Below are positions 1 through 64,000 of a stretch of DNA of 64,000 bases, in pieces. This DNA comes from Sclerodactyla briareus. Taxonomy: Eukaryota > Echinodermata > Holothuroidea > Dendrochirotida > Sclerodactylidae. Numbering within the stretch: the stretch's first letter is position 1; the number at the start of each line of letters is the position of its first letter. A model generated the notes under the pieces. It was given only the letters and a program-made list of their open reading frames with translations, was not told the origin of the DNA and did not search any database. The DNA lies in assembly GCA_026419785.1 (NCBI GenBank), contig JAODTK010005853.1, positions 72,001-136,000 on the forward strand, read 5' to 3'. A program made the translations under genes and the position numbers.

Positions 1-454
1 GCAATTTTCCCTTAAGGGTTGATACTGGGCACTTTAAACCCTACACCTAGGTGTCTGCATTAACCAACCCCACTGTCTTACCAGCTCTGGTTTTCTTTTC
101 ATCTATCTGTTTAGACATTTGAACTCATAAGTTCAGAAAACTGAAATCCTACTCTCTTTTAATATTTCCTCCCATTTTCCCCATATTCCCCATTAAGGGT
201 AAGGACAAGAGTGTTCCGTTTTTCTAAAATAGAAAGCGGAATTTGATAATCCCGAACACTAGTTCAAGGGAAAACCTTAACAACAGATTACAAATCAAAA
301 ACAGATTTTTGGATTTAGAAAACCGTAAAATCTTGTCTCTAATTGAGGGGTAATATTTCCAACGCGGCCCAACCCGGCAGCATACTAGAATAACTCCTCA
401 TAATCATCCGGTCTCAAAGGGAAAATTTAGGACCTATTTTTTGAAGGGGAACGT
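1..454. other. Unassigned AT-rich DNA with a small hairpin
   Basis: No gene or family repeat is recognised here. An imperfect inverted repeat lies at 214-241: TTCCGTTTTTCTA, a short loop, then TAGAAAGCGGAA. It is flanked by AGTGTTC and GAACACT, which pair one step further out. The function is unknown, and the base composition resembles the neighbouring low-copy DNA. Confidence 0.4.
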
Positions 455-1034
455 TCGGCGGATTTACATCAAGTGTAATAGGGGTGTGCTACCTTATATG
501 AAATAACACAAAATCTTGTATCTTCCAAAAATTTTGTTGCACAGTGAATGCTGTTTTGTCATAATGATAATATAATAGCCATACCCTTAGGGTGCCCAGG
601 GATTTAGCCATCGTGTGGATTACCCAAAATGCTTTCTCCTCTTACAAGTTTTGGTGCACAGTGCTGACATTCGGTCATAATGATGGTCTACCGCAACGCT
701 TTGGGGTGGTCATGATTTTTTTAGAGCTCAAACCAGGTTGCCCGGTCATTCTATCTATCTATCCTTCTATCCTCCTACCCTTCTATCTATCCAGTCTGTA
801 AACTTTTGGTTTTTGTGCACAAACTGTTTGTGCTTTGATTAATCTTGACCAACTTGGTCACCATGTGTATTAACTGATGGGCTCGTTACCACCTGAGGAT
901 CAAGGTCAAATGGCATTGGAAGGGGCACAATGGGCCAAAAAGTGCAAACGCTACTCCTACAAATTTTGGTGCGCAGTGCTGATGTTCGTTCATATTGATG
1001 GTCTAACCGCGTTCTTCGGGTGTTCAGGAATTTT
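455..1034 (+). repeat. Family B array (about 290-bp monomers)
   Basis: This stretch carries the family B signature: GGTCATAATGATGGTCTA, then a TAGCCGTACCCTT-like block, GTGTTCAGGAATTTTT and 'gggcccatttcatgaaa'-type phrases. The same order recurs at 4,540-5,360, 39,945-41,030, 56,593-58,530 and 63,381-64,000. In the best copies the GGTCATAATGATGG phrase returns every ~290 bases. No reading frame is conserved between copies, so the repeat looks non-coding. A degraded head (AGAGCTCAAACCAGGTTG) sits at 723-740, just before the tetranucleotide run. Confidence 0.75.
751..792. repeat. CTAT/ATCC microsatellite inside family B
   Basis: This is an impure run of CTAT and ATCC units. Family B copies at 56,635-56,705 and 63,428-63,480 carry a similar run at the same place, just after the head hairpin. 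It is therefore a built-in part of the element rather than an independent microsatellite. Confidence 0.7.
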
Positions 1035-1415
1035 TGTTTGTCTCGCCTGAACTTTGTTCAAGGAGAGACATAGTGATCACTTTGTTGTGTGTGTGGTCTG
1101 TCTCGTCCGTCCGTAGGTGCGTTCATTATCTCCCTGAACCGTGGAAGCCATCATGCTGAAACCTTTTCATGTACTGTGTGCGGTGAGAGTTGGCGATTAT
1201 CATGAACCTTTCATTCCAAAAGACCATACTAATTTGCATAAATTCGCACATTTAATGAAAATTGGCCCAAAAGCTTGTGTACAAGATATCTCTTGATCGC
1301 TAGATGCATTGGTGATGCAGTTCAGAGTATATAACAAATATGAAGATTACACCCCACTGATTATTCCATCATATTATATGCTAATTAGGTAGTCTAATTT
1401 GCATGAATTCTGATT
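1035..1415 (+). mobile_element. Family A 5' head and leader (HINE-like)
   Basis: TGTCTCGCCTGAAC starts at 1,039 and is followed within three bases by GTTCAAGGAGAGAC, giving a hairpin of about 31 nt. A TG-rich run and a CCGTCCGT block follow. Sequence up to about 1,415 then matches 51,786-52,230 phrase by phrase, including 'ctgaaacgtgg', 'aagcttgt..acaag' and 'tagtctaatttgcat'. The head begins in the T run of a family B phrase (GGAATTTTT), so it appears to have inserted into family B. No matching tail lies nearby, and the copy runs into family C. Confidence 0.65.
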
Positions 1416-2394
1416 CCGTGGGATGAGTCGCATCTATGCCGCCATGCCAGTGTGTCTGTGCGTTTTGCGGGTGGGTGCGCACCACCCAGCTCTGTAAAAC
1501 GATCACCACCCACCCTTGATAGCTGGGCTCATACTTGGAATGTGTGTTCCCCATGATGAGTAATATAAATCCTATTATTTTGGGTTCAGGTCGAGGTCCC
1601 ATATGTCAGTCTGAGAACCTTGTAAACACGATAAATCCAGAATGGGTGGTCTGATCGGGTTGAAGGTGTGTAGCTTTCTTATGAGGAGTACAGGAACCCT
1701 ATTGTTTCTGGTATAGGTCGGCGGTGAATTTTGGTCAAGATAGGACATTTGTGGAAAAGTCAATATTTAGCAATTTTGCCAGTAAACACAATAACTTGAC
1801 CCCACGGGGATAAAGCTGGATACTTGGTATGTGGGCTCGCCGTGATGGATTGCATGACCCCTTGTCTGGGGTCAGGTCAAAGGTTATCTGAGTTCAATAA
1901 TGTGCAAAGTCGGGAAATCTTGTTAAGAGGATAAGTCCAGAATGCTGGTCTAATCAAGGTGAATTTGGTGTGTAGCTTTATTATGTGGAGTGATAAGGGA
2001 ACCTATTGCCTTTTGTTGCAGACCAGGGGGTCAATTTTTGGGGTCCCGTCCTCCGGTACAGGACCATATTGTTTTTGGTCTAGGTCGGGGAATTTGGTCC
2101 AAAGTGAGAAATTTTATGAATAGGCGATATTCGCCAAATTTTGCTTGGCAAAAACCAAATAACTCGACCCCACCTGGATGATGAAGCTCATACTTAGTAT
2201 GTGGTCCCCATGAGGAGTACAGAACCCAATTGTTTGGGAATCAGGTCAGAGGTCACCAAGGTCAAAGTCTAAAACTTGTTAAACACGATAAGTCAGCATG
2301 GTTGGTCCGATCAAGTTGCATTTTGGTGTAATAGCTTTCTTATGGAAAGGAGATGGAAAATCCTGATAAATGTACCAACAGGGTTCAAGGTCAA
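1416..2394 (+). repeat. Family C monomer array
   Basis: Head-to-tail copies of the ~310-bp family C monomer: AACACGATAA..TCGACCCCACC, GAAGCTCATACTTGGTATGTG, CCCCATGATGAGTACATGA, GGTCAGGTCAGAGGTCA, AAGTCCAGAATG, GGTGTGTAGCTTTCTTATG. At least two monomers are visible, at about 1,490 and 1,785, with a further one near 2,130. The monomers differ mostly by small gaps. No coding capacity is shared between them. Confidence 0.7.
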
Positions 2395-2880
2395 TGAAGG
2401 TCATTTAATGTGAATAATTTGCAAAAATCATGTAATTTTCGAAGTTCTGTTAATATGCCAATAACAATCGAAATGAGGCAGTTAGGGTGCTTGTAGAGAT
2501 TTATCATGGAATTTTTGGGTTCAGTGGATCAACAACATCTAAAGAAGAGTCGAAAGGTAAGTTTAAGAGAGGCGTATAGGAGGAGTTACAGGGCAAAGAA
2601 ATAAGAAGAATAAGGAAGGGAACTAATTTTTGGATTATGTGATAGAGCTCTAGCGAGTACATGAAGAACAAACTCCCACTTCGATCTGACACCTGGTCTT
2701 CAAGTTACAAGGTCGATTTTGATACCGTTTGGGCAATAGCATAGGGCGAGTGTGTCTGATACATAAGGCTTTTGGGGCTTTAATGCATCACATCGAGGCA
2801 AGCATTTTTTATTTTTGACGAAGTCGGAGGAATCTATGCAGTCATAACAGTGGTATGTATGTGTGTGCATATGTAACGCC
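2395..2880 (+). repeat. Diverged copy of the 52.5-kb / 59.4-kb unit interior
   Basis: This matches 52,500-52,925 and 59,400-59,790 in order: TTCGAAGTT with a T run, 'caataacaat', 'gcagttagggtgct', 'agagatttgtcatgg', 'gagttacagggcaaagaa', 'cttcgatctgacacttgg', 'caccaagttacaaggc' and 'gaggcaagctttt'. The 6.9-kb unit duplicated at the right of the window therefore has an older relative at its left edge. Confidence 0.7.
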
Positions 2881-3511
2881 CAGCTTGTAAACACGATAAT
2901 TGACCCCACCTGGCTGGATGGAGCTCATACTTGGCATGTTGTTCCTCTGATGAGTACATGAACCCTATTGTTTTGGGGTCAGGTCAGAGGTCACCAGAGG
3001 TCAAAGTCTGAAAACCTTGTAGGCACGATAAGTCCAGCATGGTTGGTCCGATCAAGTTGAAATTTGGTGTATATAGCTTTCTTTGGGAGCACAGGAAACC
3101 CTATGTTTTTTGGGTCATGTCGGAAATTCCTAGGCCGTTAGCGCAATACCTCTTCAACGCTTTATCCGATTGATCTCAAACTTGGTACACATGTCCGCTC
3201 CAGTGGAATCTCGGATAAGTTCGAAAGTGGGGCATCACACTGCATGTCTGCTGGGGCCCTCTATTTTGCAGGTTTACATACAACAAAATTACTGAGTTTA
3301 TCTGATTTACACAAAATTTGGTGGTGGGGACAAAAGCTGGTCCCGAAAAACATGACAGTGATTTCAAGGTCTCCGGAGGTCAAATTTGTGTTTTTTGGCC
3401 GAAAATATAGAGTTAGTCGGGTTCACACGAAACTTGGTGGCTAGGGACAAAAGTTGGTCCCAAATAACATGACATGATTCTGAGGTCACCAGAGGTCAAA
3501 TTTCTGTCTTT
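2811..3511 (+). repeat. Degraded family C head with C and A-core fragments
   Basis: A worn family C head (TTTTTGACGAAGTCGGAGGAATC, written here only for orientation as TTTTTGACGAAG / GTCGGAGGAATC) sits at about 2,812-2,834. A TG-rich run and one family C monomer from 2,885 follow. From about 3,170 the sequence changes to 'aaacttggtgg' / 'ggggacaaaagttggtccc' phrases, which recur at 34,755-35,200. AGGTCA half-sites lie at 2,981, 2,988 and 2,998. Confidence 0.6.
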
Positions 3512-4345
3512 GATTCCTTGACTGAAGTCGGGGAATTTATGCCATCATCACTGTGTGTGTATGTATGTATGTGTGTGATGCCTGGCTTGTGAAGAGCATA
3601 ACTAGACCCCACCTGGATGATGAAGCTCATACTTAGTATGTGTGTTCCCCATGATGAGTACATGAACCCTTTTGTCTGGGGGTCAGGTTAAAGGTTATCT
3701 GAGGTCATTAGAGGTCAAAGTCTGAAAATCTCATGGAGAGGATGAGTCCAGAATGCTTGGTCTAATCAAGTTGAAATTTGGTGTGTAGCTTTCTTATGTG
3801 GAGTACAAGTACCCTATGGCTTTTGTTGCAGACCAGGGGTCATGTTTGGGGAGAAATGGTGAAAAATTGATATTTTGGGCAAATTCAGCTTGTGAAGAGC
3901 ATAACTAGACCCCACCTGGATGGATAAGCTGATATTTGGTATGTGGGCTCCCCGTAATGATTGCATGACCCCTTTTGTCTGGAGGTCAGGTCAAAGTTAT
4001 CTGAGGTCATTAGAGGTCAAAGTCTGAAAATCTCATGGAGAGGATGAGTCAAGAACGCTTGGTCCAATCAAGTCGAAATTGGTATGATAGCTTTCTCATG
4101 GGAGTATAACGGTTTTTGGTGCAGGCCAGGAGTCATTTCAAGGAGAAACTTGTAAAAAAATTGTATATAGGACATAGTGGCTGGAATGAAGCTCATACTG
4201 ACACTGCAGAGTGGATGTAGCTCATACTTGGTGTGTGTCCCCATAATGAGTACAGGGTCGATATTGCCTTGGGTAATCTGAGGTTACAAACCTCAAGTGA
4301 AAGGTCATGACAGTCAAGGAATCAGTAAGCCACTTGGCTTTCTGG
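3512..4345 (+). mobile_element. Family C element with head and tail (HINE-like)
   Basis: The head GATTCCTTGAC at 3,512 pairs with GTCGGGGAAT shortly after, and a TG-rich run follows. Two ~300-bp monomers start near 3,590 and 3,890 (both with 'gtgaagagcataactagaccccacctggat'-type openings). The tail GTCAAGGAATC at 4,313-4,323 is the inverted complement of the head. It is followed by a stem-loop, AAGCCACTTGGCTT, and TCTGG. The order head TIR, tandem core, inverted tail, terminal stem-loop matches the Helentron/HINE plan. No coding sequence is present. Confidence 0.6.
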
Positions 4346-4539
4346 TTTCACAATTTCGCTAACTTGTCGGATCGAACAAAACGTGGGGATGTAGACTGTT
4401 GTAGTCCCAAACAACATGATCTTAGTTTCTGACCACAAGGTCAGTATAACTGGAATTAATACACAACTCCCATAACACATCATACCAGTCACCACATGAT
4501 GAAAAGTTTGAGCTACTGAACCATTGGGTCCCTAGTTTA

Positions 4540-5362
4540 TCCAAGGACACACTTAGGCCCATGGACGCATTTCATGAAATTTCACATGATGGTACTTGAA
4601 ATGCATCTCTCCCACAAGTTTCATTTGATTTTCTTGAGTTATATGACAGATCCTCCCTTGGGTAGTGTTCCATTAGGGGTGTTTGCAAATGATGGTCTAA
4701 TAGCCGTCCTTCGGTTGCCCCGGATTTGGGATCCAAGGCCCAGTGTGGGCCCGAGGGCCCCATCCATGTGGATTACGCAAAATGCTTCTCCTCTTACAAG
4801 TTTTTGTGCACAGTCTTGACATTGCATCATATAATGATGGTTTAACACCTTTGAAGTGTTCAGGAATTTTTGATCCAAGGTCCCATTTTATGAAATATCA
4901 TGAATTTCACACAATGGTTCTTGAAATGCATCTCCTTCCCCAAGTTCCAATTGATTGGGTAGAGGATCATTGGTGGTGTTCAGGAATTTGGAGCCGAGTG
5001 CCCACTTTGGTTACATGTAATGCTGCTTGTAAGTGGCCCTGGAGCCCATCAGGTGAAATCATGCAAAATGCTTCTACAAAATTCGATGCACAGGTCAGTG
5101 CTGATGTTTAGTCATAATGACTGTCTAATACCCGTATCTACAGGGTTTCTACAAATTTTGGACTTGAGGCCAGGTGTGGGGGGGGGGGCCCAGGGACCCA
5201 TCATGTGCAATCACGCCAAATGCTCTGCCTGCTACAAATTTTGGTGCAAATTGCTGATTTTTGATAATTATGATGGATTTAGCTGTACCTACGGGCCTTT
5301 AGGATTTATTTTTGGTCCGAGGTCCCACTTGGGCCCTATAGGTGGCACACACCTATATTTCT
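4540..5362 (+). repeat. Family B array
   Basis: Two to three family B monomers can be followed through 'tgaaatttcacatgatggtacttgaaatgcatctc', 'tgttccattaggggtgtt' and 'gtcataatgatgg' phrases, with the most diverged near 5,100-5,340. A G run of about 9 lies at 5,179-5,188. Stretches that look open for up to 122 codons here are not conserved in other copies and are not credible genes. Confidence 0.7.
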
Positions 5363-5514
5363 TTCTTTAATTTATTTCTTTCTGCGAGCCTGCACCCGTG
5401 GCAGATGCAAACACTGGGGGCATGAATTGAAAGACGGCAGTACCGCCCTCTCAATCCATATTGTTGTTACGTGACACAGACGCCCATGACCTGACCACCT
5501 CCTGGTAGCTTACC

Positions 5515-5758
5515 TTTGTGCCTGAAATATGAAAAGATCCTCTGCCCGGGCCATGACAGCTGTACAGCAACCCTTCGTCCAGATCGATATGTTCGGGGTG
5601 ATCAGAGTGGGGGTAGTGAAGTTTGTCCACAAACAACGCTTTGTGGCATCTCGTCCTTCGATTCCTTGCCATTGATAGCACATGCATGAGGTCTCTCTAA
5701 TATAGTAACCAAAGTCTTTCACATACCACTCACAAGTTTCTTCTCTGATCCACTCAAT
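5515..5758 (-). CDS. Candidate internal exon, cysteine-rich, unidentified
   Basis: On the - strand this 244-base stretch lies between an acceptor-like GTAGCAG (upstream, 5,759-5,765) and a strong donor AAG|GTAAGC (5,514-5,509). The first part reads openly in one frame with Cys and Trp residues (ETCEWYVKDFGYYIRETSCM). The last two thirds reads best in another frame (LHYPHSDHPEHIDLDEGLLY, then SCHGPGRGSFHISGTK up to the donor). A one-base gap around 5,640-5,690 would explain the switch. Given the indel-rich look of the whole window, this could be a sequencing error or a decayed exon. The composition suggests an extracellular protein, but I do not recognise the family. The surrounding 2 kb is not repetitive, which supports a host gene. 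Confidence 0.35.
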
Positions 5759-7519
5759 CTGCTACATCCATGATCCACTCGAAAAGGCGAGTAATTAACC
5801 GACTCTCAAGCGAGCGCATTTTCCTCTGGAATTCTGGTTCAGTGACTGCAATGCCCTCTATCCCGCCAAGAATAGCTCAGGTGCCAATGGATCACTCAGA
5901 AGCTATCCCCACTTGGACAATCATTCGAAGGGTACAGGCACCCACTGCTGCTCTCCGTCCTGAAGAAATGATTGGATAACCCCTATAAATAACGGGAATA
6001 CATGTTATAACATGCTAGGTCCCCAACATTCCAACGGCCTCAGCTTTGGACAGGCCTAGCCTAAGGCTGAATCTCTTCCTATTTCGCCAATCGGTTCCAA
6101 TGTTTTGAAAGTTTTCTATGTGTCCAGCTTCACTCGACTTGTGACTATGATTCTGAATATCCAATTTGACCGGAAAATGCGAAAATTGTTATTTTGGCAA
6201 AACTCATGTTTTTTACCCAAACATCACCCCGAAGTTTGGTAAAGACAGGACTCAACATCTTTCATCCACAGCGCCTATTCGATCGGTTTCACCCCTAATT
6301 TTGGTCGATTTGACTGCTCTCTGAATTTTCCATTTGTGCCTCTAGGTTGGCACACGCCAATTAATTTCCCCATTGACTTACACCCTAAAAAATTGGGGTC
6401 GTTCGTCACCAGCAGGCCCTCCCAGAGTTCTACTTAAATCGCCATTATTCTGTGGAGCAGAGAGTCTGCCCATTCCAACGATGTCCAATTCGATGTACCA
6501 ATGACCTTGTAGATTTTGAGCTAGTGGGGGTCGATATTTACATGGTATTTTCGACTCTATTTTCCGACAGACACTCAAGGAGGTCCTAATTTTAGAGTCC
6601 CATGAACTTTTCAAAACAGTCAAAATTGGACGCAATTTCCATGGAAATTTTTCAGAGTTTGTACTTTGACTAACAACCCTCTACCCCCTTTCAGACAAAG
6701 TCCGAAAGCAATCCGCATTTACTTTACTTCCCACAAAGCAGCAGATGTACCCCAATAATATTAGGGACTATTTTGAAGGATAACTTTTTGGCAAATGAAT
6801 CATCAAGAAATACCCTATGTTCCAACCTATAGCCATTGTAATCTATTATCCAGTGTCCATCCAACCTTTTACCATTTGTTTTACACTTTTGTTTGCATTA
6901 ACCCACCTAATGGCTGCTGGGATGTGGTATATTCTTTTTTAGCTAACCACTGCCGCTACTGTCATTCCGTTCATGCCATCTTCCTAAATGTCGCAAGAAG
7001 GGATCTAAAGTGCTGACAGAGTTGATCAACTTTTAGGGATCGTTTTTTGACGACTTTTAGTTTGGTAGTTGGTAGTTGGTTGTCATAGTAGCATAAAAAA
7101 AACAAAGCCTTTTTTTCCCACGGTCCTATACAACCACATAAGAAATAAAACTACACAAGCTGAGATCGTATAAAATTCACAATTTATCTGCGGGACTGCA
7201 TTACTTCACCTATAACCTGTGCAGTATGCACACACTACAGCTAGCTAGATCTGGCTTAATTGTCTGGCCTGACAGGGGGGCACCTCACGCCATTCCCAAA
7301 TTATGCCAGCCGAAACTCACAAGCTTACTCGATTCTAAGACTTTTTCGTGAATATTTACCCTTCTTGAGACCAGATTTCGGACTACCGTTTGTCCTCAAA
7401 AGCTTTTGGTAACGTTATTTTCAATCTGAAAAAATGTTGTACACTCACAGAGAGTGTTGTTGATTTGATTTTGACTCGCAGAGATTAGGGACACTTACGG
7501 GCCAGGGCCTTCAATATCG
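5759..7519. other. Low-copy DNA, no gene recognised
   Basis: No family A-D phrase appears. Short open stretches on both strands (for example 6,378-6,635 on -) have no recognisable domain and no convincing splice sites. The sequence could be intronic to the candidate exon at 5,515-5,758, but nothing shows that directly. Confidence 0.4.
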
Positions 7520-9620
7520 GCGTTTAACTGCCCGGGACAAACACAAGCGTTGCTAAGATGTCGCCCGTGTAAGCCATCCCTGCGATGCGACGTCTGCTGC
7601 CGATAGCCGTTGGCAAACGGTCCAGGAAGGGATCAGCAAGAAGCTGAAGGAGGGAAGAAAACGCCAGCTGAGTGAGGCAGAGAGAAGCAGGGGGCAGCCA
7701 CGGGAAAAACGAGGGCTCCCAACCCCCAAATGAGGAGTGAAAGTGGTAGTGGAACGAAAAAGAAACAAAAGAAGCAAAAAACACGCCCAGAAAATCCATG
7801 GAAAAGAAAAACAGCTCAAGCACGGCTCAGAAAAAGCATGGGGAAATACGGCTCAGAAGACGCCATGAAAGCCATGGAAGAGAGAGAACAGGAACCCATA
7901 GTAAAAATACTGCTCAAAGTACGGCTCAGGAAAACCATGGAGAAAATATGGCTCAGAACACGGCCCAAGAAATCCTGGAAAAGAGAGTAAAGGGGCCAGG
8001 AAAAATCTCGAAAAAGAGAACAGGAGCCAGGGAAAAGCGGGAGACGAGCTGAGAGCCGGGCCAAGTGGGCGGAGAAAAGAGCCGTGAGCCGGGAAAAAGG
8101 TGAAGCCGAGAAAAGAGCGTGAGACGGAAAAGAGCCGTGAGACAGGCCAGAGAAAAGCTGTGAGGCCGGCCAGAGAGAAAACCGTGTGACCGGCCCAGAG
8201 GAGAGCCGTGAGACCGGCCAAGAAGAGAGCCTTAAGGTCAGGCCAGAAGAGAGAGCCGTGTGGCCGGCCAGAGGGAAGCCGGAGGCCTGCCAGAGAAAAA
8301 GCCGGGGCCGATCATGGAGCGAGCCGGGGTAATGGCCAGAGAGAAACCCTGGAACAGGCCTTGAGCCGGACCAGGAAGAGAGCGTGACCCGCCATAGCGG
8401 CCAGATCCAGGCCGAGAGCCGGCTGGAGGAGTCACAAAGAAAAAGCCTGGAAACAATGGAGGATTCCCGACAGAGCCAACAATCGCATCGACCATCCCTC
8501 CGAATCGGGAGCCGTTGCCGGCGCCGCATCGTTACGGTGACACGGCAGATTCCACGGCAGCAGGAGCAGGCTTTCACTGGAAACCCCGAGGGGGCCAAGG
8601 CCCGCCCGGATAACTATTAGGATCAAGCCATGGAACCGGAAAAGGAAAATAACCCGAGTTACGGGCTGGAGTCCAGCCAACTCTCAGACCCGTGGTGAAC
8701 GGGAACGCGGGCCCGACCGAGGCCGTGGGCCCACGGGAGGTGATCCACAAAATACAACCAGTGGGGATTAGCTAGACAGGACCGATATGCCGAGAATACA
8801 AGGACATGGCGTATTTACGATTTTGAAAACCGCCCGGGGGGGAAATTTTGGGGTCAGCTCAGGCTCCGGAAATTGTACGAGAGAACCGCGGATCGTGAAT
8901 CCGAAGGAAGGTACAACACGTGACGGGGGGGGATTGGTTATGAGCCTAGGAACTTCTTCCGAAGATCGCTTGAGCCGATCGGCCAGAGGGATTCCTCAAC
9001 CGGGAAAATCCGAGTTACAGCCTCCCGACTAACCAGGGACCGATGTTTTACACACCCACGGGTGGATCGTGCAGGCCCGTACAGCCACCCTGGAAGAACA
9101 AAATACCCCCGCGTGCAGGGTAGGCTGGGGAAGGTCGAAGATGAATGCAGCTCGGCGAATCGAGCCGATCCGATGGATCTGGTGCTCCGACAGAGCGGAC
9201 AGTCAGCCGGGACTTCCGAAACGAGCTTGGGGCTCTGAGCCGTAAGCCAAGCCAGTGAGAGCCAGGCCGGGAAAAGTACCCTAGAAAATTAACCGAGAGC
9301 CGGGCCGGGCAAGGCACGGCTTTCTAGATCGACCCACCGAGAACGGAGGAACAACCCGTGGAAATACAACTGCTCGCCGCACGGCCTTTCGGGATCCGAG
9401 TCCCAGCCAGTCGCCGCCAAACCTTGGATCCAGGCCGGGTTCCATGGAAGTGCGGCTAGGTCTCGCAAGCCGGCCAACCCTGGTGTATCCGAAGACTCTG
9501 TTCTGCCGACAACCCTTCCGAGGGGGTGCCTAGACAATTGATTACCGGAATTATGTTGGCCAGAGATCAAGCCGGAGCCCATAGCCGTCGTAGCCTTGGA
9601 TCGTACAAAATTCTCCTATC
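7520..9620. repeat. GC-rich degenerate minisatellite block 1
   Basis: The base composition switches abruptly from AT-rich to GC- and CpG-rich. From about 7,800 to 8,000 an imperfect ~29-bp unit recurs: ACGGCTCAGGAAAACCATGG with AGAAAATA. From 8,050 to 8,400 the unit is shorter and built on AGAGCCGTGAGACCGGCCA. Beyond 8,700 the repeats fade but GAGCCG and GCCGGGCC words persist to about 9,330. Long open stretches on the - strand (7,816-8,598, 260 codons) are low-complexity Ser/Leu/Phe/Arg runs without an ATG start, so I treat them as by-products of repetition. Block 2 (46,230-51,410) shares the AGCCG/CGGCT words. Confidence 0.6.
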
Positions 9621-11972
9621 AGGAACGGACGACACAAGATGGTAAAAACCAAACAAAATGTTCGCATAGCATGCGCCATTGAATCAATTTTAATGATAAG
9701 CCAATTAGATAGTACAGCGGCATATTTTTCTGGACACATCGTGATTTGATTGGGCATTACTTCAGGTAGAACCCGGTGTCTGAGTGTTCTCACAGTCAAA
9801 CGCTTGAGCGGAAAATATTGCTCTATGTATGGTTAAGGAGCATTTTCCCGGGATTAGCAACAAAACAATGGATTTGGACTTTTGAACAGCTGCAGTCGCT
9901 TAATACTTAAATCAGTAGGGCCATGAAACGGGAAGCCTAATGATAAAGCCTCCCAAAACTGTCACGACATCAGATCAAGATCTGTTATTTGTATGATTCG
10001 TTTCAAGAGCGGGCACGAGAATGAAGTGGCGGAGAAACGATACCTGGTTAACAGTACCCATAACGAGTGTTAACCGTTAGCATACGGAGTGGCCGTGCAC
10101 GACGCATGAACGACGTTAACTTTTATACATACCTGAATAACAACGGAATATCGCTGATATGCCCTATAGATTTACGTCGCGGGGCCGGGACTACGGCTCA
10201 TCCTGTTCATGTGAATCTTTACTACCCCAAACCCCGTCTTCGCATGTTAAATTGTGCTAGAGTTATAGAGATCATTTCCTCCGGTTTTTCGACTTTCGAA
10301 CCTCATTGTGTGATCAGGTTTTCATTCCTTGAGACACGCGTATTTGGATCGGAGCAGCTTCCGTTGTAGGGCGTTTAGATAATCTACTAGGATAACTACT
10401 AGTTAACCCCTATACAGTTAGATCACCCGTGACCCTGCGTACTCCGTGGTCGTACAGCGCTCCGCAATCCTTACCGGTGCATGGAGATGATCTGATCTCA
10501 AACGCACAGATGTATCCCCCAATTATGGTAGCCTACTCGTGTGTATTGCATAATAGCACGATGTAGGCCGCTGACGTAACACTTTTCCAGTTGGAGGACA
10601 GCATTATGACGATAAATGTAGGTCAATTAACCCTATGCTTACTGATGAACTTCAATGACGACAGGGAGTTTGCTAGACTTATTACCATTTTCCCATCCGA
10701 GGAATGGTGGGACGTTTTAAAGGTTTGGACAAACATAGGGGTTATCCCATCCCTATTACAAAATTTTTCAGTTTTCAATGTTTGAACAGAATGACAAGAC
10801 TGAATGCTACACGAAGATAGTAACGTATCACTGTCATTTTCAATTTCGAATAAGTTTAGTTCATCACCCAACCAGGTTGGTGTCATTTTTGCATGACGGA
10901 TAATGACTGGCAGGGCAGGTGGTGAACCTAGTAGAAGCAGCAATATCCAGCAGCTACAAAAAACCGCAAGGTAGAGGCATCCCGTCGGACATTGTTGACT
11001 CGCTATAGGAATGTTGTCATGCCGCAGGGATTCAATCCTTGCAAGGTTAGTTTCAGGCTCGAAAGTGCGACAGCTGGCGAGAGAGAATAGCTGCGATTCT
11101 GTGGAGGCAGGACGTATGAAAACCCGTGGTTTCCTTGCTCACCTGTTCACAGAGGGCGTGCACAGACAAAAACGACCAGGAAACTACACTTAAGCTATCA
11201 CAGCAATCCACAAGGGGTCGGAGGGACGGTTCCCCGCTCAGTAACAACGATCTTCGAGTCAGGTCCTGAGTAGGTTCTAAAGAGATGACTCCCATCTCAA
11301 TCTAAGAGGAGGGCTGGCAAGTTATGCTCCCTCAACCAATGTAAGGATTTCTTGGCAGGGCTCCATAACACTGGTCACCCAACTGTGATACTTGGGAACT
11401 CAGCACAAACACGGTTTTGATCGCCGCAGGATCGGACTGCTTCGCAACAAAAACTGTTCTCTAGATTCGACCCGAGTGGCGTAAGGTCTCACCAGCTCCA
11501 CAGGTCAGGGCCAAGAACCTAGTTTGCCAACCTCATCTCTATCAGAGAATCTTCAGTCATCTACATCAGCGGTTCCACAGGGAAGTTGGCGGCTGCACAG
11601 TGAGATCTCTGTCTGTTACATAGGAAGGACCATGGCCCTCAGGGCATCAGAAAATTGCTTAGGATTTCAAAACAACCTTACTCTCCGGCGGCAACGAGGA
11701 CATACTCGCTGGCTGGCGACCTCTCAAGACTCATAAACAGGAGGGCGAGTCTGCTCACGCTACGTCAGAAAACATGGACATTTAATTGTTTGCATACGTA
11801 GCAGGGAAGAAATAATGAAGGCCGGCGCGTGGAACAATCCGTCACCTTTGTATCTCACTACCTGATGGGACATCCTGTCAGCGAGGGAGCTTCCGCCGGG
11901 AGGTTCTTCGTCGTCGCCAGCAACGAGTTCCGAACCCCCCGCACATATTAGCCTGGTGTCATCGTCTGCACG
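9621..11972. other. Unassigned DNA of even composition
   Basis: There is no repeat family, splice-bounded exon or RNA gene that I can name. From about 9,990 to 10,590 all four bases are nearly equally frequent and CpG is not depleted, unlike almost everything else in the window. From about 10,950 to 11,760 the composition stays balanced, with scattered short open frames (11,011-11,193 and 11,524-11,736 on +) that show no domain. Confidence 0.35.
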
Positions 11973-12244
11973 TTAGTGGTAAAAGGTGGGTAAGTGAAAG
12001 TCAGCGCAATAAATTGCCCCAAAACCCCTGTTATGGCATTTATAAAGACAGTTCCACTTTAGCCTTATCACAAGCCCGTTTCGCATGCCAGAATTTTGAA
12101 TGCGGAGGTGCACACCTTCAGGCCGACCCATGATGGGGGCCAGAAATCTGCTAGTGGTAGGGGACATACTGCATAGGTTAGTGGGTAAAAGGTAAGTGCA
12201 TCAGCTTATAAAAGTGCCATAAAGGGGTTTGGGGCAATCTATTA
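11973..12244. repeat. Fold-back element with about 40-bp inverted arms
   Basis: The left arm at 12,008-12,047 contains AATTGCCCCAAAACCCC and TTATGGCATTTATAA. The right arm at 12,205-12,244 is its inverted complement (CTTATAAAAGTGCCAT, AAAGGGGTTTGGGGCAAT). The spacer is about 157 bases. A direct repeat, TTAGTGG(G)TAAAAGGT, precedes each arm (11,973 and 12,178). The structure could be a small foldback transposon or a hairpin-forming RNA. No target-site duplication can be assigned with confidence. Confidence 0.55.
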
Positions 12245-13600
12245 GAATAAATAATCCTGAAACGTAATCACTTGGAGTGTTCTTTGATTACAACACCCTT
12301 TAACCATACTCTAATTGGGTAACTTTTACCCCTAAACGTAACATGTTTAATGACATGGAACAATAAATAGTACGTTACCTTCTAATAACCACTGTCATCC
12401 CAATTAAACTCAAATGTTCACTAATCAACAAAAGATGTTCACAGGTCACAAAGGAGGTTCACAGATAAACCAAGAGTCTCTCATCGCTCATGCCTCTAGA
12501 CCCGTAGGGTATCACCTGATGACAGGTTCGAAGCACCTCCAGATAATTCTATGCAATGGCGCTTCAAGTAATCGCCAAAATGGGTCCCCCATAATACAGT
12601 TGACTTTTCTGGGTTCCGTAACCCCCGTAGAATGTGACTGTCAAATACCCAAAAATACCGAATCCCCATCATAAATCTAATAATGAATACACACTCACCG
12701 TAGTTCAATACGGAACCATTCCGAATCTGTGGAGAAGAGTAAAAACAAGGGGCAAACGCTACAATATGCCAGTTATCTCTCTAAAACCGGCTGCCTGACC
12801 CAAGCCGTGAACCGTCGTTCCCATAATGTTGAACTCCAACACATGGAAACCCAACCGATTCGCAATTTTCTAATGACCAAAACCATCTACACCCCTCCAA
12901 TGCGAATAGCATTCAACAATGAGGCCTTTACAGACCCTTGTGCTCAAGGGGGGAGGGGTATTCCTTGGCCCTCCATAAAACGTACACCTAGAAGCCTACA
13001 GATAAAACCCTTCAATTGGCTCTATAGCCCTGAACCTGTACACCAAGAAATTTCTACCATCATTAATTGTCCCTAATACCATTCAACCTGAAATCAATCC
13101 CCACAACTAGGTGAAAATAAAACAATATACAATTTACTCACTCAGAATCCATTGACAACGCCCCTAAATAAAACCGACCAAGTCTGGCCGCCATCCATAC
13201 TGTCAGTAGCACACACAAAATACATGGGATGAAAATGGGCCCACCCGGCCACTACACAAATCCCCTAGACCAATCTTGCCCCCACAAAATATTGTGCATC
13301 CCGGGCTTGTCTCCCTAGGATAATGTATATATCCCCATCACCAGTAAAACAGCGGCTACTGCTGTCTCTCCAGGAAGGTGAATACCCTCCAACAGCTCAA
13401 ATCTGAAACCCCAAAAACCTCATGATTTCGCCTATGGCATGGAAAATACAAATCGTCCACGAGCTATGCAAATTAGTCCCGTTGTTTCATATCAATCCAT
13501 TCTGTATTCAACTCACAACTTCTTGGAAAGTTACGCAATCTCACGAACACACTAGAAAGTCACCCACTGTATGACCTGCCCAGTCAACATGTTAGATTAA
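12245..13600. other. Strand-asymmetric A+C-rich stretch
   Basis: The + strand is rich in A and C and poor in G for over a kilobase, clearest at 12,730-13,560. That skew recalls a mitochondrial strand, but no mitochondrial protein, rRNA or tRNA could be read in it. A 115-codon open stretch on + (12,729-13,076) lacks a recognisable domain. It is unassigned. Confidence 0.35.
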
Positions 13601-14099
13601 TGACCCATCCACACAACTTGCTCCCCACACACGGAGGACAACAATGTCCATACGCGAACTTCAAGCATGACGTATTGTTTTTTGGACTTTTTGAGAGACT
13701 TTTAGGACGGTCATGACCTGTTATGAGGTGATTTTTTACTTCACTCTCTGTGAGTTTTCTGACTCGTGACGTGTGTTTTAGCCTAGGTCTTCTACCTAAT
13801 GTGTTTAGGTTTAGTAGTCCAGCGGCTGGTGGGCCAGCCTGGCCTTCGACTGACTTCGTACTGACCATTAAATAGTGATGGGGAATTTCCTGCCTGAGGC
13901 ACAGGGGATGGGGGACTTGCAAGGGATCCATGGGCTCGACGATCGTTACCAGTGGTGACCTAGCCGTAGGGTTTTTGAACCGTGTAGGAACGCTTATTTC
14001 TCGGCTGTATCAGTGGTCTCTCACCCGTGAAATTTTGATTGCCTGGGTTTGAACCAGTGATTGGCTTATTTCCATCAGTCGGGTTCCACTGGATATGAA
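13601..14099. other. Unassigned DNA
   Basis: Nothing recognisable. A 115-codon open frame on the - strand (13,584-13,931) has no domain, and its neighbours give no support, so it is not called as a gene. Confidence 0.3.
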
Positions 14100-14225
14100 C
14101 AATAGCGGTTGTCAGTTTGGGGGTTAGGAATTTTGGTCCGATGCCCCATGGGCCTGGGGCCCATTTTTGAAAATTTCAAACAATGGTACTTGAAATGAGC
14201 TCCTCCCACAAGCTTCCGTTGATTT
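14100..14225 (+). repeat. Family B fragment
   Basis: Phrases 'ggaattttggtccgatgccccatgggcc', 'atttcaaacaatggtacttgaaatg' and 'cctcccacaagcttc' place this in the family B monomer. It is cut off where the next family C head begins. Confidence 0.65.
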
Positions 14226-15882
14226 TGTTCCTTGAAAAAGTCGGGGATCTATGTTAGTCATTCTCGTATGTGTCGTGTGTGTGGTGGTGTGTGTATGTGT
14301 GTGACGCTTGACTTGTAAAACACCCTAACTCGACTCCACCTGGATGGATTGAAGCTCATTACTTAGTATGTTGTGTTCCCCATGATGAGTACATGATCCC
14401 TATTGTTCGGGGTTCATGGTGTGAAAGTCATTGAGGGTCACCAGGGTCAAAGTGTCAACTAAAAGTGTGAAAGCCTCGTAAAAACGGAAAGTCCAGAACA
14501 GTTGGTCGATCAAGCTGAAATTGCGTGTTGAGCTTTTAATGGGGAGTACAAGACCCTATTGTTGGAGTGTTGATTGGGGTTCATTTTGTGAGAAATAAGG
14601 AAATTTCAAAAAGTGATATTTTGGTCAATGTTGGCGTGTAAACACGCTAACTCAACCTCACATGAAGGATGATGCCTCATACTTGGTATGTGTGTTCCCC
14701 ATGATGAGTACAGATCCTATTGTTTTGGGGGGTGAGGTTAAATGTCACGTGAGGTCACCAGGGCAAAGTGTGAATTTTGTTAAAGTTAGGTCCAGAAAGT
14801 CGGTCCAAGAAGGTGTAGTTTGGGTGTTAGCTTTATTAGAGGAGTACAAGAACCTATGTTTTTGGTCAGGTTGGGGGGGGGGAGGATTTGGTAGAAAAAT
14901 AGAAACCCCGACCCCACCTGGATGGAGAGCCTCCTGATTGGTATGTTGTGTTCACCATCATTAGGGAACATGACCCTACTGGTTTGGGGGTAAGGTCAAA
15001 TGTCATCTAATGTCACCAGAGGTCAACGTGTGAAACCTTGAAAACACGTAAGTCCAGAAACAGTGGTTCCGATCAAAGCTAGAGGGTGGTTTTGTGGGTT
15101 TATTATGGGGAGCACAAGAACCCTATTATTTGGGTCTTGGTTGGGGGACCTTTTTGGAGAAAACTAGGAATTGTCCAAAAAAATGATTATTTTGGTTTTT
15201 TTTTTGTCTTGTAAAACGGTAATCGACCCCACCGGATGGATGAAGCTCATACTTGGTTGTGGGTGTTCCTCATAATTAGGACATGATCCCTTAGTGTTTT
15301 GGCGTCAGGTGTGTAGTTTCTATGGGGATGTACAAGAGGAACCCTATTATTTGGGGTCTTGTTGGGGGACTTTTTGGAGAAATTAAGAAATTGTCAAAAA
15401 ATGATATTTTTTATTTTACGATTATAACACCGCTAACTCGACCCCACCTGATGGATGAAGCTATAAATGGGTGGTGTGTTTCCCCATATAGTTAACAGGA
15501 TAGCTATTGTTTTTGGCGGTCGGGCAAAGGTCATTGAGGTCACCAGAGGTCAAAGTGTCAAATCCTTGTAAACACGATAAGTCAGGAACGGTTGGTCTGG
15601 TCAAGCTGAAATTCGGTGTATGGCTTTCTCATGGGGAGTATAAAAGAACCCTATTGCTTTTGAGTCAGGTCTAGGTAAAACAGGATAAGTCCAGAATGCT
15701 TGATCTGATCAGTTGAAAATTTCCAGTGTGTAGTTTTCTCATCAAGAGTACAGGAACCCTAACCTGTTTTGTCGGAATGGTGTCAATTTCTGTGAAAAAT
15801 GGGAAATCTGTGAGAAATTTCATATCCTGCGTATAATGAAACTTGTACAATGTCCATTTATCCCATTGTCAAGGAACACATC
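14226..15882 (+). mobile_element. Family C element with about five monomers
   Basis: A worn head (GTTCCTTGAAAAAGTCGGGGATC region, 14,226-14,250) is followed by a GT-rich run. Monomer openings lie near 14,310, 14,635, 14,905, 15,215 and 15,425. GTCAAGGAAC at 15,869-15,878 may be a decayed tail. AGGTCA half-sites four bases apart occur at 15,537 and 15,547. This is the longest family C array in the window; monomer spacing varies from about 210 to 325 bases. Confidence 0.65.
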
Positions 15883-16105
15883 TTTTTTTCTCTCATCTTC
15901 AAAGTACATGAAATGGTCCTTGGGTAAGAGGCCTTGAGGCCGTTATATATGAAATTGCTACTTCTGTATAAAAAAGCTCAGTCATTATCTATATGCCATA
16001 GGCCCCGGGCAACCCCACCCACCTCCTTTGGGAACGAATTAAGAATCTGCCTGGAGGAACCTGCAACCCGCCATCCGAGCCCTGCAAGCGGTTGTCTTCC
16101 AATTC
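15883..16105. other. Unassigned DNA between family C and a candidate exon
   Basis: Nothing recognised beyond a 'tgaaatggtccttgggtaagaggccttgaggcc' phrase at about 15,909, which resembles family B, so part of it may be an old B fragment. Confidence 0.3.
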
Positions 16106-16348
16106 CTACATGACGGTACAAGCAATCACAGCTTTTTGCCAATCCACTTGGTGAAATACCGACGTTAATTCCAAGCCATTAGAAAAGTTTTCCTGAAGCA
16201 AACCAACCACAAATAAACCTGTTTGACTTGACTTGAAAATCGATATGTTGATATCTCCAATGGTTAATTCACCGGCGTCCCAATGAGAAGAATTACACAC
16301 ACAATGCCTATGCACAGGGCGTCGACGGCCCATTGATAGGTAAGATTT
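16106..16348 (-). CDS. Candidate exon with a possible membrane helix
   Basis: On the - strand, TCTGCAG ends at 16,349 and could be a splice acceptor. The frame that starts right after it reads NLTYQWAVDALCIGIVCVIL then LIGTPVN and stops at 16,264-16,266. It would have an N-glycosylation motif followed by a ~17-residue hydrophobic helix, as in the first helix of many rhodopsin-like GPCRs. A second frame (16,333-16,106) is open for 75 codons with a more soluble composition. I cannot say which is real, or whether an indel joins them. The polypyrimidine tract before the acceptor is weak. No family is assigned. Confidence 0.25.
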   Translation of the reverse strand, partial: KSYLSMGRRRPVHRHCVCNSSHWDAGELTIGDINISIFKSSQTGLFVVGLLQENFSNGLELTSVFHQVDWQKAVIACTVM

Positions 16349-16773
16349 CTGCAGACCGACTAGCCTGTAAATCCTTTCGCACTCCGACAGGGATCGGCGG
16401 TGTCGACAACCCCAATTGTGTTAACATCACGAGGCGCTGGAAACGCGGGGAAAGGCTAGAATGAATTTGGATGGCATCCCCTTTCTTAGTGTATGTATAG
16501 TAGTGTTACCACAATTGGAAAATATGGATTGAATTTGTTTCATTCCATCGTAATTTGGTCCGACATAGGCCAACAGCCCAACACCATTCTGTATTAGCTC
16601 GCAGCTACTAAAGATGTTTATGATTGGGGCCTACTCTTAGAGTACTTATATGCTGTAAGTTTCCTAATGATGTATTTTTTTTTTTTCAGTTTGGTTCCTT
16701 TACTGTCCACTTGCAACTGCCTTACCCACTTTCGCCTCGACAGTGCCATCTTGCCATGTGATCATTCCTGCAG

Positions 16774-16920
16774 TGTCTCAATATCATCCCAGAGTCTACG
16801 GGCTGTCAGGTGGAGGCGCCTTCTGGTGCCTTGATTGTGACCTCAATCAATCTGGCCAGGGACGTTTCATGCTGCTGCCATTGCAAGCCTAATTCACGCA
16901 AGATCACAGTGTTTGCAGTG
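16774..16920 (+). CDS. Candidate internal exon, 49 codons
   Basis: The stretch is preceded by CATTCCTGCAG and ends at a strong donor, GTAAGC, at 16,921. It is exactly 147 bases, open in the frame that starts at its first base, and keeps phase at both ends. The product reads CLNIIPESTGCQVEAPSGAL, then IVTSINLARDVSCCCHCKPN and SRKITVFAV, with a CxxxxCCCxC-like cluster. An alternative acceptor after 13 T residues (16,676-16,689) gives a longer exon that is open only in another frame. I do not recognise the family. Candidate exons at 17,503 and 17,996 lie downstream on the same strand, but nothing links them directly. Confidence 0.33.
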
Positions 16921-17502
16921 GTAAGCAGATGGCGGAAATTACAGGTACTGTACAAGATTTTCGTAATCAATTAACTTTTGGTACAGCAAGCTTTCCTGGT
17001 TTGGCTAATGCAAGGGTTTGTGCCAGATTTATGAATCTGGTGGCAGTCCCCCCTGTGTAAAACAAAAAAAAATTGGATTTGGGGGGGTTCCATGGGAGTC
17101 TTATTATTAACTGTCAGTCGGGTTGTTGCCGTATGCTGGCTATACTGAGAAAACTGCCCCCATCATGGGGATTGCATAGGCATATCCCCCCAGATAAATA
17201 AGTGGAACTAATACTGTAATCTATCTATTAATTCAACTTAACCCCACTGGACTAATGCCCCACCCCCTTGCCACGTCTAGCTTCTGGCAAGACTTCTTAG
17301 TAATTTCTATATGGGGGAAGGGGATTATACCAAAGAGTTACATGGAAATCAGCCTCAATATCAGCATTATGCTATTATAGAAGGCTCAAACGAAGGATGT
17401 ATGTTTCTGTTTTGGCTGAGTTTTCCGAATCAGACTTAGTAATCATTTTGCCATATGTAGATGAGTGTACATGTGTGTCTGTGACAGGGCTCGAAAAACA
17501 CG

Positions 17503-17634
17503 ATGGCGGAGTTCGAATCCGCACCCGAAACGATGGAAGTGCACCCGAAATCGCCGTTGATGGGGGCAAAAGAAAATAGTGAGCAAATACGCGCCCGTAA
17601 AACATTTCCTCCCACCAATGCTCAGATGCAAGTT
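17503..17634 (+). CDS. Candidate first coding exon
   Basis: An ATG in strong Kozak context (A at -3, G at +4) opens 44 codons that run into a donor-like GTAAGG at 17,635 in phase 0. The product begins MAEFESAPETMEVHPKSPLM and continues GAKENSEQIRARKTFPPTNA. It is charged, proline-containing and low in hydrophobics, like many intracellular N termini. No signal peptide is present and no family is recognised. Upstream bases 17,440-17,480 faintly resemble a family A leader (AGACTTAGTAATCA and a TG-rich run). The antisense strand is also open here for 128 codons, which weakens the case. Confidence 0.35.
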
Positions 17635-17908
17635 GTAAGGTCCTGAAGTAAAAATGTGTCGTAAAATTCTCCGCCGGTAAACCCCGCAAAAACATGACCT
17701 TCCAAACTTTGAAACATGTCCAGATATCCCTCCGATACTTTCCACCACCGTGAACAGCCAAAACTACAACAGCAATTCCGTTGTCTGAACAGGCTGGAAC
17801 GACCGCAAGGTTCCGATTATTGCATTATCAGTATCGTAGATAACAAAGTTTCGACTGTAACATAACGTTCCATTGATCACAACACCTGTTGTTTAATTTT
17901 ATCAATTT

Positions 17909-17956
17909 GGGGGTAAGAAGAAGCCTTATTCCCTGGATCCAGGTTTTCTTACCCCC
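17909..17956. other. Hairpin with nested palindrome
   Basis: GGGGGTAAGAA at 17,909-17,919 pairs perfectly with TTCTTACCCCC at 17,946-17,956. The loop itself contains the 12-base palindrome CCTGGATCCAGG at 17,932-17,943. It lies just upstream of a candidate splice acceptor. The role is unknown. Confidence 0.55.
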
Positions 17957-17995
17957 CCGCACAGAGTCAAAATCAATTCCTCTTTCACATCTTAG

Positions 17996-18103
17996 CAACC
18001 CTCAACATGTGGTGTTCCACGAAGGCACCAAACTGGTCGGTGGGTTTCCTTGCTGCAATCAATGACGCGATTCCTCGTTGAGCTCCAACACTGGAAGTTG
18101 TCG
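17996..18103. CDS. Possible exon, strand unresolved
   Basis: On +, a good acceptor (TTCCTCTTTCACATCTTAG) and a donor (TCG|GTGAGA) enclose 108 bases that are open for 36 codons in phase 0, the phase left by the exon at 17,503-17,634. On -, the same bases read openly as GIASLIAARKPTDQFGAFVE, then HHMLRVAKM and a stop. Its DQFGAFVxxxxLR pattern recalls the short C-terminal motif of MADF/Myb-like proteins tied to PIF/Harbinger elements. Both readings are weak. RNA evidence or a protein search would decide. Confidence 0.22.
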
Positions 18104-18334
18104 GTGAGACCTAGACACAACATAGACTAAACACTACCAACAATTGTGCACGATTCAGAGAGTTGGCTAATTGGGCAAATGAAACCATCTCCACCTAACC
18201 CTCAAAGTGTCATCAAATCCCCAATTCTGTGTTATAATGCACGAAGCACCCCCACCGCCCTCACATTGTCCTGATGTTACCGGTGTAGCGAACGAGACAA
18301 AACTCCTCTTGTTGTGGGACAAACGAACACGTTG

Positions 18335-18760
18335 AATGACTTCCAGTTACCCTGACTCGATGATAAAAAAATTGGAACTCAGGTAAACCATACCCACCAG
18401 GTTTCATGAAAATCCAGCACCTTGACGATTTCGCATGAATTATCAAATAGGTACTTGAAATGACCTCTATTGACCCCGAATTTTGTTAAAATTTTTGGGA
18501 ACTGAAGGTAGACCTATTCCCACCAATTTTTGTGAAAATCCGCCAAACTAATTCAAATTAGATGACTTAATTACCCATATTTTACGCTGAAAATCTAATC
18601 ATTCATCTACCTATATCCCGCCATCCATGTGCCAAACAGTCAGCATAGCACATACGGTTCATTTGTGATCTTGCTAACGAGCTTAAAACAATACATTTAC
18701 ATGAAATAGCTACTACCTGACTTAATTAGTGATTACACACATACACCACACACACAACCC
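18335..18760 (-). repeat. Inverted family A core fragment
   Basis: Read on the - strand this gives the usual family A phrases: 'ttagctcgttagcaagatcac', 'gattagattttcagcg', 'ttttcatgaaacctggtgggtatggttt'. It is one of very few family A pieces in the opposite orientation. The + strand shows CACACACA and a C run at its right edge, the complement of the TG-rich leader. Head and tail are missing. Confidence 0.6.
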
Positions 18761-19189
18761 CCGCCCCCCCCCAATAAAAAAGATTTGGGAACCCCTCAGT
18801 CTCCTCCTATTTTTCATTCAGTGAGACAATTAGGCTACAATTGTCCATCCTGTATGATCCTATGTAACATGGAAATAATAATTTTGGTTTTTGGGGTTTT
18901 GATGTTTTGGTTGGTCTTTGCAAATTATGTGAGGGGGGAATTTTTCAGATACTCTTCTGGTAGAGTATTCTGGTAGAGTAGGCTATTCAGTCCGACAGTT
19001 TCGCATTATTACACATTAATTTACTGATGGTACCTTTTCCGACAAAATCTGGAATTTGCCAGCTAAAATCATCACCTAGTCTATGCTTACAAACCCTGGA
19101 ATATATGCATCGGGAATTGGTGGATTGCCTGCACATGAATTCATATTTCGTTGACTCCACATTCAATACAGGAAATGAACAATGGTGTA

Positions 19190-19430
19190 TATTTCACAAT
19201 TTTTGAAGCACAATGCAATGCAATGCAATTTTGCACTGTTTACATGCAAGAGTGCAAGGAGTGCAATGGAGCTCACATATTGTTGTGCCAACTTCCGCTC
19301 AGCGGACTGGCGTACGGCTCTTAGTCGTGCATGCCCATGTGCAGAATTTGAACTGGATGGGCCTTGGCAACACGCATATCGAATCTTACGTACACGATCA
19401 GCGCATCTTGCGTGCTGCAAGATACGATAC
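19190..19430 (+). repeat. Family F dispersed repeat, copy 1
   Basis: 'ttttgaagcacaatgcaatgca', 'aagagtgcaaggagtgcaatggag', 'ccgctcagcggactggcgtacgg' and 'gtgcatgcccatgtgcag' recur with the same spacing at 30,175-30,400. Open frames here are not shared with that copy, so the pair is treated as a non-coding dispersed repeat of unknown class. Confidence 0.55.
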
Positions 19431-20270
19431 ATTGCCTCCACCATTGTTTGTACACGCACTGGCCCCGACATCTCCGATGTTCACAAAAAAACGATTTTGA
19501 ATCATAATACGATGGATGAAAATGTACCGGAATGAAATGATAGACATTGGAATATATTCCACTGATTCTTTGTCAAAGGGCAATGAGAAAAATGTCCTGA
19601 TTGCTGACAAAAATAGTAGTGAGTTTTCAGCAGCCAATGCTCTGTCAACAATTTGTTTGTCCATGCACTCTTTGGTGTTCCTAAATCTCTGGCCTAGTTC
19701 CATTCCCTAATGATACTTATTCCAAGGTCAACGTGGCCTGCACTGAAATTTTTTTTTGAGGCTGATTACCATACACAAGTTTAAAAATTAGTGGCTGATT
19801 TTGCAGACTCTTAATTCGTGAACATCTATTCTAGCAGCAACACAGCAACTGAAGGAAAAACGACCACATAATGGATTGTTGGAGGTTTTTTTGAGCCAAT
19901 CTTGGAACAAATAACTGGCATGAATTAGTGGAGATTGTGAATATTCAGTCACAGTCGGTTTAATTATTCGCATTCGCTACAAAGCAACAGCCGTCACACT
20001 TACCACCCCGCTACACATGCATACAAAAACTTAGGAAGGCCCAAATTCGTGTTCAATTTCCGGTCCGTTCGTGGGCAGCTTTTGTCGGGGTGTGCTACTG
20101 TGAATGTGAAGATTATGTAGTCGTTTTGGTACAGTTGAGTTATTATTATATGCCTTCAGGAATGAGGCCTAAAACTATCCAATGATTCTATCTAGCTTTA
20201 AATAAAAATGGAGGAGCCTCGAAAATCCAAACATTGCAACCCAAAATCCAATTTCCAGTTGTTGTTTTTC

Positions 20271-20287
20271 TTGGGGGGGGGGGGGGG
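20271..20287 (+). repeat. G homopolymer of about 15
   Basis: An uninterrupted run of G within otherwise low-copy DNA (19,431-20,588), where nothing else is recognised. Length is likely unreliable in a long-read assembly. Confidence 0.6.
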
Positions 20288-20588
20288 AAGTAGCACCCGA
20301 AATGAGTAGTTCGATCACTGGTGTGTGGCGGTGTGAAAAGAGGCCATTTGTGTGAATACACACGGCCACTATGGACACTCCTGGAAAAGAGGACCTCCTC
20401 GGAGGGGTGTGTTCGGTTTTGGGTACATGCACATGCTAACACTCTGCTCTTGGAGTTTAGTACAATCTGCAGTCAGTCTTTGGTGGGGTAGGGGTAGGTC
20501 TTCTATGTCTCGCCAGTTTGAAAGTATGCATGTGTGTCCCTTGGCCTCTGTTATCATTGACTCCAGTAGTGGGCAGTTTAACTTTTTT

Positions 20589-21605
20589 GTCTTGCCGAAC
20601 AAAGTTCAGAAAGCGACTTAGCAATCACTGTGGCATTTGTGTATGTCATTCATGGTTTGGTTGTCCCACTTTGTCGTTTAGCAGGATTTCTCCGAAATGG
20701 TCAGACCGATTTCGATGGAAATTTTGTTATGTATATGAGGTTGGGTGAACACAACGATTAACTCATTAGCAAGGTTCGGTCCCGAACCATAGGTCAATGG
20801 TGGTTTGGTTTTCACCTAGGTACAGGATATTAAGTAGATGAACTGATGAGACTCTCAGTGTAAAAGATTGCTAATCAAGTTGTCTAATTTCATAATTTCG
20901 TGCAATATACTTTTGTCAGGTTTTTTACGAAACTTGGTGAATGTGTCTGCCTTAGGTCCGAACTTTTTGACAAGATCCAGGGTCACTGGAGCCTCATTCA
21001 ATGTGTTCTACTTTGCATAGTTTTAGGGCAAAATCTCACAAAGCTTGTTGGATTTTCAATGGAACCCCGGTTTGGTATCTGGATCTGGTAGTCGGCCCAA
21101 CAATCACTGGATGCATGGTTTACCTTTAGTACCGAACATTTTTTCCTACCTTCACTCAGGTCCATGTCCATTTTAGAGGTATTTCAACGTGGACTAAGCT
21201 CATAAGTGTAGGCGTAATTTCATAAAGCTTTCCTGGATTTTCATGAAACTTGAAAAATTGGTGACGCAATGGACCATACAAGTTCAGGAATTTGAGTGTC
21301 AAAGGTCATCGGGGATCACTATTGACGAAGCTGTCATTTTTGGGGGTGAAACAACAAAGGCTTCTCCTCCTAGATTGAATTGGAATGATTAACGGTAGTT
21401 TGGGGTTTTCAATATATAATGACCTATGGTTCATAGGTTTGAACAGAAATTGTGGGTCAAAGGTCATCTGGGGTTTACTTTTAGGCCCTTTTATTTTCAA
21501 AGGCTTCCAACGCTCCTTCCAAAAGTTTCGATCAAGTTATCAACTTAGTCAGTATAGTGGTAACGCATGGTTCATATGGGGTTTCCATGAAATCCTATTT
21601 CACTA
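20589..21605 (+). mobile_element. Family A element, head plus core, no tail
   Basis: The head variant GTCTTGCCGAAC/AAAGTTCAGAAAGCGAC starts at 20,589 after a T run. A leader reading 'cgtttagcaggatttctccgaaatgg', 'ttttgttatgtatatgaggttgggtgaacac' follows. Core units with 'cgaaacttggtgaatgtgtctgcc' and 'ggtcactggagcctcattcaatgtg' then repeat about every 140-150 bases to 21,600. The element gives way to low-copy sequence before the next head at 21,841. Confidence 0.6.
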
Positions 21606-21840
21606 AATTCTAGTTACTTACTATACTCCATCTTTGAACTTGCATGCAACCCACCCTCGCGATGACATCTAACAATTTTCCAGCAGTCGAGTTGAACCAC
21701 TTTTTCCAGAGATTAATTGATGACCTTGGAAATTGGTCAGTTCAAAAATCACCGGACTAATGTTAATTTCGGGTGTTCAGGGAATTTGAGGTGGGAAGGC
21801 AATTTGGCTACTTTGATACAAACGTTCAAAAGCCCGTTTT

Positions 21841-23242
21841 TGTCTCGCCTGACATGAAATTCCGGAAGAGAATAGTGGTCACTATGGGATGTGTGTGTGG
21901 TGTGGGTTGTTTGCGTGTGTATGTGTGCTGGTATGCTACAATTTCTGGTGAGGTTTTCTCACAAAACGTTGAGGCCTGTTACATGACGAAGTTTCGTGTG
22001 AGCCCAGGGGTTGGGTGACCCGATCCGATAGATTTTGGCAGCGAAGTCATCAATTGAAGTTGGTAAATTAGCTTATTTTAGGTCATTTAGTGTTGGAAGT
22101 CGTTGCAAAGATTACGCAGAACCGTAGGTGCTACGTGATGACACGTAGAGAACTGATATATTTTGCCTGCATATGCTTATTGAGTAGTCTCATTGGCTAA
22201 TTTATGCAAATTTTACCAATGTGTGGTCAGGTTTCACGAAAACTTGGTGGATGTGGTCACATGAGTTCCGGTCATGGAGGTCAATGTTTTGTGTCAATTT
22301 GCATTTTTTAGGCAATTTTTGAAGGTTGTTGATTCCACCAAACTTAGAGATATGACCACCTTGATCCAGATATTTGAAGGTACAGATGGGGTCAGTAGAG
22401 GTCATTGTATGTTGCCTCCTTTGCATAATATATTTAATTTCCAACTTGGTAAGAATTTCGCCAAAACTCAGTAGGGTTGGTCCGTTAACATTTTTCTGGA
22501 TCTGTTGTTTTCGATTTTCAGGAAGTTAAGTCATCATAATAGCTTCTGTTAGAATAAAGCACGGAGGAACAAGTAAACCGTTTAGCTCCTGTGACATTGT
22601 GCGTTATAAGCTGCTACAAGAAAACCCTCTTTTACACAACCAATTTGATTAGGTGATTAGACATCAAAAATTCTGTAACATTTTTCCCTCTCTCTTCTGG
22701 GGACTGGGGACAAAAGTGGAGGTTTCCCAAAGATATATTTTGAGACCTTGACTGCTGTGTGGGGATAGGTTGGGGTATGGGGGAAGGCGGGGGAGAGGTG
22801 TTGCTGCCTGGCAGGGGGGGGGGGGGATGGCATGTCCTGGCTGATTGAAAATAAAAGGCAATGAATAATCAAGGAAATTATTTTAAAGGGTAAAGAAGCC
22901 CGGGGGGGCGGATGCCTAAAGGGGATTTAGAACATTCAAGTTGGATTTTGGGTCGAAGAGGTGAGTTGACTGAGATAAAACTTTATTCAAATTTATGATG
23001 AAAGGAGTGGGGGGGGTGGGCATGAGGAAGAAAAAAGCAATTAAGGGACTTGTAATAAGAGTAAAACTTACTGGTCAGTTATTTAGGAAATTTTTTATTG
23101 TGTTTATAGGTGAAAATATGTGATGTGCGTTGACATGACCATGGTCTGCTTGAACTAGTTGGTTGTGTATAGTGTGTGTATAGTGTGAATACAGAACCAC
23201 GATTTCGCGCACAGGCGAGACACTTCTTGGCTATTGCCTTGT
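21841..23242 (+). mobile_element. Family A element, apparently full-length (HINE-like)
   Basis: The head TGTCTCGCCTG at 21,841 follows a T run. A TG-rich leader, three core units (22,200-22,460), 'gcacggaggaac' and 'aaccaatttgattaggt' phrases and a G-rich block at 22,758-22,830 follow. The inverted tail CAGGCGAGACA lies at 23,212-23,222, and CTATTGCCTTGT follows in place of the usual GCGATCGCCTTGT. Length is about 1.4 kb. The inverted repeat is at the very 5' end but about 20 bases inside the 3' end, as in Helentron-type elements. No open frame encodes a transposase or a Rep/helicase. Confidence 0.65.
22758..22830 (+). other. G-quadruplex-prone block of family A
   Basis: Several runs of four or more G lie within 75 bases and end in a run of about 13 G. 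The block recurs at the same place in copies at 31,270-31,320, 54,273-54,348 and 61,167-61,236, so it belongs to the element. Confidence 0.6.
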
Positions 23243-23401
23243 CTCTCCAGTGGGATAGAGGGGATGATCTGGGAGGGGGTCAGTATATTATTGTACAGTG
23301 GTACAGGTGGAGGTGTTTGGGAATTTGAGGGTCAAATGGAATCTAGGGGCAAATTGTATTTTAAAAGTCGAGCGGGTCTCTTTATACAAAAGAAGATGAT
23401 C

Positions 23402-23506
23402 ATGAAAGTTGCCATTTTTGCCAGTTTGGCTATTTTGTTAGTACAGTCAGACTGCTTCTTCTACAGAATGAATGGATCATTAAATGTGATCAGTGTTTAT
23501 CATTAA
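23402..23506 (+). CDS. Short ORF with signal-peptide-like start
   Basis: A 34-residue frame starts MKVAIFASLAILLVQSDC, with a short basic start, a 12-residue hydrophobic stretch and a plausible cleavage site. It continues for only 16 residues. An in-frame stop precedes the nearest donor-like GTAATT at 23,540. It begins 160 bases downstream of a family A tail. It could be a first exon of a small secreted peptide, but chance is as likely. Confidence 0.15.
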   Translation: MKVAIFASLAILLVQSDCFFYRMNGSLNVISVYH

Positions 23507-24539
23507 ATCATTGACAAATTGGAAATTGATGTGTTAAGGTAATTGGAAGTGAAGGTCAGCCATTTATGCATAACAGGGTAAGTTTGTTCGAATATTCGAA
23601 ATGTTTCTCCCACAGAACAGGTGGGCATGGTAACTCTATCAAGTGTTAAGAGAAGTTAAGACCTCTGGAGATCATGTTAATGTGTCTGTGATATATATCA
23701 CGCAAAAATATGTGTTTATTTTTCACAATTCTGGTGGGTAGCTACTGTGTCATTTTGGCTGATTGGCTTCTTGTTGTGGTTTGCATACACTTCTTCACAA
23801 ATATCAATTTGCCTATTCCATCATTCAGTGCGTTATGCTGCACCAGACCAGAAAAGATCAATTTAACTATTTTGGTTTATATAAATACATGCAATGTGAA
23901 TTAAGACTAATCGAGTACTCGTGTAGGAGGGGTACATCCGCGCATTGACATTTTCTCAGGAAGGAAACTATCATGGGGCACCCGGCCGTGTCAACACCCA
24001 TTATATGCCTCAACAGATTTCTCTGTGGTGCACTTGAGTATTAATTTATCCATGCCCCTATTGAGTCTCTTGCGAAATGACGGTTCTATATTCAAATTGT
24101 ATTACAGGCTTGTAATAGTTCAATATATTTTAGCTAGACTTCAATGATAGTTTGGAGCACACGCTGTGATAGCGCCCCTGGCTGTGGGGGCTAATGATCC
24201 AAAAAGTAATAATCGTGATTAAGAATTTATTCACAGTGTTAGCATTCAAACCACATAAAAATGATGGCAAAATAGTTTCACAGGGAATTTGTGTTGAACT
24301 CCAGAAAACTGTTCTAGAGTGTATGGTGGGTTCCCAAGCATGCATAAGCAGAGTTTGTGTAAGTACCTTACCTGAGGTTCAATTGGCCCATTACGTGGTG
24401 ACTGGTTGCCTAATTTGAGAGATTAAGAGACTAGTAGCACTATAGTAGGCCTAGTCATGTTGAATCTAATTCACATACTCTACTTAACCCTTATCGACCA
24501 GTGCCACCCCCTCCAATATACTTACCGAGTGTCTGCATT
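23507..24539. other. Unassigned low-copy DNA
   Basis: AT-rich with no family repeat and no convincing exon on either strand. Nothing further is visible. Confidence 0.35.
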
Positions 24540-25370
24540 CAATAGTACCGGTGGCAACCAAAGATATGTGTCCTTCAGGTCATCGACATCACCCCCCCCC
24601 ATCTAAGAAGGCTTCTGAGTCCTCGGTCAGCACGTTCGGCGATTTCGTCACGACGGCCAACAAAGCACAACTCAGCCCCTCTGCCCCAACCCCACTCAGC
24701 CCACGCGCAGTGTCTCTTCCGCGGGGAGACGAGCCAACAATGCTTCCGAACAAGCGGCCATTCGGGACCGGTTTGCATCATCCTCGATTGTAACCCTGTG
24801 GTTGCGCTCCCAACGCCTCCGCTTGGCCCCGGCATCATCTCTCACAGACGTCCTCCCACACACTTGCAGAGACGCCTACGAGCTCATGAACAGATTCACG
24901 CTGGAGCTCACCTTACCATTAACACCGTCTTTCCGGTGGCAGTGGCCTCCGTGGCCACAGGAGATGTCTTCAGGCTTACTATTGTGCCGGTTTTCCTCTG
25001 GCACGATCCCGGCAGGATCTGTCTCAGGCCAGTCGGTGGCATAGCGCAGCAGGAGATTTTCCCTCCCCGGCGATAGTGCACCGGTCCAGGCACTGTGATG
25101 GTACATCGAGAGGACTTGTTGATCCGTCACCACGATCAAGTTTTCGCTTCTAGCCACGACAGGCCGCATATGGCCAGCATTCCAGTTGTCTGAGGGGGTC
25201 CCGCATAGAAGAGTGTGAAAGCGGCGGCGTATGGAAGAACTCTAACCACTTGTGCGCTATCTGACAGTGGCGTTGACGGAACGACTAGCAGCTACGACCA
25301 CTCAGCATCTGCCACCACTGGGCGCCCTGTACTAGACTGGAGCATGGTCGATTAAAGGGTAAAGGAGAAT
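24540..25370. other. CpG-rich block, possible exon or island
   Basis: GC and CpG rise sharply for about 800 bases inside AT-rich DNA, without tandem structure. On + a frame is open for about 140 codons from about 24,620 to 25,044 (containing RANNASEQAAIRDRFASSSI). On - another is open over 25,241-24,876. Such density of open frames is partly a product of GC content. A CpG-island promoter, a conserved exon or a decayed gene are all possible. Confidence 0.4.
24917..25241 (-). CDS. Candidate exon, 108 codons, unidentified
   Basis: On - a TTAG acceptor precedes 25,241, the frame stays open for 325 bases and a donor-like GTAAGG follows at 24,916-24,911. The product includes HTLLCGTPSDNWNAGHMRPV, SENLIVVTDQQVLSMYHHSA and YATDWPETDPAGIVPEEN. 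The mix of hydrophobic, charged and aromatic residues is protein-like rather than low-complexity. I cannot name a family. The + strand is also open across much of the interval, so the call is tentative. Confidence 0.28.
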
Positions 25371-27500
25371 GTGAAAATAGATTCTACAAAACAGCTAGGG
25401 GTTTGTGATATCTTGAATGAGAATACTTACCCCTCATAGAACAGTTCCACCCAACCATCCACCTCTCCCGGGCCGTCACAGGTGTCCACACGTTCGCATC
25501 CGGGTTAATTTAAACCTCTGAGAACTGCAGGAGTCTATACCTGGAAAACCAAAAAGAGAAGCGATGGGGTTGCTAACCAGGTACTATGTGAAAATGCCAG
25601 ACACTCGTGGCACATTGGGGGGTGCATGGTCAATAAGGGGTATTTAGTAGTTCACAGATTTACAAACCGTACTGTTTTGTTAGATTGAGATAAAAACTGA
25701 CATTGAAGATGACTATAACAACTGTTTCTAGTCATATTTCAATGCCCAGTCAACTTTGATAGACTAATAGAAATTTTTTTATCATCTGGGGACCAAAATA
25801 ACAGCCTACTATGATAGCTGAAGGACTAAATCTGCCATTTCAATTGGTGATAGCATCCCAAAGACGGCGAGACGTCCCTAGCTATGGTCCCAAAATTTGT
25901 AAACATAGATTATTGTCACTGAATGAAGTGGATCGACTTGCTTTTTCCAGTATACCAAGTACACCTCATGAGCAAACTATATCCCAACTCTATATGCTTT
26001 GATTTTCGCTTTGATGATCTGCTAGCAATTGTTCTCAACCGCCAAGATCAGGTTGGTGGTAGCAAAAAAGGCGAGAATAGCGGTTTGTGAACCCAATTGT
26101 TGGTGTGGTGCCTGTGATGTAGGTGGCGTTGTCGCATCAAATCCACCTGGCTCTGATTCTCACTTCATCGCCTACCCTTCTTTTCACTTCCTGCGAGCCA
26201 TTACAGCTGGCCCAATAAGCAGTGAAGGGTTGGTCATGTTGGGCTGCCGGTGGTGCCTCCTCTCCTTTCCCACCCGATTGGAGTTAGGATTTATGACTGG
26301 GGCATTGCGTATACAGGTATTCCATCCATCTTCAACCACAATGATTCACTTCCACACTCGTGCCATTATGCAATCTGACAATGCCTTGGTTACATGAATA
26401 TCCAGCACTATTGGCTAGGATGCAGGCTACTGTTAGCGTAGTATGAAAGGAAGTTCTTCCAATGTGACTAAGGACACATTAAGCTGAGGACATAATAAAC
26501 CATTGCATGTGTTGTGTTTGAAAACATCTACACAGGTACAGTAATCAGCAACATTTCTCTCTTCTGCAGTTGATATGCTGAAGGGAAACAGGGGTCCTTG
26601 GTGTGCCATTAGCGACTCGGCCATCGTGACTATGCACCACAACATACCCAGTAGGCAAACAACAGAGGTTCTAATATAAACAATCTGGAACAGCAGCCTT
26701 GCTGACAGGTAATGTGTAAATATGACACTGTTACCTCCTGAATATTTTTATTTCTTGATAAAATCAGTGGAATAGACAGGTCATGACAGTAAGTATGTGT
26801 GTCCACATTCCTTAAAAATACGTCATTTTGCCATGAGAGCAACCTAATTATTTGTTTTTTCTGAGAGACAATATGATCTTGCCATGCTCATCCTGGAACC
26901 TACAAATAAATAGCGGACACACCACCCAAAGCCCGGTACACTGTCAACCTGTGCCGAAACTCCCTGTGTTTGTTAATGTTGACAGTGTATAAAGGAGGAC
27001 AACATTTCACAATACATGTGACCCAACTTGCTGCCAATAATTCACAATCTTTAATTATTGGCAAACATGGGTCTGAGTTCTAATTGATCAGTGTGTATGA
27101 CGGGCAACGTGTGTCCGGCCCAGGCTTGTGCGCGACATATTGTACAACAGTGTTGACGTCTACACAGGGCTTGATGTAGCGGGAACACACATATTGTATT
27201 GAATAGGGGGAGGGGCTTGCAAATGATCGCATGTGCTTTTCCAAGTGCTGGTCTCACCTTTTTTTTTCAAGGAGGTAGCACTGCACAGTCCACAAGGACA
27301 GTGCCGCCTGCTGAACTAGTGACTGCCTTGCCACTCCAAAAAAATGCCTGATTTGGATGAACTGTTTGAAGCAAACAAGACCTGTGAAGCTTTTGATTAG
27401 TTGTTATATTGACTATGATCCAGTGGAATCAAGCCATCATTCATGGGCACTGTAGGTTACTTCACTCCTAAACATATCTTCATATTTACACCTTCCCCCT
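25371..27500. other. Unassigned low-copy DNA with one short inverted repeat
   Basis: No family repeat or gene is recognised. Open stretches at 25,811-26,002 and 26,029-26,397 on + lack domains and splice support. A perfect 12-base inverted repeat, TACACTGTCAAC (26,937-26,948) and GTTGACAGTGTA (26,978-26,989), has a 29-base loop. Confidence 0.35.
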
Positions 27501-27503
27501 TTT

Positions 27504-27830
27504 TAGCTCAACAACCAGATATGCTGGGTTGAGCTATTGTGATCCGGCCAGATCATTCTATATATCTACTACTCCTGTGTGTCCACAATTGATTTTTTGG
27601 CTGCAACAATTGCTTTTGAGCTTGCCAATTGATCCAATCGTCGATTGGGATGGTTGACCAAACTTGGACATAATGGATCATGACCACGTTAGGACATTTC
27701 GGACCCTGGAAGGTCAGGGTCCCATTAGGTCATGGCATGTTAAAGCATCACCAATTGGCCATGTGTGCAAATTACACATGTATCTTCTCCTACAAAATTT
27801 TTATTCTTGAGACAGGCTTGGGGTAGGCTA
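27504..27830 (+). mobile_element. Family B element head and first monomer
   Basis: A hairpin head at 27,504-27,536 pairs TAGCTCAAC with GTTGAGCTA around AACCAGATATGCTGG. It follows a T run, as the family A and C heads do. Then come 'tgtgtccacaattgattttttggctgcaaca', 'gaccaaacttggacataatgg' and 'aaggtcagggtccc', shared with 63,380-63,640. Here the head is not preceded by a family C tail, so B is an independent family. Confidence 0.6.
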
Positions 27831-28274
27831 GATGAGAAAGAATTTTCACACTGTAGGCCACTTCCATGTACATTTTACACACCATAGGCACCTTCATCGC
27901 ACCGGACAGTACCAGTCAGTACACGTCGATACCAGTCGGTGTTTAGCATGGGCTGCACTAATCAGCAATGATTTACTTTTTGTTAATTTGTACAGGCTAG
28001 GTCAACCATTTACAAACTAGTGGCCGTGGTCGGATCGTCCCATGTGATTACGATCGCCACTTAGAAATAGTGTCACCTCCTCTCTTTCGCCTTCCCTCTT
28101 CTTTATTTAGGCCTAACAAGTAACGTAGCCTAAATTTACAAACTTCCAATTCCCTATGATCGACGTGAGGGTGCCTGAGCTAAGGCCAAGTAAGCAATAA
28201 AACACGTTGAATGATCGTCTGAGTTTGGGAAATTATCAAGGATAGGGGGATTATTAAGTGGGTTATTTTATTCT

Positions 28275-28319
28275 TGTCTCGCCTGAATGAAATCAAGAAG
28301 AGACTTAGTGGTCACTATG

Positions 28320-28354
<35 letters not shown>

Positions 28355-28480
28355 GTCACACTTTCTCGTCAAATTTTTCCATGGGCGCAAAGGCACCGAG
28401 ATATTTCTCTCACAATATGTATTTGGATAAGTTTGCCACTGAATATTACAGATATTACTTGATTATTTGAAGAGTTCAAC
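28275..28480 (+). mobile_element. Family A head, left part of an interrupted element
   Basis: TGTCTCGCCTGAA at 28,275 pairs with a nearby AAGAGAC; the sequence TTAGTGGTCACTATGG and a pure GT run follow. Internal family A sequence resumes near 30,452 (TTGGGCGCAAAGTCATTAAG), and a tail lies at 31,694-31,703. The head and tail may be one element of about 3.4 kb split by the insertion of family D (with its MITE) and family F. Confidence 0.55.
28322..28351 (+). repeat. (GT)15 microsatellite in family A leader
   Basis: A pure GT run at the place where other family A copies have an impure TG-rich leader. It is the longest such run in the window and is probably an expansion of that leader. Confidence 0.85.
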
Positions 28481-28619
28481 TCATCAACTTTACTTGTCGT
28501 GACGTAGGTCGACTGTTTCTGGCACCATATAATAACATGATAGCACAGAAGTATCCATGTGCATTATAATCAATGCGTATGCCATGCCAGACAAGCACAG
28601 CAACATAGCCACTAGCCAA

Positions 28620-29772
28620 ACATACACAGACCCAGTACTGTGATCCGGTAAAAGTTGTCTCAAAATGATCGCCATGCTTCAAAAGCGGTAAAGGGCGTTT
28701 CACACTTGTGCGATATGATACATACGATACGATAAATGATCGGATTAGGAGTGTTCAACTTGGCCGATAAAAATGTTGTACGTTAATTTTATCGAACGTC
28801 GCGGCGCCCTCAAATAACGGGAGAAAGTGGTGGGATTTTATTTGAGAAAAGCATAGGTTTACCCTTTTTGTCGCTTCAGGCATCCCCCCCCCCCTTTGAA
28901 AAGCATGGTAGGCAGAAACTTGTTTTACAATAAATTATAGTACGAAAAAGTTAATAATATTTTCAAACTGGACGTCCGAAATTAAATGTTATTGTATCGT
29001 ATCGTATTCGCACAGGTGTGAACACTCCTATTGAAAATATTACTTTTTAACTCGACGTCCGATAAACTTTATCGTCTCTTATCGTATGCAAGTGTGAACA
29101 TAAGCCCTTAAAGGAGGCGAAAAACTCGGTTATTGCAAGCAGACCAAAAAAAAAAAATAAGAGGGGCCGCCATCAGAGCGATTGGGGGCAATCTCTCTAC
29201 TGTTTTCACCCATTCGACACTTTTCATCCCCTCCGTGTGCGAAGTAAAAAAAAAGGGTCCATCTCGGCAAATGATTTTGCAAAAACAATCAAAATGGCCA
29301 CCAGTTGGGGTCCAATGGGGCAAATATGAAAGCTGGTCTCAAAATGATGCCCATGCGTCGAAACACACGCAAATAAGCTAAAAACTCATGTTTTCGAAAA
29401 AAAAATCCAAATGGCCTGAGTCAAGGTTGTCGGGCTATGCCCACTTTTTTTGGCCCCATTTCAAAATTTTTCATCAGACGATCTGTGTGCACGTTTTTCC
29501 AATATGGATCCGGCCAAGTCCTAGGAGTTATTGTCAGACACTATCAAATCATCAGTTGGTTGAAAATCCAAGATGGCGCCATCAGAGGTGGGTGCAGCGA
29601 TGCCCACATTCGAACTCATTCCGAGATTTCGTAAGGGCAGACATGGGTGCAAAGTTTCCATTTCAATCGGACATTGTGTTAGAGTTATTGCATTAACACA
29701 AAATCTCTGGGGTCGGCGCGGGCGGAGACGACGTGCCCAAAACCATAATATCCCCAACGTGGGGTTATAATG
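28620..29772 (+). mobile_element. Family D element, copy 1, carrying a MITE
   Basis: Core phrases 'gttgtctcaaaatgatcgccatgcttc', 'ggccgccatcagagcgat', 'tttcacccattcgacacttttcat' and 'aaaaactcatgttttcga' match the reverse complement of 32,735-33,860. The 3' end 'gacgacgtgcccaaaaccataatatcc' leads into a terminal stem-loop, ATAATATCCCC-AACGT-GGGGTTATAAT (29,745-29,771). That tail recurs in 39,590-39,940. The element is non-coding. Its left edge is uncertain. Confidence 0.6.
28692..29108 (+). mobile_element. PIF/Harbinger-like MITE, copy 1, TAA duplication
   Basis: The 417-bp element starts AGGGCGTTTCACACTTGTGC and ends with the near-inverse GCAAGTGTGAACATAAGCCCT. It is rich in CGATACGATA and TTATCG words and flanked by TAA at 28,689-28,691 and 29,109-29,111. 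The 3-bp TAA target duplication and the terminal repeats fit the PIF/Harbinger superfamily. No transposase is encoded. It interrupts family D. Confidence 0.75.
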
Positions 29773-30174
29773 AAATATAAGGTTTATTACTTGTGCGTCT
29801 ACTAAGTGATCATATGGAATTCCGGATGATGATTTTGATTGGTTTTGGCTTTTTTAGGTTGGGTTTTCCAAATTACATAATGATTTGTTTCAGATATCCC
29901 CTTGGTAAGTACTCTAATGATTTGACCGGATTCGCATTAGTCGTGGATTTAATTCATGATAAAACTTCCCCTAAAAATCTGGAAATTTCCACAGCTGAAA
30001 AGCGCACTCTAGCTATGTCTAGTTTATTGTCATGACTGCATGAATTACTAACTGATTCGTCTGCTACCACAACCGGTAGGCCTATACTCCATGTGTCGTG
30101 GGTCGCCATGCACAAAAATTCATTCCTTGGCTTACACAGTTTTGATACAGAGAAATGATCAATGTGATATTGAA

Positions 30175-30400
30175 CCATTTTTGAAAACACATGCAATGCA
30201 GTTTTTTGAGAGCGTAAGTTACACTACAAGAGTGCACGCAATGGAGATTAGCATATATGTGCCGACTGTCTGCTCAGTTGACTGACGTTCAGCCGAGAAG
30301 CTAGCTGTGCATGCCCATCTGCCGAACTCGGTGGCTTCAGTCTAGTGTACACCATTCAGATCGCGCTGGCAAATGAAAACCTTACAGAAGGAGTTAATAC
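30175..30400 (+). repeat. Family F dispersed repeat, copy 2
   Basis: Collinear with 19,190-19,430: 'acatgcaatgcagtttt', 'caagagtgcacgcaatggag', 'ctgctcagttgactgacgttcagcc' and 'gtgcatgcccatctgccgaa'. It lies inside the interrupted family A element. Confidence 0.55.
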
Positions 30401-30444
30401 ACGTGGCCCCACCACGCACTGCTGAGCTCTTTTGATGGTCCCCC

Positions 30445-31723
30445 TTTTTTTTTTACGTTGGGCGCAAAGTCATTAAGTAAGTTGGGTAATTAGCTATTTT
30501 AAATGTAATTTTTTTGTTTAAGGCTCGTTGGCAAGATTATGCAAGACCTGTATTGCTACAGTGATGTCGTTTGGCATGTAGGACCTGGATGACAGTAGAT
30601 AACTGATAGAATTTTCAAGCCTTAAATATCTAATTAGTGGTCCTAATTTGCAATAATTTATGCGAATTTTCCAAGTTGTCAGATTTTCCGAAACTTGGTG
30701 AAGTGGTCTACCATGTTCCCAAGTAATTTTAAAAGTGGAGTTGGGGTCACTGGGTCATTTGATGTGCCTAATTTGCATATGGATTGGATTTCCACAAAAC
30801 TTTGGTATATGTATCCACCTTGATCCAGATCATTTTTGAAGGTACAGCTGGGGTAGTAGAGGTCATTGTATGTGCCTAATTTGCATAATATATTCCCATT
30901 TCCAACGTGGTAAAATTTCGCCAAAACTCAGTAGGTATGGTCCGTTAACATTTTCTGAATCTGATGTGTTTGATGTTCATGAATTTGATTTAATCCCATC
31001 ATATAATAGCTTCTGTTAGAATAAGCACGGAGGAACGAGTACACTAGCTCCCTGTGACAATTGTGCTGTTTATAAGCTGTCCACAGGCAAACCCTCTCTT
31101 ACCCAACCAATTTAATTAGTTTGATCAGACATTCAAGAATACTGAAACATTTTTCTTGCCTCTCATATTACTGAGACGTGGGGACAACAATGGTTGGATG
31201 TTTCCTAAGATAATAGGTGTGGGAGACAATCCTTGACTTGATGCGTGGAGGATCGTTTGTTGTGTTGTGTGGGGGCGGCGGAGGGGCGGGTGTTTGCTGC
31301 AGGGCAGGGGGGGGGGGGTGGATGTCGGCATGTCTGGCTGACGTGGAAAAGGCAAGGCAGTGAAAAATGAAGGAGAATATTTTAAAAGGCAAAGAAGCCC
31401 GGGATGCTATGGGGATTTAGAACAGTTCAAGTTGAATTTTGGGTAAAAGAATTGGGTTGACTGAGCGATAAGACTTTCTACAAATTTGGGTGTTAATGGA
31501 GTCGAAGTAGTGGGGGGGGGGGGGGGGGCATGGAGAAAGCAAAACAGAGGGACTGTGTAATAAAGAGTCAAACTTTTTATGTGTTATATGTGGAAATATG
31601 TGATGTCAGTTTGACATGACGATGGTCTGCATGAACTAATGTTGTGTATAGTGTGTAGTTGGTGTGAATAATAGAAACCACCAATCGCGCCAACAGGCGA
31701 GACCGGTTTTGCGATCACCTTGT
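30445..31723 (+). mobile_element. Family A element, core, G block and tail
   Basis: Collinear with 22,030-23,242: 'aggctcgttggcaagattatgcaag', core units with 'cgaaacttggtgaagtggtctacc' and 'ggtcattgtatgtgcctaatttgcata', 'gcacggaggaacgag', a G-rich block at 31,270-31,320, a G run at 31,512-31,528 and the tail CAGGCGAGAC at 31,694-31,703. GCGATCACCTTGT closes the element. It is likely the right part of the element whose head is at 28,275. Confidence 0.65.
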
Positions 31724-31837
31724 CGATGATTTACTTCCCGAATTGCTACACAAGGGTCTGGCACTATTTCAAACACTGACAACTAAAGTACTCCAGGTAC
31801 ACATGGGTATACATTACTGTATGTAAGTAATGTGTTT

Positions 31838-31978
31838 TGCTGTCTAGCTGAACAAACCTTCTTTTAGCAGGATTTCGCTGAAACGGTAAGGCCAATTTTG
31901 ATGAATTTGCTATGTATCAGGTTGGTTGGTGAACAGGATATGCCGTAGATTTGGGGGCGCCCAAAAGTCACTAATTAA
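31838..31978 (+). repeat. Family A leader fragment
   Basis: 'gtctagctgaacaaac' is a worn head. It is followed by 'tttagcaggatttcgctgaaacggtaaggcc' and 'aaaagtcactaatta', the leader order seen at 20,589 and 43,941. It is cut where family E begins. Confidence 0.5.
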
Positions 31979-32345
31979 TGCGGCGTCAATTGCAATCTTC
32001 CACATACCTCCCTCAAGGCTCGTCGCAGAATTCGAAGTCGACTCGGACGTAGAGAATCTTGAGTATGAAGATGGTTGGAATGGTGAATAGCGTGCCTAAC
32101 GAATGGTTTTGGGTGGGGTGAATCTTCACGTACGATATTTATTGTGGTGTGGTATCCTTGACGCGCGCTTGTGTACTGAAACCTGTAATGAATCTGCGCC
32201 GAACAAAAACAACAATGCATTGTCTCATATCTGCTGGTTTCATATGTTCAAGAATCGAGTTTTAGAAAATAGTGCCAACAGTGCAGAGGAATCCCTCCGC
32301 CTGAGGCTTCGGAAAATCATTATTCCCCGCATGCCAGCCCGGGGC
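31975..32345 (+). repeat. Family E dispersed repeat, copy 1
   Basis: 'ggcgtcaattgcaatcttccacatacc', 'agatggttggaatggtg', 'ttcacgtacgatatttat', 'atgttcaagaatcga' and 'cggaaaatcattattccccgcatgccagcc' match 39,170-39,600 in order. No shared frame is visible. In both places a family D copy lies downstream. Confidence 0.6.
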
Positions 32346-32734
32346 TAGGTGTGGAGGTGCATTGATACAAAAATCTCAGAAAGCGAGATTAATTACCTGC
32401 GCGAGTGCAACATGGAAGAGTACACTGCTAATACGTTTAATCATGATTTTATTTATATAAACCCACACCGCTACACCTCACGGTTGCCATCCACTTTAGG
32501 CCTGACATCGTGTGTTATATCGTCGTCACAATCTCGCAAATTTCAGTGCAATATTTCCAGCTTTGAAAATTAACACCACATAGGCAACAGAATATGATAA
32601 AAAACAAATTTTCAAAGTAAGCAGTCTGACCAGTATCATTGTGGCATTTGTTACCATCTAACACTGAGGAAATGCAATTGTAAAAAGTTTTGAAATAGTT
32701 TCTCACAGTCACCCTCTTCTGACAGACCCGCGAA
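32346..32734. other. Unassigned DNA between E and D
   Basis: No family phrase and no supported exon. A 74-codon open stretch on + (32,349-32,573) has no recognisable features. Confidence 0.3.
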
Positions 32735-33860
32735 CCAAGAAAAAAGAGGTACCATCAAAGAGCTCAGACAGTGCGTGTGCGGCATGTCGCCCTTACGAAA
32801 TCTGGATTAAGTTCGAATGTGGGCATCACTGCACCACTCTGATGGCCGCCATCTTGGATTCAACGCAAACTGAATTGATAGTGCGCGCCAATACGTCTAG
32901 GATTTGCCGGATCCATATGAACTTTGCACACATGATTGTCCGATGAAAATTTGAATGGGTCAAAAAGTGGCATCGCCCCGACACCTTGACTGCGGCATTT
33001 TGGATTTTATTCGAAACTGAGTTTTTAGCTTTTTGGTTCAAGCATGGCATATGATTTTTTTGAGACCAACTTTTTTTTGCAATACGCCCCAACCTCGGTG
33101 GCCCATTTGATTTTTTTTTGCATGAAAATCATTTTTCCGAGATTAGATTTGACCTTTTTTGTACTTCGAACACATGATTGCTTAATGAAAATTTGAATGG
33201 GTGAAACAGTGAGCATTGCCCATCGCTCTGATGCGCGCCATTTGATTTTTTTGTCTGTTGGTGCAAACTGAGTTGTTTTCCTCATTAAGGGCTGTTCACA
33301 ATGCGAAGATAAGATACGATAAATTATCGGACGGCGCTGAGAAAGTGGTAGTTTTCGTAGGCGTGTCACAACTGTGCGATACGATACGCATACAATAATT
33401 TTATCGGACGTCAAGGTGAAAATATTTTAACTTTTAGGTACGAGAAATTATTGTAAACAAAGTTTCTGCCGACCATGCTTTCCAAATGCTGAAGCGACAA
33501 AAGGGGGAAACCTATCTTTCTCAAATAAAAATAAAATCCACCCGTCTCCCGTTATGTTTGGTGCCGAGACGTCCGATAAAAAATTAGCGTTACGAACATT
33601 TTTACGCACAAGTGTGAACACTCCATCCGATAAATTATGTATTGTATCGTATCGTTTCGCACAAGTGGGAACAGCGTTTACGCGTTTGAAGCATGGCGAT
33701 TTTTAATTTTGAGACAAACTTTTTTCACCAAAATTCAAAACGCACGGTTATTCCGAATTTTGCGAAATTTCTACAAAAAAGAATTTTTCGTTGATTTGCG
33801 TTGTTTCGAGCATGCGCGATTGTTTTGAGACAATTTTATTTCCGCCCCATACGACCCAAC
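32735..33860 (-). mobile_element. Family D element, copy 2, inverted, carrying the same MITE
   Basis: On the - strand it repeats the order of copy 1: MITE, then 'ccatgcttgaaccaaaaagctaaaaactcagtttcgaa', 'aaaatccaaaatgccgcagtcaaggtgtcggggcgatgcc' and 'ccaagatggcggccatcagag'. The segment beyond the MITE continues with a second 'ttgtctcaaaa..cgcgcatgctcgaaac' unit that copy 1 lacks or has lost. Both copies hold the MITE at the same internal position. Confidence 0.6.
33288..33677 (-). mobile_element. PIF/Harbinger-like MITE, copy 2, TTA duplication
   Basis: It starts AGGGCTGTTCACAATGCGAA and ends GCACAAGTGGGAACAGCG, flanked by TTA at 33,285-33,287 and 33,678-33,680. The inside reads as the reverse complement of copy 1 (for example 'gccgaccatgctttccaaatgctgaagcgac'). 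A second terminal-repeat-like stretch at 33,360-33,400 (GGCGTGTCACAACTGTGCG) suggests a nested or rearranged end. Confidence 0.7.
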
Positions 33861-34744
33861 TCGGCGGCGTTTAAACTTCTCGGGTACTGATTCATTCTGA
33901 GGTTCGGAAAAAAACAATTTTCAGACCATGATTCACCCAGGGACCACCCAAGCCAATTTGAGTTGTGATTGACGGAACCAATTTTCTGCAGATTGGCATA
34001 TTCGGAAGCAGGGTGTGGCATGCGAACCAACCTTCTACTTAACTGGAAATTCCCCTTATGATAAAAAAAACAAGGCGAACAATGTCTGATTGCTGATGAT
34101 CCAGAGTGGGGATTTACACGTTGGGTTATCCACCAGATGAGGTCCAGTTTTCACATGGCTACAGTGTGTTGTGGACTACCATGCTATTAGGCATGTGATG
34201 TTCAAAGTGAGATCCTAACTGTGAAACTTGTGAATATGTGTTACGACAAAAATATGGTCAATCGGGACCATTTAACATAACATGGGAAAGTACTCCTAGT
34301 TAGGAACAATAATGAATTTGTTACGACAATGAAACAGCAAGCAGTTTTTGAGGAGTAATTCAAAGAGGATGTAAATACAGCAGACAGGAAGCAGTGTATC
34401 GTACCGTAATTCTTATACGTAAAGGAAACATGAATAACCATATGGACTGCTGAGACACTGGGTAACTGGTTCACATGTCGTGGGTTGTGAATCTAATTCT
34501 GGGAACTGCAACACAGGGTAAAGGTTGGTTGTTGCAGGTTGGAATGTCATGTTGATAGTCAAGACAAATGTCTGAGGTTAATCTTATTTAACCATCCCTC
34601 ATCCTCTCCACGAAAAATGAGGGAGGATGATTGAGATGAATAGGCAGCAAGCAAGAACACCCACCGTTAGCACGTTTCAAATGTTCGGGCATTTGAACTA
34701 GGTCCAGTTCAACTGCAACACACGAACAGTTTCTGTTGGAGGAA
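33861..34744. other. Unassigned low-copy DNA
   Basis: No repeat family or gene is recognised. A partly self-complementary stretch (CCCTCATCCTC with GAGGGAGGATG) lies at about 34,597-34,628. Confidence 0.3.
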
Positions 34745-35200
34745 TAAATGATAGAAAATGGGCAGCACTGCATGTCTGCTGCCTCTACGTGCAGGTTCAA
34801 CGGAAAATTACTAGGTATACTTAATAGGCTGTCAACGATATCTACGAAACTTGGGGGTGGGAAAAGGTGGTCCAGAAAACCATGGACCGTGATTCAAGGT
34901 CACGGAAGTCAAATTTGTGTTTTTTTTCTAGCGGAAATACAGAGTCGTCCGATTCACACTAACTTGGTTGTGGGGACAAAAAGTTGGTCCCAATAATGCG
35001 ATGTTGATTACACGGCAAAAGCTGGTCAAATTTGTGTTTTTTTTTTTCTCAACATTTGTCTACTTCGCGGATTGAACAGAACTCGTGGATGTGTCTAAAA
35101 CAACATAAAGTCTTTCAGGTCACAGAGGTCAAATTTGCATGATTCATGCGAGTTTTCTAACAAGGTCAATTTGAACAAAAACGTGGGGTGGGATACAGTT
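34745..35200 (+). repeat. Core fragment shared with 3,235-3,480
   Basis: 'cactgcatgtctgctg', 'acgaaacttgggggtgggaaaaggtggtcc', 'caaatttgtgtttttt' and 'ggggacaaaaagttggtccca' recur at 3,235-3,480 in the same order. It belongs to the broad 'aaacttggtgg' repeat group but has no head or tail. Confidence 0.6.
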
Positions 35201-36839
35201 GAAACCTGGAACACCGGGTAGAGCATTTCAATGTCAAGGGAGGTCAAATGGACATTTAATGATTGTTGCTCCTCTAAACCAGGGTCTACAAAGGCTGTCT
35301 CCGCGGGGAGGGAATACCGTCGCGGTTTACCCGCCCGTACTGTCTAGTTTCAAAAGAGTATGTATGACGCGTCTAGGGCAACTCACCGGGGCCATAATAA
35401 CAACCACTGGACAAACCCCAACTTGGAAGGAGCACCAGTACATGATTAGGATTCATAAATAATTACTGATAGTTACCAATTGGAGGTCTTCGAGTGCAAA
35501 ACATCAATTGAATATAGAATCTGGGGTGAGGTGCCTGGTGAACACGATAACCAAACGATTGGCTGTTCCAAAGGGCCTGTAGTAGGGTAGACAGAAGAAT
35601 GAATTGCCCTCAGACCATGTAAATTCCCGGTTGGGCAAACTGTTATACCCTGGTTATCCTGAGGAGAAAGATGGCACACTGTCCAGACCACCACTCCATT
35701 CCATTTGATTGACCCCGTCCAGAAGGAAAAAATGGGTTTTGGTTTTTTTTAGTTAGAGTGGTTCAGTGACATGTAAACAACCACACATTCTTGGTTCGAA
35801 TCATCGGTCACCGGCGCCCGATTTTCCCTAGGTGGCTGCACTAAGTGCACTGGCAGTTGCGAGGGGCGAGGTCGTGGTCTTCATCATGGGTGGCCGCTGT
35901 GATGCAGATGGATTCTGGGGTTATGGGATTTTGTTAGGGATATTGACAATCAGTCCGGCTGTGAGCAGTAACGTGAACTCCGCCTCCACAGGTCCGGAGC
36001 AAGTGTGTCCGGTACTGAAGTTTCACTGATAGTTCTTCGATGGGGATGTAAAATGGCGGGGGGGTTCCGGGAGCAGGTTGGAATTGGTTACAAACCTGCC
36101 TCGATATCCTTTGAGCACTAGTCGAGAAGAGAGGGGAGTACGCCGGTGCTCATCCACGATCAATACGGCCCGGTTCGCCCAGATGAGCCTTAGTTGGCTC
36201 CTGAACCCGTAGGAATCAAAATCAAATCGATTTGAATCGGCACGGAATCACGGGATTGGGCCATATAGCACTACGTCAACACCTAGCTGTTAAGGCGGTC
36301 TTACAGAGTAGAAAGTTAACATCTATAGCTTGGCCCACATTAACAGAAAAATCAACATTGAAGCTTAGTAAATTGTAGTTGCACATGTGAAGTGAGGTGG
36401 CGTGATTTTGGGAAAAACCTAAACCTTTCTATGGGATTGGCGAATCTTCGACTTAGTGGATTATGTCACGGTGAAGCGTGACTGACAAAAATGAGAAACA
36501 CAGTCGGATACGAATACTCGCGACTGAGGTGATTGATATCCAAAAATTAACATCAGGTGTGGTGGACAATCTTCGACTAAGCGATTCTCATCAATTGGTG
36601 GGGTAGGGAATCTTTGAATAGTTCTGTTTCCAGAATGAAAATAAGTGACGAGTATGACGGTGATACGCATGCATTGGAGAGTAGATAAGGGTTGAAATGG
36701 ATTGCTTGTGGCGAGACGCCGCATCTAGCATGGGAGGGTAATTAATTGTTGCATTATTTTGTTAGGGAGGCTCAGATTCAGTCAAGGTTAGCAGTGACTG
36801 AACCGTAATGGGCAATGATGACTTTGGTTTGGCCCATAG
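35201..36839. other. Unassigned low-copy DNA
   Basis: Mixed composition. Open stretches at 35,199-35,462 and 35,832-36,029 (+) have a possible CCCTAG acceptor before the second, but no domain can be named and no donor is clear. Nothing is called. Confidence 0.3.
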
Positions 36840-37570
36840 GTGAGGATATAATGGGATGAACGGATCAGATTTTCAGCAGAAAATATGCTAATTAAGTTGT
36901 CCAATTTGCTAATTAATACAAAATTCAACGTTTGTCAAGATTTCCTGAAAACTAGGTGAATATGTCTAATCCAGTAACAATTTTGTTTGAACAAAGATTT
37001 GGCGTCAATGGAGTCATTCAATGTGTATAATATGCATAACTGATGCAAAATTTTGTGAAGTGGTTGCATTTCATGGAACCTTGTGGGTATGGGTTACCTT
37101 CAGTTCCAATTTTATCATGGATCAGGGTCACTAAGAGGTCACTCAAACGGTCTAATTTGCATGAATATGCATATTCCAAAGTTGCCGGATTCCTGAAACT
37201 TTGTAGGATGACTTCTTTACTCGTCAAAATTTTTAAACTTAACTGGAGAGTAGAACATTTCAGTTAGTTATATGGTGGCTAGTATTCAATTCAAAGTTTG
37301 TGATTTTTATGGACAGATTGGGGCGTATGGTCGACCTCTAGGACCCAACATTCTTAACATTTACTAAGTCACTGGGGGTTTATCATTGTGTGTAGAAAAT
37401 TGGCATCATCATGCAAATGTTCAAGTTGGTTGGATCCCCATGAATGTATTGAGTGTGGTCCGAACCAGTGGTCCTGAGGAATTGAAAATGATTAAAATGG
37501 GTAAATGGAAGTGAAATATGTGTTAATTTGCATCATTAATTTAGGCAATTCAGTTATATTCACCACAAAA
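36840..37570 (+). repeat. Family A core fragment
   Basis: Degenerate core units: 'gctaattaagttgtccaatttgctaatt', 'ttcctgaaaactaggtgaatatgtctaa', 'tggagtcattcaatgtgtataatatgcata', 'ggtcactaagaggtcactcaa', then a 'gtcactgggggtttatc' / 'catgaatgtattgagtgtggtcc' pair that matches 53,760-53,960 and 54,840-55,100. Head and tail are absent. Confidence 0.6.
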
Positions 37571-39165
37571 CAAATGTAACAAAACAGGGTAATTGTGCTA
37601 GAGTTAGGCCTAGTATTGGGCAAAGCATGATGCAGCATTTATTTTGTTTGGGTTTTTATAAAAGAATTAAAATATTTGCTAAGAACTTGATGAAAGCACC
37701 AAGTTGGGTGTTCAGTGTAAAACGCACAATAAGTACTTACAGGAGGGATGGTGGGTGTAGAGGACTGCAATACTGCTTATGACCGTTTCTACTAGAAAGT
37801 TCAAACGCTTCTCGATACAACGTCATCAATAAAGACAAGGGCAAGCAGTGAATTTGGCCCAACGAAGGGGTTACAGTTTTTTAAAGAAATTGTTATTAAC
37901 ATTTTTTGTTGACATTGACTTCTCAGCACTCCCAACATCCTCAAAGGATTAGCATAAAGGGAAGTTGTGTTCGTCTGTGTGAACTACACCTGGACACATC
38001 TTTCCATGTTCCCACTCAATGTATGGCATGGTACTGGACATTGATAAACATTATCTTTTGTTCCATATTGTTTTCACAATCTGAAGTGAATCAGCTCTTG
38101 AATTTACTATAAAATCCAGAAGTGTATGTGATGCTCATTAACAGCATAGAAGTTAGGAAACCCTACCATTTCGGTAAAGTAGGGATTATGGGCAAAGGTA
38201 TCGTTGCTAGTAGTAATGACAAAGGAAGGGACGTGTACTTGAAACTCAACCTTCACGCACAATCTGGAAGGGTGGGTGTGTGGTGCATTATATTCTGTAC
38301 TTGCCTGCGTAGATAATATTTAGTGTTAGGTGATCTGAAAGTCTCTTTTGTTCAGACGTTGCGAGATACTGGAAGAAATGGCAAGGGATCAATATGCATA
38401 GTTGGTCGTTGTAGCATATTGTTTTATTCTGGCAAAATAGTTCCTAGTATTTGACAATAACTAAACCATAACACACAGGTGATAAACCCCCTGTACACCC
38501 TTTAAACGGATTTGGGTCCCCATTACCCCGCACTGTGTCGTGACAGTGCGTACCAGTATGCGTAACCAACAGACCACACTGTCAAAAATGGTTACGTTCA
38601 TGTTCATGCCTATTCAGCACTGTCAGGAAATGTGCCTATGGGAGTTATTTTGTTTTTGTTGACCACCAATCCCCATTCATCATTGCCCATGTGTAGTTAA
38701 AACTTTTGCCATCAAAACCTTGTGCGGGAAAAAATTTGTATTGGTATTTGGAACCAGTGGGGGATTATCCCGCTTATAAATGAATTTTGTGCCGTTCCGG
38801 AGTTTTTGTGGATGCAGGATTGTGCAATCCCGGACCTCAGTGTAAACACAGACTGAAAGAAATACAGACTATAGATTAGAGAGGCTGTTTGCCCTTGGCT
38901 GGGCCGATGTCATGCTCACATACTCAGCATCCTGTTAGCCTGCTTTGGTTCCTGTCATCCAAACATCCTGCCAATGTGGGAACTCTGTGTGTATGCTAGG
39001 ATATCCTGTTGCTTTGGGGGTACTGGTTCCATGGCTCACCCTGGATGGAGGCTTATATTGGTGAGCATACCTGCTGTGTACAGGAGAAAGTGGTCCAATC
39101 TCGAAACAGTGGCCTGCATATGCATGAGTAGCAATGATATTCAGAAATTGTGTGCTCTGGTTTCA
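37571..39165. other. Unassigned low-copy DNA
   Basis: AT-rich. No family repeat, RNA gene or convincing exon. A short inverted repeat CACTGT...ACAGTG lies at 38,531-38,548. Confidence 0.3.
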
Positions 39166-39169
39166 TGCA

Positions 39170-39302
39170 GGCGTCATTGCAATTCTTCACCTTACCCTCC
39201 TCCAGGCTTGTCACAGATGGGACGTTGACTCAAAAAAAAAAAAACCACCCCCAAAAAAAAAAAAAAAAAAGAAACTTCCACCCCCTTCCCCTTCTCCAAA
39301 CA

Positions 39303-39338
<36 letters not shown>

Positions 39339-39600
39339 AACAAACGTCAAATCTTGAAGTAGGAAGATAGTTGGAATGGTGATTCTGGTCCTAGCGAATG
39401 TTTCGGGGTGGGTGAACCTTTCACGTACGATATTTATCGTGGGGCCGTATCTTAACAAGAGCCAACGAAAAAAATAGCGTGTTGAGAGCGCGTCTTATAT
39501 TCTGCGATGTCATGTTCAAGAATCAATTTTCAGAAAATACTGCCAATAGTACAAATCGAGTGCCTCTGCCTGAGCAGACTTCAACAAATCATTATACCGA
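39170..39600 (+). repeat. Family E dispersed repeat, copy 2, with A-rich insert
   Basis: Collinear with 31,975-32,345. An A-rich low-complexity stretch (39,231-39,340, including an uninterrupted run of about 30 A) interrupts it. The insert has C-rich islands (CCACCCCC) and could be the tail of a retroposed sequence or a simple expansion. Confidence 0.6.
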
Positions 39601-39940
39601 CCACCAGCCAGGCTCTACCGAGTGGTGCTGACGATTGCCATATTTTCAAACTCATTCCAGATTTAGTGGCACGGCGAACATGTGTGCCAAGTTTGTGTCA
39701 ACTCAGGACATTGCATTGAGAGTTATGCGTTAACACGAAATCTTACGGCGGATTGCGGGCAGAGAACGCCCAGATTCACTCCAGCAAGATTTTGTGAGGG
39801 CAAACATGTGTGCCAAGTTTGGTGTCAATCGGACATTGCAGTAGCGGGTTATGAATAAACACGAAATCTTCTTCCGGCGGAGGCGGCGGAGATGACGCTG
39901 CGAAAACCCATTAATATCCCGGACAATTGGGATATAAATG
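39590..39940 (+). repeat. Family D 3' fragment, copy 3
   Basis: It has two tandem partial units of 'aacatgtgtgccaagtttg..gtcaa..cggacattgca..gagttatg..taacacgaaatct', then 'ggcggcggagatgacgctgcgaaaaccc' and the terminal stem-loop TTAATATCCC...GGGATATAAAT (39,911-39,938). It matches 29,590-29,772. Confidence 0.65.
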
Positions 39941-39944
39941 ATGT

Positions 39945-41030
39945 TTAAACAGTCGTCCATTGGTGGTGTCCAGGAATTTTGGATCCAAGGTCCACTAGTC
40001 CAAGGTCCCATTTTATATTATTATAATGGGATATTCACACGTTGGTACCGAAATGCAGCTCCTTCCACAAGTTCCAAACGTTACATGTAAGCTCCTCTGT
40101 ATGTGTCCATCAGGGGGTTGCAATTCTGGCTGAAGGACCACTGTGGGGGCCATAGGGGACCAGCAAAATTGAGTGCCGGCTACAAATTTTGATGCACAGG
40201 ACAGTCCTGATGTTCGGCCCTGATGACGGTTAGTCGCCGTACTTCAGTTCTCAGGAAAGTTGGGACTTGAGGCCCATCATGTGCAATCATGACAAATGGT
40301 TTCTCCTTCTACAGTGCTGATGCTTGATTCATAAGGATGGAATAGCCATCCGCTACTAAAGGCTTTTCAGGATTTTTGGTCCTCCAAGGACCCCCGCCCC
40401 CCCCACTGGGCCCTATATACTTATCCAGTTTGTGTCAACAATTGAGTTTTTGGCTCCGAACAGTCCTTCGTGGTAGATGTCGACCAGGACAGCAAAACAT
40501 GAAGTGCGAACAGTTGTTTTAATGGACCCATGAGACATGTTTGGACTTTGTGAAGGTCAGTGGTACTTTCAAAAGGATCTCCCCTACAAAGTAAAATTAG
40601 ATTCCTGGAAAATGTCAGATGTCCTGTAGAGGTGCTCTTTCAGCCTTGTTAGCAGCTTTGGATGCAACATCATATAGTGTTGTTGAGAAAAAGCAAAACA
40701 AGGCTCTAGGAAGGACATCTGATGAAAATAGCAAAACGTTATCTTTGGTGGATATTGACCAACTTGGACCCGATGTATTGACTTTTGGGATGTGCAAGTC
40801 AAGGTCAAAGGTCATCAGAGAGGCACAATAGGCTACGATGTGAAATTGCCTCTCCTCTTCAATTGGCATTTTCGATGGATGTTGACCGAAGTAAGTGAGT
40901 TGTTCATGACGGATAAGGACATTTGGCCATATGAAGTCGGGAGGTCAAAGGTTGTACAGGGGCATAATAGGCTATTATGTGAAAATCTGCTTTCACTGGG
41001 TCTCATGGTACATTCGTCTTGGTGACATTC
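39945..41030 (+). repeat. Family B array
   Basis: It begins directly after the family D tail with 'gtcgtccattggtggtgtccaggaatttttggatcc' phrases. It runs through 'gtgctgatgcttgattcataaggatggaatagcc', 'gtgtcaacaattgagtttttggctcc' and 'gatgcaacatcatatagtg..gaaaa' to 'gatattgaccaacttggaccc'. The last part matches 58,740-59,060. No coding. Confidence 0.7.
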
Positions 41031-41695
41031 GCGCGGGTTTGAGCACCAGCACCCCATGGTGCCTCTAGGTTCCTAGTCGACTTATCTCACATGTCAGCTC
41101 TCTTAATCGGGATCCTAAAACGTCCTGTGAGTCACTCCTGAAGTTATTAGTCCCATACCTGCAACCACCACTCCTGGTCCTCAATGATCCTATTTAACCT
41201 CTGACGTTCTTCCCCGAGTAACGGCTAAACAGACTGCATTGTGCCTTGACTTTATCACTCCTAAATAAATTCATGAATCAACAGACGGATAATAGAATAC
41301 CCCACTAGTAGGCACTTACCTTAACCTTTCTTTCCCCACAACCCTACCATCCCCCTTACCTGTCTCAGCAAATTCCTGTCTGGTCTCCCCCTTTTTCCGC
41401 ACCAAATACTAGCCACGCTCACTCCAACGGACCCCCTAAACTACCCAATAAACTTCCAGCGCAAATGGAGAAATAGCAGTCTTTCTAACATGTTCAAAAC
41501 AGCGACTCCCTCTAACATTATCCCATGATGGCCACGTGCTCCTAATTTTGTTTTCAACTCCGACAATCTAAACACAATTCTGAACCTATATACAAACCCC
41601 CCTTCCAAGAACTCCGTCAAAACTAACTCCCTCAAAGCTCAACCCCAATTTGTGGAAATCCACCCCAAGTTTCAACAGTCCCTGACAGAAGACTA
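41031..41695. other. Strand-asymmetric C+A/T-rich stretch
   Basis: The + strand has very few G residues from about 41,130 to 41,690, flanked by G+T-rich repeats. No gene or family repeat is recognised. It resembles 12,730-13,560 in skew but not in sequence. Confidence 0.35.
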
Positions 41696-41699
41696 ACTT

Positions 41700-42800
41700 G
41701 CTCGCAATTTATGTTAAGTACAGGAACCTATTGTTTTGGTGTAAATGGGGGTCAGATTTGGGAAGAAATCGGGAATTTGTGGAAAAATTTATAATTGGCA
41801 AAAATTTTAGCTCGTTAAGCAGGAAACTCGCCCCCAACATGGATGAGATCAAAGTTCCTATACCGGGATATTGGGTTCCCAAATGAGTAACATGATCCCT
41901 ATTGTTTTGGGGTCAGGAAAAAGGTAATCTGAGGGTTCAAGAGAGGTTCGCAGAGGTATGGACTTTGTTCAACACCTGATTTAAAGGAAATTCCAGCCCA
42001 AAATAAATACCTTTTTGGTGCTATAAAAAGTTAAAGAGAATAAAAAAAAATTACAAAAATCCTTGTCCAGGTTTCTAGCATAATGTTAGTGGGAGAGGAG
42101 ATATGGCTCCTCAAATTCCATGAATTTGGTGATTTGGTAAAGTGAAACCTCTTATGCTGTAGACTACAATTATGAAGAAAAAAAATATATTTCTTAACCT
42201 ATTGTTAAATGGTCAGATATGGCGTCATCGAATGTTGCCAATTTGAAAATACCAATAGCAGTGATAATTAATATCTTTGCAAATTTTTACTTCATAACGG
42301 ACATGCCATGAACATGAAACAAAGTTGATTGGCATGATTTCAATGCACAATATGTGACATTTAAAATTTTGGCGGATTGTCTCTAACGTCCCAGAATGCC
42401 TGGTCGAAGCAGGTTGAAAAGTCGGGGTAGGCAGCGTTCTTATGGGAGTACAGGAAAACCCCATGTTTTTTTGTGTAGGACCGGAGTAGTTTTTTTTTCC
42501 GGGAAGAAATGAAAAAAGGAATTGTGAAAAATGATATTTTGCTAATTGTAGCTTGTTAAACACAATAACATTAATCACTTGGAAGGATGGAGCTATATGG
42601 GGAGTGAGTTCCCATAATGTGTTACATGATCCATATTTGGGGTTAGGTCCTCAAGATCATCTGAGGTCAAGCGAGGTCAAAGTCCAAAATCTTGTTAAAA
42701 AATAAGTGAGAATGCCTGGTATCTATCCAGTTGAAATGTCTGGCAGTGTTGCAGCTTTCATAGGAGTTGTGAGGAACCCCTATGTTTTTGTTCAGCCGAG
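41700..42800 (+). repeat. Family C array without head
   Basis: Monomer phrases 'gtacaggaacctattgttttgg', 'gagatcaaagttcctataccgg', 'catgatccctattgttttggggtcagg', 'ctgaggtcaagcgaggtcaaagtcc' and 'gcagctttcataggagt' are spread over about 1.1 kb. An unrelated AT-rich insert lies at about 41,975-42,370. The only nearby tail is at 43,694. Confidence 0.6.
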
Positions 42801-43690
42801 ATGTTAGTCTTGGTTACGATGATACTTGATTTCACGAGTTACCTGTGTTTACATAACACCAGGTTGGCGTAGGGGGAGGGAAAGAATGAGGTTCTCCTGC
42901 TAAGTGCTGTGAAATCCCTCGCAAAAAAAAATGTCAGTAGGGACATTCCCTCCCAAATTTTTTAATTCCGGGTTGCGGGTTGTCGTGTTAGTGCATATGA
43001 GAGTCCCTCTTCTCACTTAAATTCCTCTTAAAATAAATCTGAGGAGGGAATTCCCCCTAGGATGAGAAGCTTAGTGCCGAACACTGCACCACTCGCAGAA
43101 TTTATGCAGTGCGCCATCACTCGTACTCGGGTGGTGTTTGGATCTGTCTTGTCAAATGTTTAACCTGCTTCCAACTTATAGATAAAGCCAATAACAACAA
43201 TGATAGGGAACACGGCCCCCCGCTTCGAGTTTCAAATATGTCTGTGGAGTTTGCCTTGTCAATATTAATGACCAATTTCGTAGCTATTCACGCGGATTCA
43301 TGCAGGGGTTGCTACAGCTTATATCATTGCCGTGAGGACACAATGTAGAAATGTTTATTTTAATGGGCGTAGCTCGTTCACCAAATGTGGCTCTAACTTC
43401 TCACACGGACCACTCCAACATTGGTTATTTGGACCAAGCGATATCTCAGTCAGCGGCGGCAGGAATTTTTTTGTATATTGACGGATTGGACAATCCAGTT
43501 CAAGAAGGGCTACACAATAATCAGCTCAAGGCAAGAATGACCAGGAGTCAGTTTGGCTAACTTTAGCTTGTTTCCTCCAAGACCTCACCTGCATGATGTA
43601 GTTTCACACTTGTATGTATATCCCTATTTTGATAGCTACAATATTTCCTATTTATCTGTTAATGCTTTAGCTTGGATCAAGTCAGGATAT
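42801..43690. other. Unassigned insert within family C
   Basis: Sequence from 42,830 to 43,560 does not belong to A-D. Two open stretches on + (43,109-43,348 and 43,351-43,560, the second beginning MGVARSPNVALTSHTDHSNI at its first ATG) look more protein-like than their surroundings, but I do not recognise a family and see no clean splice sites. Confidence 0.3.
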
Positions 43691-43693
43691 GAA

Positions 43694-43728
43694 AGTCGAA
43701 GGAATCACTAAGCCTTTTGGCTTTCTGG
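43694..43728 (+). mobile_element. Family C tail
   Basis: GTCGAAGGAATC is the inverted complement of the family C head with one extra base. It is followed by the stem-loop AAGCCTTTTGGCTT and TCTGG, as at 4,313, 56,559 and 63,347. Confidence 0.7.
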
Positions 43729-43940
43729 TTCATCCATTTTGCCTTTGATTGATATTTTTTATATCGTGCAGAAATTTCAGTGAGGAATGTCTCCACTGCA
43801 CTGTTGGAAGTCTTAGGTTTGTATGAATGTATTCCATCCAACTGTCTTCACATGTCTCCCCAAATCATCTCCTCTATTCATGGCTGACTGAAGACTGAGG
43901 CATTATCACTCTGTTCATTAATTCCTAGGGGAACGCTTTC

Positions 43941-44620
43941 GTCTCCGCAGAACAAAGTTCAGGATAGACCTTAACAATCCTTAGTCGAGTGTGTGTGTCA
44001 TGTTGTGTTTGTGTAAGTATGTGTGTGCGTGTGCCTGTTTGTGTGTTTGTATGTGTGTCCCACTTTTCTCGTTAGCAGGATTACTCGAAACCGTAAGGCT
44101 GATTTTCGATGAAATTTTGTATGTGGTATCGGTTGGGTGAACCCATCTGATTAGATTGTGGCACAAAAATCACTAATTAGGTAGGTAATTATCCATTTCA
44201 GTAATTTATTGTTTAGGTTCGTTAGCAAGATTAACGGAGGAAGGTAGTGCTATGGGCTTTGGTGTGCCACATAGGTGGCAAGATATGGTAGATGAACTGA
44301 TTTAGATTTTCAGGCATGGATTAATGCTATTACGCTGTCTATTTGCATATTATGCAAAATTTCAAAGTTGTGTACGCTTTTTCGCACGAAACTTGTAATA
44401 TGGTCCACTTCCAGTCCCGAACCTTTTTACAAAATTCGGGTCACTGAGGTCATACAATGTGGTCTAATTTGCATAATTTATGCGAATCTGAAGTTGCTTT
44501 AAACCTTTGAAATCAGGGATTTAGTGTCACTGGAATTCATCAAGTTTGCTGTATTTTTCATGAAAGCTGTTAATATGGCTTACCTTTACTCTCCATCCGT
44601 ATGAAGTAAGGTTAAGCCAT
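43941..44620 (+). mobile_element. Family A element, head and core
   Basis: A head variant (GTCTCCGCAGAAC / AAAGTTCAGGATAGAC) lies at 43,941. It is followed by a TG-rich leader (43,988-44,060), 'ctcgttagcaggattactcgaaaccgtaaggctg', 'atcactaattaggtaggtaatta' and core units to 44,600. A new leader begins where the tail would be expected. Confidence 0.6.
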
Positions 44621-45290
44621 ATCTTCAGCTTGTTGTGCGTGTGTGTCTGTGTATTGTGTATGTCACACTTTCTCGTTAGCAGGATTTCTCACAAACCGTG
44701 AACCCGATATGACAAACTTTTGTGTGTAGCACCGGGTTGGGGTTTTACACGCCTGTTAGACTTTTGGGCACAAAGTTGGCGTAGTTAGGCTCATTTTATT
44801 AATTTATAGTTAAAGCTCGTTAGCAAGAGTTATGCAAGAACCGGACCTGGATGACCAGTAGATGACTGATTATATTTTCAGGCCTAAAATATGCTATTAG
44901 GTGGTTCTGATTTGTAATTTATGAGAATTTTTTCAAGTTTGTCGGATTTCACGAAACTTGGTGGTGTGGTCTACCATGGATCCGGAGAAATTTAAAAGTG
45001 GAAGTTGGGGTGGCACCGGAGGTCATTGAATGTGTCCTAATTTTGCATATTTATGCCATTTTAAAGGTTCGTTGGATTTTCACCAAAACTTGTAGTGTGA
45101 CATCACCTCGGTCGCAATCATTTTGAAGTACAGCTTGGGTCAGTAGAGGTCATGTATGTGCCTAATGATGCATAATCTATTCCAATTTCACTTTGATAAG
45201 ATTTTCACCAAACTCAGTAGGTTGGGTCCTTAACATGTTCTGGATCGATGTGGTTTGATATTCAGGATTTGAAATCTATCTCATTTATTA
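44621..45290 (+). repeat. Family A leader and core, tandem to the previous one
   Basis: TGTGCGTGTGTGTCTGTG is followed by 'ctcgttagcaggatttctcac' and three consecutive core units: 44,935-45,055, 45,056-45,185 and 45,186-45,260. These show the ~130-150-bp core period well, each unit opening with 'gtcggattt/ggattttcac..aaact'. No tail; it ends in low-copy DNA. Confidence 0.65.
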
Positions 45291-46229
45291 AATTGACCCC
45301 ACATGGACTATGCACCCACGCCAATGCCACGTCGAGCTCTGGCAATTACACAAAGCCGGGTTGGCCACCCATCGCCTTCTCTTTTTGGCCAGGCTCGTTG
45401 TCTTGTTCGTCGAGTTTTTGGCTCTAAGATTTTCGCCCAAAAATCGTTCCTATATCGTTTTTCTGTCTTTCTATCATCTTTCTTACGTTGGCTGAATTTG
45501 TCAGCGTTTTTCGTCCCGTAGATAGGATCCTTCAAGTATCTCTTCATTACTGAGGTTTGAAAGTTTTTTAGTCTCTCTCTACCGCCGTTCCCTGCGCGGC
45601 GTTAGCCTACTTCCTACCTCGCTGTATGTTTTTGCGTACTGTGCGCTACCTAGCACTAAGAACGCGTACCGCCTAGCGCCTGGACCGCGGGCTGCCTTTC
45701 CCTTACAAAAAAATATTCCAAAAAACATGGGTGTTCATGCGTGACCTTGGCTATTCAGGGGTGGCTAATAGGGTGTCGACACCCTGTTGCCATATCAGGC
45801 CTTGGTTTGTGGGTTGATGGACAAGGCAAAGGCATGGGTCTTGTTACTGGTCAGGCCTGACATGACACCCATGTTACTAATTAGTACTGACTGGGTCAAA
45901 CCATGTCAGTCAACCAATGCCAACCAGTTTCTCATTGCAATCTATGAAATGGGCAGGTATGTGACATGGTCCCATGACTGCACGGACGTGTTGAAAACTA
46001 CTGAGTGGGGATCCCTAGTCTGGCCCTGCTTAACACTGCCTTGACCACGTCTAGACATGGATACCAAACCGTTGACCCTCTTGTTGACAACCATGTCAGG
46101 GGTGTCATGGCATTGGTGTTTCATGGGTGATCACCCTGTGTTTCACCCCTGATCAAGGGTGGAACAACCCTGTTTTTGATGTTACGCCCCTGGCGACACT
46201 CATGTTTTTCGTCAATTTTTGTGTATGGT
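45291..46229. other. Low-copy DNA with palindromes
   Basis: No gene is recognised. The perfect palindrome GGGTGATCACCC lies at 46,125-46,136, and a near-palindrome, CACCCCTGATCAAGGGTG, at 46,144-46,161. The two can also pair with each other. Open stretches at 45,303-45,521 and 45,787-46,044 have no domain. Confidence 0.4.
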
Positions 46230-46886
46230 TGGCCCTTTCGGGTTTCTTCCCGAGGCCCTACCCTCTACCCTTCCCTCCCCGTCCGCCCTGCCCTGCCCCT
46301 TGGTTTTCCCGTTCCCCTTCCTCCCCCGGGGTTTTGGGGACTTTAGGCCGCCCTGTTTGGTTGTTTGGCCTCGCAGCGGGCGGCCGCGCGAGAGAGAATT
46401 TTTTCGTTCAAAAGAGCTCCTCTCGGGGAATTCGAACTTTTCCCCGGGGACTCGGCCCGAATTTCTGGTTCCGCATGTGTCTCTCTCGTAAGATGTCTTG
46501 AGTTTTTTCTACGGAGGATGCTTCCAAAATCTTCGTGTTAGCGTAACAAGATTTTTGGGGGCCGTTGGAGGCTTGTTTTGAATCACGTAACTTCCAATTC
46601 TCCCACGGAAAATTCCAGCACTGCTCATTGTGCTGTGGTCGTAATGCATCACCGAGCCTTGGATACCGGACGTTCCGGTTCTGTGCTCTTGTGTGACCGT
46701 CGTTAATTACCGCGGGTGTCGTTAGGATTAACCTAGCCTTGGATACCGGATGTCCCGGTGCTCGTGGAGCCGTGTGCGTTAATTGCCCGCCGCGGCGGTG
46801 TTTGGATGTTCTGTTCCGTATAACCGGGTGGTGGCCGGTGGCTCAACCGGCCCTGGGGAAATATACCATAACCACATCAGGGCCTG

Positions 46887-47093
46887 GTGATTCGAGGATA
46901 CCGGGACACTGGGAAGTTACCAGCCGACTTCGACCAGCATCGGGACCGACATATGCCTATTCCCCGCCACCTCCCTTTATGCGATACCTCCCAACCAATC
47001 CGGCTGACTCCATGGTTCACAGCCAAACGGCTACGGGAGACGTTCGCCGTGCCGGACGACGTCCGGCGGGACTACGGCCTCCAGAAATGCTAG
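46887..47093 (+). CDS. Open stretch with non-repetitive protein-like composition
   Basis: Within the GC block this 68-codon frame is not tandemly repetitive. It contains YRDTGKLPADFDQHRDRHMP and TPWFTAKRLRETFAVPDDVR. Charged and hydrophobic residues alternate as in a folded domain, unlike neighbouring low-complexity frames. There is no recognised family, it begins with ATTCGAGG-type sequence rather than a clear ATG, and no splice signals are evident. It may be a remnant of an older coding sequence, or chance. Confidence 0.15.
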   Translation: MIRGYRDTGKLPADFDQHRDRHMPIPRHLPLCDTSQPIRLTPWFTAKRLRETFAVPDDVRRDYGLQKC

Positions 47094-47269
47094 AGAGCGG
47101 CAAGCCTTGTCCCAGGCGCCGCGGAGCGCGAGCCCCTGAGAGACCGGTCATGCGCCCCGGTTCGGCTCGCATATAGCTCTTAGTCCCACAGGGGGAATCT
47201 TCCGTGTCGCCTTGTCTGCGCCCGGGCCCTCTTGGCGGGCGACAGCCCCTCCGCCGCTCGCCGGCGTGG

Positions 47270-47830
47270 CCCTGGCTCTGGAGAGCCAGAGAGCCGGCCA
47301 CGCTCGGAAGGAGCCGTCCACGGCTCGGAAAAGCGGACCACGCTCGGCGGAGCCGGCCACGGCTCGTACAGACTCGGACCACAGCTCGCAGAGCCTCACC
47401 AGGCTCGGCGCGGGGGAGCGCGGCTCAGTAGATGCCGACCCACGCTCTGGCGGAGCCTGGCACGGCTGAGCCTACCCACGGCTCGTTATATGCCGGTCTA
47501 TGACTCGCATGCCGACCTAGGCTTGACAAGGCCGACCAACGGCGCGGAAGAGCCGGGCCCACCGCTCGGCGGTGCCCCGGGCCACGGCCAGGCAGCGCCT
47601 ACCCACGGCTCAGTAATGCCGCCCTGCTCGGCAGGCGACCCACGGCTTGGCAGACACCTACCACGGCCTTGGCAGAGCCTACCCATGGCTCCGGTAGATG
47701 CCGGCCCACGGCTCGGTGGAGATCCGTCCATGATTCGTAGAGCCACCGCTGGCGAGCCGAGCAGCCCATGTCTCGGCAAGCCGACCCTTGCTTGGCAGAG
47801 CCGACCTCGGCTCGGCAGGGCTTCATGATG
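47270..47830. repeat. Palindromic minisatellite, about 23-bp unit
   Basis: Degenerate tandem copies of GAGCCGACCCACGGCTCGGC. Each contains CGGCTCGG and its complement-like GAGCCG, so each can form a small cruciform or hairpin. Roughly 20 units can be counted. Many differ by substitutions rather than slips, which suggests age. Confidence 0.6.
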
Positions 47831-49699
47831 TCCTCTAAGGGGTCACTGTCGGACCAAAGACGCGACCTCGGGCGACCCTCACCCCGGTCGGCGGGCGGCT
47901 CGGCGGTCCCACGGTAGCACTGTCCCGCGGCTCTACAGGGCCGACCCGCGGCTCAGTTGTGCTGGCCCCCTCAGAGCCTTGTCCACGCATCGTAGGCCGA
48001 CCCGCGGCTGGCGGCCGGGCCCCTGAGATCGTAATCAGTTCTGGGTCCAGTAGAGCCGGCTCCGGCGCTCAAGCCGCTCGCAGCCCGCGATGGCTAGATC
48101 CGGCCACGGCTCGAAAGGACCAACCCGCGGGAGAACGGATCACGGCTCGGAAAACGCAATTGGGCACAGTTGAGGACTGGACTCGCGGCTCGGAACGGAA
48201 CAGATCGAGGTTGAGTATGTGGCTGCCTGGCAATGGCTTTAGGAAGCCAGGCCCAGTGACACGGCACTGTCCCCGTGCACAGCGCAGCCGCAGCCAACGG
48301 GCCTGAGCCGAGCGAAAACCTGGATGTCTCCGGATCAGCCCGGGTGTGCATCGCCTTGTTCCAGGCGCATCACGTTCCCGCGGCTGGGCAGATCGCCTGG
48401 CCTCCCTACCGTCCAAGGCTTGTACCCACCGGCGGTGAACAGTCGGACGGAGACGGGAGCAGCGGCCCACTCCGGTCCGACGATTTCGAGCGTGGCGCCA
48501 ACCAACCCGCTCCGGCCCCGGCTGCCGTCCTCTCCAGTCTCTTCTTCGTCTCCGAGGACGCGACCCAGCTTCGGGCTGACCCCTTCGTAGCAGCAGGAGG
48601 AACGGCGTGAAGGCGAAGGTCCCCCGGCCGGTTTTCCTGCGTCCCCTCGTCTCCTCGAGGGGAGCGCTTACGCTGGGACCGACTGCAGGCGAGCCTGGGT
48701 CGTTCCCACAACAGCAGATCGGGTAGCCGCAGCAATCCTACCTCTGGCCTGTCCCAGCTGCCGTTTGCCAGCAGTCCTCCCGTTTTCCTCAGCTTGCGCC
48801 CCATTTTGGCGGACCCTTCCGTGGTACAGCGACAGCCAGACCAGCGGGGGCGCTAGACCCCTTGTTTCTCAATGCTCTCTTGCTGCGGGACTCCGCTATG
48901 CCGTTCGAGTTCGTTAGCATTGCCGCGTGGCTAGTGGTATCTGCGGTTGGTGCGCGTTAGAAAATCAGGCCGAGAGCTCTTTTTCCCGTTCGTGATTCTG
49001 ACTGTCAGCTGTTGTTGTGGTTCCCGGCGCAGCTTCGGGAGAGGGGCAGCTGATCGGGTCGAGCCCTGTCGCCCGGCGACCACGCGCGCCCTGGACTCGC
49101 CCTCGAGGTTGAAACGGTGCCGCTCGAGCGGGTTTTCGGCTGCCCTCCGCGTGTCTCGGCGCAGCGGGTGTTCTGGCGAGGTCTTCCCGAGAGGTGACCT
49201 CGGCAGTGATCTCCGTAGAGCACCGCGGAGGTTATGCTCTAAACGACTGATTGTTATTATTCGCGCCAGTTCCTTCAGCTCACCCGACGGCCCTCCAACG
49301 CGCAGCGGCGCAAGCCTCGAACCCTAGAGATGCCCACTTACCAGCAACTACTGCCGGTGGAGGGACTGCGCACTTCCGGTGGCATGGGTCGTGGTGTACT
49401 GCGACCTCCCGGGTCCCTGTTCCCCCCTACCGAGAGCGTCGCCATCGAGCCACTGCCTCAGACCCCCCAGCTCTCAGCTCGTTTCAGGCTACTCCTGCCT
49501 GGGCAGCGAGGGTCCAGGCCTACGTCGCTCTTAACCTTTAGCGCCTTGCGATGGCCGGAGCGGTTTTTGGTGGAGTTCTTGGCGGATTTAGGCCGCCCCT
49601 GCCGCCGAACGGGGGGCGGCGTCCTCCATTTGAGCTGGTCAGCAGGGACTGTGGCTCCCACCGAAGAAAACCACTTTCCCTCCTGACGGCTCTGCACGG

Positions 49700-51100
49700 C
49701 CTCCAGGCTCCACCGCTCCGGTGCCGCGGGCTACATGGCTTTGTGACTCCGGGCTTCGCGGCTTCCGGGATTCGTGGCTCCGAGAGGCCAGCTCTTGGCC
49801 GCGCGGCTCCGGGCTGCATGACTCCGGTTTTTGTGGCCCCGGGGCTTCATGGCTCCGGGCTTTGTGGCTCCGCGGCTCTGGAAATCCGGGCGGCATCGGG
49901 CTACCGGACCTCCGTATTTTGTGGCCCCGCGTCTCCAGGCTTTGTGGCCCCGCGGCTTCGTGGTTCCGCGACTCCGGGCTTTCTGCCTCCGGGCTTCGGG
50001 CGCCGCGGCTCAGGGCTTTATGACTTCGGGCTCCGCAGCCTCCGGGCCCCGTGGCTCCGGGCTTTATGACTCCCGGCCCCGCAGCTCCGGGCCCCGCGGC
50101 TCAGGCCTCCGCTGCTCCACGGCTCCGGCCTCCAGACCTTGTCGCTTCAGGCTATGGGGCATCCGGTGCCATTGCTGCGGGGGAAGCTTCGGTCTCCGCG
50201 GCTCCAGCCTCAGCGGTTCCGGCCTTCTGCGGTTCTGGCCTCGGGACCTTGTGGCCCAGGCTTTGTGGCCTCATGTGCCGCAGCTGCGGGACCCGCAGCT
50301 CAGGCCTCCGGACCTTTGTCGCCCCGGGCTATGTGGCATCAGGTGCCGCAGCTGCGGGCTCCGCGGCTCCGGCCTCCACGCTTTCGGCCTCCACGCTTTC
50401 GGCCTCCGCGGTTTTGGCCTCCGGACCTTCGGGCCCAGGCTCTGTTGTCTCAGGTGCCGCAGCTGCGGGCTCCGCGGCTCCGGCCTCCACGCTTTCGGCC
50501 TCCGCGGTTTTGGCCTCCGGACCTTCGGGCCCAGGCTCTGTTGTCTCAGGTGCCGCAGCTGCGGGCTCCGCGGCCCCGGCCTCCGCGGTCTAACCTCCGT
50601 GGCTCCGCGTTCGGGCCTCCGCCTTTCCGGTTACGCGGTTCCGGCCTCCGCATTTACGCGGTCCCGGCCTCCGCTTTCGGTTCCCGCGGTCCGGCCCCGC
50701 CTCCCGTTTTCTGCGCTCCGGCCTACCGGCTCCGGCCACGCATTTCCGCCTTCTGGTTCCATGGTTTTCCAGCCTCTGCTGCCCAGTTTTCTCGGGTCCG
50801 CCTCTGCGGTTCCGCGGCTCCGCACTTCTGTGTTCCACGGCTCCGGCCTCTGCGGTCACCGCTGTTTCCGGCCTCCGCCTTAACGGTTTTTCGCGGCTCA
50901 GCCTTTGCGTTCGCGGCTCCGTCTCTGCGTTTCGACGGTTCCGGGCCTTTGCAGGTTCCCGCCTCCGCCTTTCCGGTTCCCGCGGCCACCGGCCTCCACC
51001 TTTTCCCGCCCGCGGTTCCGGCCTCCGTCTTTTCCGGTTTCCCGGTTCTGGCCCCGAGCGGCCCGTGCCGTCTGCGATTCCCGCTTTCCGGCCTAGCGAT
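49700..51100. repeat. About 15-bp GC minisatellite with 96-bp higher-order units
   Basis: The basic unit is GGCTTCGCGGCTCCG with variants. At 50,341, 50,452 and 50,548 a longer unit beginning AGGTGCCGCAGCTGCGGG repeats with spacings of 111 and 96 bases. The first holds one extra 15-base unit, and identity between the two full units is almost complete. All spacings are multiples of three, so all three + frames stay open together over 50,139-50,593. Confidence 0.65.
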
Positions 51101-51419
51101 TCCGCCTACACGCGATAATTTCGCCATCCGGCGGCTTCCGACCTTCGGGTTCCGCGGATCGCATCTGCGGCACGGTGACCCCAGTCGCCGGACAGGAGCG
51201 CCTCTCCGTCGTAGATGCTCTCACGTTCTTTTCCGCGCCTCGTACGTCCCAGCTGCCTCTGGGGCAGTTCCACCCCACACCACTGTGTTTCTTGGTCGGG
51301 CTGCCTCGGCATGTCACCGTGGACCCTTCATTACGGTCGCACCCATCAGAGCTAACCACGGATGGCACTCACCCGCCTCCGAGCTCCCTGTGCTAGTTTG
51401 GTGCATAGTCCATGTGGGG

Positions 51420-51785
51420 TGAGTATTCATAAATTCACAGATTCCCAAACCTGTTCTATTTTGGGCTGATTCCACATATTAATAGCTCGTTAGAAGAAAG
51501 CACTGGGGGAACGAGTAACCATAGCTCCTGTGAAAAATTTACTGCTGGTAGATTATAAGCTCATTGGATGGGCCTAATGCATAATTTTATTCCAATTTCC
51601 AACTTGGTAAGATTTCGCCAAACCAGTAGGTATGCGAATAAAGCACTGAGGAACGAAGTTATGTAATAAAACCATAGCTCCGGTTGCAACACCCTTGTGC
51701 TGTTATAGGCTGCCCACAAGCAAATCCTCCCTTACCCAACCAATTGATTAGGTTGATTAGACAACCAAAAATACTGTAACATTTT
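51420..51785 (+). repeat. Family A 3' half interrupted by another family A element
   Basis: 'gcacttggggaacgag', 'ataagctcattgg..gcctaatgcataat', 'gcactgaggaacgaag' and 'aaccaattgattaggttgattagacaaccaaaaatactgtaacattttt' match 22,540-22,685. The sequence stops exactly in the T run where other copies continue with CCCTCTC. It resumes at about 54,196 (TTCCTATCCTTTCTGG, then the G block). Confidence 0.65.
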
Positions 51786-54195
51786 TGTCTCGCCTGAACT
51801 TTTTAAAGGAGAGAAATAGTGGTCACTGTGTGTTGTGTGTCCGCGTCTGTCTTGTTTGCTGGCTGTCCGTCCATCCGTCGTCCGTCCGTCCGTCCGTCCG
51901 TTCCGTCCGTTCTGTCTGTCCGGTATGTGGCGGTTCGATATCTCCTGAAACGTGGAACCAGCATCATGCTTGCGGACCTTTTTGTGGCGGTGCCACGGTG
52001 TGAAGAAGTTGCCGATGTGCATCCACTTTTCGTCCCGAAGACCATCTCATTTGCATATCAAAATTGCATATTAATGAAAAATTGGCAGGAAGCTTGTCTA
52101 CAAGAATCTCTTGCATCGGGATTGCATTGGGGTGATGCCGTTCGGAGTATATACAACTATGAAGAGTACACAAACTGATTAGATTCCTGCCATGATATCT
52201 GCTAATTAAGTAGTCTAATTTGCATAATTTCTGCGATATTTTTGAAGTTTGTTGGATTTTGACGAAACTCGGTTGTGGAGGGGTGGAGACGGTCTTATCT
52301 ATAGTCCCACTAAAATTTTACAGTAGAGAGGTCACCAAAGTTCATTTCATGTTACTAATTCGCATTTACCTAGTCTAATTTGTCATAATTTATGCAGATT
52401 TTAAGTTGGTTGAATCCTCATGAAACTTGGTGGAGATGGTTACACCTTTGATCCGGATGAATTTAACAACAGTGCAAACGTCACTTAAGGTCATTTAAGT
52501 GAATAATTTGCCATAGATTATGCAACAATTTTTCGAAGCAGAGTTTAGTTTTTTTTTTTAAATGGCCAGTAACAATTGGAAGGAGTGCAGTTAGTGTGCT
52601 CTTAGAGATTTGTCCTGGTTAATTTTTGGGTTCAGTTATCAAACAAATCTAAAGACATGGTTGAAAGGTCAAAGGTCAAGTCGTAAGGAATGTGCTTATT
52701 TAGGAGTTACAGGGCAAAGAATAAAAAACATGTCACTTTTTGGACGATATGTGATAATCGGGCTGCTACTAGACGAAAACCCAACTCTTGCTCGATTGAC
52801 ACTTGGTCACCAAGTTACAAGGCCAAAGGTTGATTTTAATCCTTTGGGAGATAGCATAGGAGTGTTTGTACCTGATTACTAAGCTTTTGGGGCACTGAGA
52901 TCACATGGAGGCAAGCTTTTTATAAACAACCGTCATGTCATCAACGGTCAGTGCGAGGGTCAAGGAAACTGCAAATAAAACATTGTTCTGCCGATAACTT
53001 ATAAGTGACTGTGCGAAATGGCTGAAATTTTAGGACATGATGCATATTATCGAAGGTAACATTTTTAATAAAACCGTTATGTTCATCAAAGGCATTCAGG
53101 TCACTAAGACCAAAACTGTCAAAATAATAACACTGTCCTGCAACAAACTCTAGAGACTGTATGCTCCCCATTTAAGAATGGTAGTTGGGGCACCCTAGAT
53201 GACCAGCATGATGCTGACCTCACTATTATTATAGCATGCATCAATGTTGCTCATTTCAACCCTCAGGTATGGATTTCCATTCATCTAACTAGTATTCATA
53301 TCTGTAAAAAGACTGAGATTTCATCGATTGTCAAACCTGCCTTTTTACCTTGAGTTCCACTTCTGGCCTGTCATCACCTTTCGGGCCCCTACACTGACCA
53401 TAAAGTGTAAAACCATGCAGGGAAAACTGTGGAAATTTACTTATCTGGAGCCTCTCTTGAAGCAAGTGTTATAGGATTCCCCTACATATTGTTAATATTT
53501 TGCAGTCATTGTGTACTTATACCCAGCACCTATTCAAGGAATGCAGGGGGTTGCCAGCGTACACCTGCGTAGAGGAGCTTATGGTAGTGTGTGAGACGCT
53601 GCGAAGTGAGTAGGAGTAACTCCCTCGGGAGGGCTGGTATTGGGGTGGTTATGGAAGTAATAGAGTAGGAAATGAATTCTTATGGGTGACATGAGGATAT
53701 ACAAAACTTCATTAGATTGAGCGACCAGGATCCCACTATGAGCTATGGTAACCTTTAGCCTTGCCAAAATGTGAAACATTGACTCGGGTCACTAGGGGTT
53801 ATGCTGTGGGTATGATGCGCGATTCATGCAAATGTTTCAAGTTTGTTGAATTTCGATGAAATGTATTAAGTGTTCACAATTGGTCCTGAGATAAATGATA
53901 GTGAGGAAAATGGGGTCAACAGGAAAGGTGAAGATCATGTATTAATTTGATAATTAGGCAATTCTTATACACATTCCCTTGACATACAAACTATTCCTGT
54001 TTGGTAGACATTGTCAAAATCAGTTCCTTACGGTTGAACTTGGTCATGATAGTAGGGTTGTTTTGTTAAAATGCTAATACCAGAATCTTTAAACGAAACT
54101 CAGTAAATGCCTTGTAATTGTTCGATGGCATGGTGGACTATAAATGGAGAACATGATAGCGTAAAGGCGAGACAACTGGGGGCGATCGCATGTTC
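51786..54195 (+). mobile_element. Family A-type element nested in family A
   Basis: The head TGTCTCGCCTGAAC starts at 51,786 in the T run of the host copy. A leader with a GTCC-type run (51,865-51,925) and the unique interior at 52,500-53,700 follow. The tail AGGCGAGACA lies at 54,165-54,174, and GGGGGCGATCGC at 54,179-54,189. The host copy resumes within a few bases. No coding sequence is found in the 2.4 kb. The duplicated copy shows the same right junction at 61,050-61,095. Confidence 0.65.
51862..51930 (+). repeat. GTCC tetranucleotide run
   Basis: An impure (CCGT)n run in the leader of the nested element. The copy at 1,102-1,118 has a shorter CCGTCCGT at the same place. Confidence 0.75.
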
Positions 54196-54770
54196 TTCCT
54201 ATCCTTTCTGGACTGGGGGTCAAAAGTGGAGGTTTCCTAAAGATTATTTTGGGGCATCCTTGACAGGCTGCATGGGGATAGTTGTTGGTGTGTGGGGGAT
54301 GGCGGGGGAGGGTGGGGAGGGGGTTTTCTGCTGGCAGGGGGGGGGATGGCATGTCTGGCTGCTTGGACATGAAAAGGCAATGAATAACGAGGGAAATGAT
54401 CTTAAAAGGCAAAGAACAGGGGGGGGCCCCGGTGCCTTAAGGGATTAGACATTTCAAGGTGGATTTCGGGTCAAAGAAGGGAGATGAATGGCGTTGAAAC
54501 TTTAATCAAATTGGGTATTTATGGGAGCGAAGAGAGTGGGGGGGGGCATGAAGAAGGAAAAAAACATTAAGGGGCTTTTGTAATAAGAGTTCCACTTATT
54601 GGTCAGTTTATTTTAGGAATATTAGTGTTATATGTGAAAAAAATGTGATCTTCGTTTGACATGACGATGGTCTGCATGAACTAGTGGTGGTATAGTTGTG
54701 TAGGGTAGTGAATAATGAAAGCCACCGATCGTCGCAACCCAGGCGAGACACTTTTTGCCAATCGCATCGT
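54196..54770 (+). mobile_element. Family A 3' half with G block and tail
   Basis: 'tggaggtttcctaaagat', the G-rich block at 54,273-54,348 with a G run before ATGGCATGTCTGGCTG, 'gacatgacgatggtctgcatgaactag', then the tail CAGGCGAGACA at 54,740-54,750 and GCCAATCGCATCGTT. It is the right part of the host copy begun at 51,420. Confidence 0.7.
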
Positions 54771-54839
54771 TTACATCGATGGAGGCACTGGAGGCTCATT
54801 TGGTTTGCAGGTTTTATTCCAAATTAATAGTTTATTTGA

Positions 54840-55325
54840 TTTTCATGAAGCTTGATGGGTATGGTCTACCTTATAGTCCCCAAAAATGTTAACAGGGACT
54901 TGAGTCACTGGGGGTTATGCAGGTGTATAGATTGTTTCATTCATGCAAAGTTTGTTGAGGTGGTGGAGTCCCATGAACTGTAGTAAGGGTGGTCCACCAT
55001 TGGTCCGGAATTTGAATTGAGGGGGAAAAATGGGTCAAAAGTGAATATTGTGTCTAATTTGCATGATCAGGCAGTTTTGTTTTTTTTTAGTCACATTTCC
55101 ACAAAACTCCCTCCTTTAGTAGACATTGTCAATAATCAGTCCTTACAAATTGAAATGGGGTACAGATCTAGGCTTTGTTTCTGTTAAATGGCCCTTACCG
55201 AAATTTTGAAGCAAAACATGCATGCCGCCTCTGATTGTTCACATGGTGACTAATAGAAGAAAAAACTGATCGCGCCAAGGGCAAACCGGAGAGCACTGGG
55301 GAGGGCGATCGCCTTGTTTTATGAG
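54840..55325 (+). repeat. Family A core with degraded tail
   Basis: 'catgaagcttgatgggtatggtctacc', 'gagtcactgggggttatgcag' and 'tctaatttgcatgatcaggcagtt' units lead to a worn tail, 'aaactgatcgcgcc..gcaaaccggagagcactgggga', and an intact GGGCGATCGCCTTGTTTT ending near 55,320. The partner in the second copy is 61,690-62,182. Confidence 0.6.
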
Positions 55326-55610
55326 TGAGGTCAAAAAAAACTCATATGAGGTCAAGGAAGTCAAAGTCTGAAAATCTTTGTTAACATGATAAATCAAAGA
55401 ATGATTGGTCCAATCAAGTTGACATTGGGTCAGCAGCTTTCTTATTGTTTTTAGTGCAAGACCGGGGTCATTTTTGTTGAAAAATAGGAGATTGTGAAGA
55501 TTTTTTTTTATCTCCACGATGACTCAACCCACATGGATGATGAAAATATAGTGGGAGCCTCTTATCATTACAACGGGACCCTTATTGTTTCATCAGATGA
55601 TGTCATATCT

Positions 55611-56592
55611 GATTCCTTGACAAAGTTCCCAGTCAGAGGAATATATTGCCAGTCATTACAGTGTGTGTGTGTGTAAGTATGTGTGTGTGTATTGTATAAC
55701 GCGGATTTGGACACGATATACTCGACCCCAACGGTAGGATTGAAGCTCATACGTGTTATGCGTGTTCCCCATGATGAGAACATTAAACCTATTGTTTGGA
55801 GCAGATCGGAGGTCATATGAGGTCACAGAGGTCAAAGTCTGAAAAACCTTGCGAACACGATGAGTCCAGAATGGTGTGTGATCGGGTTCAAATTTGGTGT
55901 GTAGCTTTCTTATGGGGGAGTGCAGGAACCTATTGTTTCGGGTATAGGTAAGGTGTGAATTTTGGTCACACAAAAAGAAACTTTATGAAAAGTCAATAAT
56001 TTGCCCCAAATTTGGGCTGCTGAAACACGATACTCAACCCCACCGGGGTGGGTGGAGCTGAAGCTAATTCCTTGGTATATGTGTTCTGCATGATGAGTAC
56101 ATGGAACCCTGTTGTTTTAGGGTAAGGTCAGGAGGTCATCTGAGGTTACCAGAGTTCAAGTCTGAAAACCTTTGAACACAATAAGGCCAGAATGTGGTCT
56201 GATCGGAGTTCAAATTTGGTGGTTTTAGTTCCTTTGTGGAGAGTACAGGAAACCCCATTGTTTGGGTATATTTTTTTTGTTTTTTTTTGGTCTGGGGTGA
56301 ATTTGGTCAAAAATAAATTTATAGCATGGTAGGTGTGTCCCGATAATGATTCAGGAAACCTTTTCGTTTTGAGGTTCACCAGAGGTCCAAAGTCTGAAAT
56401 CCTTGAAATTAGTGTATAGCTATCTAATATCAAGAGTATAGGGGGAACACTTTTGGACTCGTTGGAACAAAGGGGAAATTTTGTCAGACGTTATGTTTTC
56501 CAATGAGCGTGGTACAATTCCCATTTGGCCTGAGTCTGGCTATAGGTTGTTAGAAAGAGATCAAAGAATCACTAAGCCTTTGGCTTTCTGGT
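55611..56592 (+). mobile_element. Family C element with head and tail
   Basis: The head GATTCCTTGAC (55,611-55,621) pairs with GTCAGAGGAAT (55,632-55,642). A GT-rich run, two monomers opening near 55,700 and 56,020 and the tail GATCAAAGAATC (56,559-56,570) follow. The stem-loop AAGCCTTTGGCTT and TCTGG close it. Three AGGTCA half-sites lie at 55,810, 55,820 and 55,829. It sits inside an older family C monomer (55,330-55,610). Confidence 0.65.
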
Positions 56593-58530
56593 AGCTCAAA
56601 CAGCTATGTGGTGAGCGATTGGAATTGCAGTCATCATCTATATCTATCCATCCATCCAGCCATCCTCCATCCATCCATCTATCTATCCAATCCCATCCAT
56701 CCAGTATGTCAACAAATTGCTTTTTTGCTCCAAACAGTCATTCTTGATGGATTGTCAACCAAACTTGGACACAATTTTCCTGACCAATGAGACATTGTTT
56801 GCCTTGTGAAGGTCAAGTCAAAGGTTATAAAGGGGCAATAAGGACATTATGTGTAGAATTTAGGGAAGTTTCTCTCCTACAAAAAAATTTCGCTGCACAG
56901 TAGTGATGTTCAGTCAGAATGATGGTCTATCAGCCGATTCGGAGTGTTTCAGGGAATTTTTGGTCCAAGGTTCATTGGGCCAGAGGGCCATTTAATGATA
57001 TTTCACACAATGTACATCTCCTCCTTACAAGCTTCAATTAATTTTCGTCAAGTTTTAATGCGAATGTTCCTTGGGTAAAGGGCCAGTGGGGTTGAATTTT
57101 GGGCCCAGGGAGTTTGGGTCATAGGGCCCCTTATGTGGAATACCACAAAATTCTTGTATCTCCAACAAATTTACGTTTGCACATGCGGATGTTCGTCATA
57201 ATGATGGTCTATAGCCGTACCTTTTGGATTTGGATTTTTTGGTCCGAGTCCGACGGGCCAAGGGCCATTTCTAATGAATATTTTACACAAGGTGTTTGAA
57301 ATTCATCTCCTCCCACAAGCTTCAATGATTTTCTTTCAAGTTAAGTAATGGTCCTTGGGTAGAGGCCATTGGAGTTGTTTCAAAATTTTGGGCCAGGCCC
57401 AGTTTGGGCCGCTGGGCCCGTTATATGGAAATAACCCAAATTCTTGTTACTCTACAAATTTATTGCACATGCTGATGTCGGTCATAAATGATGTCGGATA
57501 TAGAGATCGTATTAGCTCCAGTCGGTAGAGCTTTGGACCGTTGATCGTAAGATTGTGGGTTCGAACCCCAAGACCGATCAGCTTTTCCGTGTGTCCTTGA
57601 GCAAGGCACTCCATCTCCATGCCTTTCTCCACCCAGTGGCTAATTGGGACATGTTAGGAACTTGGAGTACAACCGCGCGGTGTTAGCTGCTGCCACGTTC
57701 TCTCTCCCGGACTGTCGGAGTGCGTACCAGTTCCTATGACAGGGTAATATCTGTAAGCGCTTTGAGCACTTCGGTGGAAGGCGGCTATATAAGCACTGAG
57801 ATATTATTATTTTATAGCCGTACCCTTGAGTGTTCCAGGATTTTTCAATCCGAGGTCCAACTTGGACCCGATATCTGGCCCATTTATGTAATTGACACAA
57901 TGTGCTTGAAATGCCATCTCTTCCAAAGCTTCAATTGATTTTCTTCAAAGTTACATGTAATGGTCCTTGGGTAAGAGGGCCATGGATTGCTCAGGAATGT
58001 GGTTTGGTCCAAGGCCCAGTTTTGGGCCTCTGGCCCATTATATGAAATCAACAATCTGTATCTCCTACAAATTTAGTTGCACAGCTGATGTTCAGCCATA
58101 TGATGGTCTGATAGCCATACCGTCAGGGTGTCCAGGGATTTAGGACCGCAATGTGCCCAGTGTGGGCCCGAGGGCCCATCATGTGTAAATTCTCAAAATG
58201 TCCCCTCCTCTTAAGTTTTTGGGGGACAGTGCTGACATTCGGTTATAATGATGGGCTAACAGTCCCTGCGGGTGTTTCAGACTTTTTTAATCCAAGGTCC
58301 CACTTGGTCCGAGGGCCCATTTTATGAAATTTCATACATTGGTACTTAAAGGCATCCCTTTCCACAAGTTCCATGATTTGCCTTAAAGTCACATGTATAA
58401 ATAGCTCCTCGTTCTTGCTAGTTTGCTAGTGCGAGTCCGAGGGCCCCAGATGTGCACACGCAAAATGATTCTCTTCCTACAGTGCTAATGCTTTATCATA
58501 AAGGATGGAATGTCTACTACAGCTCGCCTA
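56593..58530 (+). repeat. Family B array interrupted by a SINE
   Basis: It starts with a worn head (GTAGCTCAAACAGC) directly after the family C tail. An ATCC/TATC run lies at 56,635-56,703. GGTCATAATGATGG-type phrases recur at about 56,899, 57,189, 57,478 and 58,089, i.e. every ~290 bases once the SINE is subtracted. The SINE lies within the third monomer. Confidence 0.7.
57504..57812 (+). mobile_element. tRNA-derived SINE with TATAG duplication
   Basis: The 309-bp element has a tRNA-like head with an A-box region (TTAGCTCCAGTCGGTAGAGC) and a B box GGTTCGAACCC at 57,558-57,568. GATCG near its start can pair with CGATC at the end of the tRNA-like part. GTT occupies the anticodon position, as in tRNA-Asn, though the stem is imperfect. 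The middle carries GTCCTTGAGCAAGGCAC and the end GCGCTTTGAGCACTTCGG, GGCTATATAAGCAC, then a TATTATTATT tail. Direct repeats TATAG flank it (57,499-57,503 and 57,813-57,817). It presumably relied on a LINE for retroposition. The head is not a working tRNA gene. Confidence 0.85.
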
Positions 58531-59137
58531 TCTACTCCATCCAGTGTGTCAACAGTTGCCTCTTTGGCCCCCATTCCCCCTAACACAATCAATGTTCTGT
58601 GCCAGATATCGACGGCGCAAATCATTGTTAATTGACCCATGAGACATTTGTGACTTTGTGAAGGTCAGGGTCAAGAAGACATTATAGGCCATTATGAGTG
58701 AAATTATGCAAAATGCTCATCCTCCTACACAGAACATGCTTTTGCTTAAACTGTTTCTAATGTTCCTTTTGAGGGCTCTTTTCAGGTATTTGTTTTTCAG
58801 ATTGTGGATGCAACATCATATAGTGACTTAGAATTAAAATAGTATCATCTGATGAAAAAAGCACGTAACCAGTCATTCTTTGATTGATGTTGCCAAACTT
58901 GGACCCATTTTCCTCAACTTTTGGGACTTTAAGGTCAAGGTAAGGTTCATTTAAGCGGTGCGTAACAAACGTGAGTACAATGTTTATTGACTGCTGAATT
59001 TTTGCCATATGAAGTCAGGTCAAAGGTGTTTCGGGCACAATTAGGCCATGCTTGAACTGCCTTTCCGCTTGGCCATATTGTTTGAGGTCAGTCCCAAGGT
59101 CCACTAAGGTCAAGTTCTGCCTAAAGTTCCTTTTCTG
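58531..59137 (+). repeat. End of family B array
   Basis: 'gtgtgtcaacagttgcctctttggcccc', 'gatgcaacatcatatagtg', 'gatgaaaaaagcac' and 'gttgccaaacttggacccatttt' match 40,430-40,830. The stretch ends where the second tandem copy begins. Confidence 0.65.
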
Positions 59138-62100
59138 CATATTTTTTGAAGTTTTGTTGGATTTTGACGAAACTCGGTGGAGACGGTTTATCTATATTCC
59201 CAATAATTTTACAGTAGAAGGTCACCAAAGTTCATTTACTGTTACTAATTCGCATTTACCTAGGTTACATTTGCTAATAATTTATGCAGATTTAAAGTTG
59301 GTTGAATCCACTTGAAACTTGGTGGTGGAGATGGACAATAACCTCTTGATCCTGATAATTAACACCATGCAAAGGGTCACTTAAGGTCAATTTAATGTTA
59401 ATATGTTGATAGATTATGCAATTTTTCGAAGTTTTTTTGTTAAATGGCCAGTAACAATTGAATGAGTGCAGTTAGGGTGCTCGTAGAGATTTGTCATGGT
59501 ATTTTTGGTCAGCTGATCAAACAACATATAAAGACAGGTTAAAGGTCAAAGTCAGTCTTAGGAATGTCTTATTTTTTTTAGGAGTACAGGGCAAAGAAAT
59601 AAAAACGTCAATTTTGATATGTGATAGATCTCTGTCTGCTTCATAGATGAACCAACTCTTGCTTCGATCTGACACTTGGTCACCAGTTACAAGAGGCCAG
59701 GTTGCTTTTAATACCTTTTTTGGCGATAGTCAAGGGCCGTGGACCTGATTACATATGCTTTTTGGGGGCATGAGCAGCACATTGAAGCCAAGCTTTTCAT
59801 AAAAACCGTCATTGTCATCAAAGTCATTCTAAGGTCAAGAACTACTTCCAAATCATAACTTTCTGCCATAACTTCTAGTGATTGTGCGAAATGGCTGAAA
59901 TTTTAGGACATTCTGCTATTATCAAGGGTAACATTTTTCAATAAAAAAACGTTATTTCATCAAAGGTCTTCAATGGTCACTTCAGACAAAACTGTCAAAT
60001 AATAAACATTTCCTTCCGGCAACAAACCTCTAGAGACTGTAATGCTACCCATTTAAAATGGTATAGTTCTTGGGGCACCCGAGAGACCAGCTGATGCTGA
60101 CAGCACTTTATTAATACATGCCATCACTAACAAAAGGTTGCTCATCATTTCAACCCCTCCGGTATGGTATTTCCATTCATCTTAACTATATTCCTATCCG
60201 GTAACAGACAGAGATTTCATCGATTTCCAAAACCTGCCTTTTTATTACCTTGAGTTCCACTTCTCCTGTCCTCCTCGTCTGGGCCCCCTACACTGAACCA
60301 TAAGTGTAAACATGCAGGAAAACTGTGCCTGAATTTATATTAAACTGGAGCCTCTCTTGAAGCGTGGTTAAGATTACCCTACATTATTGACTATTTTCGT
60401 CATTTGTTTACTTACTACCAACTCTACCCGGCACCTATTCAAGATCAGGGTGCCAGGTTACCCTGCAGTAGAGGAGCTTATGTATTGGGTGAGACAGCTG
60501 CGAGTAACTCCCTCGGGAAGGCTTGTATTGGGGGTGGTTTCCTGGAAGTACTCGATAGAAATGAATCTTATGGGTGCACTTATGATTACAAACTTCTTAG
60601 ATTTAGGACCAGTACCACTTGACTATGGTCCAACCTTAGCCTTCCAAAATGTTAACATTGAATCGGGTCACTAGGGTTATGCTGTTTTTATGAATTGCGC
60701 GATTCATGCCATGGTTCACGTTTGGTTGAATTCGATGAATGTAAATTAAGTGGTGGGTTCACATGGGTCCTGAATAAGTGAATGAAGAAATGGGTCCACA
60801 AAAGTTGAATACATTGTCCTATTTGCAATAATTTATGCAATCTTATATAATACACTTCCTTTAACACTACACCCTTATTCCTGTTTGGGTAGACATTGTC
60901 ACTACTCCAAGTCGTTACGGATTTGAAATTGGTCCCTGATTAATAGGATGGTGTGTTCTTTTCTGTTAAATCTAATAACCAAAGAATCTTAAGAACTCTT
61001 AATGCCTTGTAATTGGTTCGCATGGGTTACTAATAATTGAAAACCACTGATCGCGTAACCAGCGATACACTGGGGGCGATCAGCCTTGTTTTTTCCTCTC
61101 TCTGCTGGCTGGGGTAAATGTGGAGGTTTCCTAAGATATATTTTGGGACAATCCTTGACATCTCATGGGGATAGTTTGGGTTGGTGTGTGGGGAGGGGCG
61201 GGGGAGGGTGTTTGCTTGCTGGCATGGGGGGGGATGGCATGTCTGGCTGCTTGGAAAAAATAAAAAATGCAATGCATAATAGAAGGAAATGATCTTTAAA
61301 AGGCACATAAAGCCCCGGCGCTAAGGGGATTTATTAAATTTCAAGTTGATTTCGGGTCAAAGAAGTGAGGGCGTGACTGAGCGATGAAACTTTAATCACT
61401 TGGGTATTTATTGAGAGAAGATTGGGTGGGGGGGCATGAAGAAAAAAAACAATTAAGGACTTTTGTAATAAGAGCAAACTTATTTGTCATTTATTTTAGG
61501 ATTTTATTGTTATCGTGAAAAATTGATCTTCGTTTGACATGACGATGGTCTGCATGAACTAGTTGGGTTTTTATATGTGTATGGGATGTCGTGATAATTA
61601 ACCACCGATCGCGCAACAGGCGAGACACTTTTTGGCATCGCCTGCGTTACATAGCGGGAGGACACTGAGGGGCCATTCTGTTTTGCATGGTTTATTCCAA
61701 ATTTAATAGTTTATTTTGATTTCATGAAAGCTTGATGGGTATGGTCTCCTTATAGTGCCCCCCCAAAAATGTTAACCATTGACCTGAGTCACTGGGGGTT
61801 ATATGCAGTGTGTAGAATTGGTTTCATCATGCACCTGTTTTTTGAGTTTGTTGTATTCATGAAATTTATTAAGTTTGGTCCACCATTGGTCCGGATGTAT
61901 TTGGATTTAGAGAATGGTCAACAGTTTGAATATTGTTGTCTAATTGCTGATTTCTGCAGTTTTAGTCCCATTTCCACAAAACTCCCACTCCTTAGTAGAC
62001 ATTGTCAATAATCCTTCCTTACAAATTTGAAATTGTTCACAGATCAGTAGGCTGTTTCCGTCATGCCTATACCGAAATTCTGAAGCACACTTGAATGCGC

Positions 62101-62459
62101 CTCGTGATTGTTCACATGGTGACTAAGAGAAGAAAACCTGATGATCGCGCAAACCGTCGAGGCCGGGGCGATCGCCTTGTTTTATAGTTAGGTCAAAACT
62201 CATCTGAGGTCCAAGAAAGTCACGTCTGAAAACTTGTTAACCATGAGAAATCAAGAATATTGGTCCAATCCAATGAAGTGGGTCAGCAGCTTTCTATTGT
62301 TTTTAGTGCAGACCGGGGTCAATATTTTTGTTGAAAATAGGAGATTGTGACGTTTATTTTTTATCTCCACATGACTCAACCACCTGCGATGGAAATTGGT
62401 GTGTAGCTCTCTTCTCATACACGGGACCCTTATTGTTTCATCAGGACTGAGTCATAGCT

Positions 62460-63378
62460 GATTCCTTGACAGTCAGATGAATTGATGCATCATTACAGTG
62501 TGTTGTGTGTATGTATGTGGTTTGATGTAGACGCTGGCTTGTTGACACGATCTCGACCCCACCCGGTATGGAGGAAGCTCATACTTGTTATGGCTTGTTC
62601 CCCATTGATGAAACATGACCTCTATGGTTTTGGAGTCAGGTCAGAGGTCATCTGAAGTCACCAGAGTCAAGTCTGAAAACCTGTTGACACGATAATTCCA
62701 TAATGTTTGGTGTGATCGGTTCAAACTTTGTGTGTAGCTTTCCTTATGGGGAGTGCAGGAACCCTATTGTTTTTGTAATAGGTCGAAGGTGAATTTTGGG
62801 TCACAAAAAGAAAATTTATTAAATAAGCATAATTTGCCGCAAATTTTGGGCTTGTGAACACGATAAACTCAACCCCACATGGGTGGATGAAGCGATACTT
62901 GGTATATGTGTCTGCAGAGATAACAATAACCCTGTTGTTTTGGGTCGGTCAAGGTCTCTGAGGTTACCAGAGCTCAAGTCTGAAAACCTTGGTACACAAT
63001 AATCCAGATGGTTGGTCTTATCGGTTTCAAATTTGTGTGTAGCTAGCTTATGAGGAGTACAAGAACCCTAGTGTTTTGGTATAGGTCTGGGTGATTTGGT
63101 AAAAAATAAATTTATATATGGGATTGGTGTTCCCGAAATGAGTTCATGAAACCTTTCGTTTTGAGGTCCCAGAGGTCAAAGATCTGGAAATGCCTGAAAT
63201 AGTGATATCTATCTACGTACAAGAGTCTAGGACACCCTTTTTGGCTCATTGGAAAAAAGGGAAATGTGGCAGACGTTATGTTTTCCACAATGAGCTGGTA
63301 CATCTCCCATTTGTCCTTGAGTCTGGCTTTAGGTTTGTTAAAGAAAGTCAAGGAATTCCGAAGCCTTTTGGCTTTCTG
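62460..63378 (+). mobile_element. Family C element in second tandem copy
   Basis: Head GATTCCTTGAC at 62,460-62,470, GT-rich run, monomers opening near 62,540 and 62,850, tail GTCAAGGAATTC at 63,347-63,358, then AAGCCTTTTGGCTTTCTG. The family B head hairpin (GCTCAAACC / GGTTGAGC) starts at 63,381, so B begins where C ends. Confidence 0.65.
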
Positions 63379-63380
63379 TT

Positions 63381-64000
63381 TAGCTCAAACCACTATACCT
63401 GGTTGAGCTATTGATCTGCATTCCCTCTATCTACTATCTATCCATCCAGCCATCCATCCATCCATCTATCTATCAATCGCATCCATCAGTCTGTCAACAA
63501 TTGCTTTTTTGCCTCCCAAACAGTCATTCTTTGAACGGATGTGCACCAACTTGGACACCCTTTCATTGACCCATGCAACATGTTTGACCTTTTAAGGTCA
63601 AGGTCAAAGGTTATTAAAGGGGCAATATGCCATTATGTTGTAGAATTTTAGAATGTTTTCTTCTCCTACAATTTCGGTGGCACATTGCTGATGTTCATCA
63701 TAATATGGTCTTCAGCCGTAACCTTCGAGTGTTCAGGAATTTTTGGTCACGTTTCCACTAGGGCCCTCAGGCCCATTTCATGAAAGTTCACACAATGGTC
63801 AATCTCCATCCCACAAGCTTCAATAATTTTCGTCAAAGTTTAATGCAATGTTTCTTGGGTAAAGGTCCATTAGGGGTGTTCGGGAAATTTTTGGCCCAGG
63901 GATTTTGGGGTCATAGGGCCCATTAATGTGGATACACACAAAATCTTGTATTCACAATCTTAGTTGCAACAGTGGCCTGATGTCAGTCATAATGATGGTC
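63381..64000 (+). mobile_element. Family B element head and monomers
   Basis: The hairpin head at 63,381-63,411 (TAGCTCAAACCACTATACC, then GGTTGAGCTATT) is the best preserved in the window. An ATCC-type run at 63,428-63,480 and monomers with GATGGTC phrases near 63,692 and 63,983 follow. It continues past the window. Confidence 0.65.

Follow-up and report, generated by a model that had tools for sequence, protein, structure and literature searches.

Two putative HINE-type repeat families in the sea cucumber Sclerodactyla briareus and the shared strand of their neighbouring copies

Introduction

Cg_HINE elements of the Pacific oyster, in the available part of their description (PMC7492417), carry a 5' subTIR of 11-12 bp that is complementary to a repeat nearby, a microsatellite leader of GTCY/GTCC units, a satDNA-like tandem core in a single orientation, and a 3' subTIR followed by a palindrome, and they insert into T-rich targets without duplication. 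Families A and C, the subject of this study, resemble them in the subTIR, leader, core, 3' end and target, whereas their sequences differ and their units measure ~300 bp in C and ~580 bp in some copies of A. The oyster elements occur in both orientations and without chromosomal preference, and the same available text makes no mention of strand coherence at the scale of domains. HINE-Mo of a mite and DINE-1 of Drosophila, as far as the accessible account goes (PMC4067079), share with A and C the subTIRs and 3' palindrome, the T-rich insertion recognized by empty sites, and the presence of some copies with microsatellites or tandem repeats and of clusters. On the other hand, the 3' subTIR lies 38-60 bp from the end in HINE-Mo but ~20 bp from it in A and C, and autonomous partners sharing ends are described for HINE-Mo and DINE-1, whereas none was found for A and C. 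Finally, bacterial IS200/IS605 elements such as IS608 insert as single strands in an orientation that tracks the local direction of the chromosome and mirrors its replication, according to the portion of the source at hand (PMC5371812).

We analysed a window of 64,000 nucleotides (contig C3096, positions 72001-136000) from a genome of 319.5 Mb in 3171 contigs. An earlier note on this DNA had proposed that A and C differ in sequence, share one plan and belong to the HINE type. Its further families B and D, given without coordinates, could not be recognized, and the confirmation below covers A and C.

Occurrence of families A and C

Families A and C, with 11-base inverted end words (TGTCTCGCCTG in A, GATTCCTTGAC in C), are confirmed as real and dispersed across the 319-Mb genome. 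The exact A word occurs seven times in the window (1039+, 21841+, 23212-, 28275+, 51786+, 54740-, 61617-) and 2949 times genome-wide against 136 for the reversed word, making it ~20 times commoner. With up to two mismatches allowed, the window counts were 24 for the A word and 33 for the C word, against shuffle means of 10.7 and 21.0, and 0 of 100 shuffles reached either count. The A head TTTTGTCTCGCCTGAA was found at 934 genome places, the A tail at 365, the C head at 496 and the C tail at 857, each against 0 for its reversed control, and the C tail with one mismatch at 2163 against 2. When profiles were built from 95 ends of other loci, with the window excluded and a cut-off of E<=0.05, each of the four end types was matched in the window (Table 1) and 0 matches arose in the reversed window.

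Sixteen stop-to-stop frames of at least 150 aa are present in the window, and none of them overlaps the six head-and-tail copies, so that A and C are non-coding at this frame length. ARAGORN found no tRNA in the window. Of the non-redundant letters fetched, those of the window among them, 46% are related to others in the set. Searched as bare strings in the open literature, the words of A and C led to no repeat paper among the matches listed. The earlier note had given positions 1035-64000 for the families; since copies are nested or lack one end, this stretch is a mosaic.

Table 1. Ends, copies and related stretches of families A and C in the window
Feature	Position	Strand	Basis and remarks
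A head, subtype 1, without identified own tail	1039..1096	+	profile E 1.1e-18
C head missing first bases	2815..2866	+	profile E 1.6e-11
C copy, head and tail	3512..4345	+	profiles; related empty site 34932-35092
C head, degenerate	14228..14282	+	profile E 4.2e-5
A head, degenerate	20588..20646	+	profile E 9e-4
A copy, head subtype 2 and tail	21841..23241	+	profiles; contains 22597-22795, uninterrupted counterpart of the site filled at 51786
A copy, head subtype 2 and tail	28275..31722	+	profiles; contains second uninterrupted counterpart, 31061-31285
Stretch related to flanks of C copy 3512-4345, no insertion	34932..35092	+	72% identity
C tail, head not identified	43647..43728	+	profile E 2.7e-9
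A copy, head subtype 1 (GTCC leader 51865-51922) and tail	51786..54192	+	profiles; within older A-type element
A tail	54693..54765	+	profile E 3.9e-7
A tail	55200..55316	+	profile E 5.4e-13
C copy, head and tail	55611..56591	+	profiles
A tail	60986..61088	+	profile E 1.4e-15
A tail	61576..61643	+	profile E 3.7e-10
A tail	62075..62179	+	profile E 1.9e-11
C copy, head and tail	62460..63379	+	profiles; flanks on both sides resemble those of the 55611 copy

Ends, core and insertion sites

The order of parts is the same in both families: T's are followed by a short head repeat that opens a hairpin, then come a TG/GTCC leader and the core, and the head recurs in inverted form before a palindrome near the 3' end. 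The 5' subTIR of A and C is terminal or nearly so and pairs with a complementary repeat to make the hairpin, and the head hairpins gave good folds when each was folded singly. A heads fall into two subtypes with the profile consensus sequences TGTCTCGCCTGAACTTTGTTCAGGGAGAGACATAGTGGTCAC and TGTCTCGCCTGAATGAAATTCAGGAGGAGACTTAGTGGTCAC, and the A tail ends in CAGGCGAGACACTGGGGGCGATCGCCTTG; the corresponding consensus sequences of C are GATTCCTTGACGAAGTCAGAGGAATCTATGCAGTCA for the head and GTCAAGGAATCACTAAGCCTTTTGGCTTTCTGG for the tail end. The heads start with TGTC in A and GATT in C, and the ends read CTTG and CTGG, respectively. A GT array at 28322 and a GTCC array at 51865 form the microsatellite leader, and in both families the subTIR recurs inverted at ~20 bp from the 3' end, with the palindrome after it.

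A terminal stem-loop and a tandem core had also been claimed for both families, and each claim holds in part. A conserved palindrome is indeed found near the 3' end, that of A (GGCGATCGCC) being self-complementary with a possible stem of only 3 bp; however, consensus folding gave 3 pairs in 24 A tails and 0 pairs in 37 C tails, with no covariation support for a terminal stem in either set, and the structure is therefore best called a palindrome by sequence. The tandem core stands for C, where it appears in 13 of 14 copies at a lag of 282-336, but was clear in only 2 of 19 rows of A, at a lag of ~580. Head-to-next-tail distances below 5 kb range from 0.6 to 3.4 kb. At one locus (L063), 2 bases separate a C tail from the C head that follows it, forming a head-to-tail pair; tandem arrays of other Helitrons are ascribed to a bypassed end signal in the part of PMC4067079 available to us.

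Filled and empty sites could be compared for two insertions and three related empty sites, with T runs of unequal length. The joined flanks of the A copy at 51786 align with both of its uninterrupted counterparts through the T run, with no loss and no duplication and with one T assignable to either side. Comparison of the C copy at 3512 with its uninterrupted relative, at 72% identity, again showed a T run and no target duplication. A T precedes exact A heads in 27/27 cases and C heads in 18/19, and follows A tails in 21/24 and C tails in 27/37. A and C thus insert into T runs without target duplication, as anticipated for this class by the earlier note.

Class of the elements and Rep/helicase relics

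The ends, the insertion into T runs without duplication, the lack of a coding frame, the head-to-tail C pair, the order of parts shared with Cg_HINE and the Helentron-type motif of a Rep relic (below) support the HINE-type assignment, and we consider it highly probable (about 0.88) that A and C are non-coding HINE families moved in trans by a Rep/helicase of the Helentron or Helitron2 type. They would extend the known list of HINEs, taking their place beside the published ones by end anatomy and target, with sequences that differ. From what is known of Helitrons, Rep would nick one strand at the 5' end of the element, the helicase would peel the nicked strand away during copying of the donor, the subterminal 3' repeat and palindrome would mark the end, and the released strand would be joined into a T-rich target.

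We infer the Rep/helicase partner of A and C. The genome holds degraded relics of such proteins: Helitron_like_N (PF14214) gave three matches at two places (two pieces on contig C2413 and one on C2926) and PIF1 (PF05970) one match, on contig C3088. The earlier note had envisaged a Rep/helicase gene flanked by the same ends; relics are present, but in the 16-20 kb read around each, none is bounded by ends of A or C. The Rep frame on C2413 reads IEFQQRGSPHAH with an RGSPH motif, and a motif of this type with its serine is characteristic of Helentrons in the accessible part of PMC4067079; this relic, not itself linked to A or C, fits both. A genome search with this frame matched only itself. Beyond the helicase on C3088, a relic likewise not tied to A or C, the frames look endonuclease-like by eye only (Pfam E 0.18, under the cut-off). 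Downstream of the Rep frames on C2413, a C copy begins after ~1.1 kb; locus L035 holds a C-tail-like string with 4 errors.

Canonical Helitrons have TC at the 5' end and CTRR at the 3' end. This candidate was rejected for A and C, since T, not A, stands before the heads (27/27 in A, 18/19 in C) and the A end CTTG misfits CTRR; canonical insertion is between A and T, as stated in the available text of PMC5876387. The C end CTGG also fits the canonical CTRR and was counted against the HINE class, as were the lack of an autonomous element with A or C ends around the relics, the 3' repeat standing closer to the end than in HINE-Mo, the missing covariation of the tails, the 72% identity of the C empty site and the unequal T runs. 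The 11-base inverted words do resemble the terminal repeats of cut-and-paste elements (MITEs), yet it is highly improbable that A and C are of that kind, given that the two insertions with three empty sites show no target duplication and that the 3' repeat is not terminal, with a conserved palindrome beyond it. Within the HINE assignment, we regard it as possible, though rather doubtful, that A and C belong with Helitron2, whose Rep/helicase lacks the endonuclease, and not with Helentrons: in the part of PMC4067079 at hand, Helitron2 too is defined by inverted repeats that are asymmetric and by a palindrome at either end, and the endonuclease on C3088 was read by eye below the Pfam cut-off, whereas the C2413 relic, although not tied to A or C, has the Helentron-type serine and the best-matching oyster elements are named Helentron derivatives in the available text of PMC7492417.

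Strand of neighbouring copies

All A and C profile matches in the window lie on the + strand except a weak one at 18827 (E 0.018), and a repeat finder detected 50 direct families and 2 inverted pairs among repeats of at least 40 nt. Because of this near-uniform strand, we compared the strands of neighbours across the genome. The A, C and W3 places, W3 being a third repeat word (TTTTGGTGCACAGTGCTGA; 267 genome places against 0 for the control), are the first 100 per list in contig order and not a random sample. Same-family, same-strand ends within 5 kb were merged, which reduced 498 typed A/C places to 459 insertions, 229 of them on the + strand, among the matches listed. Three of 100 rows of the C-tail list were dropped (heads read backwards, or a tandem junction), 29 of 100 rows of the one-mismatch C-tail list were typed and the rest taken as already in the C-tail list, and 79 of 100 W3 rows were used, from contigs up to C1968, where the A/C lists end. 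From the reverse-transcriptase list, 38 of 150 rows were used (contigs to C1968), plus 7 by-eye pairs over all rows.

Among the matches listed, A/C neighbours 10-100 kb apart lie on the same strand in 90 of 134 cases, a figure reached by 1 of 5000 shuffles; by pair type, the listed matches gave 27/33 for CC (0/5000 shuffles), 40/60 for AC (40/5000) and a non-significant 23/41 for AA (1334/5000). Beyond 100 kb, 21 of 49 listed neighbours agreed, which 4377 of 5000 shuffles reached. Among the matches listed, heads alone gave 44/62 (2/5000 shuffles) and tails alone a weaker 23/34 (179/5000). W3 agreed with the nearest A/C copy in 27 of 35 listed cases within 100 kb (5/5000 shuffles) and in 12 of 30 beyond; W3 could be the core of a HINE and so does not serve as a control from an unrelated repeat. 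For A, C and W3 taken together, 115 of 167 listed neighbours at 10-100 kb share a strand (0/3000 shuffles): 41/60 at 10-30 kb, 47/61 at 30-60 kb and 27/46 at 60-100 kb, the last reached by 464 of 3000 shuffles, with 25/56 beyond 100 kb. Among the same matches, a contig bootstrap of the agreement gave 0.62 to 0.75, and 82 of 124 pairs agreed when the five most pair-rich contigs were removed. At 10-100 kb, different-family pairs agreed in 66 of 93 cases (0/5000 shuffles) and same-family pairs in 49 of 74 (10/5000), again among the matches listed.

These data come from one genome and its first contigs, and the idea of coherence came partly from the same data: it arose from the C-tail and A-tail lists, and heads were added later and split after merging with tails. 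An early by-eye count on one list (C pairs 22/24, A tails 11/19) had shown more agreement for C than was seen in the complete data. Listed reverse-transcriptase matches agreed with A/C/W3 in 11 of 20 cases within 100 kb and 5 of 10 beyond, a small sample that could hide a moderate effect, and in 3 of 7 by-eye pairs among themselves.

Origin of the strand agreement

What remains to account for the shared strand of neighbouring A, C and W3 copies is a local direction, of replication or of transcription. Nesting is common, and the flanks of the C copy at 55611 resemble those of the copy at 62460, but target supply, nesting or segmental duplication is an unlikely source of the agreement. In the unrepeated letters (those without a relative among the fetched letters) of 55 element-oriented loci, T and A runs of at least 4 number 650:697 and the T-A skew is 0.004 (95% -0.013 to 0.023); in the window, T and A runs number 215:217. 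Target supply is an unlikely cause because the runs are balanced and base skew is missing, and nesting or duplication does not readily explain a link between unlike families over tens of kb, where 66 of 93 listed pairs agree at 10-100 kb. Transcription is also directional, and a possible if somewhat questionable cause is that copies enter strands which transcription has opened, or that their orientation is selected in transcription units or piRNA clusters. However, 47 of 61 listed neighbours still agree at 30-60 kb, a distance exceeding typical genes in a genome of this size, and selection in introns should orient reverse transcriptases too, of which, in a small sample, only 11 of 20 agree with the nearest A/C/W3 copy.

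Replication-coupled insertion is our leading guess as to the cause, because Helitron-like elements probably move as a single strand and because the orientation of IS200/IS605 mirrors replication in bacteria. When a fork passes, one of its strands would offer the single-stranded target that the entering strand prefers, and neighbouring copies would then share a strand. Tentatively, and with a probability of perhaps a third, the Helentron-type elements of this genome may enter the single-stranded DNA that moving replication forks expose on one strand; copies of unrelated families would then preserve a fossil map of the direction of forks, in domains from tens of kb to ~100 kb, as a eukaryotic counterpart of IS200/IS605. 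The comparison with IS200/IS605 is one of working, not of membership. Base skew, often tied to replication, was not seen in the unrepeated letters of the 55 loci; this absence, the weak AA figure, and the lower agreement of tails alone and of neighbours at 60-100 kb count against the replication reading in any strong form. In the open literature, as far as its available text goes and with most subscription papers outside this scope, we found no report of strand coherence or orientation for Helitrons. Such coherence bears on how Helitron-like elements find their targets in eukaryotes. By arithmetic, the A/C neighbour figures fit C copies that follow the local sign ~9 times in 10 and A copies that do so ~7 times in 10.

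Dispersed repeats of the window

Beside A and C, the two non-coding repeat families read as HINEs (non-autonomous Helentrons), a repeat search of the window returned a third dispersed repeat, W3, whose members in the window all point one way, and a genome word search placed its word at 267 sites. W3 is possibly the family B of the earlier note or the core of another HINE. Across the window (1-64000) and the genome lists of places, copies of A, C, and W3 are strand coherent over tens of kb.

W3 copies, and palindromes next to C and A copies (window coordinates unless a locus is named)
Feature	Position	Relation
W3 copy	634-679	same direction as other W3 copies in window
W3 copy	949-994	same
W3 copy	4786-4831	same
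W3 copy	5224-5269	same
W3 copy	56873-56918	same
W3 copy	58202-58247	same
W3 copy	63658-63703	same
Imperfect palindrome	56592-56700	after C copy
Imperfect palindrome	63380-63490	after C copy
Imperfect palindrome	L019, near its A tail	after A copy

An imperfect palindrome, AGCTCAAACC ... GGTTGAGCT, stands immediately after a C copy in two cases and after an A copy in a third; it may be a target common to these copies or the 3' end of another element, possibly the family D of the earlier note. Elsewhere in the genome, a C tail runs into a C head with 2 bases between them (L063, ~482-484, minus strand), and some loci carry two C tails on the same strand (L055 and L047 are noted beside L063).

Other features

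Two GC-rich stretches of the window (7807-8304 and 47291-51053) are built of short degenerate tandem units, and their long frames look like low-complexity sequence. At L034:3932-4591 (G000:C2926), close to one match to the Pfam domain Helitron_like_N, lies a frame similar to parvovirus NS1 (Pfam Parvo_NS1, E 2.4e-14).
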